Shown: in pieces, positions 1 through 64,000 of the stretch
How the letters are laid out: each line of letters begins with the position of its first letter
How positions within the stretch are numbered: position 1 is the first letter of the stretch
Source of the DNA: a virus
IMG/VR virus record: IMGVR_UViG_3300030012_002828
Span: 1 to 64,000 of that record
DNA length: 64,000 bases
Strand: one strand, 5' to 3'
The notes under the pieces: generated by a model
Told to the model about the DNA's origin: nothing
The model's input: only the letters and a program-made list of their open reading frames with translations
The model's database searches: none
Translations under genes and position numbers: made by a program

Positions 1-2613
1 AAATGGCAAAAAATGGATTTTGATGTTAGAACCAACAATAAATGGTATCTGGGTGGAACAATAGGTGATATTTTTAAATCAAATTTAAAGACAGGACTCA
101 GGCAAAGTATTAGGACAAGTAAAAAACCTTTACCTGAAAAAACAAGAGAGATTTGTAAACCTAAAGTTTTAAAATTAGGTGAATTTATAGACGATTATAA
201 AATAATAGTAAAGGAAAAAATTAAAAGATTTATCAAAGATAAAGATGTTAATGACCCACCTATTTACCGTTCTAATCACAGGTTTCCTGAACTTAGTGAT
301 ACAGTAGGAGAAATGTATTTCCGAGAAATGACAGGTTGGCATGACGGAATAATAACATATGTAGTTGGAGTTAAAGGTACTTATTCATTTAAATTTACTA
401 TAAAAGTTGTAGATTTAGAAAATGTAGAAGAATGGTCTGCTTGTAAAGCAATAGAATGTTGGAATGAAGCACCTGAAGATAGATGGAATGGGGTAAGTAA
501 ATATTTTGATAGTAAAACTAAGGCTGAGGGTGGCGATAAAAGTTTAGGAATTCGTGCAGGAAAAACTAATCCAAAAAGTCAGAATTTGGGCGGTTATTAT
601 ATTGTAGGAGAAGAAGTAAGAGGTCGTAGATGGGAAATAGAATTGAGTTGGGGATATGGTTTTGCAAATACAAATGAAACATATTTACAACAGGAAGAGC
701 ATGTTGCTGAACTTTTAAACATAATAAATACTGATAAAATGAAAAAAGAGTTTGATGCAATATTGGGTTCTCCTATTAAGAAAAGTCAGATTAGTATACC
801 TAAACAAAAAATAAAAACTAAAAGAAGGCCGCTTCCTGAGAAAACACCACCTGATTGTTATAAAATTATAGATGATATATTTCAAGCATGGGCTGATTGT
901 AATAAAGTACAAAGACCAAAAGTTTTACACGCAAGAGATAGTGGTACTCTTTCTCAATTCACAAATGAAGATTGGTGTGAAATGGTTAAGGATAGAAATA
1001 ATAATTTAATAATTCATCCTGCTAATCAAGATGACCCTGATTTATTTAGTGTTAGGTATTATATTTATTTAACCGATAAAAAAACTGATAATGTACAACT
1101 TTTTCTACATTGGGCTATGTCTAAAAGGTTTAATAAATGGAGAGTTTGGCAGTATGCAGAAATAGATTTTTTAGGTTATTCTTCACATATTATGGGTTCA
1201 GTAATGATAGATTGGGAAGAAGAACCTAATGTTTTTACTTCGGCTTATATTACAAAATTACTTGATACATGTAAAAACTGTCTAAATTTTGCTGATAAAT
1301 TAGAACAAATGAAACCCTTTGTTAATAAACTAAGACACGGTACTGGGGATTATAGTCAGGCACAAAGATTAATTTTTGATATGGCAGGGGATGGTGATAT
1401 ATCAAAGAATCAAATTACAGTACCAAAACAAAGCGTAAGAACGAGAAGATTACCCTTGCCTGAAAAATCGCAACCTGAAGATTGCTATCCTAAAATACAT
1501 AATATAGTCCAAGAATTTTTTAATGCGGGGAAACCGCTACATATACCTGTTCAAGCAATAAATGGTCGAGATAGTTTAAAACAAGGCGATTGGTGTACAC
1601 ATTATTATAATAAAAGTAAAATGAAAGCCCCCTATGCAGACCTTCAAGAAAGATTATTTAGAAAATTATCGTATGTTCCATTTTCTTTTGGGATAAAACT
1701 TGGTTCTCATTTATTATCTGTAAGTGTACGAGTTGAAGAACAATATTATAATAAAAAACTTGTATTAGTATATTTTGGATATTTACAAGATTATGGAGGT
1801 AATAGTAGGATGATACATAAATTTAATGACAGGCTCAGAAGAGATGTTTTTAGAGTAAATGAAAACACTACCTATTCAAATTGGCAGGATTTCTTTTTTA
1901 ACTTAAGAGAAATGGGTTACAGTATTAGAGATTGGGTAAGAAAAGTAAATAAAGATTTAAATGCAAACTACGATGTAAGTTTAGTCCACCAACAATATAA
2001 CGAATTAGAACAGGTAGTCAAAGATACACAATTGTATAAAGAATTTATGGATGATATAAAGAAAAATCAAATTACCATACCCAAACAAGGAATAAAAACA
2101 TCGAAAAGACCTTTACCTGAAAAAACAAAAAGAGAATGTATAGATGAGGTAGCAGGGTGGAAAAATAGTGCTTTTAGGAAAGCAGTATTACTTAAGAAAA
2201 TATTGATAGATGCTAATGTTGCTAATTCTTCTACTATTATTGATTTAAAATATGAAGATTTTAAAATAATAGATGGGGAATTAAAAGAATATTGTTGTTG
2301 TAAAATGATAGAGGCCATTAATCAAGTAGTATCAGGTGAGCAAAATTTTAAACAAAATGTAAGAACAGGTTCAACTATATCAAATTATCTTGATAAACAA
2401 TATCCATTTGAATTTAAAGGGGAAGAATATGTACTTGCTTGTCAATTTACAAGTGCTTCTATGAGAAAACAAAAAAGTATGATAGGTTTTGTTGCAACAT
2501 TATATGATAATTTTTATGAAGGTAGTATAAAAGATAAATATACATGCGACATAGTAGTAGAAAGTATGCTGGATAATTATGAAATTATACCTGCGGAAAT
2601 AAAATGGTGGTAA
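1..2613 (+). CDS. Polyprotein-like protein with four PLPEK modules (5' end cut)
   Basis: The function is not recognised. The reading frame is open to the left edge of the window. An ATG at 13 exists but has no ribosome binding site, and the codons before it read K-W-Q-K, so the true start is probably outside. Counting from the ATG at 13 (866 residues), a motif K-(N/S)-Q-I-x4-Q-x-(I/V)-(K/R)-T-x3-P-L-P-E-K-x3/4-C starts near residues 24, 257, 465 and 684. It divides the protein into four units of about 180-230 residues that otherwise differ in sequence. The same motif occurs twice in the next gene and once at 7566. The arrangement looks like a chain of related virion proteins made as one polypeptide, or a tandem array of distinct domains sharing one anchoring peptide. 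The motif is seen directly; the role is inference. Confidence 0.8.
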   Translation, partial: KWQKMDFDVRTNNKWYLGGTIGDIFKSNLKTGLRQSIRTSKKPLPEKTREICKPKVLKLGEFIDDYKIIVKEKIKRFIKDKDVNDPPIYRSNHRFPELSDTVGEMYFREMTGWHDGIITYVVGVKGTYSFKFTIKVVDLENVEEWSACKAIECWNEAPEDRWNGVSKYFDSKTKAEGGDKSLGIRAGKTNPKSQNLGGYYIVGEEVRGRRWEIELSWGYGFANTNETYLQQEEHVAELLNIINTDKMKKEFDAILGSPIKKSQISIPKQKIKTKRRPLPEKTPPDCYKIIDDIFQAWADCNKVQRPKVLHARDSGTLSQFTNEDWCEMVKDRNNNLIIHPANQDDPDLFSVRYYIYLTDKKTDNVQLFLHWAMSKRFNKWRVWQYAEIDFLGYSSHIMGSVMIDWEEEPNVFTSAYITKLLDTCKNCLNFADKLEQMKPFVNKLRHGTGDYSQAQRLIFDMAGDGDISKNQITVPKQSVRTRRLPLPEKSQPEDCYPKIHNIVQEFFNAGKPLHIPVQAINGRDSLKQGDWCTHYYNKSKMKAPYADLQERLFRKLSYVPFSFGIKLGSHLLSVSVRVEEQYYNKKLVLVYFGYLQDYGGNSRMIHKFNDRLRRDVFRVNENTTYSNWQDFFFNLREMGYSIRDWVRKVNKDLNANYDVSLVHQQYNELEQVVKDTQLYKEFMDDIKKNQITIPKQGIKTSKRPLPEKTKRECIDEVAGWKNSAFRKAVLLKKILIDANVANSSTIIDLKYEDFKIIDGELKEYCCCKMIEAINQVVSGEQNFKQNVRTGSTISNYLDKQYPFEFKGEEYVLACQFTSASMRKQKSMIGFVATLYDNFYEGSIKDKYTCDIVVESMLDNYEIIPAEIKWW

Positions 2614-3355
2614 AATGTGGGAAGATATAATTAAAAATCAAATTAGCATTGGAAGACAAAGTGTTAGAACAAGAAGAAGACCTTTACCTGAAAAATCTCC
2701 CCCTAAAGAATGTTGGCCTTTTTTTGAAAAACTAATTATAGATTTTGTCGAATTAAATAAAATCTATGACCCCGAAAGTACCTCGCTTATGCCTTCTACT
2801 TTAGAAAAGATTAGAGTTGAATTCCCTAATGAAGAATATTGGTGTGAATTTAAAGAAACTATGGAAGTATACATTGATGGTGACCTACCAAAAGGAAAAA
2901 ATGAAACTAATGCTACTTATATAACAATTTACGGGTATGTAAATGGTGGTAAAGAAAAGGTCATTTTAACTTTTCAATTTAGTTTAATTTTTGCTAATAG
3001 TCTTAGAAAAACTATTTGGACTATGAGTTGTAACTTTTTTTATCAGGCTGGTTTAATTCAAATTTATGATAAGGAAATAAATGCTTACGATTGGCAATAT
3101 AAAGAATTAGAGCGAATTGCAGGTATGTCAGGTATTAGATTTTTCTGTAAAGTATTTTACAGTTGGAAATCTGCTGTAACTGAATGGTTAAAAAGAATAG
3201 GAGTTGATAGTATAAAGTATTATGGTTGGCCTGAGTTTATAATAAATGATTGCGATAAACTTGTTGGGGATATTCAAAAATCTCAAATACAAACTGGAAG
3301 ACAGGAAATTAAAACTTCAAGGTTGCCCCTACCTGAAAAAACTAAAACAAACTGT
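82..3355 (+). repeat. Six copies of the PLPEK motif across two genes
   Basis: Protein-level repeat of 25-27 residues encoded at about 82-156, 781-858, 1405-1485, 2062-2139, 2633-2713 and 3278-3355; a seventh copy is at 7590-7670. Invariant or nearly invariant positions are a Gln, a Thr three to four residues later, Pro-Leu-Pro-Glu-Lys, and a final Cys. Just before most copies stands a short D-I-x-K segment (for example E-D-I-I-K, D-D-I-K-K, G-D-I-Q-K). DNA identity between copies is low, so selection has kept the peptide, not the DNA. Confidence 0.8.
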
Positions 3356-3928
3356 AAAGAAACCGTACTTCAAATATTTTACGAATTTGATAAAATGAAT
3401 CAATGGATTTATGGAAGAAATCATACAGAAATATCCGATTGGTTTAAATCAAGCGAATACTATAAATTAACAGAAAAAGAGTATTGTCATTTTTTAGAAA
3501 CTGTTAGAATTATATATCAGCGAGCAGGTTCTGGTTTCGACCACCAAAACGAATTATTACAATTAATTGGATATTTTTCAGTAGGTATTCCTTTTATTAT
3601 CGAATATACTATACTACAAACTTCGAGTATAATAAATGGTGTTCCTACACATTGGGTTCCTGATTTTCAAATAGTATTAAATTCTACAACAAGAGGTCTA
3701 CGACCTTTAGAAAAGTGGATAGAAAATGACGATATGGGAGAAATGATTATGTATATAAATGAAATGGATGAAGAAAGATGGGAAGAATTTAAAGGTGGAT
3801 TAAAATTAATGTACCAAGAACGAATAAATAAAATAAAATCATTATGTAATAATCCAGAAGTATATATGGAAATAGAACCCACTTCTACTTTTCCAGAAAA
3901 TTTAAATCCTCCAATTAAATTTAAATAG
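2615..3928 (+). CDS. Two-module PLPEK protein with N-terminal W tag
   Basis: This 437-residue protein follows the previous gene after one base. It begins M-W-E-D-I-I-K, a short form of the tag seen in many proteins here, running directly into a PLPEK motif (residues 7-33). A second motif starts near residue 222, again after a D-I-Q-K segment, so the protein is two units of about 210 residues. No enzyme signature was found. It continues the module series of the preceding gene, as if one longer array had been divided by a stop and restart. A virion role is inferred from the tag and the position. Confidence 0.8.
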   Translation: MWEDIIKNQISIGRQSVRTRRRPLPEKSPPKECWPFFEKLIIDFVELNKIYDPESTSLMPSTLEKIRVEFPNEEYWCEFKETMEVYIDGDLPKGKNETNATYITIYGYVNGGKEKVILTFQFSLIFANSLRKTIWTMSCNFFYQAGLIQIYDKEINAYDWQYKELERIAGMSGIRFFCKVFYSWKSAVTEWLKRIGVDSIKYYGWPEFIINDCDKLVGDIQKSQIQTGRQEIKTSRLPLPEKTKTNCKETVLQIFYEFDKMNQWIYGRNHTEISDWFKSSEYYKLTEKEYCHFLETVRIIYQRAGSGFDHQNELLQLIGYFSVGIPFIIEYTILQTSSIINGVPTHWVPDFQIVLNSTTRGLRPLEKWIENDDMGEMIMYINEMDEERWEEFKGGLKLMYQERINKIKSLCNNPEVYMEIEPTSTFPENLNPPIKFK

Positions 3929-3960
3929 TCTTTCTATTTTAATTTCTTTTAGGGAATCTT

Positions 3961-4683
3961 ATGTCTTGGGAATCTTTGATAAAAGCAAGAGGCAATTCAC
4001 CAAGAAAATTGGATTTTGTTGAAAGGTATGGACTTGATACTGAAAATTTTTATTCAATACATCAAGTTTTGGCTAATATGAAACAAAGAAAAGGCGGATT
4101 TATGGCAGGTCAATTTAATACTGTACAATTAAGAGGCGTATTAGATAAATTAGTTAGACAAGGGAGGGCTGAAGGTAGACCAATAACAATAAAAAGACCA
4201 ACATCAGGTAATGCAAAAAGACCTTCAATGGAATATAGACAAATTGTTAAAGAAATATCTAAATCTGATTGGAGGGCAACGGTAGATAATCTTGTTACTA
4301 AAGATACACCTTTTGAGATAATATATGATAATATTAGACAGTCTATGAAATTTGATTCACCAAGTAGAGGTGATGTTTTAAAATATTTAAATGAAAATTA
4401 TGACCGACATAAACTTTGGTCTAATTTATGGAGTGTAAGAAAAATACTAAAGGCAAAGGTAAAAGCAGTTAGAAATAAAAGATATTATGACTATGTAAAA
4501 TTTATTAAAAAAATTCTAAAAGATGAAGGTGGTGCCGCAGGTATGAAGAATTTTATAGATGCCGGTAACAAAATAGATGGCTTTGATGAAAAATATTTAA
4601 AATATGTTATAGGTGATGCAATAGACCATGATGATTGGTTATCTGAACATGAACATGGAGATTATTATTTAACGGAGGATTAA
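3961..4683 (+). CDS. MSW-tagged protein of unknown function
   Basis: This 240-residue protein starts M-S-W-E-S-L-I-K. The start follows a TTTTAGGGAATCTT leader. The body is rich in Lys and Arg and looks mostly helical; residues 40-90 and 100-200 could hold small winged-helix-like units, but no family is recognised. The C-terminus is acidic with several His and Asp residues. It lies between PLPEK genes and a run of tiny basic tagged genes. The 32 bases before it are T-rich and gene-free. Confidence 0.75.
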   Translation: MSWESLIKARGNSPRKLDFVERYGLDTENFYSIHQVLANMKQRKGGFMAGQFNTVQLRGVLDKLVRQGRAEGRPITIKRPTSGNAKRPSMEYRQIVKEISKSDWRATVDNLVTKDTPFEIIYDNIRQSMKFDSPSRGDVLKYLNENYDRHKLWSNLWSVRKILKAKVKAVRNKRYYDYVKFIKKILKDEGGAAGMKNFIDAGNKIDGFDEKYLKYVIGDAIDHDDWLSEHEHGDYYLTED

Positions 4684-4685
4684 TT

Positions 4686-5006
4686 ATGTCTTGGGAAGAT
4701 ATTTTAAAAAGAAAAAAGAGCAAAACAAAAAAGCGCAAGCCTAAGAAAAAAGAGGATATGAGAGTAGGTCGAGTTTATCCTTCTGATAGAGCAGGTAAAA
4801 AAATTATGATGCTAACGCATGAAGGTAAAAAAATTCATGCGGGTGCTAAAGGGTATGGTAATTACAAAGGTAAAGGAAAAAATAGAGGCGGAGGAACACA
4901 CACTAACAAAAAGCGTAGGGCTAATTTTAAAGCAAGGCATAATTGCGACCAATGTAAAGGTAGAATTACAACTCCTAAATGTTTAGCGTGTAAAAAATTG
5001 TGGTGA
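4686..5006 (+). CDS. MSW-tagged small basic protein with Cys pairs
   Basis: 106 residues with a strong GGAGG site before the ATG. After the tag M-S-W-E-D-I-L-K come a Lys/Arg run (residues 9-23), a Gly/Lys/Asn-rich middle, and a C-terminal zinc-knuckle-like arrangement of C-x2-C and C-x2-C near residues 90-102. Such composition suits nucleic acid binding. I infer a DNA-binding protein carried inside the capsid; no named family was recognised. Confidence 0.75.
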   Translation: MSWEDILKRKKSKTKKRKPKKKEDMRVGRVYPSDRAGKKIMMLTHEGKKIHAGAKGYGNYKGKGKNRGGGTHTNKKRRANFKARHNCDQCKGRITTPKCLACKKLW

Positions 5007-5011
5007 TTATT

Positions 5012-5167
5012 ATGTGGGAAGATATATTAAAAAAGAAAAAAGATGCTTGTTATCATAAAGTAAGAAGTCGTTATAAAAAGTGGCCTTCTGCTTATGCTTC
5101 AGGTGCATTAGTACAATGTAGAAAAAAGGGTGCTAAAAATTGGGGCAATTCTAAGAAGAAGAAGTGA
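5012..5167 (+). CDS. W-tagged 51-residue basic protein
   Basis: The ATG at 5012 follows GGTGATTATT, a good ribosome binding site for this genome, and the frame runs to TGA at 5165-5167. It starts M-W-E-D-I-L-K-K, then has a compact conserved-looking body with two Cys, many Lys/Arg and aromatic residues (segment W-P-S-A-Y-A-S-G-A-L near residue 24). From memory, very similar small bodies recur in marine virus contigs, but I cannot verify this here. Probably a virion-internal or DNA-binding peptide. Confidence 0.75.
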   Translation: MWEDILKKKKDACYHKVRSRYKKWPSAYASGALVQCRKKGAKNWGNSKKKK

Positions 5168-5171
5168 TATA

Positions 5172-6008
5172 ATGTGGCAACTTATTCTTAAGAAAGAATC
5201 TAAATGGGTTAATAATCTTTCTGAGAGTAAGCAAAAATTACTAAATACTAAACCTTCTTTTAATGTAAAATTTCCCGAACTTTCATTTCCCGATAATGAA
5301 AGTGAATTGTCTGAAGTTATGAATATAATGGAAAAATATGAAATGAGTAAAGATGTCGAAAAGGATTTAGACCAAAATAATAATAAAATGATGTTAGATA
5401 TTGTTGGAGAAAATGCAGTAGATTGGGCAGACTTCGTTAAAGATGTAGATATTTATACCATGCAATTAAAAATGAAATACAAAAGACCAAGACCCTATGA
5501 AGTTTCAGATAAAATTAAATCTATAACAGATACTGATGATACACCATCTTTTCCAAGCGGCCACGCTATTGAAGCATATGCTTTAGCAAAAGTCCTCGCA
5601 GAAGAACACCCTGAAAAGGAAGAAGAATTATTTAATATGGCTGAAGCAATTGCTTTATCGAGGGTATTAATGGGTAATCATTTTCCAAGTGATATAGAAG
5701 CAGGTGAAAAAATAGGATTATTAATTGCTGATGCTTATTTAGATACCGATGTTAAAAAATCATGGGAAGACCAATTATCTAAAGGTTGGGTTGATTGTTC
5801 TTCATGTGGTAAAGGGAAAAAGAGAAGACCTTGTGGTAGAAAGGATGCTTCTAAAGGGCAAAAAAGAAGATGCCGACCAACTTGTTCAGCCTGTAAAGAT
5901 TACAAAAGACGAGCAGGTAAAAGAGGAAAGAAAAAGAAAAGAAGAAAAGGCACTTTTAGTTTAGAAGATAAATATGGACTTCACGGTTGGTTCAAAAGGA
6001 GGGGTTGA
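5172..6008 (+). CDS. W-tagged PAP2-type phosphatase with basic Cys-rich tail
   Basis: Start chosen at the ATG at 5172, which gives the tag M-W-Q-L-I-L-K-K; an upstream GTG in frame lies inside the previous gene. Of 278 residues, the middle carries the three PAP2 acid phosphatase motifs: K-x6-R-P (K100 to P108), P-S-G-H (128-131) and S-R-x5-H-x3-D (S163 to D174). Family members remove phosphate from lipids or small molecules. There are no clear membrane segments, so it resembles soluble class A or vanadium-haloperoxidase-like members. A second tag-like peptide (S-W-E-D-Q-L-S-K, 197-204) precedes a Lys/Arg-rich tail with about eight Cys. The fusion suggests an enzyme carried in the virion. Substrate unknown. 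Confidence 0.85.
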   Translation: MWQLILKKESKWVNNLSESKQKLLNTKPSFNVKFPELSFPDNESELSEVMNIMEKYEMSKDVEKDLDQNNNKMMLDIVGENAVDWADFVKDVDIYTMQLKMKYKRPRPYEVSDKIKSITDTDDTPSFPSGHAIEAYALAKVLAEEHPEKEEELFNMAEAIALSRVLMGNHFPSDIEAGEKIGLLIADAYLDTDVKKSWEDQLSKGWVDCSSCGKGKKRRPCGRKDASKGQKRRCRPTCSACKDYKRRAGKRGKKKKRRKGTFSLEDKYGLHGWFKRRG

Positions 6009-6465
6009 TATACCAATAAGAAAGGTGAAAGGCGGCTATAAATGGGGTAAGCGTGGTAAAGTCTATAAAAATCGTAAAGATGCTGAACGGCAAGCGGCTG
6101 CTGCATATGCTTCAGGATATAAAAAATCTGAAGATGTTATTACATGGAAAGATATTCTTAAAGCAAAAAGAATCCCAAGAAAGAAAGGGCAACCTGCTAA
6201 TTCTAAAAAACATTCAGATTTATACACAGATGAAAATCCAAAAGGAACAATACATGGTTTAGGATTTAAAACTGTAAAAGATGCAAAACGCTCAGTAGCA
6301 AAAATAAAAAGAAGTAGTAGAACCCATGCACATAAAACTCAAGCGGCTATCGCTATGGAACAAAGAGCAAGAGAAATGGGTAAAAAAACTGCGGCAGGTA
6401 TTTATAGGACTTTCATTAACGCACAAAAGAGAAAGACTAAAGCAAAAAGGAAGCGTAAAAAATGA
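5974..6465 (+). CDS. Basic two-domain protein with internal W tag
   Basis: 163 residues if begun at the ATG at 5974, which overlaps the end of the phosphatase gene by 35 bases in the +1 frame and has no clear binding site. An AGGAGGGG run at 5997-6004 lies inside the overlap. Residues 20-50 are Lys/Arg/Ala-rich; an internal tag T-W-K-D-I-L-K (58-63) follows, then a second basic domain ending in a Lys/Arg tail. The internal tag makes it look like two tagged genes fused. It may be entered by a frameshift from the upstream gene rather than by its own start. Likely DNA-binding and virion-associated by inference. Confidence 0.65.
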   Translation: MDFTVGSKGGVDIPIRKVKGGYKWGKRGKVYKNRKDAERQAAAAYASGYKKSEDVITWKDILKAKRIPRKKGQPANSKKHSDLYTDENPKGTIHGLGFKTVKDAKRSVAKIKRSSRTHAHKTQAAIAMEQRAREMGKKTAAGIYRTFINAQKRKTKAKRKRKK

Positions 6466-6587
6466 AAGAATTTACTTATTGTGGTCGCTGTTATGAAACT
6501 GACGATGTTTATCCTTTTGGGTTTTGTAGAAAATGTTGGATTAAACATGGCAAACCTAAAGCGATGAATGGTGATATAGTTGCCTAA
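6462..6587 (+). CDS. 41-residue zinc-knuckle protein
   Basis: The ATG overlaps the stop of the previous gene (ATGA). The short protein has two C-x2-C pairs (C7, C10 and C22, C25) spaced as in a treble-clef or zinc-ribbon fold, with aromatic residues between them. Too short for a firm family call. It sits in a chain of translationally coupled tiny genes. Confidence 0.6.
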   Translation: MKEFTYCGRCYETDDVYPFGFCRKCWIKHGKPKAMNGDIVA

Positions 6588-6690
6588 TAAAAATAAAGTT
6601 AGAAAGCCAATAAAAAGAAAAAAGGGAGAACCAAGTCAAAAATCTGAAAAGAAAAGACCCAATAAACCAAACTACCCAAGAAAGAGATGA
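6580..6690 (+). CDS. 36-residue Lys/Arg/Pro-rich peptide (TTG start)
   Basis: A TTG at 6580 follows GGTGATATAG, which matches binding sites elsewhere in the window, and overlaps the end of the previous gene. The product is about half Lys, Arg and Pro, with no hydrophobic core. It resembles a disordered DNA-condensing tail. The coding assignment rests on the binding site, the overlap and the basic composition it shares with its neighbours. Confidence 0.45.
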   Translation: MPNKNKVRKPIKRKKGEPSQKSEKKRPNKPNYPRKR

Positions 6691-6694
6691 TATT

Positions 6695-7579
6695 ATGCCA
6701 AAATTTTCACCTCGAAGAAATGAATTATTTCAAGTGTCAAGGTATGAATTACCAGATGGTTTAAAAAAACATATTGCTGTTGGTGTACAAAAAATAAAAA
6801 GCGATAGAGATACAAGTTATCCTAATAGTAATTGGGGTTCTGATGAACTAATGGTTATAGAAGGAAATAATCCAATGATACAACAGGGAGGCGGAGATTA
6901 TAGTATAACTTATATTTCTTTTTTTAAACTAAGAAAAGGAGGCGGAGTTTCAATTCCAGTATTAGATAAATTAAGTGTAGATAGAAGATTAACACAAGAT
7001 GCAAAAGGTCTGCTTAAATTTTTTGGATTAACTGATAGGTGGGCATTACCACCAGAAGATGATGAATCTAAATTAGCAGCAGGGCATTTTAGAGTTAATT
7101 TAGAAAGAAATGAAGTAATGGTACAATATGTTACAACATACAATTCATCGTTTATTGTTTTATATATAGGTTTTGAAAGTCCTTTAAAAATTTACGAAGG
7201 GTATAATATGTATAGTGACTTAACGGTTCGTGAATATATTGGTTTAAGATTGCTTTACAAGTCTTTTAAGAATCGCAGAAGAGAATGGAAATTATCAGAT
7301 GCTTGGCGACATTTTTTTAATGAATGGTCAAAAAGCGAAGTTACTGTTAAATTATTAGAAGGGAAGGGTTATTTACGATTTAAAAAAGAAGGTTTTCCAA
7401 GCATTACATCTAAAGGAAAAGCACATTTAGAAAATTTAATAGATAATGTAAATTTTGTTTCATTACAATTTAATGGCCGTGTTTCAGATATATTAAAAAT
7501 GGATTTAAATATAAATTGGAATGCTGAATTAGATAGTAAATTAATGGATGTATTGGAGGAATATTATGGATTGGACTGA
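6695..7579 (+). CDS. Protein of unknown function, possible winged helix at C-terminus
   Basis: 294 residues, not recognised, and without a W tag. The N-terminal 150 residues look beta-rich with Gly-Gly turns. Residues 200-265 have a helix-turn-helix-like layout with a wing (K-G-Y-L-R-F...), suggesting a winged-helix fold. The stop overlaps the next gene by 14 bases, so the two are probably translated together. Confidence 0.7.
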   Translation: MPKFSPRRNELFQVSRYELPDGLKKHIAVGVQKIKSDRDTSYPNSNWGSDELMVIEGNNPMIQQGGGDYSITYISFFKLRKGGGVSIPVLDKLSVDRRLTQDAKGLLKFFGLTDRWALPPEDDESKLAAGHFRVNLERNEVMVQYVTTYNSSFIVLYIGFESPLKIYEGYNMYSDLTVREYIGLRLLYKSFKNRRREWKLSDAWRHFFNEWSKSEVTVKLLEGKGYLRFKKEGFPSITSKGKAHLENLIDNVNFVSLQFNGRVSDILKMDLNINWNAELDSKLMDVLEEYYGLD

Positions 7580-8342
7580 GAAATTACAAAAGAATCAAAT
7601 ACAAATTGGTCGTCAAAATGTAAAAACATCAAGATTACCATTACCTGAAAAAACACCTAAAAAAGATTGTAATGAAGAATTACTAAATATACATAAAAAA
7701 ATATCTGCTAAAATGAAAACATATGTACCTAAAATATTTGATGTATTTAACAATGCCCTTCTCCCCTCTTTAAAACATCAAGACGGTTCTATTGACAAAT
7801 TAAGACCTATTGTTTTATCCGACTCATTTCTTAAAAATAATTATTTAAAATATGAAGGTTCGGGGTATGAATACGGTGTTAAAGTAATATTAACACCAGA
7901 TAATCATATGAATAAACTTTCTGAACATTTAGGTCTTACTATGTATTGTCAGTTTATACCTTTTGAAGATGAAGAAATTGCTTGTAAAGTATTAGATTGG
8001 ATTAAAAATACAAAAGATGGCGTTATAGATTCAGATATATGGTTTGGAGATAATAGAAAATATCACGGTGCAATGGATTTGGATTATGAAAGAAGTGGAA
8101 TTGCAGATATACTTATTGGTATTGGCCCAAGAAGTAACGATGGTAGCGGTGCTTTTATTGTCTATCTAAGATTTAATGAATATGTTAATTTAGCATTTAG
8201 ACAGGTATATACTTTACTTTTAGGGGTTAAGGATGACCCCAAAAAAATTGCTGAAGATTGGTTAAATGATTTTCTTAGTGCTGTTAGTGATGCAGATATA
8301 AGGGCTATGGCAGAAGAATTAATAAATATAATTAGACAGTAA
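7566..8342 (+). CDS. Single-module PLPEK protein with W tag
   Basis: The ATG at 7566 is preceded by GGAGGAATATT; an upstream in-frame start is less likely. The 258-residue protein opens M-D-W-T-E-K-L-Q followed at once by a PLPEK motif (residues 9-35, ending at C35). The rest, about 220 residues, is the size of one unit in the polyprotein-like gene at the left edge. It therefore defines what a single free-standing unit looks like. Function unknown. Confidence 0.8.
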   Translation: MDWTEKLQKNQIQIGRQNVKTSRLPLPEKTPKKDCNEELLNIHKKISAKMKTYVPKIFDVFNNALLPSLKHQDGSIDKLRPIVLSDSFLKNNYLKYEGSGYEYGVKVILTPDNHMNKLSEHLGLTMYCQFIPFEDEEIACKVLDWIKNTKDGVIDSDIWFGDNRKYHGAMDLDYERSGIADILIGIGPRSNDGSGAFIVYLRFNEYVNLAFRQVYTLLLGVKDDPKKIAEDWLNDFLSAVSDADIRAMAEELINIIRQ

Positions 8343-8386
8343 TTATTATAAAGAAGTTTAAGTTTTTAATTAATTAGGGGAAAACT

Positions 8387-8494
8387 ATGACAAGGTGCAA
8401 TTTTCTTGATTCTTGGTTTGATTCTAAATCTAAAGAATTAGATAAAAGAGAATCTAAAACTAAAAAATGTTTTGTTACAGGTAAAAAAAGGTGA
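8387..8494 (+). CDS. 35-residue basic peptide
   Basis: The ATG at 8387 follows TTAGGGGAAAACT, and the frame runs to TGA at 8492-8494. It has two Cys, a short aromatic stretch (F-L-D-S-W-F) and many Lys. The 44 bases upstream hold TTATTATAAAG and a TTAATTAATTA stretch, which could be a weak promoter. The coding call is tentative. Confidence 0.45.
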   Translation: MTRCNFLDSWFDSKSKELDKRESKTKKCFVTGKKR

Positions 8495-8498
8495 TTAA

Positions 8499-8969
8499 AT
8501 GGTAAGGATGCCAAACTTCAAACCTGATAGAGAATTAGAAACAGAAGAATTTATTTATTCTGAACATGATATGGAAGATGTATTAGAAGGTTCAGCAGGA
8601 GATTGCTGTGAATTGGCAAAAGATTCTTGGATTAAGTCAGTAGAAGACCAAATACCAAGTATAAATAATCTTAATAGAGAATATGTTGCTTATACATTAG
8701 ACCCTTCTAATTTAGATTGTAGAAATTTTTTAGATTTACTTAAAAAATTAAATCAAATGAGACCGGGAAGTTTTGCTACGGCTTCGGTAAATAAAATTAT
8801 AGGTAGATATTTTAGAATAGACCAAATGAAAACATCGTTATTAAGTAGTGTAGCAACAATAGCCAAAAAAGCAGGTGCAGAAGCGTTAAAAACTTGGATG
8901 TATTGTGCAAGTAAAAAGAATGAAATGTCTACTAATTGGCAAGATACTCTAAGGAGAGATTTTAGATGA
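8499..8969 (+). CDS. Small protein with a C-terminal W-tag-like peptide
   Basis: 156 residues, starting after GGTGATTAA. The body has several Cys (C-C near residue 33) and is mainly helical; no family recognised. It ends with T-N-W-Q-D-T-L-R-R, which resembles the W-x-x-I-L-K tag but at the C-terminus. The stop overlaps the ATG of the next gene (ATGA). Confidence 0.7.
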   Translation: MVRMPNFKPDRELETEEFIYSEHDMEDVLEGSAGDCCELAKDSWIKSVEDQIPSINNLNREYVAYTLDPSNLDCRNFLDLLKKLNQMRPGSFATASVNKIIGRYFRIDQMKTSLLSSVATIAKKAGAEALKTWMYCASKKNEMSTNWQDTLRRDFR

Positions 8970-9121
8970 AATGGGAAGAATATTTAAAAAGTATAACTAA
9001 TAAGGAAATAACAGACTGGGAAGATGCTATTAAAGCATTTACTAAAAAAGGAAAAGAATTAGGTATGCCTTTGAATATTATAGATACTTTAACAAAAGCA
9101 TTAAAGAGGGAAGAAAAATGA
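8966..9121 (+). CDS. 51-residue protein with two W tags
   Basis: Begins M-K-W-E-E-Y-L-K after an AAGGAG site and contains a second copy (D-W-E-D-A-I-K-A) from residue 17. The rest is a Lys-rich helix. It overlaps both neighbours through ATGA junctions. The protein is little more than two tag helices joined, which may make it a linker or a minimal cargo adaptor. Inference only. Confidence 0.65.
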   Translation: MKWEEYLKSITNKEITDWEDAIKAFTKKGKELGMPLNIIDTLTKALKREEK

Positions 9122-9387
9122 GTTGGAAAGATATACTAAAAGGTGAAGACCGCTTCGGAATACTTAAACCGAAAGGTTTCAAAAACAAGGTAAAAACAGA
9201 AGCAAAGCGAATAGTAAGAGAAAGGCATGGATTGAAATTTGATGATTTTTTAAATGCTGAACAGAAGCGTGAAGCGGCATATTTAGCAGAATTGATGTTT
9301 AGAGGAATGTCACCCGAAGAGGCTAAATTACAATCTTATAACCCGCCTCAAATGGATGATGATGATTTACCAGTAGAAGGATTTTGA
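9118..9387 (+). CDS. MSW-tagged 89-residue protein
   Basis: Starts M-S-W-K-D-I-L-K-G-E-D. A Lys/Arg-rich stretch (residues 18-40) is followed by a helical part and an acidic end with four Asp in a row. No family recognised. Translation is coupled to the previous gene by an ATGA overlap. Confidence 0.75.
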   Translation: MSWKDILKGEDRFGILKPKGFKNKVKTEAKRIVRERHGLKFDDFLNAEQKREAAYLAELMFRGMSPEEAKLQSYNPPQMDDDDLPVEGF

Positions 9388-9406
9388 TATTTAAAAGGTG
9401 AATAAT

Positions 9407-10726
9407 ATGTCATGGAAAGATATTCTAAAAGATGACGATGAGGATGAATACGGTAAGCGTTTTATGAAACCCGATGGTGAAGAATTCGTACAGGGATATG
9501 GTTTTATTGAAGAACCATACGGAGAAGATAGACAACCTATTACAAGAGATGAAAAAGGAAAACCATTAGAAGGCGAAGAAAGAGATAAAAGAATGGAAGA
9601 ATTTAGACAAGATAGGAAAAACCCTAAAATTTCAGAATTAGTCAATTGGTTTAAAATTAGTCTTGAAGCAACAATGGAAGATATGTTAAGTAGTATTGGG
9701 GCTGAATATACAGAAATGGATGGTAGAGGTGGAGGCTTCGCTAACATAAGAAGAAAACCAACAAAGGTAAAAACAAAAATTAGAGAATTAGGTGTAGAAA
9801 TAACTCAAGATATTATTGATAGTGTAATTGAAGGTTTTATGGATGCTATCACAAAAGACCCTAAGTTTAACGATGAAGAAACAAATCTTCTTAGAATTAC
9901 TCTTTCATCCGGTTACCAAAGGGTTTATGATTCAGGTTTAAAAATATCTGAAGAATTAATGACTGGTATTTTTGATTCAGTATATAATAATATAAGGGCA
10001 ACTAATGAAGCAGATGTTCCTGAAAAAGAATATGACAAAGAAAAACTTGACCCATTAGGAGATGTACCTAAAGAATTTACAGAAGATATGTGGGCGGCCA
10101 CATCAAATAGAATAATAAGAGATATAGAATCAATATTAAGTAATATTGATGATTATCTAACAGATGTTATTTCACAAGATAAAGCATCATTAGAATTATT
10201 TGATTTAGATTCAGATGGCACACCCGATGTTACTGCAACAGAAATTAAAAATTCTATTAAAACTAAATTACAACAATTAACTTCTTCACCTCAAATGACA
10301 AATTTAATTAAAGAATTTACAGGTGCTGTTTCTTTTGCTTTTGCTTTTAGATACCCACAAATGCAACAAAGAATGGAAATGAACCCTGATATTGCAGACC
10401 AAACAACATATGAAGAATTAGGCCAAGACCCTAATTTTGAAACAGAAATGGCTAATAGACCCGAAATACAATCAGGAGAAATGACAGATGAAGAAAGACA
10501 AAAATTTGAAGACAAGTATAAATCTAACGATACTTATACAGGAGAACTCAACTGGCAATCTATATTATCTAAAGGGCATGGTGTAGCACTAACTTCTCAA
10601 GCAGGTTTTAGTCCAGCAATACATAATTTAGCATTTGGAAATAAACCATGTTGTGATGAATGCGCTGAAGTAAAACCACCTTGTAGTAGATGTAAAGATA
10701 AAACAACTCCTTGTGGTTGTGATTAA
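9407..10726 (+). CDS. MSW-tagged protein with a second tag and Cys-rich tail
   Basis: The ATG at 9407 lies 4 bases after AGGTGAATA; an upstream GTG belongs to the binding site. The 439-residue protein starts M-S-W-K-D-I-L-K-D-D-D. The body is acidic and helical. An EF-hand-like stretch (D-L-D-S-D-G, about residue 267) could bind calcium. A second tag-like peptide (L-N-W-Q-S-I-L-S-K, W383) comes before a tail with eight Cys in the last 25 residues, probably a metal-binding knot. Not recognised as a known family. Confidence 0.75.
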   Translation: MSWKDILKDDDEDEYGKRFMKPDGEEFVQGYGFIEEPYGEDRQPITRDEKGKPLEGEERDKRMEEFRQDRKNPKISELVNWFKISLEATMEDMLSSIGAEYTEMDGRGGGFANIRRKPTKVKTKIRELGVEITQDIIDSVIEGFMDAITKDPKFNDEETNLLRITLSSGYQRVYDSGLKISEELMTGIFDSVYNNIRATNEADVPEKEYDKEKLDPLGDVPKEFTEDMWAATSNRIIRDIESILSNIDDYLTDVISQDKASLELFDLDSDGTPDVTATEIKNSIKTKLQQLTSSPQMTNLIKEFTGAVSFAFAFRYPQMQQRMEMNPDIADQTTYEELGQDPNFETEMANRPEIQSGEMTDEERQKFEDKYKSNDTYTGELNWQSILSKGHGVALTSQAGFSPAIHNLAFGNKPCCDECAEVKPPCSRCKDKTTPCGCD

Positions 10727-10727
10727 A

Positions 10728-12032
10728 ATGAGTAAGTTTGAAGGCACAGATTTTGATAATGTAGACCAATATTTTGATATTGGTGCAATTAAAGGAGATT
10801 ATGATGCTTGGAAAACAAAATGGAATAAAGGTTCTGAGTGGGGAATTGTAGGGGGTAAAGATGGTAATAAACCTAAAACTGTTTTAGAAACAGTATTAAA
10901 TCATGGTGACCCTACCTTTGCCCGTGACCAAGCAAGAAGTATTGAAGGTTTAGGTGCTTTATTAGAAGCATTAACAGAAATACTTGATGGCGATACAATT
11001 GAAACAGAACATAAACTACAATTACAAGAAGCAATAGATGGTATGGAAGAAACTTTAACAAGAGATAAAGGTAAATGGAATCCAAGAAATATACCTTTTA
11101 ATACTGTTGTAGAATTTAACGAAACTGATGACCCTAAAGCACCTGATATAGTAAGAGATACAGTTTATGGGCATTACAGAACAAAAGCATATAATGATTA
11201 TGTAGAATGGGCTAATGAAAATAAACCCAATAAAAATTTAAAGGTTGCTAAACACGAAGATGAATGGACTAATAAATCACAAGGTAAAGCAAGACCTCCA
11301 CTTTGGCAAGCAATTACAGGCGTGGGAGAAACTAATGAAGGAAAAGGCGGTATTTTATTTATTGCAAAAAAAGCATTAAAAGGTGTAGATAAAATTAAAA
11401 TGGGTGATGGTAATAGAATTGCTATCTTTAATAATTCAAAAGGGCCAATTCAATTAGCGCAAATAAAAAGTGTTCAAGAAAAAGTTATAGAAGTTTTACA
11501 AAATCCTAATATTTATCCCGCAGGGAAATCAAGAGCACCTATGAAAGATAGATTAAATGCTGCTTTTACTAATGAAAGTTATGCTATAAGAAATGAAGAA
11601 GAAGCCCGATTACTTAATTTTGCTAAAGGGTATGATAGGGTTGAAGGTGTTGAAAAATTAAAAACTGTTAAACTAAGATTTCCAAAAAATAATCTTGCTC
11701 TAAATAAAACCATTGTACAGGTTCTAAAAGTTTTAGGACAAGAAATGAAAAATTATCAAACTCCAAAGGCTAAAGATGGAACAGCAAAACCCGGATTAGT
11801 TTTGAAAGAAAAAAGAGAAAATAAATTTAAAGGAGAAATTACAATGAGTTGGAAAAATGTATTAAAACAAAAAAAATTAAGCCCTAAGCAAAAGAAAATT
11901 GCTGAAGCGGCTGAACCTAAACATAAAATTACAGGTGCAGATTTTAAAGCATTAGCCGAAGAAGATAAAAAAACTGTTACTCGAAAAGATAATAGAAAAA
12001 AAGGAAGAGGCGCATTTACAGATAGGGATTGA
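10728..12032 (+). CDS. Unknown protein whose C-terminus is a tagged module
   Basis: 434 residues from the ATG at 10728, one base after the previous stop. The first 370 residues are charged and match no family I know. Near residue 373 the frame contains M-S-W-K-N-V-L-K preceded at the DNA level by AAAGGAGAAATTACA, a full ribosome binding site. The C-terminal 62 residues can thus be made both as part of this protein and alone (next entry). Confidence 0.75.
   Translation: MSKFEGTDFDNVDQYFDIGAIKGDYDAWKTKWNKGSEWGIVGGKDGNKPKTVLETVLNHGDPTFARDQARSIEGLGALLEALTEILDGDTIETEHKLQLQEAIDGMEETLTRDKGKWNPRNIPFNTVVEFNETDDPKAPDIVRDTVYGHYRTKAYNDYVEWANENKPNKNLKVAKHEDEWTNKSQGKARPPLWQAITGVGETNEGKGGILFIAKKALKGVDKIKMGDGNRIAIFNNSKGPIQLAQIKSVQEKVIEVLQNPNIYPAGKSRAPMKDRLNAAFTNESYAIRNEEEARLLNFAKGYDRVEGVEKLKTVKLRFPKNNLALNKTIVQVLKVLGQEMKNYQTPKAKDGTAKPGLVLKEKRENKFKGEITMSWKNVLKQKKLSPKQKKIAEAAEPKHKITGADFKALAEEDKKTVTRKDNRKKGRGAFTDRD
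11844..12032 (+). CDS. Nested MSW-tagged 62-residue basic protein
   Basis: In-frame internal start. The DNA around the ATG (AGGAGAAATTACAATG then MSWKN codons) closely matches the start of the separate gene at 13048 (AGGAATTACAATG then the same codons). The product has the tag, a basic stretch L-S-P-K-Q-K-K-I-A, a segment I-T-G-A-D-F and a Lys/Arg end. Separate translation is inferred from the binding site. Confidence 0.5.
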   Translation: MSWKNVLKQKKLSPKQKKIAEAAEPKHKITGADFKALAEEDKKTVTRKDNRKKGRGAFTDRD

Positions 12033-12037
12033 TTTAA

Positions 12038-12700
12038 ATGACAAGGAAAGTAAGAAAGTCTTGTAAATTATGCCAACACGAAGACCGTGATGGTTTAGAA
12101 GAAGACATACTTGCTGGAAATATTACTTGTGATGAATTAGATAAGCAGAATAATTGGTGGGCAGGAACTTCTAAAAAACATATGCAAAATCATTTAGGGG
12201 ATTATCACGATAATTCTAACCCTTCTTGTCCTGTATGTACATATCCTAATAGAGCCGAAATAGAAATAGCAATTAGTGAAGGTACGATGAAAGTTTCTGA
12301 TGCGGCAGAAATAATATCTTGTTCAGAAGCACAAATACAATTACATATGAAAAAACATTTAAAGCCTATTGTACAACAACATGGTGCTTTAGAAGTTGCA
12401 AGAATGGATTTAAATGAAATAGATATGTTATCAGGTAATGTAACTGTACTACAAAATAAAGTAAATGAATTATTAGAAAATACTGAATTAGGTACAAAAC
12501 AAATAGATTCATTAACTAAATTAGCAAAAGAAATTAGAGAATCTCTTAAGTATATGTTAGAATTTAAAGGACAATTAGTTCATAAAAGAGAAGAAACTGT
12601 TGTTGTTCAACAAGTAGAAATTATCCAAAAAGTTCTTATAGAAAAATATCCTGAAGTATGGACTGAGATAAGAGATAGTGTAGCGGAGAGATTATCATGA
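12038..12700 (+). CDS. Putative terminase small subunit with two zinc-finger-like repeats
   Basis: 220 residues. Two similar N-terminal units each have C-x2-C followed by a helix-turn-helix-like stretch and H-x3-H (about residues 9-56 and 64-107). Such units would suit recognition of viral DNA ends. The C-terminal half is a long helical, probably coiled-coil region, as in terminase small subunits, which form rings. It is untagged and is the best small-terminase candidate in the window, although the large subunit is 8 kb downstream. An alternative is a DNA-binding regulator. Confidence 0.5.
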   Translation: MTRKVRKSCKLCQHEDRDGLEEDILAGNITCDELDKQNNWWAGTSKKHMQNHLGDYHDNSNPSCPVCTYPNRAEIEIAISEGTMKVSDAAEIISCSEAQIQLHMKKHLKPIVQQHGALEVARMDLNEIDMLSGNVTVLQNKVNELLENTELGTKQIDSLTKLAKEIRESLKYMLEFKGQLVHKREETVVVQQVEIIQKVLIEKYPEVWTEIRDSVAERLS

Positions 12701-13035
12701 GTTGGAAAAATATATTAAAGGCTCGAGGAAGTAATGTAAATAGATGGGGCGGAAGAGATTGGGATTACCCTATTTGGGTTAATAAAGAAGGAGAAATATA
12801 TGAATTATATAGCGCATACTATAACGATGCTGGAGATTATGCAGAAAATTATGCTGAATATAAAAGTATAGGTGCAGACAGAAGAGTTTTACAATTAACT
12901 AAAGATGAAGCATTAGAATTAGAAGCAGACTTAAAAGATGTTCCTGAAGAATCAAAAGATTCGTGGGATAAAGCACCGTTGGGTCATGTTTTGGTAGATG
13001 ACCTCATGCAATATGGTGATATTGAAGATGATTAG
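12697..13035 (+). CDS. MSW-tagged acidic protein
   Basis: 112 residues starting M-S-W-K-N-I-L-K-A-R-G, coupled to the previous gene by an ATGA overlap. The body is rich in Trp, Tyr, Asp and Glu and probably folds as a small alpha/beta domain. No family recognised. Confidence 0.75.
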   Translation: MSWKNILKARGSNVNRWGGRDWDYPIWVNKEGEIYELYSAYYNDAGDYAENYAEYKSIGADRRVLQLTKDEALELEADLKDVPEESKDSWDKAPLGHVLVDDLMQYGDIEDD

Positions 13036-13047
13036 GTAGGAATTACA

Positions 13048-13569
13048 ATGAGTTGGAAAAATATATTGAAGGCTGACGAATCTTGGAGAAAGAATTTAAA
13101 GCGTGGCGGAAAAGCCAAGCCTAAACAAACAGATACTATTATGGAATTTATTAAAATGAATCCTAAAAGAACGATAGCAGATATTCAAAGACATTTACAA
13201 TATTTATACCCCGCACAAATGACAACTAAAAGACTTAGAAAATTTTTAGAAGAAAATACTAATATTGTAGTTTCTGGTAGATACCCTACAACATATAGTT
13301 ATAGAGAACCGTTATCTAAAGCAAAGAAAAAAATACCAAGAAAAGCAATTAGAGATGAAATTGACAAATATGTAAATTCTCAAGATGGTAAAGTTACAGT
13401 TAGAGAAGTTCAACAAGCCCTTATTAGAAAATTAGGAGTAATGGGTTTAACTGAAAAACCAGCATCTGTAAAAAATTATTTGTTTGGATGGCATACAGAA
13501 AAGGCTGAAGCCTTTGACCCAAATATTCATAGAAAAGATGATTTTTATTACGAGTTGGAGGATGAATAA
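13048..13569 (+). CDS. MSW-tagged protein with two winged-helix-like domains
   Basis: 173 residues. The tag M-S-W-K-N-I-L-K is followed at once by a second, shorter one (S-W-R-K-N-L-K-R). Residues 30-80 (beginning T-I-M-E-F-I-K-M-N) and 95-150 look like two winged-helix or helix-turn-helix units, so DNA binding is likely. The end is acidic. The start follows TAGGAATTACA, shared with the nested start at 11844. Confidence 0.75.
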   Translation: MSWKNILKADESWRKNLKRGGKAKPKQTDTIMEFIKMNPKRTIADIQRHLQYLYPAQMTTKRLRKFLEENTNIVVSGRYPTTYSYREPLSKAKKKIPRKAIRDEIDKYVNSQDGKVTVREVQQALIRKLGVMGLTEKPASVKNYLFGWHTEKAEAFDPNIHRKDDFYYELEDE

Positions 13570-13570
13570 T

Positions 13571-13810
13571 TTGACAACAGCACAAGAAGTTAGAATGGAT
13601 AATATGGAAGATAAAATTATTAGACATGAAATGCTTTTAGAAAAATTAACTGATAATCAGTTAGAGTTAAGTACCAGACTAACCGAGTTAGCCACATCAA
13701 TAGATGCTCAAAATCATCTAATAGGTGAAGGTTTTGATTTAATGAAAAAGGTGATACTCGGTTTATTAAGTTCTTTATCAGCGATATTAATTGGTACACA
13801 GGTGATGTAA
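13571..13810 (+). CDS. Holin-associated type small membrane protein (TTG start)
   Basis: The TTG at 13571 is preceded by GGAGGATGAATAAT. The 79-residue product has a coiled-coil N-terminal half and one hydrophobic helix at the C-terminus (V-I-L-G-L-L-S-S-L-S-A-I-L), the plan of XhlA-like lysis helpers. Two more small membrane proteins follow nearby, supporting a lysis or membrane role. A start at the ATG at 13604 is possible. Confidence 0.55.
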   Translation: MTTAQEVRMDNMEDKIIRHEMLLEKLTDNQLELSTRLTELATSIDAQNHLIGEGFDLMKKVILGLLSSLSAILIGTQVM

Positions 13811-13811
13811 A

Positions 13812-14174
13812 ATGAGTAAAAAAGAAAAATCATTTAATGATAAATTAGTAAATAAAACAGTATTACCCGCTATTTATCTTTGGTTATTGGCTTCAGGTGC
13901 TGTTGTTTATACAGGTATTGTAAAGCCCGATGTAGTACTAACTAATTTAGATGGCTTTATTGCTTTGATAGCAATTATTGGGGGAATAGCCGCACCCGCA
14001 TTTAATACTCTACTTAGAACATGGGAGGCAGAACAAGCAAATGAAATTGTAGAAGTTCCTGCTGAATATGAACATAGAAGAGGTTTAGAAGAAGCACAGC
14101 ATAAACATCAAATGTCTATGGAAGCAGAAAACAATACTCATAGCAACACTATGGAAACAATACAAGGTGAATAA
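13812..14174 (+). CDS. Putative holin, two membrane segments, His-rich tail
   Basis: 120 residues after GGTGATGTAAA. Two hydrophobic segments (about residues 18-38 and 48-67) are separated by a short loop, then a charged tail with seven His. The layout fits a class II holin, the pore that starts lysis. This rests on topology and on the neighbouring gene at 13571 only. Confidence 0.5.
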   Translation: MSKKEKSFNDKLVNKTVLPAIYLWLLASGAVVYTGIVKPDVVLTNLDGFIALIAIIGGIAAPAFNTLLRTWEAEQANEIVEVPAEYEHRRGLEEAQHKHQMSMEAENNTHSNTMETIQGE

Positions 14175-14175
14175 A

Positions 14176-14841
14176 ATGAAAAAATGGAAAAATCAATTAA
14201 AGAAAGCCCCTTTGGATTTTAGGGATATGGAATTTGTTACTCCCAGAAATCCAGTTAGAGATAATGATATGTACTTAGACCGATTGCGTGGCGTTAAACC
14301 TCTTGAAAATAGAAGTACTCAAGGCCCTATTCAAGGAAAGAGTCCAACTCCAAAAGAAGGATTTAGTGAATTATCCGAAGAACAACAAATGGTAGGATTA
14401 AATATAGCAAGAAGATGGGCACAACAAACAATGCAAGCGTTAGTTGATTATGAAAATGAAGTGGGTCAAAGAGGCGTTAAATATCAGGGTGAAGATGATA
14501 CGGGTATGATAAAAGCATATAACAATTTAATGGGAATAGCAAGGTCAATAGAAGAAAATTATAAACGAAAACCTTGGTACTTGAAAATATTTGGTAGAGG
14601 TAGAAGGTATAGAAAAATAGTAAAACAAATAAATGATTTAGGTGAAAAAATGAATCAGGCATTTAGAAATTACAAACTTAATTTGAACATGGCACAAACT
14701 GATGCTGAAAGACAACTTAGGTACAATAAAGTAAATCAATCTTTGAAAGCATCATTACAAACACTTCAGCAAGTTAAAAACGAATTAAACAATTTTGCAC
14801 AAGAACCTATTGAAAAAGAAGATAGAAATTGGGATTATTGA
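14176..14841 (+). CDS. W-tagged helical protein
   Basis: 221 residues starting M-K-K-W-K-N-Q-L-K-K, a divergent tag. A Pro-rich stretch (residues 40-65) leads into a long helical region rich in Gln and Arg. The ATG at 14176 is placed after AGGTGAATAAA. Not recognised. Confidence 0.7.
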   Translation: MKKWKNQLKKAPLDFRDMEFVTPRNPVRDNDMYLDRLRGVKPLENRSTQGPIQGKSPTPKEGFSELSEEQQMVGLNIARRWAQQTMQALVDYENEVGQRGVKYQGEDDTGMIKAYNNLMGIARSIEENYKRKPWYLKIFGRGRRYRKIVKQINDLGEKMNQAFRNYKLNLNMAQTDAERQLRYNKVNQSLKASLQTLQQVKNELNNFAQEPIEKEDRNWDY

Positions 14842-14850
14842 GGTGGTATA

Positions 14851-15060
14851 ATGACGAAAACAGAAAAGGAAATAACAGAAACAGTAGAAGATGTAGAAGA
14901 TTTAGTAGAAGATGCCCTTGATATTGCAGAAGATTTAGGACTTATTAGTGAGAAAAAGGTTGATAAGATTCTTGCTAAACTTAAACAATATAAAAAGCAA
15001 ATTCTTATTGCAGTTCCTTCTATTTTGGTAGTAGTAGGTTTGGTACAATCTCAATTGTGA
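14851..15060 (+). CDS. Small acidic protein with C-terminal membrane helix
   Basis: 69 residues after a GAGGTGG site. The first 35 residues are highly acidic with a regular Glu/Asp-Val spacing; residues 50-66 form one hydrophobic helix. It could be a third component of the lysis set or a membrane anchor. Confidence 0.6.
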   Translation: MTKTEKEITETVEDVEDLVEDALDIAEDLGLISEKKVDKILAKLKQYKKQILIAVPSILVVVGLVQSQL

Positions 15061-15069
15061 GGTTGTACT

Positions 15070-17403
15070 ATGAATTGGAAACTAATTCTAAAAGAAGATA
15101 GTACACCTAATATAATTAGCGCAGGTGCTATCAAAACAAAATTTAGTAAAGGTAACTTACCTTCTAAAAAAGAAATAGATGAGATAGTAGAGGTACATGG
15201 ACAAGTCCAAATAAAAAATATTGATACAGCCCTTACACAATTAAAATCTGCATACAATAAAATTGCTCAAGGTGAAGATGCACCTAATAGTATTATTAAT
15301 AGAATGATAGAAGGTAGATTTAGTAAAGTAGGTAAAGATAGAGAAGATAGTCTTAGAATTGTAGGAGAAAGATTAAAAGAATTGCAGGCTCTTAAAGGAA
15401 CAGATGAAAACCCCCTAATAAATAAAACAATAGGAGGAATAACATTTGGGGAGTTAGTTTCACCCGATGATAAAACAAATCAAGAGTGGACTATTGAAAC
15501 TCTTAATGCTTTATATCAAAAAATGATAACAGAACCATCCGTTGAATTGTTGTACGCATTACATTATTTTATTAATACTTCAACCGATGGTAATTGGTCA
15601 AGAGCAGGAGGTTGGGTTAATAGAATGGGCAAAGATTCAATAGAAAATCCTGACACACAATTTTTAAAGAATGTTTTTGATTTAAGAGGTAAGCGTGATG
15701 TTAAAGGTAATATTGATAAAAAGGTTTTTGAGTTCTTTAATAAAGGTAATAAATTTAAATACACGACAGAAGGTATGAGAAATATTACTGTTAAAAGAGG
15801 TAAGGGTAAGTTTGTAACAAGAGAAGGTAAAGAGATTTCTCCAAGTAGAAAATACGAACAAGAAGGTGGCTTTAGAGAAGTAACAAGAGAAGTAGGAGAT
15901 TCACGAAATATTGTAATGGGTGAAAGAAAGTCTATGCAATATTTGATTACTGATGATTTAGTAAATAAAATCAAATCATTAACAGAACAACAATTTATAG
16001 AATTGGTTAATAATTTAAATAAAACAAATTCTTCAATAGATTTTATATCTTCATTAAAAGGTACTACTACTGAAATAGTCTATATGTTATTAAGTAGAGA
16101 TATGGGTATAAATGCTTTAGTTAGAAATATAGATGTTGCGAGAAAGGGTATGAGTCCTTCTTCACGAAGAAAGGATTATCTACATGATTGGGCTGTTAAG
16201 GAAGTTAATAAAAGAATGAAAAATGCAAATGATTCAGATGGAGAAGACTTTGAATTATTTAATATAGTATTACCTTCGCAAACTAAAGCAGAAGAAATTA
16301 TAGAAAATAAAGGGGATAGTTACGACGAATTTAGAAGAAATAAATCTAAGATGATAGATAATTTAAAAGGTAAAGTTAGAGGTGGGGATGAAACTTGGAA
16401 CAAATCTTTTGAAACATGGCTTAAATCAAGAAGAAGATTAGAAGATTCTTATCAAGGGGGCGATTCTAAAACTTTAGACCCATCGCAGAACCCTGTTAAT
16501 GTTGAAGGTGCTATGAATATAAATTATTCTTTTAAGACTTCAAACCAAATAAATGATTTTATAGAAAATTTAGGTGGCGATACTGTTTTCCGTTCACATA
16601 TACTTTCAAGAAATTTATTAGCATTATTTTTTGATTATTATATTGATTTTGGCCCAGAAGAAGGTAGAGATAAAGGTGAAAGACTTAGAACATTGGGCGA
16701 CTTTAAAGGCTATTTGCCTTCAGGTAGAATTTTTGCTGATTCAACGGAAACTACATTTTTTGACTCTATGAGAGCATTACTTACAGTAATAAAGAAAGTT
16801 TTAACAAATTCTGCATTAAGAAACTATAATCAAAATATTAACATGTCATTAGAAAAATTCTTTGAAGGTATAGATGAATTATTTAAAAAAGAGGGTGGAG
16901 AAATAGATTTACAGCCCGATGACGATGAAAATAGAAAGGAAATATTTAGCGATATAGATGCTATGGATTCTATTGATGATAATTTAAAATCATCATGGTT
17001 TGGTACAAAGGCATATATGTTAAATATAGAAGATGAATTATCCTTTGCTATGATGGATTTAAAAGAAGCAGTTGCAGAAAAAATTGCGGAAAATATTATT
17101 TTGATTGCTGAAGATACTACCGATAAATACAGACCTTCAGGAATAAAAATAGGTGGTAGGTCAAAAGGTATAAGAGATTACCTTGCGTTAAAGAAATTTA
17201 TAATACCACCTAAACCACCTAAACAAATCAAAGTTAATAAAACAACATACAAGTTAGACGAATCTATGTTTGATGAAACAGATTTAGATGCACAACTAAA
17301 ATATTATGCCTTTGAGAAAGAATATGACTTTTCTGAAGAACCATCTTTAAATATGGATAAGGTCAAGACACTAACACTAAGAGAGGCTATTGAGGGGTTT
17401 TAA
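15070..17403 (+). CDS. Large W-tagged protein of unknown function
   Basis: 777 residues beginning M-N-W-K-L-I-L-K-E-D. The sequence is charged and mostly helical with no recognised catalytic motif. Its size and tag make it the largest single-chain cargo candidate. It is one of four very large unknown proteins interspersed with the head genes (also 17407, 25208, 34509). Confidence 0.75.
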   Translation: MNWKLILKEDSTPNIISAGAIKTKFSKGNLPSKKEIDEIVEVHGQVQIKNIDTALTQLKSAYNKIAQGEDAPNSIINRMIEGRFSKVGKDREDSLRIVGERLKELQALKGTDENPLINKTIGGITFGELVSPDDKTNQEWTIETLNALYQKMITEPSVELLYALHYFINTSTDGNWSRAGGWVNRMGKDSIENPDTQFLKNVFDLRGKRDVKGNIDKKVFEFFNKGNKFKYTTEGMRNITVKRGKGKFVTREGKEISPSRKYEQEGGFREVTREVGDSRNIVMGERKSMQYLITDDLVNKIKSLTEQQFIELVNNLNKTNSSIDFISSLKGTTTEIVYMLLSRDMGINALVRNIDVARKGMSPSSRRKDYLHDWAVKEVNKRMKNANDSDGEDFELFNIVLPSQTKAEEIIENKGDSYDEFRRNKSKMIDNLKGKVRGGDETWNKSFETWLKSRRRLEDSYQGGDSKTLDPSQNPVNVEGAMNINYSFKTSNQINDFIENLGGDTVFRSHILSRNLLALFFDYYIDFGPEEGRDKGERLRTLGDFKGYLPSGRIFADSTETTFFDSMRALLTVIKKVLTNSALRNYNQNINMSLEKFFEGIDELFKKEGGEIDLQPDDDENRKEIFSDIDAMDSIDDNLKSSWFGTKAYMLNIEDELSFAMMDLKEAVAEKIAENIILIAEDTTDKYRPSGIKIGGRSKGIRDYLALKKFIIPPKPPKQIKVNKTTYKLDESMFDETDLDAQLKYYAFEKEYDFSEEPSLNMDKVKTLTLREAIEGF

Positions 17404-17406
17404 TAA

Positions 17407-19983
17407 ATGATAGACATGAAAGATTTATCTGAAGAATTAAGAGAACAACTCTTAAATGCAGCATCAAGAGAAAGGATGTCTGATGCAAGAAAAGAGCGTT
17501 TCAAAGATTTATTAGAAAGCGAAGGGTTTGAATTAACAGATACACAGTTTGAAATAATAATGACTAATCTGAGAGATTACTTAGATGATGGTAAATATTT
17601 TTTTGGTACAAACCCTAATGTAGATAAGTTATTGGATTATTTTATGTTTGATAAAAGGACAATAGCACAAGCAGTACCCACTACAAATCGACAAAGGTTT
17701 AGAGCAGGTGTAATAGATGCAATAGATAATTCAAGAATTATAGAATTAACATACGAAGGCTTGCAAAACAAGGATGAGATTATTGAAAGATTAAGCGAAG
17801 GTTTAAACGCTGAAAAAAATCCAAGAACAGGATTAGTATTATTAACAGATAAAGAAAAACAATCTTTTAAAAAATTGTTAAAAGTATTAGAAAAAGGAGA
17901 TACTGATACCAAACTAACAAGAGCAGAAGTACCATCTTTTGAAACTTTAGATTTGTTAGAAGAATCTTTAGTGAATGTTTCAGTAATGCCAGTTGAATCA
18001 AGATTAAAAATATATAATTATTGGGAAGGTATAGAAAATAAATTTGATGAGTTTAGTGATGCGGTTAATGCGGTGGATGGTCTACAAGATGATTTATTAG
18101 CAGCCTTTAGAGAAAGGGGAGTTAATGTTATTGAACAGGCGGAAGAAAGTAATCCTTACGAAGATGCATTTGCTAATCTAACATCAAATAGTATTTTTCC
18201 TTCTTACATAGTTAAATTTAGTTCTGTTAAAATAGAAGATGAGTCTGACGAAAGAATGGCATTGAAATTATTTAAGAAATTTTTTAATATGTTAGGGAAA
18301 GAAATACCTGAAGAAATAAAAGAAAAATTAAAAGATGCTTCGAGTGATGCAGATGCAAGAGAACAAAGTGCTTCCGGTACTTTTGCTGATTATGATACGG
18401 GTGTTCCGATAGGTTATATTGATACTACTGTTAGTGATGACTTGACAGAAGAAATAGAACAAGCACAAGAAATGATTGATAGGACTATGGTTGAAAAATT
18501 TGTAGACCCATTATTTAGCATTCTAATTAATAATAATAATATTTCAGGAGAATATACTGATGAAATTATAAGTCGAGCAAAGGAGTTAATAGAAAGTAAA
18601 CTTAATTTGGGTAAATTAGGTAAATTTACAAAAGATTTAAAGAAAATTGTTGATAATCAATTAGATGAGTTTTTGGATAATTATAAAAGTTCAAGAGCAG
18701 TTAATTCAATGATAGAAAGAAATGAATTTTATTTACCTTTAATGAATAATAATGAAACCATAGAATATTTTGATTCTTTAAGTGTAGCCATTACAATTTT
18801 TTATTATGAAAATGGTGCTGGCCCAAAACAAAAAACATTTAATAAATATTCTGAGGCTTCTAAATTTGTTAATGATAATATTAAAAATTTCTTTAGTAAT
18901 GTTGGTTCGTTTATTGAATTGCAATCAGAAGTAGAAAAATTGTTAGAACGCCCCTATCAACCTAAATTTGGTGGTAAAAAGGGTAAAGGTACAGGTACAC
19001 AATATCAATTTTTAGGCGGTATCACAAGACCAACAATAACAAGATTAGCAGAAGCAAATATAGAAAGAATGAAAGAAATAGAACCTTTAATAAAATTGAT
19101 AGAAGAATATATTATTAAACCTCTAACAAGTAAAAATGTATTGTTTGATGATTTACCTGAATTCTATACATCTAAAGAATTTAAAGATTTTCCTAAGATA
19201 TTACAAAGTAGTAATGTAAGTATGGCAAGAAGGGCTATTACGGCAGGGTCTGAACCTATTGTAGAACTTGATGATTACATTAAAATAAATTCATTTTTAT
19301 ATAAACTATCTGTAAAAGAACAATTATATTACAGCGATAGTTTGAATACACAATTTGAAGATGCTGTTGATGCTTATACAAAATTTTTCTCTCATGTAGA
19401 TTCTATTGTTGATGAAGATGATAATGTTAGAATGCCGGATATTATAGATAATACAACAATTATGTTTGGTGATACTTTATACGAAATTGCTAAGGCAACT
19501 GAAAGTGATAGCGAATTGAATGAAATAGAATTTATGGGAGAACCTTTACCTTATTGGAATAAAAAACAAGAAGAAACAGGGGCTTCTGTTGAAAGCCTAA
19601 TTAGATTAGTAGATTCACCAGAATGGGAAAGATTTGTTGCCGAATCAACAATTAAAGGTATAAAAACACAAAACGAAAGATTAATTAAAAGATTAAAAAG
19701 TAGTGATTTAAAATTAACAGGGCCGATAACCCATGCTATGCTTCAAGCAACAGATATGATTAGAAAAATGAATGGGGAACAAATATACTATGCAAGATAT
19801 GATATTTCAGAAATAGACGATATAGAATATGTTGTTAATCTAATAGAAAAAGAAAATAATGTTGATTTATATGGTATAGATATTTATAATATAGTTAAAA
19901 GTCAATCTTCCTTTAATGATATAGCAAATAATTTAGGTTTATCAACCGAAATAGTGTATAAAGTTAAGGGGTTATTTAGATGA
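17407..19983 (+). CDS. Large helical protein of unknown function
   Basis: 858 residues without a W tag, beginning M-I-D-M-K-D-L-S-E-E-L. Long charged helices predominate; there are no transmembrane segments and few Cys. It starts 3 bases after the previous stop and overlaps the next gene by 4 bases. A structural or virion-internal role is inferred from the operon only. Confidence 0.7.
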   Translation: MIDMKDLSEELREQLLNAASRERMSDARKERFKDLLESEGFELTDTQFEIIMTNLRDYLDDGKYFFGTNPNVDKLLDYFMFDKRTIAQAVPTTNRQRFRAGVIDAIDNSRIIELTYEGLQNKDEIIERLSEGLNAEKNPRTGLVLLTDKEKQSFKKLLKVLEKGDTDTKLTRAEVPSFETLDLLEESLVNVSVMPVESRLKIYNYWEGIENKFDEFSDAVNAVDGLQDDLLAAFRERGVNVIEQAEESNPYEDAFANLTSNSIFPSYIVKFSSVKIEDESDERMALKLFKKFFNMLGKEIPEEIKEKLKDASSDADAREQSASGTFADYDTGVPIGYIDTTVSDDLTEEIEQAQEMIDRTMVEKFVDPLFSILINNNNISGEYTDEIISRAKELIESKLNLGKLGKFTKDLKKIVDNQLDEFLDNYKSSRAVNSMIERNEFYLPLMNNNETIEYFDSLSVAITIFYYENGAGPKQKTFNKYSEASKFVNDNIKNFFSNVGSFIELQSEVEKLLERPYQPKFGGKKGKGTGTQYQFLGGITRPTITRLAEANIERMKEIEPLIKLIEEYIIKPLTSKNVLFDDLPEFYTSKEFKDFPKILQSSNVSMARRAITAGSEPIVELDDYIKINSFLYKLSVKEQLYYSDSLNTQFEDAVDAYTKFFSHVDSIVDEDDNVRMPDIIDNTTIMFGDTLYEIAKATESDSELNEIEFMGEPLPYWNKKQEETGASVESLIRLVDSPEWERFVAESTIKGIKTQNERLIKRLKSSDLKLTGPITHAMLQATDMIRKMNGEQIYYARYDISEIDDIEYVVNLIEKENNVDLYGIDIYNIVKSQSSFNDIANNLGLSTEIVYKVKGLFR

Positions 19984-20540
19984 AAATAACATTTAAGATT
20001 GAACCCGCAACTGTTAGTGAATCAGTTTATATTTCTAAGTTCAAAGAAGATTGGAATTATGAAAGAAAGTCAAGAGGTGATATGAGTGCAATTACATTTA
20101 CTTCACCAAATAGGGTATTTTTTATTGCTACGATATTAACCCCTAAAGAATATGAAGGTAAATTAGCAGGCTATTGTGGTTATGGTATACATTCCGATGT
20201 TATTATAGAACAAGGTTCTTATGTTTTAGGTGGCCTTGCTGTAACAAAAGAAGGTAGTAATGCTATAAATTTAAGAGGAAATGGTGTTTATTCTGCTTTA
20301 AGAAATAAAAGAAATAATGTTGTAGAAAAACTCGCTAAAGAAAAGGGTGTACCATTTTTAGTTTTATTAGGATTAAAATCAACAGCACATGAATATTATA
20401 GAAATAGAGGATATGTAGAAAATTCTGAAAATATCCCAGAATGGTGTTTAAATAAAATAAAAGGAACAGGTAAAACTTGGTTTGTTTATAATGAAAATAT
20501 TGCTATGAAGAAAGCATGGGATATAATAAAAGGTAGGTGA
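19980..20540 (+). CDS. GNAT-family acetyltransferase-like protein
   Basis: 186 residues. A strand followed by L-A-V-T-K-E and then R-G-N-G-V-Y-S-A-L (about residues 83-103) fits the acetyl-CoA-binding motif of GNAT enzymes, and A-H-E-Y-Y-R-N-R-G-Y (about 136-145) fits their C-terminal motif. It probably transfers an acyl group to an amine; the target is unknown. It lies immediately before the large terminase, and its stop is followed by that gene's binding site. Confidence 0.65.
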   Translation: MKITFKIEPATVSESVYISKFKEDWNYERKSRGDMSAITFTSPNRVFFIATILTPKEYEGKLAGYCGYGIHSDVIIEQGSYVLGGLAVTKEGSNAINLRGNGVYSALRNKRNNVVEKLAKEKGVPFLVLLGLKSTAHEYYRNRGYVENSENIPEWCLNKIKGTGKTWFVYNENIAMKKAWDIIKGR

Positions 20541-20545
20541 AGGTA

Positions 20546-21961
20546 ATGGATTTACTTACAGAAATGGATTTAGAAATGTCTAAAGACAATTTTCCTTATT
20601 TTTTTGAAAAGGTATTAGGTTATGAGTTAGCAGATTTTCATCAGGAATGGTTAGACCTTGTAAATAATACTTCACGCACAGTAATTATTTGTAGTCGTGA
20701 CCACGGAAAATCAGTTTTTTTCCATTCATGGTGTGTTTATCAATTATGTTTTCAAGAACCGCCATATCAAATGCTTTACATTTCTTCTAACCATAAACAG
20801 ACAATGGTACATATGAAAGACATAGATAGAATGTTCACTAATATTCCACAATTAAAGAAGTTTAAACCGAGAGGTGGTTGGGCTGTTGGGGCTATGCGAT
20901 TAACTAATGGTAATGAAATATTAGAGCGTTCAGTAGGTTCTCAGATTCGTGGTCTACACCCTCAAGAAATTATTATTGATGACCCTCTAAAAGAATTTAG
21001 TATGACGGCTATTCAAAGAGTTACGGATTGGTTTTGGGGAGATATGATTCCTACACTTCACCATACTGCTTCTCTAAGAATGGTTGGAACTCCATTTACC
21101 TATACAGACATATTTGTACAATTGGAAGAAAACCCCGCATACAATGTCGAGAGATACCCTGCAATTAAACAAGATGGTTCAGCACTTTGGCCTAATCGTT
21201 GGAGTTTAGAAATGCTCGAAGAAAGAAAAGTAGAAATAGGTTCATCTAAATTTACAAGAGAATATCTTTGTGTTCCTATCAGTACAAATACTATGCTTTT
21301 TGCCCCCGATGCTATCAAAGCCTGTAAAAATCCCTATGCTTCGCTTGAGGGAGTTGCGAGAGATGATTATAGATATTACATAGGATATGACCCTGCTATT
21401 TCTGCAAATGGTGACTATACTGTAATGATGGTCTTAGAGGTTGATGATAATATGAATAAGCAGGTAGTACATATGTTTAGAGCAAAGGGTCTTGACTTTC
21501 GAGAACATATTAATCATATAATGGAATTGTGTAGAAGATATAAACCTGAAATTGTTATGATAGAAACTAATACCTTTGCTAAGGCTTTTGCTATGGAATT
21601 AAAAAACATATCAGATTTTCCTGTTAAAGAATTTACTATGAGTAGAAAGAAAAAGGAAGAGATTATTTTAAATTTACAGATGAATATTGACAATGGAAAA
21701 CTTATTTTACCTACACAAAATGAAAAATCAAGAGCAGTTACAGATATGATAGTACAGGAATTAGGTGCTTTTGGTATTAATGCACATGGTAAAATTGAAG
21801 GTGTAGGCGCACATGATGATATAGTTATTGCTCTCGCATTAGCCAATTATGCAACAAAAACATTTAGCGATGCATTTATAGACATTGACAGTAGTGGACT
21901 ATTTAATTCTCCTACTGTTACACCGAGTAAGGGAGGTGGCTTTTTTGGTATTAATACTTAA
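20546..21961 (+). CDS. terL: Terminase large subunit
   Basis: This is the motor and nuclease that packages DNA into the procapsid. The ATG at 20546 follows GGTGAAGGT. In the 471 residues I see an ATPase with a Walker A-like S-R-D-H-G-K-S (50-56), a Walker B I-I-I-D-D-P (142-147) and a coupling motif G-T-P (181-183). The RNase H-like nuclease has D282, E340 and H-D-D (423-425) as metal ligands. All key residues are present and the length is normal. The start of the next gene overlaps its end. Confidence 0.95.
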   Translation: MDLLTEMDLEMSKDNFPYFFEKVLGYELADFHQEWLDLVNNTSRTVIICSRDHGKSVFFHSWCVYQLCFQEPPYQMLYISSNHKQTMVHMKDIDRMFTNIPQLKKFKPRGGWAVGAMRLTNGNEILERSVGSQIRGLHPQEIIIDDPLKEFSMTAIQRVTDWFWGDMIPTLHHTASLRMVGTPFTYTDIFVQLEENPAYNVERYPAIKQDGSALWPNRWSLEMLEERKVEIGSSKFTREYLCVPISTNTMLFAPDAIKACKNPYASLEGVARDDYRYYIGYDPAISANGDYTVMMVLEVDDNMNKQVVHMFRAKGLDFREHINHIMELCRRYKPEIVMIETNTFAKAFAMELKNISDFPVKEFTMSRKKKEEIILNLQMNIDNGKLILPTQNEKSRAVTDMIVQELGAFGINAHGKIEGVGAHDDIVIALALANYATKTFSDAFIDIDSSGLFNSPTVTPSKGGGFFGINT

Positions 21962-23342
21962 ACAAGATGAAATTGATGTTGAAGAATTAGAACGAAATGT
22001 TGAAGAAATCAAAAGGGTTAAACAACAACAAGATATGTTAGAAGAATCTGTTAAACCTATTAAGGAAAAACTTAAACAAACATTTGGTAAATCAAATGTA
22101 TCTAAATGGATTACTACACAATATGGAGATGAAGTGGAGATATTAAAAGAAATTTCTAAAACACTAAAAATTAATTTATCTGAAGCAACGAGTTATATTA
22201 CACAACTACCCGTAGAACCAATTGTCGCTGAAAAGAATATTCCTGATTTAGTTAAAGAATTAAGAGGTATGAGAAGAAAATTAAAAGGAGATTCTAAAGA
22301 TAAATTATCTAAAGGGATAGATTATTTAATTACAGCATATGAAAATTATGTTCAGAAAAGTTTAGATTCAATTTATTGGTTAAAGCCGTATCAATCAGGA
22401 TTTAGTAGATTGGGGTATAGCCCATCACATATTCAAAAATTGCATAATATAAAAGACGGAGAAACAAGAACTAAAATTATAGAACTTTGTTGTAAAATGT
22501 GGGAAAGTGATTTAGAAAAGAAAAGTTTGGATTATGGTACAGAATACTCAAAGCATTGTGTTATTTTAAATGAAAGTAAAAAAGAACTAAGAAAAATACT
22601 TAAAGATATTCCGCATCAATCTATTAGAAAGGGTAAAAAAGAAATGATAGAAAAAAGTGTTAAAGAAATTTTATGTAATAATCAAGGCTTATCTTCCAAT
22701 GAAATACATTCAAGGTTATCAGATGGTCATTCTAAAATATCAACACCACAGTCTATTTCTAAAATGTTAATGAAGATAGATGCCACTAAAGTAGATAATG
22801 AATATTATTTAGTTAAACCCTTAATTAAAAAAGATTTATATTCTTATGTAGCAGGTTTTATTGATTCAGATGGTTTTATTACTATGGATTCATCAACAGC
22901 ACCGAGAGTAGGTATGATTGCTACGGGTCAAAGAGGTAAAGCATTTTTTCAAGAATTAGAACAAGAATTAAAATGTGGTAGACTTCACTTAGACCAAAAG
23001 GTAGGAGATAATAATAGAAGCCAACATAGACTAAATTTTTACAGTCAAAATGATATTAGTGCTATATTAGAAAAATGCTTACCACATTTAAGAATGAAGA
23101 AGGCTCAAGGTAAATTAATACAAGAGGCGATTAGAATCAAAAAATATCATAAGAAAACAGATTGGGCAAAACCAAGACTTCAAGAAATATTTAAACTAAT
23201 TAAGTATGAAAATTGGAAAGATTCAAGAGGTCAAGGTGCTAAAGAATTTGAGAAATATGATATAGACCCCGAAGTAGTAGTTAAATACCATGATAATTGT
23301 AAGATGCAATTGATGGATAGTCTTGAAAGTGGGGTGGTTTGA
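21945..23342 (+). CDS. LAGLIDADG homing-endonuclease-like protein with HTH (TTG start)
   Basis: The TTG at 21945 follows GGGAGGTGG and overlaps the terminase gene by 17 bases. The 465 residues comprise an unrecognised helical N-terminal region (1-230), a winged-helix-like stretch (about 240-295) and a LAGLIDADG-type half (signature A-G-F-I-D-S-D-G, 303-310, with Asp at the catalytic position). Such enzymes cut specific DNA sites, usually to spread their own gene. Only one clear signature is visible, so it may act as a dimer or have been adapted, perhaps to packaging. It sits between terminase and portal, a common homing site. Confidence 0.75.
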   Translation: MVLILKQDEIDVEELERNVEEIKRVKQQQDMLEESVKPIKEKLKQTFGKSNVSKWITTQYGDEVEILKEISKTLKINLSEATSYITQLPVEPIVAEKNIPDLVKELRGMRRKLKGDSKDKLSKGIDYLITAYENYVQKSLDSIYWLKPYQSGFSRLGYSPSHIQKLHNIKDGETRTKIIELCCKMWESDLEKKSLDYGTEYSKHCVILNESKKELRKILKDIPHQSIRKGKKEMIEKSVKEILCNNQGLSSNEIHSRLSDGHSKISTPQSISKMLMKIDATKVDNEYYLVKPLIKKDLYSYVAGFIDSDGFITMDSSTAPRVGMIATGQRGKAFFQELEQELKCGRLHLDQKVGDNNRSQHRLNFYSQNDISAILEKCLPHLRMKKAQGKLIQEAIRIKKYHKKTDWAKPRLQEIFKLIKYENWKDSRGQGAKEFEKYDIDPEVVVKYHDNCKMQLMDSLESGVV

Positions 23343-24979
23343 TGGGTTTAAGAGATTACTTGGGTAAATTTGTCAGAAGAAGAACACCGACCCCACTTGC
23401 TAAAGAAGTATACAATTTAGGAATACAAGAAAAAAGAAATGTTCAACATATTATTGGGCCTGTTTTATATGATGTTGCTAATCAATCAACAATAGTTAGG
23501 ACTTGTATTACTCAACTAAAGACAGAAATATTTAGAAGAGGTTATGAATGGGAAAAATCGTTTTATAAAATATGTGAAGAATGCGGTACAACACATGAAA
23601 AAGAAACTGATGTTTGTAGAAATTGTAATAGTAATAAATTAAGAAGCCCATCTAACGCACAAATAGAATATGCAAAAAAATTCTTTGAAGGGTATGTTAA
23701 TCGTTCTGAGCAAAAATTTATTGATGTATTAAAAGAATTAGAATCAGATTTAAATATTGCTGATGATGCTTACCTAATATTAGTTAAAGAATATTATTTA
23801 GATAATCAAGGTAATGTAGCATTACATAAAATAAAAGAAATTTATAGAGGCGACCCTTTAACAATGTATATTGATGTTGATGAAGAAGGAGATAGAGGTG
23901 AAGCGCATTACACTTGTGTAACACATAGAGATATTTATGCTGACAATAATGATAGTCCTTGTCCTCATTGTGGTAGTAAATTACAACCTGTTTATTATAT
24001 TAATAGAGTACATGGTAAAGACCAATACTTTGTAGAAGGAGAAGTTATGCATTTAAGTAAGTATAACCCTTCAAGGCTTTATGGCTTTTCACCTATTCTA
24101 ACTCTATGGAGTCATATTACAACATTAATTGCTATGGAAAATTATATCAATACATCTTATACAAAAGCAAGAGCACCAAGAGGTATTCTTGCTGTACAAA
24201 CTAATAACATGGAATCACTTGTAAAATATTGGAAAGGTGTCAAAGAAAAGTTAGAAAAAGACCCACACTATATTCCTATTATGGGTATTGAAACAGATGG
24301 CGGTAGTAAAGGTAGTATTGAATGGGTACAATTTATGAATACTCTAAAAGAAATGGATTACATAAATGTTAAAGATGACCTAAGAGATAGAATAGGTGCT
24401 TTTTATGGTGTAAGCAAAATCTTTCAAGGTGATACTTCAACAAGTGGTGGATTAAATAATGAAGGTATGCAGATTCTTGTAACTAATCGTTCAGTAGAAT
24501 TAGCACAAAATGTATATAATCAATACCTATTTCCATTTTTACTAAAACAGTTTGGTATTACTGACTGGTCACTTAAACTATTGCGTTCAGAAGAAGAAGA
24601 TAATGTAGCCGATTTGAGAAGAAGAGAAATTGAAATTAATCTTGCTACACAAATTAAAAATTTAGGTTTTGAAGTAGATATGGATGAAGACGGTAATTTC
24701 ATATATTCTAAACCACCACCTAAAGAAAAAGATAAACCTATGGATGGCAAATCAGATACTAAATTAGAAACAGACCCATATGCAGGAACAGATATAGATG
24801 CAAGTCAATTAGGACAATTACAAGAACAACAATTATTAGGACAACAGGGCGGTTCTATTGCACCAGAAACAAGAAATAAACCTTCTATGAGTGTTGGGCC
24901 ACCTAAAAGAAATACAGGATTACCAAAAGAAGCAGCAAATAATAATGTTGATAGAAGAACAGAAAGGAGAGTTGGTTAA
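23342..24979 (+). CDS. Portal protein with zinc-ribbon-like insertions
   Basis: 545 residues. The portal is the twelve-part ring at one capsid vertex through which DNA passes. The region from about residue 225 to 430, including S-R-L-Y-G-F-S-P and a long stem helix, matches phage portals in character, and the position after terminase agrees. Unusually, C78, C81, C92 and C95 form a zinc-ribbon-like cluster, and C192, H195, C207 and C210 a second. The C-terminus is Gln/Pro-rich. The ATG at 23342 is preceded by GGGGTGG and overlaps the previous stop. Confidence 0.88.
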   Translation: MGLRDYLGKFVRRRTPTPLAKEVYNLGIQEKRNVQHIIGPVLYDVANQSTIVRTCITQLKTEIFRRGYEWEKSFYKICEECGTTHEKETDVCRNCNSNKLRSPSNAQIEYAKKFFEGYVNRSEQKFIDVLKELESDLNIADDAYLILVKEYYLDNQGNVALHKIKEIYRGDPLTMYIDVDEEGDRGEAHYTCVTHRDIYADNNDSPCPHCGSKLQPVYYINRVHGKDQYFVEGEVMHLSKYNPSRLYGFSPILTLWSHITTLIAMENYINTSYTKARAPRGILAVQTNNMESLVKYWKGVKEKLEKDPHYIPIMGIETDGGSKGSIEWVQFMNTLKEMDYINVKDDLRDRIGAFYGVSKIFQGDTSTSGGLNNEGMQILVTNRSVELAQNVYNQYLFPFLLKQFGITDWSLKLLRSEEEDNVADLRRREIEINLATQIKNLGFEVDMDEDGNFIYSKPPPKEKDKPMDGKSDTKLETDPYAGTDIDASQLGQLQEQQLLGQQGGSIAPETRNKPSMSVGPPKRNTGLPKEAANNNVDRRTERRVG

Positions 24980-24980
24980 A

Positions 24981-25205
24981 ATGAATAACGATATAATTAA
25001 TAGAAAATTAGAACAAGCAAGAGCAAAAATAGATGCACTAAGAAAAAAAGTAAATACTGAACCAAAGGCAGCAAAAAAAACTGTTAATACAGTACCTGCT
25101 GGAGTTCAAGAACACCCACCTGTAAATAAAGGGCAGAATGAACAAACAATTCCGGGTTTTATTACAGGAGGCCCAAAAATAAATAAGAAGATGAAGGAAG
25201 TTTAA
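24981..25205 (+). CDS. Small coiled-coil protein after the portal
   Basis: 74 residues. The first 25 form a charged helix with heptad spacing; the rest is Lys/Pro/Gly-rich and probably disordered. It could bind the portal or act in procapsid assembly. Not recognised. Confidence 0.6.
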   Translation: MNNDIINRKLEQARAKIDALRKKVNTEPKAAKKTVNTVPAGVQEHPPVNKGQNEQTIPGFITGGPKINKKMKEV

Positions 25206-25207
25206 AT

Positions 25208-27439
25208 ATGCAATCTTTATTCTTAATAGATAATTTACGAAAGAGTCTTTATACAAGACTTTACTATATTTTAGTAGATAGTGATTATATTATTAAGGCT
25301 TTGTCTGACAAAGAAATAAAAGAAATGATGGACTTTGTTTCTGCTAAAAGAAATGCGATAGAAAACGCTATTCGTCAATCAAGATATGCAGATAAAAAAA
25401 TTAATTATCCAAATAGTCTATATAAGAAAAGATATGAAGAAATAGAAGAAAAATATGCAAAGTTGGATGACTCTACAAGAGGTTATGGTGCAGTAAAGCG
25501 AAGAGAACAAATGGAAGCGGAGATAAAATCATTAAATAAAAGACTTGGTGAAGATATTGCTAAAAAATATCCTTTAGAAAATTTAGAAACACAATTAATT
25601 ACTCAATATATTGAAGACAATCACAGTAATGAAACTGTAAAGGATGTTAAAAATCAATTAGAGGATTATAGACTATCAGAATTTGATAAAAGAATGGAAC
25701 AACAAAGGCAAATAAATACCGAAAGAGAACCTCAAAGATTAGAAAGACAAAGAATAAAAGATAGAAATAAAAGAATTTTTGATGAAAAATGGAAAAAGGC
25801 ACAAGAAAAATTTAAAAAACTTATGGGTAGTAGGGACAAAAAAAGTAAAATAGATATTCTTATAGAAGATTGGATGAAAAGTACCGTAAATACAAGACCT
25901 GAAGATTACAGAAACATGACTAAATTACTCGATTTTGTAGGAAGTTTGAAATATACTGATAGTAAAACTATTCCAAGACTAAAGAAATTTTTAAGCGAAG
26001 AAGAATTATCTTCTGAAGATAAAAATAAATTAAATAAAATTTTAGAAGAATTAGAAAAAGAACAAAAACAAAGAGAAAAGAAAATTGGTCGTTCTTCAAA
26101 AATAACTCCTAATGCTGCTGAAGCAAAATCTGAAGGTATTAAAGTAGGAAGAAAATCAAAAATATTTAGGAAGCATATTTCTATTAAATACGCAGGTACA
26201 GAAAGTTTAAAAATAAAAAATACTGATTATTTTTTGGGTTTTGAAAAATTAGATTTAAGAATTCCCACTTGGTACAATAGTACTATTCTTAGAGATATTC
26301 CTATGTATTGGATTGAAAAATCAGGATTTACAAAAGGTTTAGATAAATGGGAAGATTTACCAGAAGATGAAAAAACCAAATATATTAAAAAAATTGTGGG
26401 ACAATTACCAGAATATCCTAAAGTAAAACCTTTGGGTACTCTTGAATCTCTTTATAGAAATGTATGGGAAAGGCATTACAAATTAGATAACAAAGAAGAC
26501 CCCGAAAATTTTGCTTATTTTGTGCAAGGTATAAGAGATGGTCTTATGGAAACAAAGGGTGATTCAGCCGCTTCTGATTTTTTAAGTTTAAAAATGTTTA
26601 AAGAAGACACTCTACCTAAATTAGTTAAGGCTATTAAATCAAACATTGTTGTAAATACTGAAACAGGCACTATTGATTTTAGATTAGGGCCTGCTTTTGG
26701 CAAACTTATGAGAAAATATAAAACTATGGAAGAAAGAACTGATATTATTGAAGATTTAATAGATATTGTTAGAGGTAAATCTCTAAGTACAAAATATGCA
26801 GGAAGAAATGCTCAAGAATTAAAATCCATAGAAAATGACATTATTGAAATGGTTAGTGAAAAAATAGAAGGTGAAACTGTTTTATCTTATATTATTAGTA
26901 CTTTTATAAGTATGTACCCTTCAACTAAAATATTATCAAGATTATTTAAAGAAGAAAAACCCGTAGTAGAAGTAAAATATCTGACACCTATGGTTTCAAA
27001 GCCAACTTTACCTAAAAGAGAACAAAAGAAGACAGGCGTAAAACTCTTACTTAGAAGAAACTTAGATGAAACTAAAAAGTCACTTGATAATTTGTTGGTA
27101 GTAATGGGTGAAGAGGATGACATCATTATTAAAGAAGATGTAGGTATTATTTTAGAATCCTTAAACAATAAACAAAAGAAAAAGGTTAAGGCAATTTTAA
27201 ATATAGCAGACCCCACAGAATACTTCGGGCACGATTTCCTTAAGTTATCGGAACTTGTTAGAGTATTGAAAACTTTAGGTGTTGTTAAGGGAGATAAAAA
27301 ACTAAATAAAAAGATTCTTAGGTTAGAAGATGAGAATATTAAGGTAGTAAAATTAGCAGCAAGATTAAGAAAAGACTACGAAAGATTATACAAGCAATTA
27401 AGAGAAATGATATATCCAAAATTAGGTGATAAAAAATGA
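25208..27439 (+). CDS. Large helical protein of unknown function in the head operon
   Basis: 743 residues, highly charged, with a long Glu/Lys/Arg-rich coiled-coil region (about 60-330) and a more mixed C-terminal half. No catalytic motif recognised. It is placed between portal and ligase, overlaps the next gene by 4 bases, and has a GGAAG site. A minor head or internal core role is inferred. Confidence 0.7.
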   Translation: MQSLFLIDNLRKSLYTRLYYILVDSDYIIKALSDKEIKEMMDFVSAKRNAIENAIRQSRYADKKINYPNSLYKKRYEEIEEKYAKLDDSTRGYGAVKRREQMEAEIKSLNKRLGEDIAKKYPLENLETQLITQYIEDNHSNETVKDVKNQLEDYRLSEFDKRMEQQRQINTEREPQRLERQRIKDRNKRIFDEKWKKAQEKFKKLMGSRDKKSKIDILIEDWMKSTVNTRPEDYRNMTKLLDFVGSLKYTDSKTIPRLKKFLSEEELSSEDKNKLNKILEELEKEQKQREKKIGRSSKITPNAAEAKSEGIKVGRKSKIFRKHISIKYAGTESLKIKNTDYFLGFEKLDLRIPTWYNSTILRDIPMYWIEKSGFTKGLDKWEDLPEDEKTKYIKKIVGQLPEYPKVKPLGTLESLYRNVWERHYKLDNKEDPENFAYFVQGIRDGLMETKGDSAASDFLSLKMFKEDTLPKLVKAIKSNIVVNTETGTIDFRLGPAFGKLMRKYKTMEERTDIIEDLIDIVRGKSLSTKYAGRNAQELKSIENDIIEMVSEKIEGETVLSYIISTFISMYPSTKILSRLFKEEKPVVEVKYLTPMVSKPTLPKREQKKTGVKLLLRRNLDETKKSLDNLLVVMGEEDDIIIKEDVGIILESLNNKQKKKVKAILNIADPTEYFGHDFLKLSELVRVLKTLGVVKGDKKLNKKILRLEDENIKVVKLAARLRKDYERLYKQLREMIYPKLGDKK

Positions 27440-27666
27440 GCGAAGAATTAACACTATTATTAAAAGAATTAGTAGAAAGAATAAAGACTTTAGAAACAAC
27501 CGTATACAATGCAGATAATGTATTGCTTAAATCCGGTCTTGTTAAAGTAGACGGAATAAAACCATCAATACAAAGTGCAAGTAGAGTACCAAGTGCTGAT
27601 ACAATAGCAAAAATGGATTGGTCGGAAATAGATGAATTAGTAGTAAGAATGGCAGGTGAACAATAA
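27436..27666 (+). CDS. Small head-operon protein ending in a W-E-I-x-x-L-V peptide
   Basis: 76 residues after GGTGATAAAAA. The N-terminus is a short leucine-rich coiled coil. The last 18 residues (27613-27663) begin M-D-W-S-E-I-D-E-L-V, nearly matching the C-terminal peptide of the scaffold at 31986. The shared tail suggests both bind the same partner, perhaps the inner face of the capsid protein. Confidence 0.65.
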   Translation: MSEELTLLLKELVERIKTLETTVYNADNVLLKSGLVKVDGIKPSIQSASRVPSADTIAKMDWSEIDELVVRMAGEQ

Positions 27667-28190
27667 TGGAATGGGATGCAAAACAAGAAGTAACTTTTGA
27701 CTATTCAGTACATAGTCATGGGGATGATAGAACAACCGCAGTATTAACACAATTAGTAGAATTAGCAAATTTGCTTTCTAATCATTTAGGAAGTAATATT
27801 GACCCTAATACAAAACCTACAACTCCAAGTCAAAAGAAAGCAGAAAAGGTTGATGTTGTTAGATTAGCAACTGCTAAACCTATTGAACAAACTATTTCTA
27901 AAGGATTTGTTAAAACAAGAAACACCTCAAGAGATTTTACAGGTCGTTCTATTTCTAAAGAAGATGAAGAAGAAATTGAAAATATTTTACCACAAGTAGC
28001 ATTAGTAGCAGGTGGTATGGCTGCAAGTAAAGTAAAAGATGATATAACAAATAAAGCAGACCCTATGAGTACATCTGAAGGAAAGGCTCTATTAGCATCA
28101 TTACAAGAAGCAGCAAATAAACTTAGAAAGTATTTAATGACTACAAGAGTTTCTGCTTCCCAAGCACAAAAGCCTTCTGATATGAGATAG
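27666..28190 (+). CDS. Head-operon protein of unknown function
   Basis: 174 residues starting M-E-W-D-A-K-Q-E, sharing a base with the previous stop (TAATG). Ser/Thr/Lys-rich, with an Ala/Gly-rich helix near residues 115-125 that is only weakly hydrophobic. M-E-W-D might be a degenerate tag. No family recognised. Confidence 0.65.
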   Translation: MEWDAKQEVTFDYSVHSHGDDRTTAVLTQLVELANLLSNHLGSNIDPNTKPTTPSQKKAEKVDVVRLATAKPIEQTISKGFVKTRNTSRDFTGRSISKEDEEEIENILPQVALVAGGMAASKVKDDITNKADPMSTSEGKALLASLQEAANKLRKYLMTTRVSASQAQKPSDMR

Positions 28191-28200
28191 GTGATTGATA

Positions 28201-30708
28201 TTGCCTGTTACGGGAAGAATTGACCCACTATCAAGGGAAATTAGAATACTTTATGATAAAGTTAGAATTGCATATCTTAGTGCAAGAGAAAGACCTAAAG
28301 ATTATAAAGATGAATGGGAAACTGTTATTGAAAGATTACAAGAAAAATGGGATAGTCCTAAACCTATTGGGGATTTACTAAGGGAAAAACTATCTGAATC
28401 TTTACTATATAGTGAAGAAGCAAAAGACCCGCAAGGTGCTAAAGCAAAAAGAATACATGAAAATTTAAAAAATATTCAAGAGCAATCTTCGTTTTCTAAA
28501 GACCCTTTTAGGAAAAAATTTGGTGCTGAATTACCTAAAAAATTATTAGAAAATAAAGAAATTTATGCTATGTTTTTACATTGGGCGTATAGAGAGGGTA
28601 GAGGTTCTTTAGATACTTGGCAAAATTTTGGTAAATTAGAAGATAATTTTACTGAAGGTTTTGTAGGATTAGATTTAACAGACAAAGAAATTTTTGAATG
28701 GTTAGAAAAAAATTACGGTGAAGAAGTTAATATTAAAAGATTAAAATCTAAAATGCAAGCGGCAAGAGAACATTTGTATGAAGTTTATACAAGTGAGCAT
28801 AGTCCTGCTGAATGGCAAGAATTAACAGATACAAAAAGAATACTTAAAATGTTGAAAGAAGAAAAAGATACACTAAATAATTTTATTATACCTAATAAAC
28901 CAATGTACCGTATTTTTGAAATAGACGATATGAAAGAATTAAAAGGTTTTACAGGTGAGTATGTAGTACAAGAAAAATATGATGGTATGAGAATTCAAAT
29001 CCATAAAACAGATACAATAAAAGTATATTCTTATAATAATAGAGATATTACAAATAAATTTGATAGACAAATTAAGATAATGAAAAATGAAGATTTTCCT
29101 GAATGTGTATTAGATGCTGAGGTAGTTCTTTATGAAAATGACGAACCGTTACATAGAGCAGACACTATTTCTTATATTAATTCAAAAAAAGATGATTCAG
29201 CATTTGAATTAAAAGTACATGTTTTTGATATAATGAGATTGAGGGGAGAACATATTTGGAAAAATAAACTTGAAGAAAGATTAAGATTATTAATGGGTGA
29301 ATTTACAAAACTATCTGATAGTTATTTACAATTCCCAACTAAATCTAATACAAGATTCGCTGATTCTTTAGAAGAGATTGAAGAATATGCTAAGATTATT
29401 ATGGAAAATCCTACTTCAGAAGGTGTAATGATAAAAGATTCTAAATCTTCATATATAGTAGGTAAAAAGAAAAATCCTAAATGGGTAAAATGGAAAAAGT
29501 TTGTAGATTTAGATTTACTTGTATTAGATATTAGAAAGAATAAAAATGGAACATTTAGTTATACATTAGGTGCTGGCCCATTAGGTGATGAAGAATTTAA
29601 ACCTATTAAACAATATAATAATAGAGATTATCTTGTAGTAGGTAAAGCACTTAATACTAAAATTAAATCTGAAATAGGTAAAATTATTAGAGTTAAAGTT
29701 GATGAAGTAAAGAAAACTAAAACAGGTTTTTCTGTTTATAGTGCTAAAGTTATAGAAAAGCCTGAAGTTACCGAACCTGAAAAAATTATTACTCTTGAGT
29801 TTTTATCTAAAGATAATAAAAAATCAGCATCAGATTATAATTTAGAAGCACTAAAAAAATCATATACAATAACAGATAATATACATGGTATTGTAGAATT
29901 AAATACAAGTATTGATACTGACGGTTTTGTTTTATCGGGATTCTATCAAGATAATTTAATGGCTAAAAATGCTATTATAGATATTGATTTATGGAAACAC
30001 GAATTAGGAATGCTTTACAAAAAAGATAGTGGTAAATTAATGACAGTAGTTTCTCAAATAGTTAATGAGCAAGATAGGTCTAAAAAAGAATTAATACAAG
30101 AAATAAATAAAAGAGCACCTGATATTGTTAAAAGAATGTTTAGTGAAAAAGATGATAAGGATTTAATTAAGTGGGTTAATGAAAGAGCGAAGGCTTTTGG
30201 TATTTTGTATAATGAAAAAACTAAAGTTTATTATTATGATGAAAAAACATTAGTTAAATTACCAGAATCAGATTTTAATAAAATAGGAAAGGCCGAAGAT
30301 AGATACGAAGTTTGGAAAAGAGAAGATGGTGATTTAAATTTTATTTATGATACAAAGGGTGTAACATTTGCTTGGAGAATAGAGCAAGATAATACAAAAG
30401 ATATTTATGAATTATTTGGTAAAGCCACTAAATTTTTAGCAGAAATAGATGAAAAGCCTGATAAAGATAAATTATTAGATGAAGGAGAAATAAAATTAGG
30501 TGCTCAAAGAGATGGTTATCATGAATATTTATTAGAAGGTAAAATGTATAAAGGTAAATTTCATATTAGAGTAGTTCCGATATTAGGAGAAAATAGATGG
30601 ATAGCATGGACAGGTTATGAAACTAAACCAACCGATAAAGATAGTGATGAAGGAATGTGGAATTTAGATAAAGATAAATATAAAACTATTACATATTCTA
30701 ACGATTAA
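28201..30708 (+). CDS. ATP-dependent DNA ligase with long extensions (TTG start)
   Basis: Seals nicks in DNA using ATP. The TTG at 28201 fits GGTGAT at 28190-28195 best; a TTG two codons earlier overlaps that site. In 835 residues, the adenylation domain spans about 240-435: E-K-Y-D-G-M-R with the AMP-accepting K259, L-D-A-E (motif III, E307), V-F-D-I-M-R (341-346), S-E-G-V-M-I-K (motif IV) and K-W-V-K-W-K-K (motif V). An OB-fold region follows to about 525. The N-terminal 235 residues resemble a ligase DNA-binding domain in size only. The last 300 residues are unassigned; their end (Y-H-E-Y-L-L-E-G ... W-I-A-W) faintly recalls a phosphoesterase-like domain. A ligase inside a head operon is unusual. 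Confidence 0.88.
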   Translation: MPVTGRIDPLSREIRILYDKVRIAYLSARERPKDYKDEWETVIERLQEKWDSPKPIGDLLREKLSESLLYSEEAKDPQGAKAKRIHENLKNIQEQSSFSKDPFRKKFGAELPKKLLENKEIYAMFLHWAYREGRGSLDTWQNFGKLEDNFTEGFVGLDLTDKEIFEWLEKNYGEEVNIKRLKSKMQAAREHLYEVYTSEHSPAEWQELTDTKRILKMLKEEKDTLNNFIIPNKPMYRIFEIDDMKELKGFTGEYVVQEKYDGMRIQIHKTDTIKVYSYNNRDITNKFDRQIKIMKNEDFPECVLDAEVVLYENDEPLHRADTISYINSKKDDSAFELKVHVFDIMRLRGEHIWKNKLEERLRLLMGEFTKLSDSYLQFPTKSNTRFADSLEEIEEYAKIIMENPTSEGVMIKDSKSSYIVGKKKNPKWVKWKKFVDLDLLVLDIRKNKNGTFSYTLGAGPLGDEEFKPIKQYNNRDYLVVGKALNTKIKSEIGKIIRVKVDEVKKTKTGFSVYSAKVIEKPEVTEPEKIITLEFLSKDNKKSASDYNLEALKKSYTITDNIHGIVELNTSIDTDGFVLSGFYQDNLMAKNAIIDIDLWKHELGMLYKKDSGKLMTVVSQIVNEQDRSKKELIQEINKRAPDIVKRMFSEKDDKDLIKWVNERAKAFGILYNEKTKVYYYDEKTLVKLPESDFNKIGKAEDRYEVWKREDGDLNFIYDTKGVTFAWRIEQDNTKDIYELFGKATKFLAEIDEKPDKDKLLDEGEIKLGAQRDGYHEYLLEGKMYKGKFHIRVVPILGENRWIAWTGYETKPTDKDSDEGMWNLDKDKYKTITYSND

Positions 30709-30717
30709 GGGTTATCC

Positions 30718-30725
30718 TTTATATA
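30718..30725 (+). promoter_or_regulatory. Archaeal TATA box before the protease-scaffold and capsid genes
   Basis: TTTATATA lies in the 41-base gap between the ligase stop and the protease ATG at 30750, with its centre about 28 bases before that ATG. Archaeal transcription usually starts about 25 bases after the TATA box, so the message would start at or next to the ATG and be leaderless. The ATG has no good ribosome binding site, which agrees. Confidence 0.6.
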
Positions 30726-30749
30726 GTTGAAAAAACAAATATACTACCA

Positions 30750-32033
30750 ATGAGTTCTCTTAAGGTTAAACCTATGAGATTAGGTAATCATTATTCAAGT
30801 GGTTCTGAATTTGCCGTACTAAAAGGTACAGGGAAAGATTTAGTTATCGCTGGTTATGCATCTGTTGATGTAGTAGACAAACAAAATGATTTAATTACAT
30901 TGGAAGCATTAAATGATGCGGCTGATAAATTTATGAAGAGTGATTATAAAAATGTAATGATTACTCATTCAAATGTACAAGTAGGAGAAGTAATTGATTC
31001 TTATACAGATACAAAAGGTAACTTGTTAAAAACAGGTTGCGACGATACAGGATTCTTTGTAGTTATAAAAATGAGGAACGATATTGAAAAAGCGAAAGAA
31101 GTAGCAAGAGATATTAAGAGAGGCAAACTTCGTTCATTTAGTATCGGTGGACAGGCTATTAATAAGCATAATGTTCACGACCCCGATATAGGAACATACA
31201 AAGAAATAGATAAATTAGAACTCCATGAGATTACAATTTGTGAAGAAGGAATAAACCCTGAAGCCAAATTTGAAATTGTGAAGGAAAACAAAAATAAAGG
31301 AAGTGAAAAAATGACCGACGAAATTAGTAAAGCATTAAGCGAGTTTGAAGACATTGTAGGCCAACTAAGAAATCAAATTGACAACTCAGTAGTTAAGGAA
31401 GATTTTGATGATGAGCAATCTATGGCAGAACCCGAAATGATGAGTGAAGAAGAAATGATGCCCGAAAAAGTAGATGATGAAGAAGATTTGTCATATAAGG
31501 CTGAATCAGTTGATGATGAAGAAGATATGGATGAAACAAAAGAAAAGAAAGCAGCAGATTCTATTGTTTATGGGCACAATGCAACAGGACAAAAAATGGG
31601 CGAAAGTAATCTAACAGGAAGATTTGATTCTGAATTTAGTGAATTTATTGCTCGTAAATCAGCAACACTTGATACACTTGACCTAAGTGAAGAAAATGTA
31701 GCAAAGGCATATGCACAATTTAAGGCTGAACAAGAAGAAGCAAGAGCATATGATTTGATTAAGAATGAATTTGAAGCAAGATACAATGCTGAACTAAAGA
31801 TGGAAGCAGACATGATTGCTAAAGAAAACTATGACGCAAGTGCTGAAGTTGCTGCTCTAAAAAATGAGTTTGCACAACTTCGCAAATCTCTTGAATCAAA
31901 TAATGAAGTAATTGCAAAGCAAGTTACTCAAGCAACCTCAAGACTATCTGATGATGTAATTTCAAAGATGGACAATATTGGTGAAATGTCTTGGGAAGAA
32001 ATTAATGACCTTGTTAATGAGGTACAAGGCTAA
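30750..32033 (+). CDS. Prohead protease fused to scaffold
   Basis: 427 residues. The first 185 match the HK97-type (S78) prohead protease: a strand-rich start, His73 in I-T-H-S, and the nucleophile Ser131 in R-S-F-S-I-G-G, followed by L-E-L-H-E-I-T (157-163). Residues 188-427 are acidic and coiled-coil, a built-in scaffold on which the capsid assembles. The last 15 residues begin M-S-W-E-E-I-N-D-L-V, related to the W tag of the accessory proteins. The scaffold part can also be made alone from the ATG at 31311. Confidence 0.85.
   Translation: MSSLKVKPMRLGNHYSSGSEFAVLKGTGKDLVIAGYASVDVVDKQNDLITLEALNDAADKFMKSDYKNVMITHSNVQVGEVIDSYTDTKGNLLKTGCDDTGFFVVIKMRNDIEKAKEVARDIKRGKLRSFSIGGQAINKHNVHDPDIGTYKEIDKLELHEITICEEGINPEAKFEIVKENKNKGSEKMTDEISKALSEFEDIVGQLRNQIDNSVVKEDFDDEQSMAEPEMMSEEEMMPEKVDDEEDLSYKAESVDDEEDMDETKEKKAADSIVYGHNATGQKMGESNLTGRFDSEFSEFIARKSATLDTLDLSEENVAKAYAQFKAEQEEARAYDLIKNEFEARYNAELKMEADMIAKENYDASAEVAALKNEFAQLRKSLESNNEVIAKQVTQATSRLSDDVISKMDNIGEMSWEEINDLVNEVQG
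31296..31310 (+). promoter_or_regulatory. Internal ribosome binding site for free scaffold
   Basis: AAAGGAAGTGAAAAA directly before the in-frame ATG at 31311. The same 15 bases occur at 32053-32067, one base before the capsid protein ATG. The exact match in two functional positions of neighbouring genes supports translation start at both. Confidence 0.7.
31311..32033 (+). CDS. Free scaffold protein, nested in the protease gene
   Basis: Predicted 240-residue product of an in-frame internal start. It contains only the acidic coiled-coil scaffold and the C-terminal M-S-W-E-E-I peptide. Phage lambda makes its scaffold Nu3 the same way inside the protease gene C. Supported by the capsid-gene-like ribosome binding site and by domain structure. 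Confidence 0.65.
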   Translation: MTDEISKALSEFEDIVGQLRNQIDNSVVKEDFDDEQSMAEPEMMSEEEMMPEKVDDEEDLSYKAESVDDEEDMDETKEKKAADSIVYGHNATGQKMGESNLTGRFDSEFSEFIARKSATLDTLDLSEENVAKAYAQFKAEQEEARAYDLIKNEFEARYNAELKMEADMIAKENYDASAEVAALKNEFAQLRKSLESNNEVIAKQVTQATSRLSDDVISKMDNIGEMSWEEINDLVNEVQG

Positions 32034-32068
32034 TCCTAATAAGGATTAAAAAAAAGGAAGTGAAAAAT

Positions 32069-33370
32069 ATGAGTTTAAAAATTAGAACAATAGCAGATTT
32101 AGAAAGAGCAACATACGGTTCTTTTGGTGGAAACAGTCTTATTAAGGCAAGTACAGGACAAACAGGTGGAGTAGGAGTTACAAGAGGTATTCATTCGGAT
32201 TCTAACTCAGGTGCTTTTAGCCCTAATGCTCTATACAATTTGGTTTATGGTCAAAAAGTTTGGTCTATGCTAAACCGTGAAATTAATGCATTCGCTATGC
32301 TACCTAAAAAGCCATATCAGTCAAGCGGCTGGAGAGTCATGATTGAAAGAGCAATTGGTGGTCAAGGTGATATTCTTAATATTGCAGGTGGAACAAATCA
32401 AGGTTCTCTAACAGAAGATTTGATTGGTGGTGTTGAAGAAAACGCTTCATTTACTACTAATGATGCAACAGCATTTGCCCCAATTGCACCAAAGTATGAA
32501 ACACTTTATGTTTCTCCTAAAACAATAGCACATCAATTTGAAGTTTCTGAATTGGCTGCTGCTATGGCAAAGATTGATGATGGAATTGGTGATATTATGG
32601 CCGCTTATAGAGAAGAAGTTGGTGTAACCCACGCTGAAATGATGAATCATATGCTTCTAACTCCATTGGAATCTAAGACTAATGGTTCAGGTACTTATGT
32701 AGGTGCAAATAATATTAAATCTCTTTATGAAATTGTAACAAGTAAGGCAGAATTGGAAGCGGCTGATGGTGGAAATCTATTTGCAGGTGCGCTACCAACA
32801 GAAATGAAGACTCTATATGGAAAAGATAGAACAAATGCTGCTAATAATACTTGGATGGATGCTTTTGTAGATTCTTCTGCTGATGCAACAACAAGAAGAC
32901 CACTAACTCTTAACTTGCTAAATACTGCTCTAAGAGAATTGCAAATTCGTGGTGCTTCACCAAAGGTTATTCTAACAGGATATGATACAATTCAAGCATT
33001 GGGAGAACTTCTACAATCTCAAGAAAGATTCATGGGAAGAACCGAAGTACTACCAACAGTAAATGGTATTAAAGGTGTAAAGGGTAGAGAAGTTGGATTT
33101 AAGGTTGCTACTTATCATGACATTCCTATTATTCCTTGTAAGGAAATGGGAAGCACAGGAACAGGTGCTGGATTGAGTGATATTTTCATTCTTGATACTG
33201 ACCATTTGCACTTTGCTACTTTGAAGCCAACAGAATATTTTGAAACCGGTATTGATTCGGGTGACCCATTTTCAGTAAATGGTCTACGAAACAAGGGTAT
33301 GTATCGTACCATTGGTGAAGTTGTTTGTACATATTTGAAAGCACAAGGAAAGATTACTAACCTATCTTGA
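32069..33370 (+). CDS. Major capsid protein, HK97-fold type
   Basis: 433 residues forming the capsid shell. The call rests on position directly after protease-scaffold, on size, and on the character of the sequence: an N-terminal helical arm, a long middle with an E-x-x-x-x-M-x-x helix near residues 170-205 (spine-helix-like), and a Gly-rich C-terminal half. It uses AAG, CTA and CTT codons more than its neighbours, which suggests high expression. The ATG at 32069 follows AAAGGAAGTGAAAAAT. No N-terminal W tag. Confidence 0.85.
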   Translation: MSLKIRTIADLERATYGSFGGNSLIKASTGQTGGVGVTRGIHSDSNSGAFSPNALYNLVYGQKVWSMLNREINAFAMLPKKPYQSSGWRVMIERAIGGQGDILNIAGGTNQGSLTEDLIGGVEENASFTTNDATAFAPIAPKYETLYVSPKTIAHQFEVSELAAAMAKIDDGIGDIMAAYREEVGVTHAEMMNHMLLTPLESKTNGSGTYVGANNIKSLYEIVTSKAELEAADGGNLFAGALPTEMKTLYGKDRTNAANNTWMDAFVDSSADATTRRPLTLNLLNTALRELQIRGASPKVILTGYDTIQALGELLQSQERFMGRTEVLPTVNGIKGVKGREVGFKVATYHDIPIIPCKEMGSTGTGAGLSDIFILDTDHLHFATLKPTEYFETGIDSGDPFSVNGLRNKGMYRTIGEVVCTYLKAQGKITNLS

Positions 33371-33400
33371 GGTTTTTAATTAAACAATAGGTGATTAAAA

Positions 33401-33763
33401 ATGGCACATACAGTAGGATTATTTGCAGACCATTTGGGTTCTGATGCACCGAGAGTTGTAGGAACAGAATATGTTGTAGATGGATATATTAATGTAACAA
33501 CCGCAACAGCAGGTGGAGAAGTAATACAAGCAAGTTCTTTTGGACTAAGTACAATAAGCCATGTATCAATAGGTGGACAAAGCACTCATTCTTCATTACA
33601 AGTTAGTGTTGAAGTTGGTGGTCATCCAGTAAATAATACAGGTGAATATGAAAGTAATGATTCTTTTGCACTAATTTTTGTAGCAAATGATGGAACAAAT
33701 GCAGCAGCAGATGGCGACATTACAGATATTGTTGTTAAAGTAAGAGTACACGGACAAATTTAA
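33401..33763 (+). CDS. Putative capsid decoration or minor head protein
   Basis: 120 residues following the capsid gene, with an AGGTGATTAAAA site. The sequence is rich in Gly, Val, Thr and Ser in short alternating strands, as in small beta-sandwich decoration proteins that stabilise capsids. No charged coil or catalytic motif. The call is by position and composition. Confidence 0.55.
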   Translation: MAHTVGLFADHLGSDAPRVVGTEYVVDGYINVTTATAGGEVIQASSFGLSTISHVSIGGQSTHSSLQVSVEVGGHPVNNTGEYESNDSFALIFVANDGTNAAADGDITDIVVKVRVHGQI

Positions 33764-33773
33764 GGTGGTTTAA

Positions 33774-34112
33774 TTGGTTAAAATTAGATACACTTTAGGT
33801 TTTGCCCGCCTTTATGGTAAAGAATTTTATCAAGGTGTTTGGACAGAAGCAAATCCACAGACCGTACTTAAAGTTACAGGTGCTGAAGGATGGGAAATAG
33901 AGGGTGAAACAATTCCTGAAACAGTAGAAGTTGTAGAAGAAACAATTGAAGAAGTTGTAGAAGAAACAATAGAAGTTGTTGATGAAGTGGTTGATTTATC
34001 CAAACTAACAAAGAAAGAATTACAGGCTCTTTGTGATGAAAAAGGTCTTGAATACAAGGCTTTTGATAACAAATCTGTACTGATTTCTTTGCTTGCTGAC
34101 GAAGAAGAGTAA
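33774..34112 (+). CDS. Head protein with acidic linker and SAP/HeH-like end (TTG start)
   Basis: The TTG at 33774 follows GGTGGTTTAA. In 112 residues, a small beta N-terminal part (1-45) is followed by a repetitive Glu/Val/Thr linker (about 46-75) and a C-terminal helix-extended loop-helix (L-S-K-L-T-K-K-E-L-Q-A-L), as in SAP or HeH DNA-binding modules often found at the end of phage head genes. Last gene before a strong terminator. Confidence 0.6.
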   Translation: MVKIRYTLGFARLYGKEFYQGVWTEANPQTVLKVTGAEGWEIEGETIPETVEVVEETIEEVVEETIEVVDEVVDLSKLTKKELQALCDEKGLEYKAFDNKSVLISLLADEEE

Positions 34113-34136
34113 ATAAATAACAATATAAATTGAATT

Positions 34137-34183
34137 GAGGGTTGTCGCTACTTTTATTAGTGGCGACTCCCTCCTTTCTTTTT
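34137..34183 (+). terminator. Hairpin terminator after the capsid genes
   Basis: GAGGG (34137-34141) pairs with CCCTC (34169-34173). Inside, GTCGCTACT (34144-34152) pairs with AGTGGCGAC (34159-34167) with one G-U pair, around the loop TTTATT. A run CTTTCTTTTT follows at once. Shape and T-run fit an intrinsic terminator. It separates the capsid genes from the neck and tail genes, so it could lower tail expression relative to capsid. Confidence 0.7.
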
Positions 34184-34201
34184 AACGAAAGGTGTTTAAC
34201 T

Positions 34202-34495
34202 ATGGGAAGAATTCAAAGTACAAGAATAACAGGCGATACTAATGTTCAATCAGCAAGTCCTTGTGTATACAATGGATATACTTTAAGTCCAACAGGTACA
34301 GTTAGTGATTCAAGAACAGTATCTGTTTATGCAGATAATACAGGAACAGGAACAACTAATTTAATAGCAAGATATGTAATTACTCCATCATCGACAATTC
34401 AATATCATTATACTGATGGTATTCTTTGTACAAGTGGTTTGAGAATTGAATGTTCAGATTGGTCTGATTTAGAAATGTTTGTTTTACACTCTTGA
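34202..34495 (+). CDS. Small beta-rich structural protein
   Basis: 97 residues from the ATG at 34202, which follows AAAGGTGTTTAACT; an upstream frame extension runs through the terminator and is not likely. Ser/Thr/Gly-rich strands suggest a small head or neck protein. First gene after the capsid terminator. Confidence 0.6.
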   Translation: MGRIQSTRITGDTNVQSASPCVYNGYTLSPTGTVSDSRTVSVYADNTGTGTTNLIARYVITPSSTIQYHYTDGILCTSGLRIECSDWSDLEMFVLHS

Positions 34496-34508
34496 GGGGG
34501 TGTAAAGT

Positions 34509-37500
34509 ATGACAGAATCAACAGAAGTACCTCCTTTTAGGGGAGTTTTTGATGAAATGGGTACATTGTGGAATGTAGAATCTGCTTTGAATTTCTTTTA
34601 TCAATTTCTAATTCCTCAAGGAGATATGCATACTAATAAACAAAAAAGAGTTAGAGCAGGTTTATTAAGATGGATGCTAACAAGTAGAAATTGGGAAGAA
34701 AGATATAAAGAAGATATTGATTTTAATAAGGCTACCTTTGATAGAATTAATAAACAGGCAATAGAAATATTACTTGATACATCTTTAGGGGAACTAAACC
34801 AAAATAGATATTATGCTTCAGTAGAGGATGGTGTTTATACACCTAAAACATTTACAGATAAAACTCATACACAAACCAACAAAGACGGTAGTACAGTTAA
34901 AATAACATTTAATTATGGTAAAAATTTAGGTGCTAATCCTTCAGGGTTAGAAACCTATGATAAAGAAGAATATACAAAATACCGTAATATGTTAATTACT
35001 TCTAAAAATGAATTAAATGCTTTAAAGGTTGATAGAGATTTTACTAAAGGTGCTACAAAGGCAGCATTTACTGTAAAAATTAACAATCAAAAAGAAGCAA
35101 TTGAAGAAGTAGAAAGAATGTTAGAAGGTGTTAAAAAACCAAGTTATGATGACAATATTAAATTAAAAGAGGTTTTAAATAATTCTCCTTCGGTAGAAAA
35201 ATTTTATTCGCTATATAGTATGAACCCTGAAACATATGAACAAAAAGTAGCATTAGGTTTACTAATAGAATCAGTACATAAAAATATAAATGCTGAAGAA
35301 TTTAAACAATACGAAAAAACCTTTGGTTCTTATCAAGACTTTGTTCAATTGATAGAAGACAAAGAAGCAGAATATCTTAAAATAACACAAATACCATTTG
35401 CTATTTCGCAAACAATGACAGGCATTTTAAAACAAGAAGAAGAAACAAACATAAAAGCAGACATAAAAAAATTAATTAATACAGAAAAAAGGGAAAAAGG
35501 TAAAGTTATTACACCGAGTTTAATTCAATTATTAGACTCAATTAAATATCCTATAAAGGTAGGAGAAGATGTTTCTTTAGAAGATAAAAGTGCCGTTACA
35601 AATTATATTACTGACAATTTAAAAAATGATACAAGTGGTGCAATAAGGTTAATAGAAAGAATTACTACTAACTGGTTTAAAACTAATATTGACCCTTTAT
35701 TAAACATACAATCTAAAGTTACATTTGAAACTGTATCAAGTCGCCCTGCTGAAAGAGAAGATGTATCTCGACAACCTGTTAAAATGAGCAAAGATACAAT
35801 TGAAGAATTTTTATTAGATAATGTAGTAGACCCTGAAAATGTATATATTTCAGGTAATAGAATAACAGCAAAGAAAAGAAAGGGTGAAGATAGAGCAAGA
35901 ATTGATGAAGTAAATTTAGGTTATACTGATACTACTAAAACTAAATTTAAAATGCAAATTAGATTTGAAAATCAAGAAATGGATTTTGAATCAGGATATG
36001 CTAAAACTATTGGTGCCGCTTCAAGGAATGTGATTTCAAGTGAATTAAATTATCTTAGAAAATTTAATACAAAAGGTACAGTAGTAATTAATTATAGTGG
36101 TAATATTAATCAAAATTTAGTAAAAAAATTGCCGGGTTTAAATGCTGACTATCAATGGAAAATTATTAGAGATATAATGAATAGTTATATAACTACTAAA
36201 AAATCTTCTTTTGAAGAAAAAGTAGAAGCAGCAATTAAGAAAAATGTTACAAGGGGAATGTTGGCAGATTTAGAAGTAGTAATAGAATTAATAGACGAAG
36301 TAGATAAAATTCAAAAAGAAAGTATAGGACAAGATTTAATAAATTTAGAAAATCATTCAACAACATATTTTCTTAATGATGGTTTATTTAAATTTAATTT
36401 AAATGAATTTAGAGATAAAATAAGAGAAGATTCAAAAAAACAATCAAAAAATTTAACAAAGCAACTTAGTTATGTTTCTAAAAATCTTAATAAAATTTTA
36501 GAATTTGCTGAAGATAATGAACAAGAAATACAAGAAGCATTTGAAATGTTAGAAGAAGACGATTCAAAAGAAGCAGCAAAAGAAAGAGCAAGAATAGAAT
36601 TAGAAAGAATATCTGAATCGCAAGAATTACAAGAAGCAAGAGAACTTGCTGAAAGAGAAAAAGAAGAAGAAGCAGCAGGAGAAGAAGGAGAAGGGTTGCT
36701 TGCACAAGCCCTAACTGAAGAAACATTTGATGAGTATGAAGATGAAGAAACAGGTCTTACTATTAAAGAAATTAAAAATTTACAATTACTAAATACTATT
36801 AAAGAAGTAAATGATAATAGTAGAAGGTTTGTTGCACTATATGAAAATATTAGATTATTAGTTAGAAGTATTAATAGAATAAATAAAGTTAAGGAATCTA
36901 ATATTGTTACAGAAGAATTTAAAAGATTATTAGATGAATGGGCTGAACTTGTTTCTTTTGATTCAGGCAAAATACAACGATTAAAAGAATTACTTGGTAC
37001 AATTGATGAAGAAAAAGATGATAAAGGTAATTTTAAAAATCCTCAACAAGACATTAAAAATAAAGTTAGAGATTATAAATTACAAATGGAAGAACATTGG
37101 AATAGTGTAAAAACAATGGAAGAGTTTCAAAAGTTATCAGCAGGAGATATGGTTAGATTAGTAAATGAATTAGATTTAAGAAAGGCTTTATCAGAAGATT
37201 TACATAAAGATAAATCTTTTAATAATGCAAGACTTGGACAGGTTAAAGCGTCAAGTAGAAATTTAGAAATACAAATTGATTATGCTAAAAAGAAATTATT
37301 ATTAAAAGGTAAAATTGATTGGCAATCTGATGCTGAATCTTATGTGGGTTATAGAACAGCAGGTACAGAAAGTTATAACCCTTTAAAAAATACTCAAGGT
37401 ATGGCAGTAGACCAAGCAAGAAAACTTAGAGGCAGGAAAGTTACAGGTACAGGTAGAATACAAAGTAGAGGACTTACAGGTACAAACTTTAATGATTTAA

Positions 37501-37565
37501 GGTATGAATTTTTTAAAGAAATTAAAAATAGAATAAATGTATTAGTGGGGGCAGTTAGACAATGA
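34509..37565 (+). CDS. Large helical protein of unknown function in the neck region
   Basis: 1018 residues, strongly charged. A very acidic coiled coil (about 640-760, Glu-rich) lies in the second half. Near residue 937 stands K-I-D-W-Q-S-D-A, a possible degenerate tag, followed by a Gly/Arg-rich stretch. It overlaps the connector gene by 4 bases. It could be a minor capsid, internal or ejection protein; no family is recognised. Confidence 0.65.
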   Translation: MTESTEVPPFRGVFDEMGTLWNVESALNFFYQFLIPQGDMHTNKQKRVRAGLLRWMLTSRNWEERYKEDIDFNKATFDRINKQAIEILLDTSLGELNQNRYYASVEDGVYTPKTFTDKTHTQTNKDGSTVKITFNYGKNLGANPSGLETYDKEEYTKYRNMLITSKNELNALKVDRDFTKGATKAAFTVKINNQKEAIEEVERMLEGVKKPSYDDNIKLKEVLNNSPSVEKFYSLYSMNPETYEQKVALGLLIESVHKNINAEEFKQYEKTFGSYQDFVQLIEDKEAEYLKITQIPFAISQTMTGILKQEEETNIKADIKKLINTEKREKGKVITPSLIQLLDSIKYPIKVGEDVSLEDKSAVTNYITDNLKNDTSGAIRLIERITTNWFKTNIDPLLNIQSKVTFETVSSRPAEREDVSRQPVKMSKDTIEEFLLDNVVDPENVYISGNRITAKKRKGEDRARIDEVNLGYTDTTKTKFKMQIRFENQEMDFESGYAKTIGAASRNVISSELNYLRKFNTKGTVVINYSGNINQNLVKKLPGLNADYQWKIIRDIMNSYITTKKSSFEEKVEAAIKKNVTRGMLADLEVVIELIDEVDKIQKESIGQDLINLENHSTTYFLNDGLFKFNLNEFRDKIREDSKKQSKNLTKQLSYVSKNLNKILEFAEDNEQEIQEAFEMLEEDDSKEAAKERARIELERISESQELQEARELAEREKEEEAAGEEGEGLLAQALTEETFDEYEDEETGLTIKEIKNLQLLNTIKEVNDNSRRFVALYENIRLLVRSINRINKVKESNIVTEEFKRLLDEWAELVSFDSGKIQRLKELLGTIDEEKDDKGNFKNPQQDIKNKVRDYKLQMEEHWNSVKTMEEFQKLSAGDMVRLVNELDLRKALSEDLHKDKSFNNARLGQVKASSRNLEIQIDYAKKKLLLKGKIDWQSDAESYVGYRTAGTESYNPLKNTQGMAVDQARKLRGRKVTGTGRIQSRGLTGTNFNDLRYEFFKEIKNRINVLVGAVRQ

Positions 37566-38653
37566 GTATTATAAGACCATCAGATACAGCAATAAATTCA
37601 CTTAGTTATGATTCGGGTGTAGGTCATTATACTGATATGACAAAAATTTGTGATTTATTAGGTATTGCACCATTTACAATAGATACTATTCCTACACTTG
37701 CTAATATTGGTGAATTAATAAGATATGCAGAAGATTATATTGATGAATATACAAAACAATCTTGGCGACCATCTATCGTAGAAAATGAAATGAAAGACTT
37801 TGATTTAGATTTTCATAGAATGTATAGATATACTAATCATAGATATACCGATTATGTTGGTGCTATTAGATTAAATAGAGAAGATGTGAGAAAGGTTGTA
37901 AGACTATGTGCTTGGAAGGGTGATATTTGGGAAGAGTTAGCGGGTGCTACTTGTAAAATTAATATTACTGATTATACTAATATTACTAATATTGTACTAA
38001 GGTTACCCAATAATGGTGAAATATTTACATTAGAACCACATACAACAAATAATACTTTTAACAATACATATGGAAATGTAACTACTGCTCAAGAAATTGT
38101 TTATTTAATTAATGAACAAGTTCCATCTAATACAAGAGATTTTACAGGACAGGATGGAAAGAAAACATTTACAGGTACAGCAGGTAATGGTATTAGTAAG
38201 TTTTTTTATGCTTCTTTAGAAGATGATAATTCAATTGTAGTTTCATCTTTATTACCTTCAGATGATGGTAAGGACTGTACCATTACAGTTAGTGGAACAG
38301 GTATTACAAAAGAAGATTTCAAAGACAATGAAAATGTTGGAAGAGATAATGATTGGTGGATAGATAATCAAACAGGTACTGTTTTCTTTAAGAGTACTTA
38401 TCCTCTTCAAGTTAAACATTCTTTAAAGTGTACATATAAAACAGGTAAGCAAACTGTTCCGGCACTAATTACAGAAGCCGCTACAAAATTAGTTTGTTGT
38501 GAATTAATGTCTTCAGATGATAATACTATTCTATTAGGTGAAAATAATAATTCAGGTTTAGATATTAAAACTAAGTTTGATACATATAGAGCCGATGTTG
38601 AAAAGATTTTAAAGATGAAAAAGCGTTTAATATATTTAATAGATAGTGATTGA
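37562..38653 (+). CDS. Head-tail connector protein
   Basis: 363 residues. A short helical N-terminal part (E-L-I-R-Y-A-E-D-Y-I-D near 52-62) and a late helix (P-A-L-I-T-E-A-A-T-K-L-V near 298-310) match the pattern of gp6-type connectors that dock under the portal. A beta-rich insertion of about 150 residues lies between them. The place, at the start of the neck genes, fits. Confidence 0.65.
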   Translation: MSIIRPSDTAINSLSYDSGVGHYTDMTKICDLLGIAPFTIDTIPTLANIGELIRYAEDYIDEYTKQSWRPSIVENEMKDFDLDFHRMYRYTNHRYTDYVGAIRLNREDVRKVVRLCAWKGDIWEELAGATCKINITDYTNITNIVLRLPNNGEIFTLEPHTTNNTFNNTYGNVTTAQEIVYLINEQVPSNTRDFTGQDGKKTFTGTAGNGISKFFYASLEDDNSIVVSSLLPSDDGKDCTITVSGTGITKEDFKDNENVGRDNDWWIDNQTGTVFFKSTYPLQVKHSLKCTYKTGKQTVPALITEAATKLVCCELMSSDDNTILLGENNNSGLDIKTKFDTYRADVEKILKMKKRLIYLIDSD

Positions 38654-38654
38654 T

Positions 38655-38873
38655 ATGGTGTTTACAAAAGAGCAGGCAAGAAAGGTTCAATTAGTAATTG
38701 ATTCTATACCTACTCAAGTAAATAAAATAATACAAGATAATATGAATCTTCAAGAAATAACTAAAGAGTATTTAGGAGAATCAATGTCTGATGAAATTCT
38801 TAAAAAAATAATAAAAGAACAAATTGAAAAAGAAGTTTTTGAAAAAGTAGTAGGTGTTATGTTTGGTGAGTGA
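38655..38873 (+). CDS. Small helical neck-region protein
   Basis: 72 residues from the ATG at 38655, one base after the previous stop. Entirely helical and charged, without Cys or Trp. It overlaps the next gene. Possibly a small head completion protein; not recognised. Confidence 0.55.
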   Translation: MVFTKEQARKVQLVIDSIPTQVNKIIQDNMNLQEITKEYLGESMSDEILKKIIKEQIEKEVFEKVVGVMFGE

Positions 38874-39486
38874 ATCTGGTTACCTTGTAGATTTATTAGA
38901 TTCTAATTGGAACGATGCTATTACAGCATTAAATACTTCTAATGGTAATGGAACACTATTAGATGTTCATGCAGTACACCCTATTATTATGTCTATGTCA
39001 GATTTTTCAACAGGAAGAACAGTAGATGCACAAGGTAGGTCAAGAGGTGGTAATAGAATTAATACTGCAAGTAAAAAAGAATCTACAAATGCTGATGGTT
39101 TTATTTATTCAAAAGATATTATAGTTATATCTACAACAAGTACTTCTATTGAATATCCTACATATGCTTATGATATTAGAAATGAAACATTTACAATGTC
39201 TGTTAGTATTAGAACAAGACAAGACGATAGAATACTAAATGATAATACAAGAGTTAATCCTACAAGTAATTTTGGTAAGGAAAGAATCCGTAGCCTTTAT
39301 TTACTTGTACGATATATACTCGAACAAAGGAGAAGAGGTTGGTTTAAAACAGGTTCTGAAATTTATGAAAATATTAGTTTGATAACTGTACAAGATAGAA
39401 CGGACTCAAATGATAAAAAGAATAGAATTTTTGGTTATAAAATAAATGTTGTTATGAAAAAATTAGCAATCCCCGTAGGTTGTTAA
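38866..39486 (+). CDS. Putative tail completion or neck protein (GTG start)
   Basis: 206 residues if begun at the GTG at 38866, which lies 9 bases after GGTG; a GTG at 38854 or a TTG at 38863 are alternatives. A mixed alpha/beta protein between connector and major tail protein, the usual place of tail terminator or completion proteins. Confidence 0.55.
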   Translation: MSESGYLVDLLDSNWNDAITALNTSNGNGTLLDVHAVHPIIMSMSDFSTGRTVDAQGRSRGGNRINTASKKESTNADGFIYSKDIIVISTTSTSIEYPTYAYDIRNETFTMSVSIRTRQDDRILNDNTRVNPTSNFGKERIRSLYLLVRYILEQRRRGWFKTGSEIYENISLITVQDRTDSNDKKNRIFGYKINVVMKKLAIPVGC

Positions 39487-39514
39487 AAAGTAAGTAAATA
39501 AACGGTGAAGAAAA

Positions 39515-42025
39515 ATGAACAATACAGAAACATGGATGGGGTCAGGACAATCGGTAACTTTAGCACCCGAAAGCGAATTATTTTTAGGATATTCGCCTTA
39601 TGGCCCGACTTTTGGTAGATATGGAACGAGCAAAGCACATTTAATTAAATATTCTTTAGGATATGGAACAGAACAAGATAATACAGAAGTTGGCGCAAAT
39701 CATGGAATGACGCTTTCTGTACAAATAAATGGTGCAACTCCTGATGATGGAGATACTACACTTACTATTTTTAATGCAGGGCATAATTTACAAGTAGGAA
39801 TGTCAATATCAGGTACTAATATTCCAGCAGGTACAACAATAACAGCAATTAATAGTACAACTGAAATTGTCATAAGTCAAGCACCGACTACTAATTTAGC
39901 AAATGCCGAAACTTTGCAGGTTGCTCAAAATACACATTTTACAGATTACTATCATTTAGTACCGGATTTGTATACAGGTTGTACTGCTAAATTTTTCTAT
40001 ACCGATACAAGTACTGCTGAACCAACATATAGATTTTCAGCAGTAGTAGCAGGTAATGATGCTGATGCAATTTATTTTTCAGGTAATTTATTAGATTATC
40101 CTGTATTAAATAGTGATTTTAGTGGCGATTTAAAAAGAGGATATATTATATTAGAGGCTAATGGTTCTACTATCCCTGCACCAATATCTTTAGAAAATAG
40201 AGGTGCTTGTACTGCAATTACTGTTGGGCCGAGTGTTGGAGATAATGATGAATCTATTGTTGGTGCAGAAGGTATTTTTAGTTCATTAAAATTAGATGAT
40301 ATAATTACTTCTTCAACGGGAATACAAATTGGTAAGGTTTGGACTTATAGAAATGATGATACGGCTTCTGTATTTAGACAAGATGGTACTGGTGATGGAA
40401 CACATATTCATACAATGTCAGCAAAATTAGCAACAGTTAAAAGTATTTCAGGTTCATCAACTTTTAGAACTATTGTTCTTGAAAATATAGTAAATACATC
40501 TTCTACCACAACAAAAACTGATTTATCAGGTATTTTTACTGCTGGGGATATAATTTCTTCAATAAATACAGATAATCAAGATATTGCTATTGCAAGAGGA
40601 ATTATTGTTGGTCAAGCCTCAGATGGATTAACATGGTTAATAAGACCAATTGTTGCACCATTAGCAAATGACCATGTTTATTGGGGAAGAGAGGTAAGTG
40701 AATTAGTTGGAGGTGTTACTTCAGTACATACTGTTTCACCAAGAGTATTATCTAACAATTGGATAGGTTTAACAAATTCAGTAGGAATACCTCAAGTTGA
40801 ACAAGAAACAAAGCAAATGAATATGTCTTTAGCAGGTAGTAGAAATTACTCATATCAATATAGAGGAATGGAAACAGCAGGGTCAGCAAGTATAGATGTT
40901 AATCTAAATCATGGTTCATGGTTGTTTTATGCTTTTGGTGGATTAAATTCAGTATCTTTTACCCATACAGATAAAACTCAAACCAATGCTTTTGAATGTG
41001 TTGATGCTTCATCATCTGCTCATAAAACTTATGCAGGTTTTAGTACTGATGCTGATAGAAATACAACAGGTCATACTTCTAACGGTAAATTTCATAGAGT
41101 TTTAGCAGGTTCTAAATCTCTTTGTCCACCACTATTACCAAATACAGGTGCAGGTTTATTGACTCTTCCAAGTGAATCAGGTGGTACTTTACAACATGGA
41201 ATTACTTATACTTTTAATGAAAGAAATGATAACAAACTACCTTCTTTTAGTTTAGAGTTATTAGTGCAGAAAGGTTCTGTGCTTGATGGAACAAACCGTT
41301 CTTTAATGGTTGATAGAAATACATATAGTGAAAATGTATATGCACAAATTTATCCCGGCTGTGTAGTAAGTGATATGCAATTAACAGCAAATGAAAATGA
41401 AGAAGTTAAGTCTACTTTAAATCTTAATGTTAAGAGAGTGTTTGAAGCAGAAGGTGGATATGTAGGTAAGTGTTATGATTCAACAAATAACGATACTACG
41501 GAATTTAAAAATCTACTAAACTTTGGACAACAAACAGGAAATAATACAAATATTGTACAGTCTTTCGTAGACCCATTCTTTTTCTCTAATGGTAGCATAA
41601 GTCTATTTGGTCAAGAATTTTTGAAGGTTACATCATTTACAATGAACTTGCAAAATGGTCTTCAAGATAAAAGATATATAGGACAGTATAACAAACAAAT
41701 TAAATCCTATGTTACAGGTCAAAGAACATATGAAATTAGCATACAAGCATTAGTATCAGATAGAAGAATATTTGATGAATTAAGAAGGCAAAGTCCTCAT
41801 AGATTTGTGCTAAACGAAACAGCAGATGGTTCAAATGCTAAAATTGTATTGCAGTTTGTGAAACCAAATGGAGAACAAATAACATTAGAATTTGATGATT
41901 ATCTTATTAGTGCCGCAACATGGCCTATACAAGATGATAGAGGCCCAGTTCAAGTTGATTTTACTATTATGCCTCTTAGAGTAGGAACATTGAATGCTAC
42001 TACCCATTGGGTTATGCAATCTTGA
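39515..42025 (+). CDS. Major tail tube protein with inserted beta domains
   Basis: 836 residues, after GGTGAAGAAAA. It stands directly before the tail assembly chaperone and tape measure, the standard place of the tail tube gene, and has no partner sheath gene. It is larger than usual tube proteins. Near residues 75-135 an inserted Ig-like beta domain of the type V-G-M-S-I-S-G-T-N-I-P-A-G is visible, likely exposed on the tail surface. C-terminal strands (from about 660) may hold the tube core. Confidence 0.65.
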   Translation: MNNTETWMGSGQSVTLAPESELFLGYSPYGPTFGRYGTSKAHLIKYSLGYGTEQDNTEVGANHGMTLSVQINGATPDDGDTTLTIFNAGHNLQVGMSISGTNIPAGTTITAINSTTEIVISQAPTTNLANAETLQVAQNTHFTDYYHLVPDLYTGCTAKFFYTDTSTAEPTYRFSAVVAGNDADAIYFSGNLLDYPVLNSDFSGDLKRGYIILEANGSTIPAPISLENRGACTAITVGPSVGDNDESIVGAEGIFSSLKLDDIITSSTGIQIGKVWTYRNDDTASVFRQDGTGDGTHIHTMSAKLATVKSISGSSTFRTIVLENIVNTSSTTTKTDLSGIFTAGDIISSINTDNQDIAIARGIIVGQASDGLTWLIRPIVAPLANDHVYWGREVSELVGGVTSVHTVSPRVLSNNWIGLTNSVGIPQVEQETKQMNMSLAGSRNYSYQYRGMETAGSASIDVNLNHGSWLFYAFGGLNSVSFTHTDKTQTNAFECVDASSSAHKTYAGFSTDADRNTTGHTSNGKFHRVLAGSKSLCPPLLPNTGAGLLTLPSESGGTLQHGITYTFNERNDNKLPSFSLELLVQKGSVLDGTNRSLMVDRNTYSENVYAQIYPGCVVSDMQLTANENEEVKSTLNLNVKRVFEAEGGYVGKCYDSTNNDTTEFKNLLNFGQQTGNNTNIVQSFVDPFFFSNGSISLFGQEFLKVTSFTMNLQNGLQDKRYIGQYNKQIKSYVTGQRTYEISIQALVSDRRIFDELRRQSPHRFVLNETADGSNAKIVLQFVKPNGEQITLEFDDYLISAATWPIQDDRGPVQVDFTIMPLRVGTLNATTHWVMQS

Positions 42026-42070
42026 TTCGAGTAAAATTGACGGTGAAAATTATGAAAAAAGGTGAATATT

Positions 42071-42451
42071 ATGGAACAAAAGAAAATTATAACAGAAAAA
42101 GGTAAATTATTAACAAGAATAGAAAGCGTATTACATTATGTAAGAATAGACCCTGATGAAGAAGAATATATGAAAGTGTGGGTAAAAGAGCCTACATTCT
42201 TCCAATTAGAGCAAGCGCAAATGAAACTATTTAATGTTAATATGCAACAACAAGATGTATCATTTGATATGACTGAAGTTTATAGATACTTATTTGAAGC
42301 ATTTGTAGAAAAGACTGAACCCTCTCTAAGTCCTATTGATTTATTGAGAATTAATCCTTATGTTGGACAGCAAATTAAGGCTATCCTACCCGACCCTTTT
42401 AGTGTCGTAGAGGTTGATGGTAATTTAAAAGCGAATTCAGAAGGGCAGTAA
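42071..42451 (+). CDS. Tail assembly chaperone, short form
   Basis: 126 residues from the ATG at 42071, preceded by AAAGGTGAATATT; an in-frame GTG at 42062 overlaps that site. It lies directly before the tape measure, where siphoviruses make two overlapping chaperones (gpG and gpGT in lambda). Ends at TAA 42449-42451 after the slippery site at 42424. Confidence 0.75.
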   Translation: MEQKKIITEKGKLLTRIESVLHYVRIDPDEEEYMKVWVKEPTFFQLEQAQMKLFNVNMQQQDVSFDMTEVYRYLFEAFVEKTEPSLSPIDLLRINPYVGQQIKAILPDPFSVVEVDGNLKANSEGQ

Positions 42452-42645
42452 GAACAGGCAAAATAGATAATCCAAGAATAGCACACGCATTAACATATTA
42501 TACTTTATCTAAAGAATTAAATATAACTCCTGATGTTGCTATGAATTTACCTATGAGTATAATTACTGACCTTTTAATGGTACACGGAGAAATTGAACAA
42601 TTAAAAATGGATGAATTAAATAAACATAAAGGTGGTCTAAAGTAA
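42071..42645 (+). CDS. Tail assembly chaperone, long form by -1 frameshift
   Basis: Reading slips back one base at T-TTA-AAA (42424-42430) and goes on in the -1 frame with S-E-F-R-R-A to TAA 42643-42645, giving 191 residues. The extension has no start codon with a binding site and is open back to 42424, exactly the slippery site. The stop shares a base with the tape measure ATG. The long form would bind the tape measure protein. Confidence 0.75.
42424..42430 (+). promoter_or_regulatory. Slippery heptamer T TTA AAA for -1 frameshifting
   Basis: The heptamer fits X-XXY-YYZ in the zero frame (AAT TTA AAA). After a slip of one base both tRNAs still pair well (TTT and AAA). It lies 18 bases before the zero-frame stop. 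No strong downstream hairpin is obvious. Confidence 0.75.
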
Positions 42646-44606
42646 TGGCAGAAAGGTATGTTAAGGTTACAGAAGATATGGCTTCTAACCTTGACAAAGT
42701 TTCACAGTCATTAAAAGATATTGGTAAATTAGAAACATCCGTACTTCAAGGCTTTGTTGAAATAACTAAAAGTAGTACAGCAACAGGACAAGCGTGGACA
42801 GGTATTGCTCGTTTCTTTTCAGGTACAGGATTTTGGCAGGTACAAAATAAAGTAAAAGCAATTGCTAATCTCTTACAATTTCAACAAAAACTTACAGAAA
42901 AAAAGATACAGCAAGAAGAAGAACTAACTTCTCAAGTTGCAAAAACTGATAAAAATCTTCAAACTGTATTAGAAACACAAACAGCACTTCAGGGTATTTT
43001 AGATAGAACAACATCTTTAGAAGATAGAAAAGCAATATTAAATTCTAAATATTTTAAAGTATTACAGAAAAGATACGGAACAAGACAGGCAGTTTTTAAA
43101 TTATTAGAAAGAACAAATAAAGCAGAAAAAAAGGCTAAAGAATTTAATGATGCTTTGAATAAAGGTAAAGCAAAAGAAATTAGAAGTCAGTTTAGAAAAT
43201 TAGAACTGATGGAAGATGAAATAGGTTATTTAAATTCAAGAAGTGTTTTAAGTAAAGAAGAAGAAGAAAGAAGAGATAACTTAGTAAAATTAGTAAAGGA
43301 TTATAATTCAGGTCTTGTACTTTCAAAAGATAATATAATACAAATGAATAACGAACAATTAACTTTGGCTTCACAAATGCAAGATTACCAACAGGAATAT
43401 TTTATAGCAAATGATAGGTATAGAGAATTGGTAGCCTCGATTGCTTCAGAAACAGATGAAAAAGAAAAAGAAAGATTATTAAAAGTTAAAAAAGAATTAG
43501 ATGAAGAAAAGCAAAGAATACGAAAAGAGCAAAAAGACTTAGAAGATAAGTTGGGTGCAGAAGGAATTACAGTAAATAAAATAGGAAAAGATGTAAAAGG
43601 TTTTGATTCATCAGGTGCTAAAAAACCAAAAGGTATGTTAGGATATTTAGAAAAAATGGCTGAAGGTACAGTAATAGAAAAATTATTTAACGCTTGGCAT
43701 AAAAAACATTTGATAACATTATTTTTGTGGAGAAAGAAAAATAGTTTTTTAAGTTTGTTTAGAAATCCCGCACGATTAGGAAGGCAAATAGGAATGTTTT
43801 TAGGAAAAGCAATTACTTTCTTTATATCCTTTATGGTAATAGGTTTTCTTTTAATAGCATTTTTAGTAACACTAAAAAGTTTAGGAATTTTTGATTATAT
43901 AGTTTTTATAGCCAAAGAAATATTTAGAATAGGAAAAGTAGTAATGAGTGTTTTAGGAAAGGTATTTGCTGTATTTGCTGTATTTATTACAGACTTAGTT
44001 CAATTTATTTCTGATTTATTTTCATCTGATGGTAATTTTGTAAAATCTGGTGGGAAATTAATTATGTCGGGATTGGCAGTAGTCGGAACTATTCTTATGG
44101 GTGTTTTAGAAATTCTTGGGGCTACAATTTGGTCATTATTAAAACTTACATTTGGTATTTTCTATGCAGGTTTTAAAGAACAAGGAGGCAAATTTGTTCT
44201 TAAATTAATTGGATTTGGTTTAGTATTATTTGGTATGTGGAAAGTTACATCATTTTTAATTGCGGCCGCAACTTCAAACGGATTTGTTATAGCAATAGGT
44301 ATATTATTAGCAGGTATTATGAGTTTATTTTCTAATATTCCGGGAATGGCTGAGGGAGGAATTGCAACAGGCGGTTTAACAATGGTGGGAGAAAAAGGCC
44401 CAGAATTAGTTAATTTGCCAAGTGGTTCAAGAGTTTATAGTAACCAAGAATCAAGAGGAATTGCGGGTACAACAAATAATATTACTGTAAATGTACAAGG
44501 TAGAGTAGGTGCATCAGACGCAGAATTAAGAGATATAGCAAATAAGGTTGGAAGGCTTATATCATTAGAAGTTAATAGAACAACATCATCGGGTACAAGG
44601 ATTTGA
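42645..44606 (+). CDS. Tail tape measure protein
   Basis: 653 residues. A long coiled-coil N-terminal half (about 1-330), several hydrophobic segments (about 385-425, 460-520, 535-565), then M-A-E-G-G-I-A-T-G-G followed by V-G-E-K-G-P-E, a typical end of tape measure proteins. The length sets tail length; at about 0.15 nm per residue it predicts a tail near 100 nm. The hydrophobic parts may enter the host membrane at DNA injection. Confidence 0.85.
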   Translation: MAERYVKVTEDMASNLDKVSQSLKDIGKLETSVLQGFVEITKSSTATGQAWTGIARFFSGTGFWQVQNKVKAIANLLQFQQKLTEKKIQQEEELTSQVAKTDKNLQTVLETQTALQGILDRTTSLEDRKAILNSKYFKVLQKRYGTRQAVFKLLERTNKAEKKAKEFNDALNKGKAKEIRSQFRKLELMEDEIGYLNSRSVLSKEEEERRDNLVKLVKDYNSGLVLSKDNIIQMNNEQLTLASQMQDYQQEYFIANDRYRELVASIASETDEKEKERLLKVKKELDEEKQRIRKEQKDLEDKLGAEGITVNKIGKDVKGFDSSGAKKPKGMLGYLEKMAEGTVIEKLFNAWHKKHLITLFLWRKKNSFLSLFRNPARLGRQIGMFLGKAITFFISFMVIGFLLIAFLVTLKSLGIFDYIVFIAKEIFRIGKVVMSVLGKVFAVFAVFITDLVQFISDLFSSDGNFVKSGGKLIMSGLAVVGTILMGVLEILGATIWSLLKLTFGIFYAGFKEQGGKFVLKLIGFGLVLFGMWKVTSFLIAAATSNGFVIAIGILLAGIMSLFSNIPGMAEGGIATGGLTMVGEKGPELVNLPSGSRVYSNQESRGIAGTTNNITVNVQGRVGASDAELRDIANKVGRLISLEVNRTTSSGTRI

Positions 44607-44610
44607 TATT

Positions 44611-45621
44611 ATGACACAGACAGGGAGTATTAGTTTAACAATAAATAATAATGTAATTACAAGAGCCACAGGTAGTTTTATTTCTGATGGTTTTCAGGTT
44701 GGTGATACTATTACTTTATTTCAATCAAGTAATAATACAGGAACATACTCTATTAGATTAATTGATGCTACTACTATAACTACTGTTGAAAATATAACAG
44801 ACGAATCTTCTTTTACAGGTGTAGTATTAACAAGCGGAGAAAAACTATGGAATAATAGTGCTATAAATTATAATATTACAAGTGATAACACATCAAGTAT
44901 TCAACATTTTGTTTTTCTAAATTTAGGCGCAAGAGATGGTAAAGGTTTAACTGAAGAGTTTTTTGCAACTAATAGAATAGGATTAAAAGCAGATTCGGTT
45001 GGAATTACCACTTCTAAAACTGTGCCTACTGTTCCAATTCCGGGTGTTGCTGCTATTACAGGAGAAGCACAAAGTTTAGCATTAGACTTAGGTATGGCTT
45101 CAAAATCAATAAATATATCGGGTACTATAACAGACCAATTTATTACTAAGGAATTTAAGAAAACAACAGGTTTAGAAAAGAATCCTTCTGTATATATGAC
45201 AGCCTTTGAAATAGCACAATTAATTCATTCACATGCAGATTCTTCCGGCCTACAAAAATATCAAACAATGAATGAAATAGTTATTCTTATGCCTTCAAGA
45301 GTAGATGGTAGATATAATTATCATAGTTCACTTGCTGAAGCACAAGTAAGTAATCCAACAGAATTTACAAGTATAGAAGATTTACCCCTAATACCTTTTA
45401 ATTATAAAGTTAGGTCACAAGATAATAGGGGTAGTATCTATCAATTTTATCCTGATACTGAAGATGGAAAACCATTTACTAACTTTCCTTCTCCTATTCA
45501 TGCCGGTTCAAAAATAAAAGGCGTTAAAGGATTTATAAGAAGTTTTAATAGTTCTATTACTGCGGGTTTGCCTTACATTACTTTTACTCTTGATTTTGAG
45601 GTAGCAGCAATTATAGGGTGA
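44611..45621 (+). CDS. Putative distal tail protein
   Basis: 336 residues, beta-rich, first gene after the tape measure. The N-terminal 65 residues resemble a small phage surface domain (V-G-D-T-I-T-L-F). The position suggests a distal tail or baseplate ring component; sequence alone does not prove it. Confidence 0.55.
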   Translation: MTQTGSISLTINNNVITRATGSFISDGFQVGDTITLFQSSNNTGTYSIRLIDATTITTVENITDESSFTGVVLTSGEKLWNNSAINYNITSDNTSSIQHFVFLNLGARDGKGLTEEFFATNRIGLKADSVGITTSKTVPTVPIPGVAAITGEAQSLALDLGMASKSINISGTITDQFITKEFKKTTGLEKNPSVYMTAFEIAQLIHSHADSSGLQKYQTMNEIVILMPSRVDGRYNYHSSLAEAQVSNPTEFTSIEDLPLIPFNYKVRSQDNRGSIYQFYPDTEDGKPFTNFPSPIHAGSKIKGVKGFIRSFNSSITAGLPYITFTLDFEVAAIIG

Positions 45622-45627
45622 TAATAT

Positions 45628-46707
45628 ATGGTTAATTATAATACATACATTGGTAATAAGAAATCTTTAAAATTTCCTGTTATGTCTGATGGTTATGTAT
45701 CAATTCCTTATAATAAAAATGTAGCAACTACACCCTATGGTATTTGGGAAATTTCTGATTCCTTTACAATACAGGCAATTATAACACCATATGATTGTAA
45801 TGGAAATATAAGAGATACTGTTTTAGACTCAGAAAAAACTATATCTGCTTCACCAACTTCAAGCAATCAAAGTAATCATTACTTAAATAATAATCTTAGA
45901 CTTAAACATAAAATGGTTTTATTTCAATCAGAAAATGTAGAGTTGTTTTTACAGAATAATACTGTGAATAATGCCAATAACCCTGCTCATTATAGTCTTG
46001 GTATGAGGGTTAAAATTACAAACGACGATACTATATTTACAAATAATTTAATTATACCTATTAGTAATCATACTAATTTAGATGACACCGATGATATGTA
46101 TGACGGATTTCAAAAAATTAGAAGTAGAAGATTTGGGGGTTCAGGTTTAGCAACTTCAAGTAATTCTTATGATACCTTTTTACCTGTCAGTAGCACTTTA
46201 GCCCTTAATCAATTTATAATAGGTGATTTATTATATGATATTAATAATACATTAATAGGAGAAATTAAGCAAATAGATACATCAGGTACAAAAGGATTAC
46301 ATCTTAGTGGTGTTTATGATGTAACTCCTTATAATAATAGTAACTTTGAAATTTATGTAGACCCTGATAAAGAACCTGTATATGTATTAGGGAATTATCA
46401 TATTGCTGCTTCATTTAATAACGCATCGGGTACAATGAGTTTATATTTGAACGGTGTTTTAGTTAATTCAAAACAACACATTGATAGAAAAAATAATATA
46501 ATAACTGACTTTAATTTTGCAGACGGTGATATTTATATTGGGCAAAACCCTGATGCTACTGTACCAAGACAAACACAATTTATGGGAGAAATACATGAGT
46601 TATCAGTTAATGACGATTTAATCACAGACTTTCCATCTCTCTATACACTATTTCCACAAAGAAGAACACTTAAACTATATTTAACATTTGAAGAAGGTGA
46701 TAATTAA
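45628..46707 (+). CDS. LamG/concanavalin-like tail protein
   Basis: 359 residues after GGGTGATAATAT. Strand patterns F-T-I-Q-A-I-I-T and, near 255-320, Y-H-I-A-A-S-F-N followed by S-L-Y-L-N-G-V-L-V and a G-D-I-Y-I-G stretch are those of LamG or concanavalin-like lectin domains, which bind sugars. Probably part of the tail tip and host recognition. Confidence 0.65.
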   Translation: MVNYNTYIGNKKSLKFPVMSDGYVSIPYNKNVATTPYGIWEISDSFTIQAIITPYDCNGNIRDTVLDSEKTISASPTSSNQSNHYLNNNLRLKHKMVLFQSENVELFLQNNTVNNANNPAHYSLGMRVKITNDDTIFTNNLIIPISNHTNLDDTDDMYDGFQKIRSRRFGGSGLATSSNSYDTFLPVSSTLALNQFIIGDLLYDINNTLIGEIKQIDTSGTKGLHLSGVYDVTPYNNSNFEIYVDPDKEPVYVLGNYHIAASFNNASGTMSLYLNGVLVNSKQHIDRKNNIITDFNFADGDIYIGQNPDATVPRQTQFMGEIHELSVNDDLITDFPSLYTLFPQRRTLKLYLTFEEGDN

Positions 46708-49700
46708 TGAGTTTATATGTTCTAAATAAGGGTAAAACTTCCTATAATAACCCTTCTGATGCTTCATATGCTGTTTCTTCTAATGGTATTATTGTTGATA
46801 CAAGAAGTTCTACTAATTGGTCTTTATCTTCTTACAGTATTAGCAAAGCAGATAACTTAACTTCTCCAACAGGTACAGGTATTATTAATAGACATTTACC
46901 TTCAACTCAAACACTTACAGATGTTTTAGAAAATCCAGTAACTACTAAATCTTTCCAACTAAAATTACCGGTAGGACAGGCATTAACTTTAGACCCTCTT
47001 TATGATTATTTTGTAGTAATATATTCTACCGAAACATTTGATACAAATAATTTTGAAACTCACAAAAATAAAATACATGTAGCAAAAATTACAGAACAAA
47101 TACAGTTTGATTCTCCTAACGATGCCTTTGAATTTAGTCCTAAAACAAAAGTAGATAATGTAAAGGGCATAAAGTATGCCATATATAAAGGACATTTAAA
47201 AACAGATACAAATGTAGTAGCCGTAGGATTTGGTTTATTAGGTAATAGTGTTACTGGTAGATATTTTGGTAAATTGACAATTAGCACTCCTGCTGTTTAT
47301 TTTTATAATGATAGACTTAAAATTAAAAATCAATTAGATTATTCTACTAAATATGCACTTAAAAAAATAAATAGTACAGAATCAGAATTAACAACTCATT
47401 TTGTTACTGAATCGAATAGTAGTGCAAGGGTGGTAGATAAATCTCCTTTTACTTATTATGTAAATTTAGTAGATAATTTGAAACAAAAAGATTTTATTAG
47501 TAATACTGGTATAAGTACTGAATCAGATTTAACTGCTATGGGTACTGATGCAACTTATACAGTAGATTTAACTACATGGAATACTTGTTTTAAAAATATA
47601 AGAAGAGGTCTATCAGACACCTTTGCTTCATATACAGGCCCAAGTAGATATATTACTTATGCTAATTCTTCTGAAATTAATAACTTTATGCCTTTTGTAT
47701 TAGATTTAGATTTAAGTAAAACCATAAATAAAGTAGGTTCTTTTGGTCAAATAAAATTAGTAGATACAAGTAAAATATTAGATGAAAAAATAAACTTGTA
47801 TGATGATTTAAAGGTAAGACAAGTAATGTTTGAAGATGATATATCTAATAGTCATAGTGCTTTGCTATTTGGTTTAGCATCTATTACATCTGGTTCTAAT
47901 ACAATTAACATTACTAATTTAGAAAATGATACAAGTTTATCTTTTATTAATGGTTGTGAATTAATAGAAAATAGTAATGGTAAAGTTAATATTAGAATAG
48001 GTAATTATTTATTTAAATTAGATACAAATCCAATTGCTATACCAACTTTAAACTCTACAACTAATGAATTCGAGGGAGTTTTAAATTTTACCCATTGGAG
48101 AAGATTAACAGACAAATTTTGGTCAAATACTACTTTCCCAGAAGATATAACTTTACAACCTTATTTTAGAAAAGAATGGTCTACTATCCTTTCTAATTTA
48201 AAAATAGATTTTGATATAGATGAAAATTTATTTAATAGATTACAGTTACAACTAAAAGGCGGTCAATTTTCAGGTATGAGATTGAATATAAATACTGTTG
48301 ATAGTAATAATAAAATTATAACATTAGGTAACATTCCTTCATTTTCATATCATGGTACATACGATAATATAAATTTGTTAGATTATTTTACAGGTACAGG
48401 TATATATGATAAAATTTTGTTTGATGGTTCTGTTGAAGTTATAGAAGATGAACTAAATGCAGGGGGTCAATTAGTATACAATATAAGTGGAAGAGATGAT
48501 ATTCATAAACTATTAGGGCCAATTATTAATAAATCATTTTTACATGCAAGTGATTATATTTATTCAACAGAACATCCAATACAGGATATTAAAGAAACTG
48601 GTACTCAACTTGTTTCAAGTACGAGTTTTGGTGCAAACGGTATTTTTGCCGGAGATACTTCTGCAAGACCCTTTAATGGAACTGAATATTTATCTTGGAC
48701 TTATGGTACTAAATTATATACATCAGATGGAAGATTTATTGCCGCTTTTAAAGATATAACAAATGTAGGCTTTGTACAAATTAATTTTATTGAACCGGCA
48801 AGATGCTATTATCCTAAAACTGAAAATATTTATGTAGCAACCTCAGATTATATTATTTCCGGTACAGGCATTTCTACCTATAAAGACAGCCCTAATTATG
48901 CAAATAATATTAAACACGCTGCTAATAAAGGAATTTATTTTACTGCCGGACAAACGCATCCTTCATATGGTAATGTTGAACAACTTGTTGAAAAAGCAGG
49001 TACGACAGGTTCATTATCATTAGGTTTTGATATTAATAGTCCTACAAATATAAATTCCGATAACGAATTCTTATTCAGATTATCTTCAGAAGGCTTAACT
49101 AATACTTATCACAATTTAAAAACTATATCCTCATTAACAAATTATGATATTGTTTCTATATCAGGAGAAAATAATAATAATAAAGTAATATCAATAGCAC
49201 CCGTATCTCCGTTTATTTTAGGAAGAATTGATGAAAATTCTTTAGATACAAGATATACAAATAGTCAAGGTATGTATTTAATTAATTCACAAAGTTTAAC
49301 AAATGGTGGTTTAATAAATTATGTACATAATAAAACGCATGATTCTATAAATTCAAAAAAATCTTTCAGTATAAATAAATATGATAATATGATATATGGT
49401 AGTCCTTTATATAAATACATTGATTTACAAAACAAAACTTCATTATTTATAAAAGATACAATTACTCAGACTACTGAATTGGGTTCTACTAATACTTACA
49501 ATAATCATTACTCTATAATTAAACCTAATTATATTAAATATGCTACATCTTTTAAGTTTAAAGAAGCATTAACTATTAGAAATTCTAATGATGTAGTTAC
49601 AAGTGGAACTCCTACAATATATAATGAAGAACAATATTCTGATATTTTAAACAATACTCTAAGAAATAGTTTAACAGATGGTACTCAAACTATGTTAATA

Positions 49701-52700
49701 AAAAATCCTTTGTCGAGAGGATTTAAAACATACTTAGGAAGTCTAATGGCTGATTTTGAATATTATGATTCAACTAAAACAGGTACTATGCCAATATTGC
49801 CTAATATACAATATCAACTACCAAACGGTTCAGGAATAACATTTACAGAAGTATTACCAAAATATAAAATAGAAGATTTTGAAACTACCACAGGATTTTT
49901 CTTTTCAAATAATGTAACGGGTACAGGGCAAACAGATAGTAGAACTTGGACTAAAATAGGAGATATGAAATGGCAATATGAAATAATAGACCCTAAAGCA
50001 GTTATCTATCATATACTTGCCCCATGCGATATTTACAATGATAGTTTAAATAATGAAAACCATATAGGGTATGATGGACATAATTTTAAATTTAGTGATT
50101 TTGGTTTAACATTAATAGGCGAAGGTACTGATACTAATTCTAATATTACTCATTCTAATTATGAAGGTTCGGGTATTTCTAATAATAAATCTACTAATGA
50201 TTTTACATATTCTCCTATTTTAGATTCTGATATTGCCCCACAAAATATGAAAAGAGCATCATTGGGTAGATTAGTAGAAATAGGTTTTGATTTACATTTT
50301 AATATGATTGATTTAGAAAATGTAAATCCAGAACCTTTTAATTATGGAAATAAAAATGGGCACTATAAAAAATATGAAAAACTTAGAATGGCTGAAAAAA
50401 CACCAATTAAATTTACAGAAAATACCCCAATAGGTAGCGGTACAGTAAATGTTTCAGTAGGAGATTGGTTTTTAAATTATGCTGACGGGGGAACAAATTC
50501 AAAAGATTTAGCCTATGATATACTATTTACTGACGCAGGAGATTTTGTAGGTATAGTTAATGAACAATATAGTGGTGTTGGTGTACCAACTTCTAATTTT
50601 TTCAATGGTATATTTACTGCTACTACTGCTAATAATGGTTCTTATACTAATGTATCTACTTTATCTGATGGTGTAGGTACAGGAATGGGGTTTGATATAA
50701 CAGTAACAGGTGGTGTTATAAGTTCTCTCGAACTTAATTTAAACAATAGAGGTTCAGGTTATCAAATATTAGATACAGTAATTATACCTGCAAATTCGGT
50801 AATAGGTAATCCCAATGATATTTCTTTGATTTTATTTGATGCAAATTTAGTTAATTATGTTTCATTATTAACGCATAGTACTCTAACTCCTGTATCTACT
50901 CAATTACTTGGCTTAAATCATACATTAGGTGGTGACGGTAACCCTTATGCTTATACAATAAATGATTTTACTGACCCTCCAAATTATACTTTTGCTAATG
51001 CTTTAAGATTTAAATCAGACCTTAATTATGCTGGTTCAAGAGCAACAATTGTTGCGGGTACTCATGTATATGCTATGAGAGTTAAATATAAAGATTCTAC
51101 TACCAGTACAGAAAGAGATAGAGATAGTGCTTCTAACTTTACTCCACCTAATATACAATTTGATATTACACATTTTACTGAATCTTGGGTTCCAACAATT
51201 ATAAAAAACCAAAGCGGTCTTATGGGTCTTTCAAGAGATAATAGATATATGCAATTACATTATAATACAAGATTTTTAAGATGGACTTTAGGAGATGGAG
51301 ATACTTCTTTTTCAGAAAAAGGACAAGAATGGGGTACGACCAATGAATATTTATTTGGTTTAGTTTCTCAGTATTCGGATGAATGGAGTGGTCAATCATC
51401 TGCATTTGATGGTGTACAAGAGCAATCTTTTGTTAATTGGGGTACATTAAATCCTCACTATCAATCTCCTAAAGTTTATTTGCCGTTTGTGTTTGTAGGT
51501 CATTATTTGTGGTCTAATACAAATAATCATGATTTAGGTTTAATTGCTGAAGGTGGTGAGGGTGCAAGAAGATTACACCCCTTTGCTAATACATTTAGAT
51601 TCAGAACGGTAGATGATGATGCCGTTGGTGCTACTGCATCTAACGATAAAGAAAAAGGTCACCGTTCTTTTGTTGGAGGTATTATAAGAGGGGTTAATAA
51701 TATGACTTTAACTGCATTTTTAAATAATGGTGATACTACCGTTAATATAAATTCTAATGATTATAATGTTAAAGATGAACTTTATTATTATGAAAATAAT
51801 GATGTTAGCAAACCAAGATTTATTGGTCAAGTAGCATCAATACCTAACTCTACAAGTCTTACTTTAACTACTGCTTATGCAGGAAGACAATTATCTACTG
51901 GTAGAGAAATCCGTATTTTTGAGCCTCATCTAAAATCTTATTATCACCCCTCAAGAGTAATGCAAAATTTTGAAGAAACTTCTACGGGTTCAATTCCTAA
52001 TGGACATACGGGCTTTGTTAAATATGGTTTAAAAAGTGATACTCAAACCAATACCTTAAATCACGGTGGTATGTATTCATCCGGTTATTTTACTTTATTA
52101 AATAAAAGACCATTATCAGGTTCTTTTAAAGATAATAATTTAGAAGCGGGTGCTTCTATAACTTTAAATTTAAAGGTAGATACAACAACAATTCCAAATA
52201 ATATTATGGAATGGAGATTTCCTCATACAAAATCTGGTGGTGCTGGTTCTGGTGGGGCTGTATATCAATCAGATAAATTTGCTGAACATGCAACTCAAAA
52301 TAACAATGCATTTACTGACCAAGTACACTCATGGCATATGCCTATTCTTTCAGGTTCATATTTCTTTTCACCTCATAGATATAATGCAGAATTTGTAAGT
52401 AATACAGGTATTTATGGAGTAAATGATAATGTATTAGCAGGGATATTTGGATTCAAACCTCATTTACTAATACATAGTGCTGAGACTGGTATAACAGTAA
52501 GTTCACAAGGAGATGATATTACACATTACGGGGTAACAGAAGATAAATTTAGAGTTATAGATGGTACTGATGTTAGAAAAATAACTATTGATTTTAGTAC
52601 AGGTCTGTTAAAAAATAATTGGTTACAGTTTTCACCTAATCTAACCGGTTTATATTTAGTTAGTAACGCTGTAAGTAATGTTGAAGAAACAACTTTAGAA

Positions 52701-54395
52701 GAAGAATTCCAAGCACCGTCAGTAGTAAATCCAAGATATATTGGTACATTTGATAATTCAACAAATGTATATACACCTTCACCCAGTAAACCATTTTTGA
52801 AAGGTTCACATACAATACCATATCATATACATCAAATACTAAGACATGAAATTATTTTTAGTGCTGAGGGAGAACAAATACATCATATCTTTATTGATAA
52901 TGCTTCAGATGTAGATATAAGTATGCAAGGTTACAGGGTAATGAAATTATCAGATAATTGTATGTATGATTTTTCTCCTGATGAAATATTTTTAAATTCT
53001 TTGTCTACAAGGTACTCTAAGCACCCTACTAAAAAAGAAATGTTAAGTAAAATAAAAAAGATAAATGTAAGTGGTAAATTGCAAATTGATGCTCTTGATT
53101 TACAAGGTAGTGATGAATTCACAATAGATGAAGGTTTAAGCGGTGGGTCAGATGGTATTTTATCTATGTATGTATTATTAGACCCTGAACCTACAAATTC
53201 TAATTATGTTCTTTTAAGAAATAAAACACATATATTAGAAAAGTTTCCTATTGGTTCTTATAATTTATTTATAAATGATGGTAAAAATAAATATGAAACT
53301 GTTGTTAGAGTTGATGAGGAAGATATAGATAATAATAAAGATGAACAGCAAGTAAAATTATATTTTAATGAAGTGCAAAATATGAAGGGTTTAGTATCTT
53401 TAGGTGAAATATTTAATATTACAATACCTGCTTATGTAAATACAGAAAATATAAATGTCGCAAAAATAGGTTCTACATATAATATAGGGGAAGAAGTTGA
53501 AAATATTATTAATAGTTTATTTGAAGAAAATAATATTCCATATACTAAAAAACAAATTACTGAAAAATACTTTGCTTCACCAACATATAATGGTTCTGAT
53601 TTATATAATGCTCTAACTTATATAGCAAGATATAAAAATTTAGAACCAATTATTATTAATAAAAATATTAAGATTAGAAAATTAAATGATGAAGATGATA
53701 TTACTGGTATAGAATTAGTAGAAGGAATATCCGAAATAACTTCAACAAACAGAAATCAAACTATGTTTGATGTATTTAATAATATAGTTGTTTACGGAAA
53801 CGGTGTTAAAGGTTTAAAGTTTGATAGTAAAAGTATTGATGAAGTAGGTATTAAAACTCTCGAAGAAACAGATTTAAATTTAACTACACAACAACAGGTA
53901 GATGAAAGAGCATCTGATTTGTTAAATCTACATAGTCGTAATAATAATCAAATTGATATTACTGTTGGAGATACAGGAATAGAACATTTAGAAGTAGGAG
54001 ATATAATTAAAGTAGACTATCCGAGTTTAAATATTAGAGTAGGAAGATATATGATATTAGCAATAAGACATAGAATAGGTAAATTACCTGTATATTCATT
54101 AGGTTATTATAATAAAAATTTATCATACAGAATTGCTGAAGTTATTGCTTCCGGTAAAAATGTTTCTTCACAAATTAGAGGTTCTACATTTATTGAAACG
54201 GCAGATGATTTTACCGCATCTGTATCTCTAAATATTAAAGAATTAGAAATCCAAATAGATGAAGTGACGGGTGTATCTTCGACACAAAATGTATTAGGTT
54301 TTAATACTACATTAGGTTTTAATACCAATATAGGCTTCATAGGTACTGTTGGAAGTGAAACTTTAACTACTTTGTATAGAGAGGATTTATCATGA
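46707..54395 (+). CDS. Giant tail hub and tip protein
   Basis: 2562 residues, the largest gene here; it shares a base with the previous stop. Mostly beta-strand sequence rich in Asn, Ser, Thr, Tyr and Gly. Near 1320-1370 lies a Gly-rich phage domain (N-N-R-G-S-G-Y); near 1665-1740 another small beta domain (G-D-T-T-V-N-I). The region from about 2150 to 2460 (I-E-H-L-E-V-G-D-I-I-K-V-D-Y ... V-G-R-Y-M-I-L-A-I) looks like the hub domains of siphovirus tail-associated proteins. The end carries a repeated L-G-F-N-T, G-F-N-T-N, G-F-I-G strip. Likely hub plus host-binding domains in one chain. Confidence 0.7.
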   Translation: MSLYVLNKGKTSYNNPSDASYAVSSNGIIVDTRSSTNWSLSSYSISKADNLTSPTGTGIINRHLPSTQTLTDVLENPVTTKSFQLKLPVGQALTLDPLYDYFVVIYSTETFDTNNFETHKNKIHVAKITEQIQFDSPNDAFEFSPKTKVDNVKGIKYAIYKGHLKTDTNVVAVGFGLLGNSVTGRYFGKLTISTPAVYFYNDRLKIKNQLDYSTKYALKKINSTESELTTHFVTESNSSARVVDKSPFTYYVNLVDNLKQKDFISNTGISTESDLTAMGTDATYTVDLTTWNTCFKNIRRGLSDTFASYTGPSRYITYANSSEINNFMPFVLDLDLSKTINKVGSFGQIKLVDTSKILDEKINLYDDLKVRQVMFEDDISNSHSALLFGLASITSGSNTINITNLENDTSLSFINGCELIENSNGKVNIRIGNYLFKLDTNPIAIPTLNSTTNEFEGVLNFTHWRRLTDKFWSNTTFPEDITLQPYFRKEWSTILSNLKIDFDIDENLFNRLQLQLKGGQFSGMRLNINTVDSNNKIITLGNIPSFSYHGTYDNINLLDYFTGTGIYDKILFDGSVEVIEDELNAGGQLVYNISGRDDIHKLLGPIINKSFLHASDYIYSTEHPIQDIKETGTQLVSSTSFGANGIFAGDTSARPFNGTEYLSWTYGTKLYTSDGRFIAAFKDITNVGFVQINFIEPARCYYPKTENIYVATSDYIISGTGISTYKDSPNYANNIKHAANKGIYFTAGQTHPSYGNVEQLVEKAGTTGSLSLGFDINSPTNINSDNEFLFRLSSEGLTNTYHNLKTISSLTNYDIVSISGENNNNKVISIAPVSPFILGRIDENSLDTRYTNSQGMYLINSQSLTNGGLINYVHNKTHDSINSKKSFSINKYDNMIYGSPLYKYIDLQNKTSLFIKDTITQTTELGSTNTYNNHYSIIKPNYIKYATSFKFKEALTIRNSNDVVTSGTPTIYNEEQYSDILNNTLRNSLTDGTQTMLIKNPLSRGFKTYLGSLMADFEYYDSTKTGTMPILPNIQYQLPNGSGITFTEVLPKYKIEDFETTTGFFFSNNVTGTGQTDSRTWTKIGDMKWQYEIIDPKAVIYHILAPCDIYNDSLNNENHIGYDGHNFKFSDFGLTLIGEGTDTNSNITHSNYEGSGISNNKSTNDFTYSPILDSDIAPQNMKRASLGRLVEIGFDLHFNMIDLENVNPEPFNYGNKNGHYKKYEKLRMAEKTPIKFTENTPIGSGTVNVSVGDWFLNYADGGTNSKDLAYDILFTDAGDFVGIVNEQYSGVGVPTSNFFNGIFTATTANNGSYTNVSTLSDGVGTGMGFDITVTGGVISSLELNLNNRGSGYQILDTVIIPANSVIGNPNDISLILFDANLVNYVSLLTHSTLTPVSTQLLGLNHTLGGDGNPYAYTINDFTDPPNYTFANALRFKSDLNYAGSRATIVAGTHVYAMRVKYKDSTTSTERDRDSASNFTPPNIQFDITHFTESWVPTIIKNQSGLMGLSRDNRYMQLHYNTRFLRWTLGDGDTSFSEKGQEWGTTNEYLFGLVSQYSDEWSGQSSAFDGVQEQSFVNWGTLNPHYQSPKVYLPFVFVGHYLWSNTNNHDLGLIAEGGEGARRLHPFANTFRFRTVDDDAVGATASNDKEKGHRSFVGGIIRGVNNMTLTAFLNNGDTTVNINSNDYNVKDELYYYENNDVSKPRFIGQVASIPNSTSLTLTTAYAGRQLSTGREIRIFEPHLKSYYHPSRVMQNFEETSTGSIPNGHTGFVKYGLKSDTQTNTLNHGGMYSSGYFTLLNKRPLSGSFKDNNLEAGASITLNLKVDTTTIPNNIMEWRFPHTKSGGAGSGGAVYQSDKFAEHATQNNNAFTDQVHSWHMPILSGSYFFSPHRYNAEFVSNTGIYGVNDNVLAGIFGFKPHLLIHSAETGITVSSQGDDITHYGVTEDKFRVIDGTDVRKITIDFSTGLLKNNWLQFSPNLTGLYLVSNAVSNVEETTLEEEFQAPSVVNPRYIGTFDNSTNVYTPSPSKPFLKGSHTIPYHIHQILRHEIIFSAEGEQIHHIFIDNASDVDISMQGYRVMKLSDNCMYDFSPDEIFLNSLSTRYSKHPTKKEMLSKIKKINVSGKLQIDALDLQGSDEFTIDEGLSGGSDGILSMYVLLDPEPTNSNYVLLRNKTHILEKFPIGSYNLFINDGKNKYETVVRVDEEDIDNNKDEQQVKLYFNEVQNMKGLVSLGEIFNITIPAYVNTENINVAKIGSTYNIGEEVENIINSLFEENNIPYTKKQITEKYFASPTYNGSDLYNALTYIARYKNLEPIIINKNIKIRKLNDEDDITGIELVEGISEITSTNRNQTMFDVFNNIVVYGNGVKGLKFDSKSIDEVGIKTLEETDLNLTTQQQVDERASDLLNLHSRNNNQIDITVGDTGIEHLEVGDIIKVDYPSLNIRVGRYMILAIRHRIGKLPVYSLGYYNKNLSYRIAEVIASGKNVSSQIRGSTFIETADDFTASVSLNIKELEIQIDEVTGVSSTQNVLGFNTTLGFNTNIGFIGTVGSETLTTLYREDLS

Positions 54396-54766
54396 CAATA
54401 ACAGATAGCGGCAGAAATTTATTAGCGCAAGCAATTAGAGGTGACTTAACTCAAGGTTTCAATGCTTTTAATAAAATGGATATTGGTGAAGCAGGAGGAA
54501 GTACAGACCCAACATTAAATGCTCTTGATGTTTCAATAACAGGTAATAACCCATTTGCATTAAATTCAGTTACAAGGTCAATAGAAAATCAAGTAGAGTT
54601 TTATTCAAGAATTTCAGGTACAACATATTCAGGTTATGTGATTAGAGAAGTAGGAATATTTGATTCTTTAGGTACTACAATGTTGTTAAGAGTACCAATA
54701 GACCCGATTGGGCCACTTGAAACAGGAAAACAATATGACATAAGAATTATTATAGAGGTAGAGTAA
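54392..54766 (+). CDS. Small tail-tip or fibre attachment protein
   Basis: 124 residues, ATGA overlap with the hub gene. The start M-T-I-T-D-S-G-R-N-L-L-A-Q-A-I and the later V-I-R-E-V-G-I-F resemble N-terminal attachment domains of phage tail fibres (G-x-x-x-L-x-x-A-I and E-I-G-I-F patterns). It probably joins hub and fibre. Confidence 0.65.
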   Translation: MTITDSGRNLLAQAIRGDLTQGFNAFNKMDIGEAGGSTDPTLNALDVSITGNNPFALNSVTRSIENQVEFYSRISGTTYSGYVIREVGIFDSLGTTMLLRVPIDPIGPLETGKQYDIRIIIEVE

Positions 54767-54767
54767 A

Positions 54768-57029
54768 ATGGTAGATTATACAAATAGAGATTATATTACA
54801 AACTTAAGTGCAACAGATACAACTGATGGATTAACAGATGGAGTAGACCATCTACATTCGGGTTTAATTAAAGTTTTATCAAAAATAAATAAAGGTAATT
54901 ATATTGCTGAATATGGTTCTTCTGTATTTCAGCAAATAGCAGGTAATAGCAGAACCAAATTTAAATTTAATGGGAATATAAAATATGTTAGAGATGGTAG
55001 AATATATGTTGGTACACCGACTGAGGTTGAATTAACATCTAACCCTAATGGAACAAATGATAGATATGATTTAATTGTAATATCGGGTTCAGCCTTAGCG
55101 GTTAGAACGGGTAATGATTCTACGACACCTATTGTACCAGAATTAGAAAGTGATGATATACCAGTAGCGATGGTAAAAGTTGTTGGTGGTTCAGGTGCAA
55201 ATATAATAACAAGACCCATACAACTTTATGGCTATGATAAATCTACATTTGCAGAATCTATTGAGAAGTTATATAACAATGTGGGTACAGAATCTGTAAC
55301 ATTAGAAGCAAACGGAGATGTATCATTAACAGGTAGTTTAATCGTAGGAAGTAATATTATCAAAGCATCAGACTCAGGAAGCACAATTACGATGGACACC
55401 AACGATAATGTAACCATTGGGAACAACTTAACAGTAGGAAATGACTTAACTTTAGGAAATAATACAATTAGAGCATCCGATGGGGGAACAGTAATTACAA
55501 CAGATACAAGTAGTAATGCAACCATCATTAATAACTTAACAGTAGGTGGCGATTTACTTGGGCCGGTTAATGGTACATTTAATATTGCTTCAATGCGAAG
55601 TATAGTGTTTAAAGTAGATACTCAAGATAATAGTAATGAAACTTGGTCTTTTATGAATGGGGCAGGTTCTACGGTTGTTACAATTGATGAATTAGGTAAT
55701 GTAAGTATGAACAATTTAGATGTCAAGGGAGGTAGTATTGATTCGTCAGTAGCAGGAACAATAACTATGCAACAACATACATTATTTGGTAAAGGTCTTA
55801 CTAATTTACCAAATAGAGCAATTACAAATCGAGGTTATAGAGAAACCGTAGAAACTAAATATATGGCTTTAACGGCTAATGCTAATCAAACATCGGGTAC
55901 TGTTGTTCCTGATGGTAATCCAAATGCTCTTGCTCAAAATAGTACGGATTATGTTATAAGACAAAATATTATGGAAGCAATAACATATCCTTTAGATTGC
56001 TTAAAAGAAGTATATTATTTAGGTACAAATGAAGATGACCAAATTTCTTTTGATAATACTATATTTAGTGGTTCATATTCAGGGGGTTCGAGTGACCCGC
56101 TTTTTGAAATGAATATAGGTTTAACAGGAACAAATTTTCAAAATAATAATGGGTTATATGGTAGTGGTGGATTTGTATGTTTAGCAGCAGATACATTTAG
56201 TGGCGGTATAACAGATTTTGAAAATAGAAAAATTACATTAGTAAATACCAGTAATATACCTATTTATATATTTAGTTTTTTAGGTTCAGGAGAAGAAGGT
56301 TTTCAAAAAATGGTTGCACCGCTTTTTGGTAAAGGTATTTTTACACAAAATAGGTTGGGTGGTTTTACAGCCATGAATTGTGTTAATTTACAATCTGTAC
56401 TACATACTCAAACATTAAACACAATAACAGCAAATCCACATAATATATTATTTTATACAGGTGGCGGTGGCAGTACGCTTAAAGTGCTTGATGCTTATGT
56501 GTTAAAACCAACAGAAAGTGTCACATTACAAAACTTTAGTGTTGGTACTGAACATCCTGAAGATGAAATGATGGAACATCATGGTTTTATGAATAATCAA
56601 GTAATTTCTCAATTTTATAATCCACCACAATTAGGTAATAGTGGGCCTCTTCATTATTGGATGCCTATTGCTAATGCAACAAATAGTATAACAAGTAGAG
56701 TATTAACTAATTATTTTGAAGATACTGTACTTCCTCATGTTGGACAATCAGGTTATACACTACATATGGCAAAAATAGGCGGCAGTTCAGTTCTTTTACC
56801 GCCTCATGCACCTCAAGGAACACAATATTTTGTTTATGCTGAAACATCAACTAATATATTATGTGCTAATCCAAGTGGGGGTCATATATTAGAAACTGCT
56901 GGTATTATTGCACAAGATGTTTTTACTAATGCTTCTTCAACAACAACTTCAACATCAGATACTTTATCGGCAGGTGAAATGGCAACTTATGTTAAGTTAT
57001 TTATTGGTAATTGGTTAAAGGTGGGTTGA
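54768..57029 (+). CDS. Tail fibre protein
   Basis: 753 residues. After a beta N-terminal domain, residues 185-265 hold repeats of N-N-L-T-V-G-N-D-L and related forms, typical of trimeric beta-helical fibre shafts. The C-terminal 400 residues are Gly/Ser/Asn-rich and probably form the receptor-binding head. It has a His-rich spot (D-E-M-M-E-H-H-G near 601). Confidence 0.75.
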   Translation: MVDYTNRDYITNLSATDTTDGLTDGVDHLHSGLIKVLSKINKGNYIAEYGSSVFQQIAGNSRTKFKFNGNIKYVRDGRIYVGTPTEVELTSNPNGTNDRYDLIVISGSALAVRTGNDSTTPIVPELESDDIPVAMVKVVGGSGANIITRPIQLYGYDKSTFAESIEKLYNNVGTESVTLEANGDVSLTGSLIVGSNIIKASDSGSTITMDTNDNVTIGNNLTVGNDLTLGNNTIRASDGGTVITTDTSSNATIINNLTVGGDLLGPVNGTFNIASMRSIVFKVDTQDNSNETWSFMNGAGSTVVTIDELGNVSMNNLDVKGGSIDSSVAGTITMQQHTLFGKGLTNLPNRAITNRGYRETVETKYMALTANANQTSGTVVPDGNPNALAQNSTDYVIRQNIMEAITYPLDCLKEVYYLGTNEDDQISFDNTIFSGSYSGGSSDPLFEMNIGLTGTNFQNNNGLYGSGGFVCLAADTFSGGITDFENRKITLVNTSNIPIYIFSFLGSGEEGFQKMVAPLFGKGIFTQNRLGGFTAMNCVNLQSVLHTQTLNTITANPHNILFYTGGGGSTLKVLDAYVLKPTESVTLQNFSVGTEHPEDEMMEHHGFMNNQVISQFYNPPQLGNSGPLHYWMPIANATNSITSRVLTNYFEDTVLPHVGQSGYTLHMAKIGGSSVLLPPHAPQGTQYFVYAETSTNILCANPSGGHILETAGIIAQDVFTNASSTTTSTSDTLSAGEMATYVKLFIGNWLKVG
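55365..55560 (+). repeat. 108-base tandem repeat in the tail fibre gene
   Basis: Units start at 55365 (A-S-D-S-G-S-T-I-T) and 55473 (A-S-D-G-G-T-V-I-T), 36 codons apart, each going on into a T-V-G-(N/G)-D-L turn. The second copy is shorter. Similarity is visible at protein and DNA level. Such shaft repeats can expand or contract to change fibre length. Confidence 0.7.
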
Positions 57030-57030
57030 T

Positions 57031-57879
57031 ATGGATTTTCTTTTTACTAATTTAAAAAAGGGTACTAAGATTCGTAAAAAAAGATTAGCAGGTGGTTCAA
57101 GTCCACCGCAAAACCCATCTACTAAATTACCTGTTCCTACTAATAGCATTTATCAGTTATATTTAGGAACACCCGGTTCTAATGTTTATCCCGCAATTCA
57201 TTTTACTTTTGTTAGTTTTAACTCAAATACTGTTTCAACAAGTACAGAAAACTTTGATACTTATACAGATATTACTTCTATGTCAGTAAATCCACCAACA
57301 TCAAATCCTAATAATACACAAACTCTTTTACCAGAAACAACATATCAACAAGAAATATCAGTACCTGCTGCAACTGCTAATATGAATATAGGTCAATCGG
57401 CAGGTATACCAATAATAATTGGTGCTTTATATAAGTTTAATACACAATATATTCCTTCGCATTTTTACGATTATGAATTGACAATAGTTTCTTCATCTTT
57501 AGCAAACGGTGCTCAACTTACTCCTTTTGCAAATAATAATGTACAAGGGCCAGCATCTTCTGTTCCTAATATTAGTAATTGGCCTGCCGGTGGTAAAAGT
57601 GGTTGGCATATAGACCCATTTTTTACAAATCCAAACCCAGATACAGGTATTTACGGACAAAATTATAGTTTTTCATTTGCTAATCCACCTGCTGTAACTA
57701 ATCTTAATTGTCCAAGATTAGTAATTCAATATGGTGGTGGTAAAGGCTCTCAAATACCATTACAAGCAGGAGATACATTTACTTTAAACTTAAAAGCCGG
57801 ATTAGATTTTAATGCTAATTACCCAAGCGCAACAACACCGATTTTTTATAATCATAGGATAGTGGTTACTTTAGTATAG
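57031..57879 (+). CDS. Putative fibre-tip or adhesin protein
   Basis: 282 residues with a basic N-terminus (K-K-G-T-K-I-R-K-K-R) and Gly-Gly-Ser-Ser-Pro-Pro linker, then a beta-rich, Asn/Pro/Thr-rich body. It follows the fibre gene at once and may cap it or help its folding. No family recognised. Confidence 0.55.
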   Translation: MDFLFTNLKKGTKIRKKRLAGGSSPPQNPSTKLPVPTNSIYQLYLGTPGSNVYPAIHFTFVSFNSNTVSTSTENFDTYTDITSMSVNPPTSNPNNTQTLLPETTYQQEISVPAATANMNIGQSAGIPIIIGALYKFNTQYIPSHFYDYELTIVSSSLANGAQLTPFANNNVQGPASSVPNISNWPAGGKSGWHIDPFFTNPNPDTGIYGQNYSFSFANPPAVTNLNCPRLVIQYGGGKGSQIPLQAGDTFTLNLKAGLDFNANYPSATTPIFYNHRIVVTLV

Positions 57880-57887
57880 GTGATATT

Positions 57888-58040
57888 ATGGACTATTGTA
57901 TAGCGAATTATTGTTTCACAGGATATGAAATAGCAATATTAATAGTATTAGAAATATTATTTTGGACAGGATTAGGATTTTTCGGTTATAGAAAATATAA
58001 AAAGGCTAAAATCAAAAATAAGAAAAAATGGAAAATTTAA
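57888..58040 (+). CDS. 50-residue single-pass membrane protein
   Basis: The ATG at 57888 follows AGGTGATATT. Residues 14-34 form one strongly hydrophobic helix, followed by a Lys-rich tail. Last gene of the rightward block. It could be a small holin or a membrane factor. Confidence 0.6.
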   Translation: MDYCIANYCFTGYEIAILIVLEILFWTGLGFFGYRKYKKAKIKNKKKWKI

Positions 58041-58049
58041 AAATTTTGC

Positions 58050-58099
58050 AAAAAAAGCGGGGCATAGCCGTTTTTACACGACTACACCCCAAATTTTTA
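58050..58099. terminator. Two-way terminator between converging gene blocks
   Basis: An imperfect hairpin runs from GGGG (58059-58062) to CCCC (58087-58090), with TAG/CTA and CG/CG pairs inside and a T-rich loop. On the plus strand it is followed by AAATTTTT; on the minus strand it is followed by a run of seven T. It lies in the only convergent gap. Confidence 0.6.
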
Positions 58100-58110
58100 T
58101 TACTCAAACC

Positions 58111-58716
58111 TTACCAATTAACTTGCAACTCACCAAATTCATTTTCTACTTCATCGAAGTATTTTACTATACCATTTTCTTGCCCATATTTCCACAAATC
58201 ATATGTTAATTGTGAATCTTTTAAACAATAATCTACCACTTCATCATATTCTCCTGCTTTCCATTTTACAACAGAATCAATACTACTCATATTTTTCTGG
58301 TCACCTATACTACATTTTACTAAATTATCTAAGTGAATTCTTTTACCATGCTCTTTTACTAAATACGCACTTGTATCTATACATCTATTTGATTTATCTT
58401 CCAAATATTTTCTTACAATATAAATATCCATAGAATCTCTAAGTACAGGTAAATCAAAAGCATTAATATTATGCCCTAATAAAATACCACCTTTTTGAAA
58501 ATGGTCATCTAAATCAAACTTAAGTTCTCTTAATGATTTGATTTCTACATCTGTACCTTTTTTTAGTTCACTTAATGGTTCATCTACATAGATAATCCCT
58601 TTATTTCCATCCCATGTTGTTACACACGCAACTTTAAATAAATGAGTATTACCCCATCCACCAATCTCATAACTTAAATTTTTTGTTTCTATATCAAACG
58701 ATAAAATATTACTCAT
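58111..58716 (-). CDS. DEDDy 3'-5' exonuclease
   Basis: 201 residues. The three exonuclease motifs are present: D8 and E10 in F-D-I-E-T, N83 to D88 in H-N-I-N-A-F-D, and Y163 with D167 in Y-C-L-K-D. This is the RNase H-like fold of DNA polymerase proofreading domains, here as a separate protein. It probably edits DNA during replication or trims ends. The ATG follows AAAGGTGGAAAAAG and overlaps the gene upstream. Last gene of the leftward block. Confidence 0.82.
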   Translation of the reverse strand: MSNILSFDIETKNLSYEIGGWGNTHLFKVACVTTWDGNKGIIYVDEPLSELKKGTDVEIKSLRELKFDLDDHFQKGGILLGHNINAFDLPVLRDSMDIYIVRKYLEDKSNRCIDTSAYLVKEHGKRIHLDNLVKCSIGDQKNMSSIDSVVKWKAGEYDEVVDYCLKDSQLTYDLWKYGQENGIVKYFDEVENEFGELQVNW

Positions 58717-60235
58717 CTTTTTCCACCTTTAATTTTACATATGTCTGCGTTTTTCGCACTTCTTCAAAAATATGTTTTACACTTTGCCAATGACGATAAA
58801 ATTTATTTCTTCCACATTGTTCATTCTTTCTAAAAGACTCAATCATTAACTTCTTATCTACCCAACCATTAGTGCCATTAACTTTAACTTTGGGGTTTGT
58901 TGAGTTATAAGCAGCGATATACATTTTTTCATTATTTTTATCCGAGAATCTTTTTGGTCTCTTTTTTAGTTTTTCTGTAAACCAACTTGTTATTGAGTCA
59001 AAAGATTCGTCTGTTAATTGCCTCCCTTGTTTAATATGTTTAGCAGTTATCTTTGGACTTCTTTCTGAAATTGCACATAAAGCGGCCGCAATACATATGT
59101 TATTAATCATGTTCATAAGGAAGGTATTTAACGCTTCGTATATGGAATCATCAAAAGTATTCATATATTTTTTCATTCCACGCCATACATTCTTTAATGC
59201 TTTTTGACCATCTTCAGTCCATACTACAACTTTTCTTTTATCACCATCAACTGTATCTAATCTTTCTTGAACCCATCTATAAGTATTATAAAGCATCTCA
59301 GAAAATTCTTCATGATAAACTGCCGAGCCATCTTCGTCTTCTAAAATTTCTCCAACCATATCAATATAGTCTTCTTCCATTTGTGCTCTTAAAGATTCAG
59401 GAACATCTCTAACATAAAGCCACATTCTTTGAAATACACCTTTTGTTAGAATAACTTTTTCTAATCCTTCAGGTGGTAATGTTGTAGCCCATAAACTTCT
59501 TTGTGAATCAACAATTAAATCTTTACCCCATTCAGTTAGTCTTTTCTTAATTAGATGACTCTTAGAATCTAAACGATTCATAAACTTTTGAAATAACATA
59601 ACGGTTTCTTGCTTGTGTTGTGACTCCTTAAAAATACCAGAATGTTCAAACTCATCAAAGGCAATAATACCACTTCCGTATAAACTACCATAAATTGTTT
59701 TATCTTCAAACTCAGGTATATCGTAATCATCATCTTCTCTTGCATCTTGTCTATTATAGTCAGGATTAGGAACATTCATTTTCATAGTGCCTAATAGTGC
59801 TTGGTCAGTAAAACTATCAGGGTTATTCAATGTAAATTGTTTAACACCCGATAGTGGTAAATTATTTCTTGTTGTTGGGTAAGAATTAATTAATTCAAAG
59901 GTTCTTTCCCATACAGGTTGCAAGAAATCAAACATTGTTGTTTTACCACTTCTTGAAGTTTGAATCCAACAATAGTGTATTCTTGGGTCTAACGCTAATC
60001 TACCAATTGGAACTCTTACTATATCTTTTAATATCTGCCCTAAAGATACAAAATAAGACATCTTTGCCGAATAATCATTGTATAGTGAAAACTCACCTAC
60101 TACATTTTTCCATCTTATAACATCTTTAGGTAATTCAATTTTCTTTGAGCGTATAACTTCTAAACTACTATCATCAGTAACCTTAATCATCGCTTCATAT
60201 AATTCCCATTCATCTACATTTAAATCTTCTGCCAT
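58709..60235 (-). CDS. Replicative helicase-like P-loop ATPase
   Basis: 508 residues. A degenerate Walker A T-S-R-S-G-K-T-T (93-100) lacks the usual first Gly. A Walker B I-I-A-F-D-E-F-E (190-197), a sensor-like W-A-T-T (248-251) and a possible arginine finger in F-Q-R-M-W-L-Y-V-R (267-275) follow. The C-terminal 150 residues are helical and may bind DNA. The pattern resembles the helicases that accompany viral primases (SF3 or DUF3987-like). It stands next to nuclease and primase genes, so a replication role is likely; a helicase call is inference. Confidence 0.6.
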   Translation of the reverse strand: MAEDLNVDEWELYEAMIKVTDDSSLEVIRSKKIELPKDVIRWKNVVGEFSLYNDYSAKMSYFVSLGQILKDIVRVPIGRLALDPRIHYCWIQTSRSGKTTMFDFLQPVWERTFELINSYPTTRNNLPLSGVKQFTLNNPDSFTDQALLGTMKMNVPNPDYNRQDAREDDDYDIPEFEDKTIYGSLYGSGIIAFDEFEHSGIFKESQHKQETVMLFQKFMNRLDSKSHLIKKRLTEWGKDLIVDSQRSLWATTLPPEGLEKVILTKGVFQRMWLYVRDVPESLRAQMEEDYIDMVGEILEDEDGSAVYHEEFSEMLYNTYRWVQERLDTVDGDKRKVVVWTEDGQKALKNVWRGMKKYMNTFDDSIYEALNTFLMNMINNICIAAALCAISERSPKITAKHIKQGRQLTDESFDSITSWFTEKLKKRPKRFSDKNNEKMYIAAYNSTNPKVKVNGTNGWVDKKLMIESFRKNEQCGRNKFYRHWQSVKHIFEEVRKTQTYVKLKVEKDE

Positions 60236-60912
60236 TAATAACTCACCTCTTTTTCCGAATTTAATGCCTTTAGAATATGGTATGCGGTTTTATTACCAAT
60301 TCCTTTTATCTTAGTTATATCTTGAATATCGGCCATTGATATTTCTGCAATACTTCCAAAGGACTTTAATAGGGCTTTTGCTTTTTCTACTGAAACACCC
60401 TTTATTTCAGATAGCACATCTACTCTTACATCGTCTGTTCTTATTTTTTTTGGTAATTCTTTGTGTATAATTAATTCTTTATCTATATGTTCTGTTGTTG
60501 CTAATATTAAATGAGCCGCAGTTCTATAACTATCTACCCATATAGGTTTAACATCTGTATGTAGGGCAATAGAAGTTATAGCACCTACAAACATTTTCTT
60601 TAGTTTAGTTCTCCAACTCATTGAATTATAATTTGTTCTATGTAAATATTCTAATGCATCGTCTAATGTTCCGTATATTAATATTATATTTTTATTATAT
60701 GTCCTATCCATATTATCTAATTGATTAAATAATCTTTTATTTCTTACAGATTGTAAAAAGTCTGCGGCTGACTTTGCTTCTATACAACAATCACCTACAA
60801 TATAATCTCCAATCTCTAACCATTTCTTTTCTGTTTTAATTTTTGCTTTATTTGCTATTGTTTCTAATGTTCTACTTAGTTGTGAATCTTCTCTACTATC
60901 AATAATTATCAT
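60235..60912 (-). CDS. XPF/ERCC4-type nuclease with tandem HhH
   Basis: Cuts branched DNA next to junctions. The ATG at 60912 is preferred because GGAGGT lies 6 bases before it; the ATG two codons earlier touches that site. In 225 residues, the nuclease shows D5-S-R-E, G-D-Y (35-37) and I-E-A-K-x3-D-F (44-52), where the family normally has E-R-K. Two helix-hairpin-helix units (about 165-220, including I-K-G-I-G-N-K) follow. Archaeal and eukaryotic families have this plan; no helicase part is fused. Confidence 0.82.
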   Translation of the reverse strand: MIIIDSREDSQLSRTLETIANKAKIKTEKKWLEIGDYIVGDCCIEAKSAADFLQSVRNKRLFNQLDNMDRTYNKNIILIYGTLDDALEYLHRTNYNSMSWRTKLKKMFVGAITSIALHTDVKPIWVDSYRTAAHLILATTEHIDKELIIHKELPKKIRTDDVRVDVLSEIKGVSVEKAKALLKSFGSIAEISMADIQDITKIKGIGNKTAYHILKALNSEKEVSY

Positions 60913-61945
60913 GACCATACCTCCAACATTTTCCTATACAAAGTCCTTCTTCAATTAAAGTATTACAATTAGGTGACATATATCTTCCATCTACAATAAA
61001 CCTTACATGTTTTCTTGTTTCATTTGGATTATAATCTATCCATGTATCTTCATTAGATGCTATTGTTTTGATTTCATTTTCAATAATTGCTTTAATATCT
61101 TCCAAAGCATTACCTGTAATATCTCTTGGCTTACAATCTAAATTATCTTTTACTACTGTTAGTTCGGATAAAAACTCATTATACCATTGTACTAATAACA
61201 CTCTTGCTCTATGATTAGGATTTTCAGACATAACAGCATTTTTTAAACAAGGTAATATTGGTAAATCACCCGGACTATCAACACTATCAATTTCTATATC
61301 TGCTGTTTCCATTCTTTTAACTTCAGGCCATTTAACTAATGTCTTACCATAATAAACAGGTTTTATTTTTCTTTTGCCTTCTTTTGACAGTTTATATATT
61401 GTGGGCAACCCCGCAAGTAAATCTTCATGAGTAATGGGAATACACCAACGATTCGCTTTTAGGTGAAAGGTATTTTGTATTCTTCTGAGTCTACTCGTAT
61501 TAATAACAACTGTATCAAGATAAGGACTTCTATTTACAACATCATAACAGATATTAAAAAATGCTTTAACTTGTCTAAATGTTCTTGCTACATTACCATA
61601 TACAAATATGTGAAAACCTCTACCAGAAAAAGATATATTGTGTTTATAGTCTTTTTCTAATAACCAATTATGCATTCTCAATACATCTTGATATAACTTA
61701 GGCATAGATTCTTCATCACCATGAGCATCAAAGTCAAGAAATATTCTGTCAATAATAATAGAATACTCTAATCCCCTATTAGGAGTAAAGTGTTTATAAT
61801 CATACACCGATGTAAAAAGATTCATCTTACCATTATACATTTGTATAAAGTTTCTATATTCTTCTTCGTTTTTTACAACTATTCTTGAGGCTTCTCTTGC
61901 TTTATTTCTTAAACTACCTGCCCACATTTCTCTCGGAAAATACAT
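60899..61945 (-). CDS. Fused archaeal primase (PriS catalytic plus PriL Fe-S domain)
   Basis: Makes primers for DNA synthesis. The ATG at 61945 follows GGTGATAAA. In 348 residues, the PriS-like part has D71 and D73 (L-D-F-D), S-G-R-G-F-H (107-112), D144, and the nucleotide-binding S-R-L-R-R-I-Q-N-T-F-H (151-161). Residues 225-348 look like the PriL C-terminal Fe-S domain: C233, then S-P-N-C (C327), G-L-C (C336) and C340. One chain thus does the work of two subunits. It overlaps the XPF gene by 14 bases. Confidence 0.82.
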   Translation of the reverse strand: MYFPREMWAGSLRNKAREASRIVVKNEEEYRNFIQMYNGKMNLFTSVYDYKHFTPNRGLEYSIIIDRIFLDFDAHGDEESMPKLYQDVLRMHNWLLEKDYKHNISFSGRGFHIFVYGNVARTFRQVKAFFNICYDVVNRSPYLDTVVINTSRLRRIQNTFHLKANRWCIPITHEDLLAGLPTIYKLSKEGKRKIKPVYYGKTLVKWPEVKRMETADIEIDSVDSPGDLPILPCLKNAVMSENPNHRARVLLVQWYNEFLSELTVVKDNLDCKPRDITGNALEDIKAIIENEIKTIASNEDTWIDYNPNETRKHVRFIVDGRYMSPNCNTLIEEGLCIGKCWRYGHDNY

Positions 61946-61961
61946 TTTTATCACCTTTCAT

Positions 61962-62441
61962 TTATCTCATTCCTCTTTTACGCATTTCTTCGTCTGTTAA
62001 TTGTTTAGTATCTAATTTTATTCTATCTTTTAAAGTAACTATCTTCTCATTTTCGTCAGAACCGTCTTCAAGTCTTTCCAACTCTCCTTCCAATTCTTCT
62101 TCCATTTCTTTATTAATTTCTTCAATTGGTTCATCATTAAAATTCACCGTTGCTGTTTTTAAATACTTTGCTAATTTAGCAGTAATCCATTCTTCTAATT
62201 TATCAAATGTTCTATTATATATTGCTTTAGCAAAAGACATTTCACCTTTTGGTAAATCTGTATCACAAATAATAAAATACTTAGTTTCTATATCCATACC
62301 AGATATTAATTCTTTTGCTAATTCTGAAACAATATCTTCTTTGTTAATAATATCAGTTAGAGTCCATTGTCTTTCCATTATTTTATCTTCTATAACACCA
62401 CTTTTATAAAAATCTTCACCTGCATTAGAACCAATCGTCAT
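61962..62441 (-). CDS. Small acidic protein of the replication block
   Basis: 159 residues, starting at the ATG at 62441 with GGAGGTTCTCAAA before it and overlapping the upstream nuclease gene by 17 bases. A mixed alpha/beta N-terminal part is followed by a long Glu-rich helix (about 105-130) and a basic end. Not recognised; it could be an accessory factor of the neighbouring nuclease or primase. Confidence 0.65.
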   Translation of the reverse strand: MTIGSNAGEDFYKSGVIEDKIMERQWTLTDIINKEDIVSELAKELISGMDIETKYFIICDTDLPKGEMSFAKAIYNRTFDKLEEWITAKLAKYLKTATVNFNDEPIEEINKEMEEELEGELERLEDGSDENEKIVTLKDRIKLDTKQLTDEEMRKRGMR

Positions 62442-63294
62442 TTTGAGAACCTCCATCTGCCGCTTCACAATGGTCATAATGACCACAATGAATACACTTC
62501 TTATAGAAATATGAAGCCTTAAACTCTTCTTCTAAATATGAGTTAATTAATTTTTCAAAGGATGCTTTAACTGCGGTTTCTGAACGCTTAGAAACTTTTT
62601 CAGCATATACATAATTACTTGCTGGATAATACCAAGCCCAATGTGTAAAAGGAATTTCAGGGTCTAAACCAAAACTTCTAATTTGTTCGGGGTCAGCATT
62701 CTCAAATAGTATTTTATAAAAAGCCATTTCTTTACGCATTGTTGTTTTCTTAGAATCCTTCCATGCGCCTGTTTTTAATTCCATAGGAATATAACCATCA
62801 TCCTCAAAAAATAATCTATCTATTATTCCTTGTAAATGTACTTCAATACCTGATTCTGTTGTATATCTTGCATCTAACATTATTTCATTTCCTACCGGAA
62901 TAAATGTATCAAGTGTTTCTTCATGATGACATTCGATAAATCTTTCAGTATTATAGGCAGACATGGCTGTGTATAATTCCTCATAATCTTCTTTGTCTGT
63001 TTCGGGATATAAACTACGAAAATGTTTCTGTAATTTCATGGGTTCTTCTATATATTTTAAAGCATCCTCTATCTTTACTATTTTCCAAAAATCTTCTTGG
63101 GCATTGTGTACAATTGTTCCTTTAATCATAGCAGGACTTGTTTTTTGTTTTATATCGTCAATATATCCATACTTATAATTAAGATTACAAAACCCATAAC
63201 TACCAATAGAAGATTTAGTAATCTTCAGTATAGGAGGTTTTCCATCTGTATTTGCTTCCCACTTATATGTGTATTCTCCATTTTCTTTTCTCAT
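62425..63294 (-). CDS. RecB/Cas4-like Fe-S nuclease
   Basis: 289 residues with the PD-(D/E)xK core: G-T-I-V-H (H63), G-I-I-D-R (D159), M-E-L-K-T-G (E172, K174) and a following helix with Y193. C36 near the start and C267, C270, C276 at the end form the Fe-S staple found in Cas4 and AddB. Such enzymes resect DNA ends. No CRISPR genes are nearby, so a recombination or replication role is more likely. The ATG at 63294 follows AGGTGTTTAGA. Confidence 0.82.
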   Translation of the reverse strand: MRKENGEYTYKWEANTDGKPPILKITKSSIGSYGFCNLNYKYGYIDDIKQKTSPAMIKGTIVHNAQEDFWKIVKIEDALKYIEEPMKLQKHFRSLYPETDKEDYEELYTAMSAYNTERFIECHHEETLDTFIPVGNEIMLDARYTTESGIEVHLQGIIDRLFFEDDGYIPMELKTGAWKDSKKTTMRKEMAFYKILFENADPEQIRSFGLDPEIPFTHWAWYYPASNYVYAEKVSKRSETAVKASFEKLINSYLEEEFKASYFYKKCIHCGHYDHCEAADGGSQNDDWF

Positions 63295-63332
63295 TCTAAA
63301 CACCTTTTCTACATTTTTATTTGGGAGGATTT

Positions 63333-63806
63333 TTATTTCACTTTTTTTAGTTCGTCAATTAATTGACTTGCCCCCTGTCGGGTAAGTCCTTCAGGTATAT
63401 CTCCACCCAATTTTTTGATATACTTGACTTGATTTTCTGTCGGTTCTTTATCTGCATTTTCTTTAGATACTCTTGATGTAGAGTTTTCTAAATTAGTTCT
63501 TAGCATAGAAGCCGTAGTTAAGTCGTGACACGCTTTACATAATTCAACAACATTAGACCTTGCACTAATTAAGTGTATTAGTCCTTCTTTTTTACATTTA
63601 TGTTGTGAAATAATATGATGCCATTCGGTATAACCATCTGGTGCAGGTTCTAAACAAATACTACAAATGCCTGTTTTAACCCAAAGACTTTCTTCTTCGG
63701 CTTGTAACTTGGCAATTTTTTCTTCAGCCTTGTTATATTTTTCTTCCAACTTTTCCATTTCATTTTTCAATTTCTTTATTTCCTTAATATTACTTTGTTC
63801 TCTCAA
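63333..63806 (-). CDS. HNH-type protein with coiled-coil start (TTG start)
   Basis: The TTG at 63806 follows GGTGGTAA and overlaps the stop of the gene before it. In 157 residues, a coiled coil (1-40) leads to a zinc-bound HNH-like core: C48, C51, H63-H64, N85 and C90-x2-C93-H94. The last 35 residues (Q-V-K-Y-I-K-K-L-G-G) form a small helical module. It may nick or cut DNA; it stands within replication genes, not as a stray homing gene. Confidence 0.7.
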   Translation of the reverse strand: MREQSNIKEIKKLKNEMEKLEEKYNKAEEKIAKLQAEEESLWVKTGICSICLEPAPDGYTEWHHIISQHKCKKEGLIHLISARSNVVELCKACHDLTTASMLRTNLENSTSRVSKENADKEPTENQVKYIKKLGGDIPEGLTRQGASQLIDELKKVK

Positions 63807-63807
63807 A

Positions 63808-64000
63808 TTACCACCAACTATCTAATGTTGTTTGTCTACCATCATTGGCTATCGCTGATAAATCCCACCTTAGAGATTCATATATTAGACTAACCTTTTT
63901 GCTTATTTCTGATTCGGCAAGTCTAACCCAATTAATCGGAAAGTTATCTATAACTTCGTCTAATTTTTTAAATGCAATATAATCTACATTTCTTATTCTT
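63808..64000 (-). CDS. C-terminus of a probable family B DNA polymerase, with PIP box (5' end cut)
   Basis: Only the last 63 residues are in the window. The end reads Q-T-T-L-D-S-W-W, an exact PCNA-binding box (Q-x-x-L-x-x-aromatic-aromatic) at the extreme C-terminus. The part before it (I-N-W-V-R-L-A-E-S-E-I with following helices) resembles the thumb end of archaeal family B polymerases, which often end this way. Another PCNA-bound protein remains possible. Confidence 0.5.
   Translation of the reverse strand, partial: RIRNVDYIAFKKLDEVIDNFPINWVRLAESEISKKVSLIYESLRWDLSAIANDGRQTTLDSWW

Follow-up and report, generated by a model that had tools for sequence, protein, structure and literature searches.

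Encapsulin cargo peptides are short sequences that dock unrelated cargo to a shell of the HK97 fold. In phage HK97 itself gp4 cuts after K103 of gp5, and the site of the T4 prohead protease is of the Glu type. Among the systems closest to the arrangement described here is the T4 capsid-targeting sequence (CTS) of the proteins IPI-III and Alt, a short N-terminal peptide that is found on unrelated late proteins and ends in a prohead protease site; its cargo is highly diverse, the targeting peptide alone being conserved (PMC3012670, PMC7411985). In phage P1, an N-terminal signal sends DarB into the capsid, and the Dar cargo is anti-restriction (PMC9024508). In giant phages of the SPN3US type, several head proteins, ejection proteins among them, lose propeptides to the prohead protease, and it has been suggested that the protease's own propeptide directs it to the core (PMC7411985).

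The window analysed here is the stretch of 64,000 nt formed by positions 1-64,000 of the IMG/VR record IMGVR_UViG_3300030012_002828 (full record 93.8 kb). Its source is a magrovirus, a member of the halovirus-like tailed viruses of marine archaea, as seen from a halovirus-related capsid protein (SU10_MCP family, PF17236, with tblastn matches to HVTV-1 and HCTV-1), a genome of the 90-kb class and an archaeal-type replication block that includes PolB, a clamp loader and ERCC4. Magroviruses were described in PMC10160649, according to which they may rank among the most abundant viruses of the surface ocean; these uncultured marine viruses are thought to infect archaea. A search in GTDB genomes for a host, the candidates being Poseidoniales, returned two MAG matches only, to Altibacter and Maricaulis bins, both likely mis-binned.

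The initial annotation listed 14 proteins of the window as sharing an N-terminal tag. Eleven carry it in the clean form M(x)W-x-x-[ILV]-[ILV]-K, a tag being called clean where W..[ILVMF][ILVMF]K lies a few residues at most from the ATG, while three are weak variants; all features given below lie on the plus strand. The clean tags belong to a 437-aa protein with two domains, each behind an I-x-K..QI...PLPEK linker (2615-3928, MWEDIIK), a 240-aa fusion of two cargo domains (3961-4683, MSWESLIK), a basic Cys protein of 106 aa and net charge +28 (4686-5006, MSWEDILK), a basic protein of 51 aa (5012-5167, MWEDILK), a PAP2-family phosphatase with a Cys/Lys-rich tail (5172-6008, MWQLILK; PF01569, E 5e-15), proteins of 89 aa (9118-9387, MSWKDILK), 112 aa (12697-13035, MSWKNILK) and 173 aa (13048-13569, MSWKNILK), an acidic protein of 439 aa (9407-10726, MSWKDILK), a 62-aa product of a nested start (11844-12032, MSWKNVLK) and a large helical protein of 777 aa (15070-17403, MNWKLILK). 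The nested start is preceded by a strong Shine-Dalgarno sequence, AAAGGAG, and the corresponding ORF is free-standing and tagged in the relative G002 (L100:9499). The 777-aa protein has homologues that are likewise tagged (L100:12421 and L086:12111); large tagged proteins of L007, L010, L014, L015 and L115 were rejected as its relatives and belong to the family of the head-region protein at 25208. The weak variants are proteins of 258 aa (7566-8342, MDWTEKLQK, with a QI..Q...PLPEK linker), 51 aa (8966-9121, MKWEEYLK) and 221 aa (14176-14841, MKKWKNQLK). Absent from the original list were an internal tag, WKDILK in the context ITWKDILKAK (6145-6162, in the ORF 5974-6465), a tag-like tail, NWQDTLRRDFR, at the C-terminus of the protein encoded by 8508-8969 (8934-8966), and, close to the C-terminus of the 439-aa protein, a further tag-like copy, LNWQSILSK (about 10547-10573).

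The tag is no product of chance. In relatives, the remainder of the tag follows 154 of the 321 Trp residues located at positions 2-5 but only 37 of the 4,889 located beyond residue 20, and replacing W in the pattern by F, Y or L left 4, 3 and 0 matches among 3,548 proteins, compared with 128 for W itself. The residue after the Lys is also biased: Ala occurs 28 times (10.8 expected), Pro is never found (8.1 expected), and Asn and Ser are enriched. When IMG/VR was searched with a DNA pattern derived from the tag alone, 36 of the 50 contigs tested carried the capsid gene of this virus. A scan of the late half of HVTV-1 revealed no N-terminal tags, so that the tag is not a general feature of haloviruses. 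The rapid turnover of bodies behind a constant start might suggest a nucleic-acid or translation feature of late gene starts, such as a recombination target or a start-region enhancer for new genes. However, synonymous codon variation at the I, L and K of the tag roughly equals that in the bodies, which argues for selection on the peptide and not on the DNA, and the motif is also found internally, at C-termini and in scaffold tails; such a feature was already disfavoured and is considered very improbable.

The distribution of the tag proved wider than first noted. In eight long genomes, 116 of 525 late-strand genes bear it and none of 484 early-strand genes does (Fisher p 1.6e-36). The initial annotation had named beforehand, as an outcome that would speak against capsid targeting, a tag borne mainly by the replication proteins of relatives; the absence of tagged early-strand genes from all eight genomes shows the opposite. 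PolB, ERCC4, the clamp-loader AAA protein, RNR, IMPDH, terminase, portal and tail tube are all untagged, and a few tagged genes of G004 lie in the tail module (2003, 2616 and 6219). The bodies behind the tag are indeed unrelated, as had been claimed: clustering of the 218 distinct tagged proteins gave 128 groups, of which 98 have a single member, and the cargo set thus changes fast. Searches of 124 tagged proteins with Pfam, PHROGs and PADLOC left most of them dark, the clearest domain matches being to PAP2, zinc ribbons, a MarR-like winged helix, SUKH and a cytidyltransferase. The PADLOC matches were weak and scattered, and an identification of the tagged proteins as defence genes was not adopted. 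For a member of a small tagged family (L039:5281) a structure was predicted with a pLDDT of 82, and a fold search with this model in the PDB and among viral models gave nothing at E below 1; neither cargo 13048 nor 12038 had a match in deposited phages.

The Trp part of the tag recurs in two conserved head proteins. Outside tags, 4,389 distinct internal Trp contexts contain the core [ML][STDNE]W.[DEN][IVL] 70 times, and 62 of these occurrences belong to C-terminal tails, either of the protease-scaffold (30750-32033) or of a small coiled-coil protein (27436-27666); most of the other eight resemble tags behind an upstream start. In the window the scaffold motif reads MSWEEINDLVNEVQG (31986-32030), with W415 invariant in 58 of 58 sequences, and that of the small coiled-coil protein MDWSEIDELVV (27613-27645). 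Scaffold tail and tag are not identical, however: the tail has His or Asn, not Leu or Ile, as the fourth residue after Trp, and it has no Lys; with a weight matrix that includes this fourth position, scaffold tails rank only at about the 7th percentile of Trp contexts.

The Lys part has counterparts in the head proteins as well. The head gene cluster encodes, before the capsid gene, a Peptidase_S78 domain (PF04586, E 1.7e-10; PF14550, E 2.5e-7), and the protease-scaffold matches a head maturation protease among the PHROGs (E 7.7e-17). A VLK-G site lies just before the protease domain (30816-30827; K25 invariant and [IV][LI]K25 in 58 of 58), an IAK-Q site between the scaffold coiled coil and tail (31911-31922; I-x-K390-[AQS] in 58 of 58, with one Leu at 388), a LIK-A site where the N-peptide of the major capsid protein ends (32138-32149; [LI][LIM]K29 in 67 of 67, with one Val at 27) and a LLK-S site in the small coiled-coil protein (27523-27534). 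Triplets of two hydrophobic residues and Lys are common by chance in any single protein, and the weight lies in the invariance of these sites. The [IL]-[LI]-K end of the tag matches them, as would be expected for S78 processing after Lys; the residue that follows is more varied in tags than at the capsid and protease sites. In the halovirus relative HVTV-1, a by-eye reading places FKS at the matching position before the protease domain. A PDB sequence search with the capsid protein and the protease gave no match, and the predicted structure of the capsid protein (pLDDT 42) is too poor to reveal a docking surface.

The two parts can be told apart in the family of the head-region protein encoded by 25208-27439, which has an IIK-A site after a 27-residue N-peptide (25289-25300). 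At this position relatives carry either MSW..ILK or a split W...ILK tag, and the distance from Trp to ILK is 3 in half of 32 members and 10 in the other half, W and K being retained. Trp and ILK can thus be separated by indels, a finding in favour of a capsid role, and the earlier label of an amphipathic peptide is too vague for what resembles two separable elements, a Trp anchor and an ILK site. In the predicted structure of L039:5281, confidence is low over the tag (pLDDT below 50 for residues 3-13), the rest of the helical body being well modelled.

Sequence comparison thus points to a tag that would load proteins into the capsid, and it is very probable that the tagged proteins are packaged in the head. 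The hydrophobic-[S/T/D/N]-W-x-[D/E/N]-[I/L/V] part probably copies the scaffold tail; it would bind where that tail binds, most likely on the inward-facing surface of the capsid protein within the procapsid, and late proteins wearing the tag would be carried into the growing head. Cleavage after the Lys is likewise probable: during maturation the S78 prohead protease would cut the cargo at [IL]-[LI]-K, as it would cut the capsid protein, the scaffold and the segment ahead of its own domain at the matching Lys. This would remove the tag and set the cargo free within the capsid; cargo of several domains would be cut at I-x-K linkers. Delivery of the cargo along with the DNA would presumably follow, and injection appears reasonably likely. 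Taken as a whole, a two-part capsid-loading tag made of a scaffold-tail copy and a prohead protease site is regarded as quite probable.

Alternatively, the tag might load cargo by binding the coiled-coil core of the scaffold, without mimicking the scaffold tail on the capsid protein. There is precedent in T4, where proteins enter the scaffolding core by means of the CTS (PMC3012670, PMC7411985), and the difference between tag and scaffold tail at the fourth residue after Trp would be in keeping with it; the Trp core common to scaffold tails and tags suggests a single docking site instead, and binding to the core seems unlikely. Docking to another late structure, be it the portal or neck, a tail chaperone complex or a membrane or assembly site, would suit the tagged genes within the tail module of G004 and the position of the tagged 25208 family next to the portal. 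Yet two scaffold-like head proteins share the Trp core, the capsid protein and the prohead protease share the Lys site, and a container would accommodate ten to twenty proteins of such varied size more readily than a neck; a destination outside the head interior therefore seems more doubtful still.

Capsid targeting with a T4-like logic, as first proposed, is supported by independent sequence evidence that the initial annotation lacked, namely the Trp core of the scaffold, the Lys sites of the head proteins and the absence of tagged early genes. The accompanying comparison with encapsulins adds nothing to this general logic. As in T4, the same short terminal peptide is found on several unrelated late proteins and, judging from the sequence match, would end in a prohead protease site; this is a likeness of logic, motifs of eight residues being too short for a test of homology. 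The putative magrovirus site is Lys where that of T4 is Glu, and, unlike the CTS, the magrovirus tag shares its Trp core with the scaffold's own C-terminus, is present on 9-21 proteins per genome as against four in T4, also occurs at C-termini and in fusions, and is found in archaeal viruses. The P1 signal is known from DarB and does not figure as a short tag recurring on many proteins, and propeptides of the SPN3US type are long (e.g. 111-130 residues) with a T4-like motif, compared with eight residues and Lys here. Maturation of the HK97 type is resembled in the S78 domain and in the putative cut after the Lys that ends the capsid N-peptide; the magrovirus differs in its SU10_MCP capsid, in the fusion of scaffold to protease and in having the same site on many cargo proteins. 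No encapsulin shell was found next to the cargo, the shell gene being a viral SU10_MCP capsid gene beside terminase, portal and protease, nor was any similarity to encapsulin cargo peptides; the magrovirus, moreover, has a scaffold, a protease and DNA packaging.

If correct, the proposed capsid-loading role would allow virion cargo to be picked by a simple motif among the many dark genes of magroviruses, and would represent, as far as could be found, the first addressing system of its kind for viruses of archaea. It would also show where to look for proteins that overcome the defences of archaeal hosts, and the eight residues could be used to load foreign proteins into the shell of an archaeal virus. 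It is tempting to speculate that copying the docking tail of the scaffold is a more general mechanism, which could be searched for in other tailed viruses.

We are evenly divided on a broader version, in which a scaffold-tail copy and a protease site, placed at either end of a protein or at the joints of a polyprotein, would serve as a general-purpose port through which cargo is loaded, cut free and injected; one virion would then carry dozens of fast-changing effector proteins in each lineage. Tags do occur at C-termini and at fusion joints, and where domains are fused or split across relatives, each keeps or regains a tag; these observations, like the linkers described next, also speak for the capsid-loading role itself. 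The two domains of the 240-aa protein at 3961 exist in a relative as two proteins, each with its own tag (L100:319 and L100:1860), the halves of the 173-aa protein at 13048 do so in relatives (L087:3101, with the weak form MSWEDTLK, and L100:10912), and the internal tag at 6145 corresponds to the N-terminus of the orthologue L100:4475. A polyprotein-like ORF at 13-2613 comprises four domains between I-x-K-[SNK]..Q...PLPEK linkers (at about 67-159, 760-874, 1399-1489 and 2056-2146); its relative L242:4012 starts with MWEDVLK and has the domains in permuted order.

The virus, of whose 93,843-bp record the window covers the first 64 kb, is of the magrovirus kind. Its capsid protein (starting at 32069) belongs to the SU10_MCP family, related to those of haloviruses HVTV-1 and HCTV-1, and its S78 prohead protease and scaffold form one fused protein (30750–32033). 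Terminase, portal and tail genes lie on the + (late) strand, and those for PolB, clamp loader, ERCC4 nuclease, RNR and IMPDH on the − (early) strand. From the left end up to the terminase runs a block of ~22 genes, where the initial annotation had rightly recognized a shared start on its listed proteins: 11 begin with a clean M(x)W-x-x-[ILV]-[ILV]-K tag and 3 with a weaker form. Between terminase and portal, a 485-amino-acid protein (21885–23342) contains a LAGLIDADG-like stretch (YVAGFIDSDGFI), which suggests a homing endonuclease or the domesticated derivative of one; a counterpart of similar size and place is found in a relative's genome, G004 (23296–24852).

Eighty relatives were gathered via the capsid gene, and seven long genomes were read besides that of the window. 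Each of these eight genomes holds roughly 9 to 21 tags, grouped in the same kind of block, and among their non-overlapping called genes 116 of 525 on the late strand are tagged, as against 0 of 484 on the early strand. The tag follows 154 of 321 Trp residues at positions 2–5 versus 37 of 4,889 beyond residue 20; the pattern has 128 matches with Trp, and 4, 3 and 0 when Phe, Tyr or Leu is substituted. Synonymous codon use in the tag resembles that of the protein bodies. The tag is kept at the peptide level, more than expected by chance, although the p values are optimistic because the counts include related sequences, so that the effect sizes carry the weight. The 218 distinct tagged proteins form 128 body clusters, 98 of them singletons. 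When IMG/VR was searched with a DNA pattern that encodes M[NS]W[KE][DN]ILK alone, the window-type capsid gene was present on 36 of 50 contigs tested; the 14 without it could represent fragments, other viruses or chance matches. A limited literature search (the main magrovirus paper, capsid and scaffold terms) found no published description of the tag. Among the relatives, the magrovirus contigs L121 and L122 were binned, probably in error, with Altibacter and Maricaulis MAGs in GTDB, and an IMG/VR contig of 184,733 bp (L148/G035) holds two magrovirus capsid genes and is likely an end-to-end concatenation of two genomes.

The tag appears to track function instead of descent. Protein 3961 fuses two parts that exist separately in a relative, each with a tag of its own, as L100:319 (MWATILK) and L100:1860 (MWKNILK); in the same way, 13048 matches L087:3101 (MSWEDTLK, a weak form) and L100:10912. 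The N-terminal tags of the initial annotation stand; it had overlooked an internal tag at 6145, which is the N-terminus of L100:4475 in a relative, and tag-like C-terminal stretches. Further block proteins have the motif at their C-terminal end: ..ISWEGILRNES (L086), ..KSWQEVIRA (L095) and ..PEWKKILRGD (L096). The nested tag at 11844 is preceded by a Shine–Dalgarno sequence and has a stand-alone counterpart, L100:9499. ORF 10713–12032 continues into the nested tagged ORF 11844–12032, the two being separate in the relative G002, an arrangement reflecting either a stop codon lost recently or genes that overlap. The tag does not mark the block as a whole, since 12038, a Cys-containing DNA-binding-like protein neighbouring tagged genes and conserved in the genomes compared, is untagged; our guess is that it is the small terminase.

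In sequence terms, the tag consists of two separable parts, Trp and ILK. In a head-region family (25208–27439 in the window), which lies between the portal and coiled-coil genes and whose last 90 residues are conserved across about 60 loci, some members start with MSWQEVLK or MTWEYILK and others with MTWDYYGEGEEFILK or MNWDWYEDIIK, so that 3 to 7 residues are gained or lost between Trp and ILK, with both retained. The window's own copy has a different N-peptide without Trp but retains IIK-A. An AlphaFold model of one such tagged protein shows the tag as a low-confidence appendage to a helical body.

The Trp part recurs at the C-terminus of the protease-scaffold, which in all relatives, with few exceptions, reads M/L-[SDET]-W-x-[DEQ]-[IVLA]-[HN]-x-[LM]-[VA], with W415 kept in 58 of 58; a second conserved protein of the head region, the 76-residue coiled-coil protein (27436–27666), has the same ending. 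Of 4,389 distinct Trp contexts located beyond residue 17, 70 match the core [ML][STDNE]W.[DEN][IVL]; these two tails account for 62, and most of the remaining matches look like tags preceded by an upstream start. Apart from tags and scaffold tails, the core is close to absent from these viruses. Tag and tails agree in part: at the fourth position after Trp the tag has Leu/Ile and the tails His/Asn. Within the head cluster, between the coiled-coil and protease genes, lies an ATP-dependent DNA ligase gene (28195–30708), with 66 homologues across the relatives' loci; a second ligase-domain match occurred among the other genes scanned.

The ILK end also has parallels in head proteins. All 67 capsid protein sequences have [LI][LIM]K (one Val), closing a conserved N-peptide of 25 residues, after which the sequence varies; in the protease, [IV][LI]K directly precedes the domain, and in the scaffold, I-x-K-[AQS] (one Leu for Ile) directly precedes the Trp tail, each in 58 of 58; the coiled-coil protein carries [LI][LM]K-[AS]. 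By eye, the HVTV-1 protease has FK-S at the position matching the protease Lys site. In HK97, gp4 cuts gp5 after K103, and the Lys sites would fit a similar pattern of S78 protease processing after Lys. After the tag Lys itself, Ala is 2.6-fold enriched and Pro occurs 0 times versus 8.1 expected, which is compatible with cleavage but also with a helix.

The simplest account of these sequences is a capsid-loading tag, combining a maturation-protease site with a copy of the tail through which the scaffold would dock; the tag may bind either the capsid protein or the scaffold. Such a tag would act much like the capsid-targeting sequence of T4, the sole common part of diverse internal proteins (PMC3012670), which the prohead protease cuts off (PMC7411985), and may likewise be compared with the capsid targeting of P1 DarB (PMC9024508). 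The tag is not assigned to the T4 system, the peptide being too short for a homology test and the loading being predicted from sequence. That the cargo would be injected we infer because T4 and P1 do so and because no obvious structural role was seen.

ORF 13–2613 and its neighbours contain domains spaced by a repeated linker, I-x-K-[SNK]..Q-x-[IV]-[RK]-T...PLPEK. As its start, I-x-K-[SN], matches the scaffold Lys site, such ORFs may encode strings of cargo that are separated by cleavage inside the head. A relative's protein, L242:4012, starts with MWEDVLKNQI; judged from shared stretches, it contains the same domains arranged 2-3-1-4. The linker belongs to a second reused module of about 30 residues (I-x-K-[SNK]Q[IL]....Q-x-[IV]-[RK]-T-x-x-x-PLPEK....C), which heads unrelated domains at 13–3928 and 7566–8342 in the window and at L242:4012–7874 and L242:11751–13367, the domain order being permuted between two relatives.

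Follow-up and report, generated by a model that had tools for sequence, protein, structure and literature searches.

The closest described counterparts of the locus reported here are the scaffold tails of the 80alpha/SaPI1 pair and the capsid-targeting sequences (CTS) of T4. In excerpts of the 80alpha account (PMC5644958), the last 16 residues of the scaffold protein (SP) form a helix and hook onto the HK97-fold capsid protein, while the SaPI1 protein CpmB carries a C-terminal motif in common with 80alpha SP and competes with it for one site on that capsid protein. The T4 CTS, as presented in parts of two reports (PMC3012670, PMC7411985), is a short N-terminal peptide common to diverse proteins that brings them into the prohead core. 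The tryptophan-bearing scaffold tail and the N-terminal W tags described below are a variant of these already known kinds.

Magrovirales have genomes of about 90-100 kb with two opposed gene clusters and a replisome that comprises a family B polymerase, an archaeal primase, a sliding clamp, a clamp loader, MCM and an ATP-dependent ligase (PMC10768690). No account of a scaffold tail or an N-terminal tag in magroviruses was found in the open-licence PMC literature, and in the text of PMC10160649 the terms "scaffold", "tag" and "N-terminal" have 0 occurrences each. The window analysed here, 64,000 nucleotides long, comprises bases 1-64000 of a 93,843-base record of a marine archaeal virus. Virion genes lie on its + strand and replication-type genes, set apart from them, on the − strand. 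Record length, the two opposed gene blocks, a clamp-loader-type AAA protein and a ligase fit Magrovirales; as these two are the replisome-type genes identified, we call the virus magrovirus-like.

The protease-scaffold tail and its second bearer

The inner protease-scaffold is encoded by an ORF of 427 aa at 30750..32033 (+). Residues 29-180 match Pfam Peptidase_S78 (PF04586, E 1.7e-10), which identifies the product as a prohead protease, and its PHROG match is to head maturation proteases. The protease domain is followed by an acidic linker, a predicted coiled coil (residues 293-395) and a predicted C-terminal helix. The major capsid protein (MCP; 32060..33370, +; Pfam SU10_MCP, phrog_24667), the presumed docking partner, starts 26 bases past the scaffold stop, placing the coiled-coil part, as seen in a low-confidence AF2 model, directly 5' of the capsid gene. 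That scaffold model is poor overall (mean pLDDT 53.9) and was used for the helix pattern only: in it, a long coiled coil is followed by short, separate helices, of which the final one spans 415-426, in blocks of pLDDT 77-82. The AF2 model of the MCP is likewise poor (mean pLDDT 47.6). A search of solved structures with the MCP profile gave one weak match (1ygm, E 0.0023), and the same search with the scaffold profile gave none. An 837-aa protein with a DNA-ligase domain (Pfam DNA_ligase_A_M, E 4.6e-27) is encoded in the head cluster at 28195-30708, between the small tail protein described below and the scaffold; the replication cluster encodes another ligase (L018:10700-12196).

The scaffold chain ends ...KMDNIGE-MSWEEINDLV-NEVQG-stop. 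This bears out the peptide given by the sequence-only reading, M-S-W-E-E-I-N-D-L-V plus five residues (NEVQG), which occupies 31986..32030 (+), with its Met codon at 31986 and the stop of the ORF at 32031-32033. The model suggests that the tail forms a short helix starting at the Trp, residue 415, whose codon lies at 31992..31994 (+).

Conservation of this tryptophan was followed through two profile scans (the best 80 of 275 matches, plus 67), which gathered relatives down to about 50% MCP identity. A Trp stands a few residues from the chain end in all 16 relatives of the first scan, and the 91 distinct scaffold ORFs that include a stop, a few fragments among them, all keep the tail Trp (relatives' MCPs 50-94% identical). 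The tails in all 91 follow the pattern [M/L]-[S/D/E/T/N]-W-x-[D/E/Q]-[I/V/L/A], with the Trp 8-16 residues before the stop; examples are AEMDWSDIHKMVGGI, NEMSWDEIHGLFSKHEGGI and NMSWAEAHEFANNMRV. In an alignment of 43 rows, the kind of comparison that the sequence-only reading had proposed, no column after residue 377 except W415 is invariant, and both there and among the 91 ORFs the stretch preceding the tail drifts in length and sequence. A wider search returned 143 scaffold-profile ORFs. A Trp lies within the last 26 residues of 139 of them, 129 of which match the tail motif; the other 10 have K or A at −2 and the Trp in another context, which we read as outgroup ends. The four without Trp are the outgroup viruses L390, L391 and L399, together with L305, a 203-aa ORF that stops before the tail. 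Within the last 20 residues, the motif [ML][STDNE]Wx[DEQA][IVAL] was found in 28 ORFs of 14 records (14 scaffolds, 12 copies of a second, small protein and 2 others) against 0.68 on average in shuffles, which rules out chance as its origin. Two side observations concern the relatives. Contigs of MAGs labelled Altibacter and Maricaulis (L213, L214) encode relatives of this MCP at 52-53% identity and are probably mis-binned virus contigs; the genome scan returned those two contigs and no archaeal host. The 184,733-base record G026 (L236, L344, L354) has two different scaffold genes, at 71.8 kb and 163.3 kb, and is perhaps two virus genomes joined during assembly.

The second bearer of the tail is a protein of 76 aa encoded at 27436..27666 (+), which ends DTIAKMDWSEIDELVVRMAGEQ and is homologous to the scaffold C-terminal end, a "mini-scaffold". 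In the virus group its length is 75-80 aa, and it is present in 14 of 15 distant records; in 7 of the 15, its C-terminal part matches the scaffold end (best 52% identity, E 2e-6). Of 17 records with a scaffold, 11 yield the small protein to a search with the scaffold profile (profile positions roughly 327-413, E 6e-6 to 1e-3), and a profile built from the small protein itself recovered five of these matches (L356-L360). The window's own copy, displaced by an antisense ORF, was left out of the 14-record counts of tags and tails. The tail Trp occurs in 104 of 105 distinct copies; the sole exception, L313 (10924 onward), has Phe in its place (SMSFDDMAKIIKKAEGSR), and W tags are still present in that contig. 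Homology to the scaffold end, together with the same tail, means that the virus has two proteins with one docking-type end; the sharing of a C-terminal helix between the scaffold and another small protein is also the arrangement of 80alpha SP and CpmB. The RIIK motif of the latter pair is absent from the 91 tails, which have a Trp-anchored helix instead. Unlike SaPI1 CpmB, the second protein here is the virus's own, and many proteins bear an N-terminal tag that resembles the peptide. Herpesvirus pUL26 and pUL26.5 also have a common end. They too, in the portion of PMC12282113 from which their names are taken, comprise a protease-containing scaffold and a smaller scaffold-type protein; unlike the nested herpesvirus product, the small protein here, with no more than 75-80 aa, is encoded by a separate gene about 3 kb upstream.

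The W tags and their likeness to the tail

We defined a strict W tag as M, 0 or 1 residue, W, two residues, an aliphatic residue or Phe, I/L/V and then K/R/H/Q/N, beginning within the first ~30 residues. In 14 records, 208 of 1,710 ORFs carry such a tag, 9-24 per record, whereas 200 shuffles of the ORFs gave a mean of 1.5 and a maximum of 5, so that chance is ruled out. All 208 are on the scaffold's strand, that of the late, virion genes, and 0 on the other, though 784 of the 1,710 ORFs are on that other strand. The consensus is S/M/N/T at −1, W, E/K/Q at +1, D/N/E at +2, Ile at +3 (168/208), Leu at +4 (174/208) and Lys at +5 (199/208). Complete tags also occur inside proteins and at their C-termini, for example QPISWEGILRNES-stop and ISKSWQEVIRA-stop; the tag is therefore not tied to the start codon, and its explanation as a start-codon artefact is rejected.

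The MSWKDILK-type tag system extends over the whole virus group (records G001-G005, G011, G013-G015 and G017-G020) and in the window spans 2615-17403, all of its members lying on the + strand. Two tagged ORFs lie at 2615..3928 (MWEDIIKNQ) and 3961..4683 (MSWESLIKARG), followed by 4686..5006 (MSWEDILKRKK), 5012..5167 (MWEDILKKKKD) and 5172..6008 (MWQLILKKESK). The last of these encodes a PAP2-type phosphatase (E 5e-15); most other tagged proteins are without known function. Further along, W tags begin the ORFs at 9118..9387 (MSWKDILKGED), 9407..10726 (MSWKDILKDDD), 12697..13035 (MSWKNILKARG) and 13048..13569 (MSWKNILKADE), as well as a large ORF at 15070..17403 (MNWKLILKEDS). Tag-like starts are found at 8966..9121 (MKWEEYLKSIT) and, in a weaker form, at 7566..8342 (MDWTEKLQKNQ). 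The ORF at 5974..6465 has a full tag at residue 58 (VITWKDILKA), either an internal tag or the sign of a later start, and that at 10713..12032 has an internal tag at residue 380 of 439 (TMSWKNVLKQKK). When 15 tagged or tag-like window ORFs were aligned, the start alone lined up and the Trp was the sole invariant column. A second repeated motif, K[NS]QI.....[KR]T..R.PLPEK (window 13-3928 and 7566-8342), comes after the W tag in two proteins and has several internal copies in the 866-aa ORF 13..2613 and the 437-aa ORF 2615..3928; it is possibly a linker or cleavage signal.

As with the T4 CTS, the W tag is a common short N-terminal peptide on late proteins that are otherwise unlike. Its sequence is presumably different from that of the CTS, and it is unlike the CTS in that the motif also stands inside and at the end of proteins and in that the scaffold tail has a partly similar helix.

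Tag and tail are related in form: a helix N-cap residue, the Trp, an acidic or polar residue at +2 and a mostly aliphatic one at +3 are common to both. When non-tag tryptophans are scored by the tag-profile positions −1 and +1 to +3, the tail of this record comes 2nd of 383 and the tails of the remaining 13 records come 4th to 13th of 215-451, which puts the tail in the top 4% in every one of the 14. With +4 and +5 added it falls to 14th of 383 here and 7th to 50th of 215-451 over the 14 records, so that the full tag profile shows no preference for the tail and gives no sign of sequence homology between the two. Leu+4 and Lys+5 are absent from the tails, which thus lack what is most constant in the tags, and the tail's own pattern (His/Asn+4, Leu/Met+6, Val/Ala/Phe+7) is absent from the tags. 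One tail clade has Ala+3 while its tags keep Ile (e.g. L066, L067, L074). The proposal of the sequence-only reading that the tag copies the tail is therefore supported only in part: the N-cap, the Trp, +2 and mostly +3 speak for it, and +4 and +5, the hydrophobic residues +6 and +7, and the Ala+3 clade speak against it.

Part of [S/T/D/N]-W-x-[D/E] may be an ordinary helix N-cap. The core [STDN]-W-x-[DENQ]-[ILV] is enriched at late-strand termini of the 14 records (N-termini 96 vs 1.4 shuffled, C-termini 31 vs 2.8) and near background on the early strand (N 1 vs 1.5, C 4 vs 3.6). An unrelated late protein, 34142..34495, ends in the tail look-alike DWSDLEMFVLHS; its C-terminus, ECSDWSDLEMFVLHS, has similar ends in proteins of G002, G004, G005, G017 and G018, and the likeness to the tail is probably one between unrelated sequences. 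At 12038-12700, a 220-aa protein, possibly a small terminase, has a C-terminus conserved in many records (YPEVWTEIRDSVAERL) that again contains W-x-E-I, probably also unrelated to the tail.

Tail and tags co-occur in 14 of 14 records surveyed. Loss of the Trp from scaffold tails while tags persist, the pattern by which the sequence-only reading would have the link broken, was not seen for the scaffold (Trp in 91/91). Our search for counter-examples covered 24 records chosen among at least 119 tag-bearing stretches, 17 of which have a scaffold. Three of the seven others (G037, G039, G040) have contigs that bear 12-19 strict tags and are devoid of head genes, the sole head-type gene of G037 being the small tail protein near its contig end; the other four are without a strict tag. 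Among 13 further records with unusual small proteins, 12 have a scaffold, of which G060 is cut before the tail and the other 11 end in the Trp tail; G051 (L313) has no scaffold gene within its 12.2-kb contig. An 871-aa frame in G034, considered as a natural scaffold-MCP fusion, was rejected on account of a stop codon in between.

In the phage collection, the MCP has distant relatives in HVTV-1, HCTV-1 and their kin and in vir519 (23-35% identity); a search with the vir519 MCP alone found no relatives, but one with an outgroup alignment did. Druskaviridae (HVTV-1, HCTV-1), whose MCPs fall among those of magroviruses and other marine archaeal viruses in a published tree seen in part of PMC8651126, have a homologous protease and capsid protein in the same protease-MCP gene order. 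Unlike the chain end here, that of the HVTV-1 scaffold, QKSWEQEDEPATDDQVGPAAQQLYDL, is without a Trp helix, and no strict W tags were found in the 100 kb of HVTV-1 examined. In vir519, a complete record of 38.8 kb, the scaffold tail KMTTEEIERQFGGE carries Thr where visual alignment with AEMDWSDIHKMVGG places the Trp, and the whole record has no strict W tag. L398, known over 5.1 kb, has Gln in place of Trp (MSQAEIEKL). L389, whose MCP is 44% identical to that of the window, ends its scaffold in the Trp tail HNMDWSEVDELASRGA on a contig that stops near the portal gene, before the tag region. With both features absent from HVTV-1 and vir519 and both present in 14 records, the tail Trp and the tags go together where both are visible, in what are few independent outgroup cases. 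Several head-region proteins of HVTV-1 and HCTV-1 (L215, L217) have a repeated VYI..P.EAP..V.V..G segment, which is unlike the W tag.

Docking, cargo entry and the alternatives

Shell docking is the first guess for a conserved scaffold C-terminus because of the 80alpha/SaPI1 precedent. Our main reading, to which we give a probability of roughly 0.4, is that the scaffold docks on the shell through the tail helix, which the virus uses twice, and that the cargo tags bind in a Trp pocket identical to or overlapping with that of the tail; docking on the capsid protein, the cargo role of the tags and the shared pocket are what we infer from the comparisons above. The protease-scaffold would use its tail helix to hold the inside of the assembling capsid shell, and the second protein, with the same C-terminal end, would dock likewise, much like a small scaffold. 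The roughly 10-24 late proteins of each virus that carry the Trp-anchored N-terminal helix would be taken by it into the prohead. The tag would probably enter the same or an overlapping pocket, with contacts after the Trp that differ, through Leu+4/Lys+5 in tags and +6/+7 in tails. Set beside 80alpha and T4, the magrovirus case would combine both precedents, its scaffold tail and its cargo tag being of a single type. A version that we hold to be doubtful goes further: a single Trp groove on the MCP would take the tail and its small partner and then 10-24 unrelated, quickly exchanged tail-mimic proteins, and any gene could join the virion by gaining eight residues.

That the tail docks on the shell and the tags dock elsewhere (scaffold coiled coil, protease or portal), their likeness having arisen by convergence on a short helix with an N-cap and a single buried Trp, is nearly as likely as a shared pocket. 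The most constant residues of the tag are those that the tails lack, position +3 is uncoupled in the Ala+3 clade, and excerpts of PMC7411985 describe T4 capsid-targeting sequences as interacting with the prohead core. A shared pocket is in turn favoured by the Trp, the cap residue and the acidic or polar +2 common to tag and tail in all 14 records, and by the presence of both features in the magrovirus-like records surveyed and the absence of both from two outgroup viruses. We regard it as improbable that the tail is no shell-docking element at all and instead serves in scaffold self-assembly, in binding of the portal or in control of the protease, to be removed at maturation. Such a role has a parallel in the HSV-1 scaffold segment that, in part of PMC12282113, binds the portal and not the shell; the tail here, however, sits at the extreme C-terminus past the coiled coil, where 80alpha SP holds the capsid protein in the excerpts of PMC5644958, and the second small protein repeats it. 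Least credible, at long odds, is the view that the W tags are not capsid-entry signals but, for instance, a motif for membranes or host factors, in which case their resemblance to the tail would be irrelevant to packaging. The viruses are uncultured (PMC10768690), from which we take it that a virion proteome is absent, and the mostly unassigned functions of the tagged proteins leave room for such a role. It sits poorly with the confinement of all 208 strict tags to the virion-gene strand and with a tagged set that is diverse apart from the tag, as are the T-even internal proteins with a conserved targeting sequence in excerpts of PMC3012670.

If tail and tag use one site, a short peptide would explain how the heads of abundant, uncultured archaeal viruses are stocked with many proteins, competition between scaffold and cargo would be directly testable, and a sequence rule would be at hand for predicting the internal virion proteins of viruses that have never been grown. 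Should the sites differ, there is still an invariant Trp in the scaffold tail and a separately encoded small protein that ends alike, which together point to a docking site whose structure merits determination.
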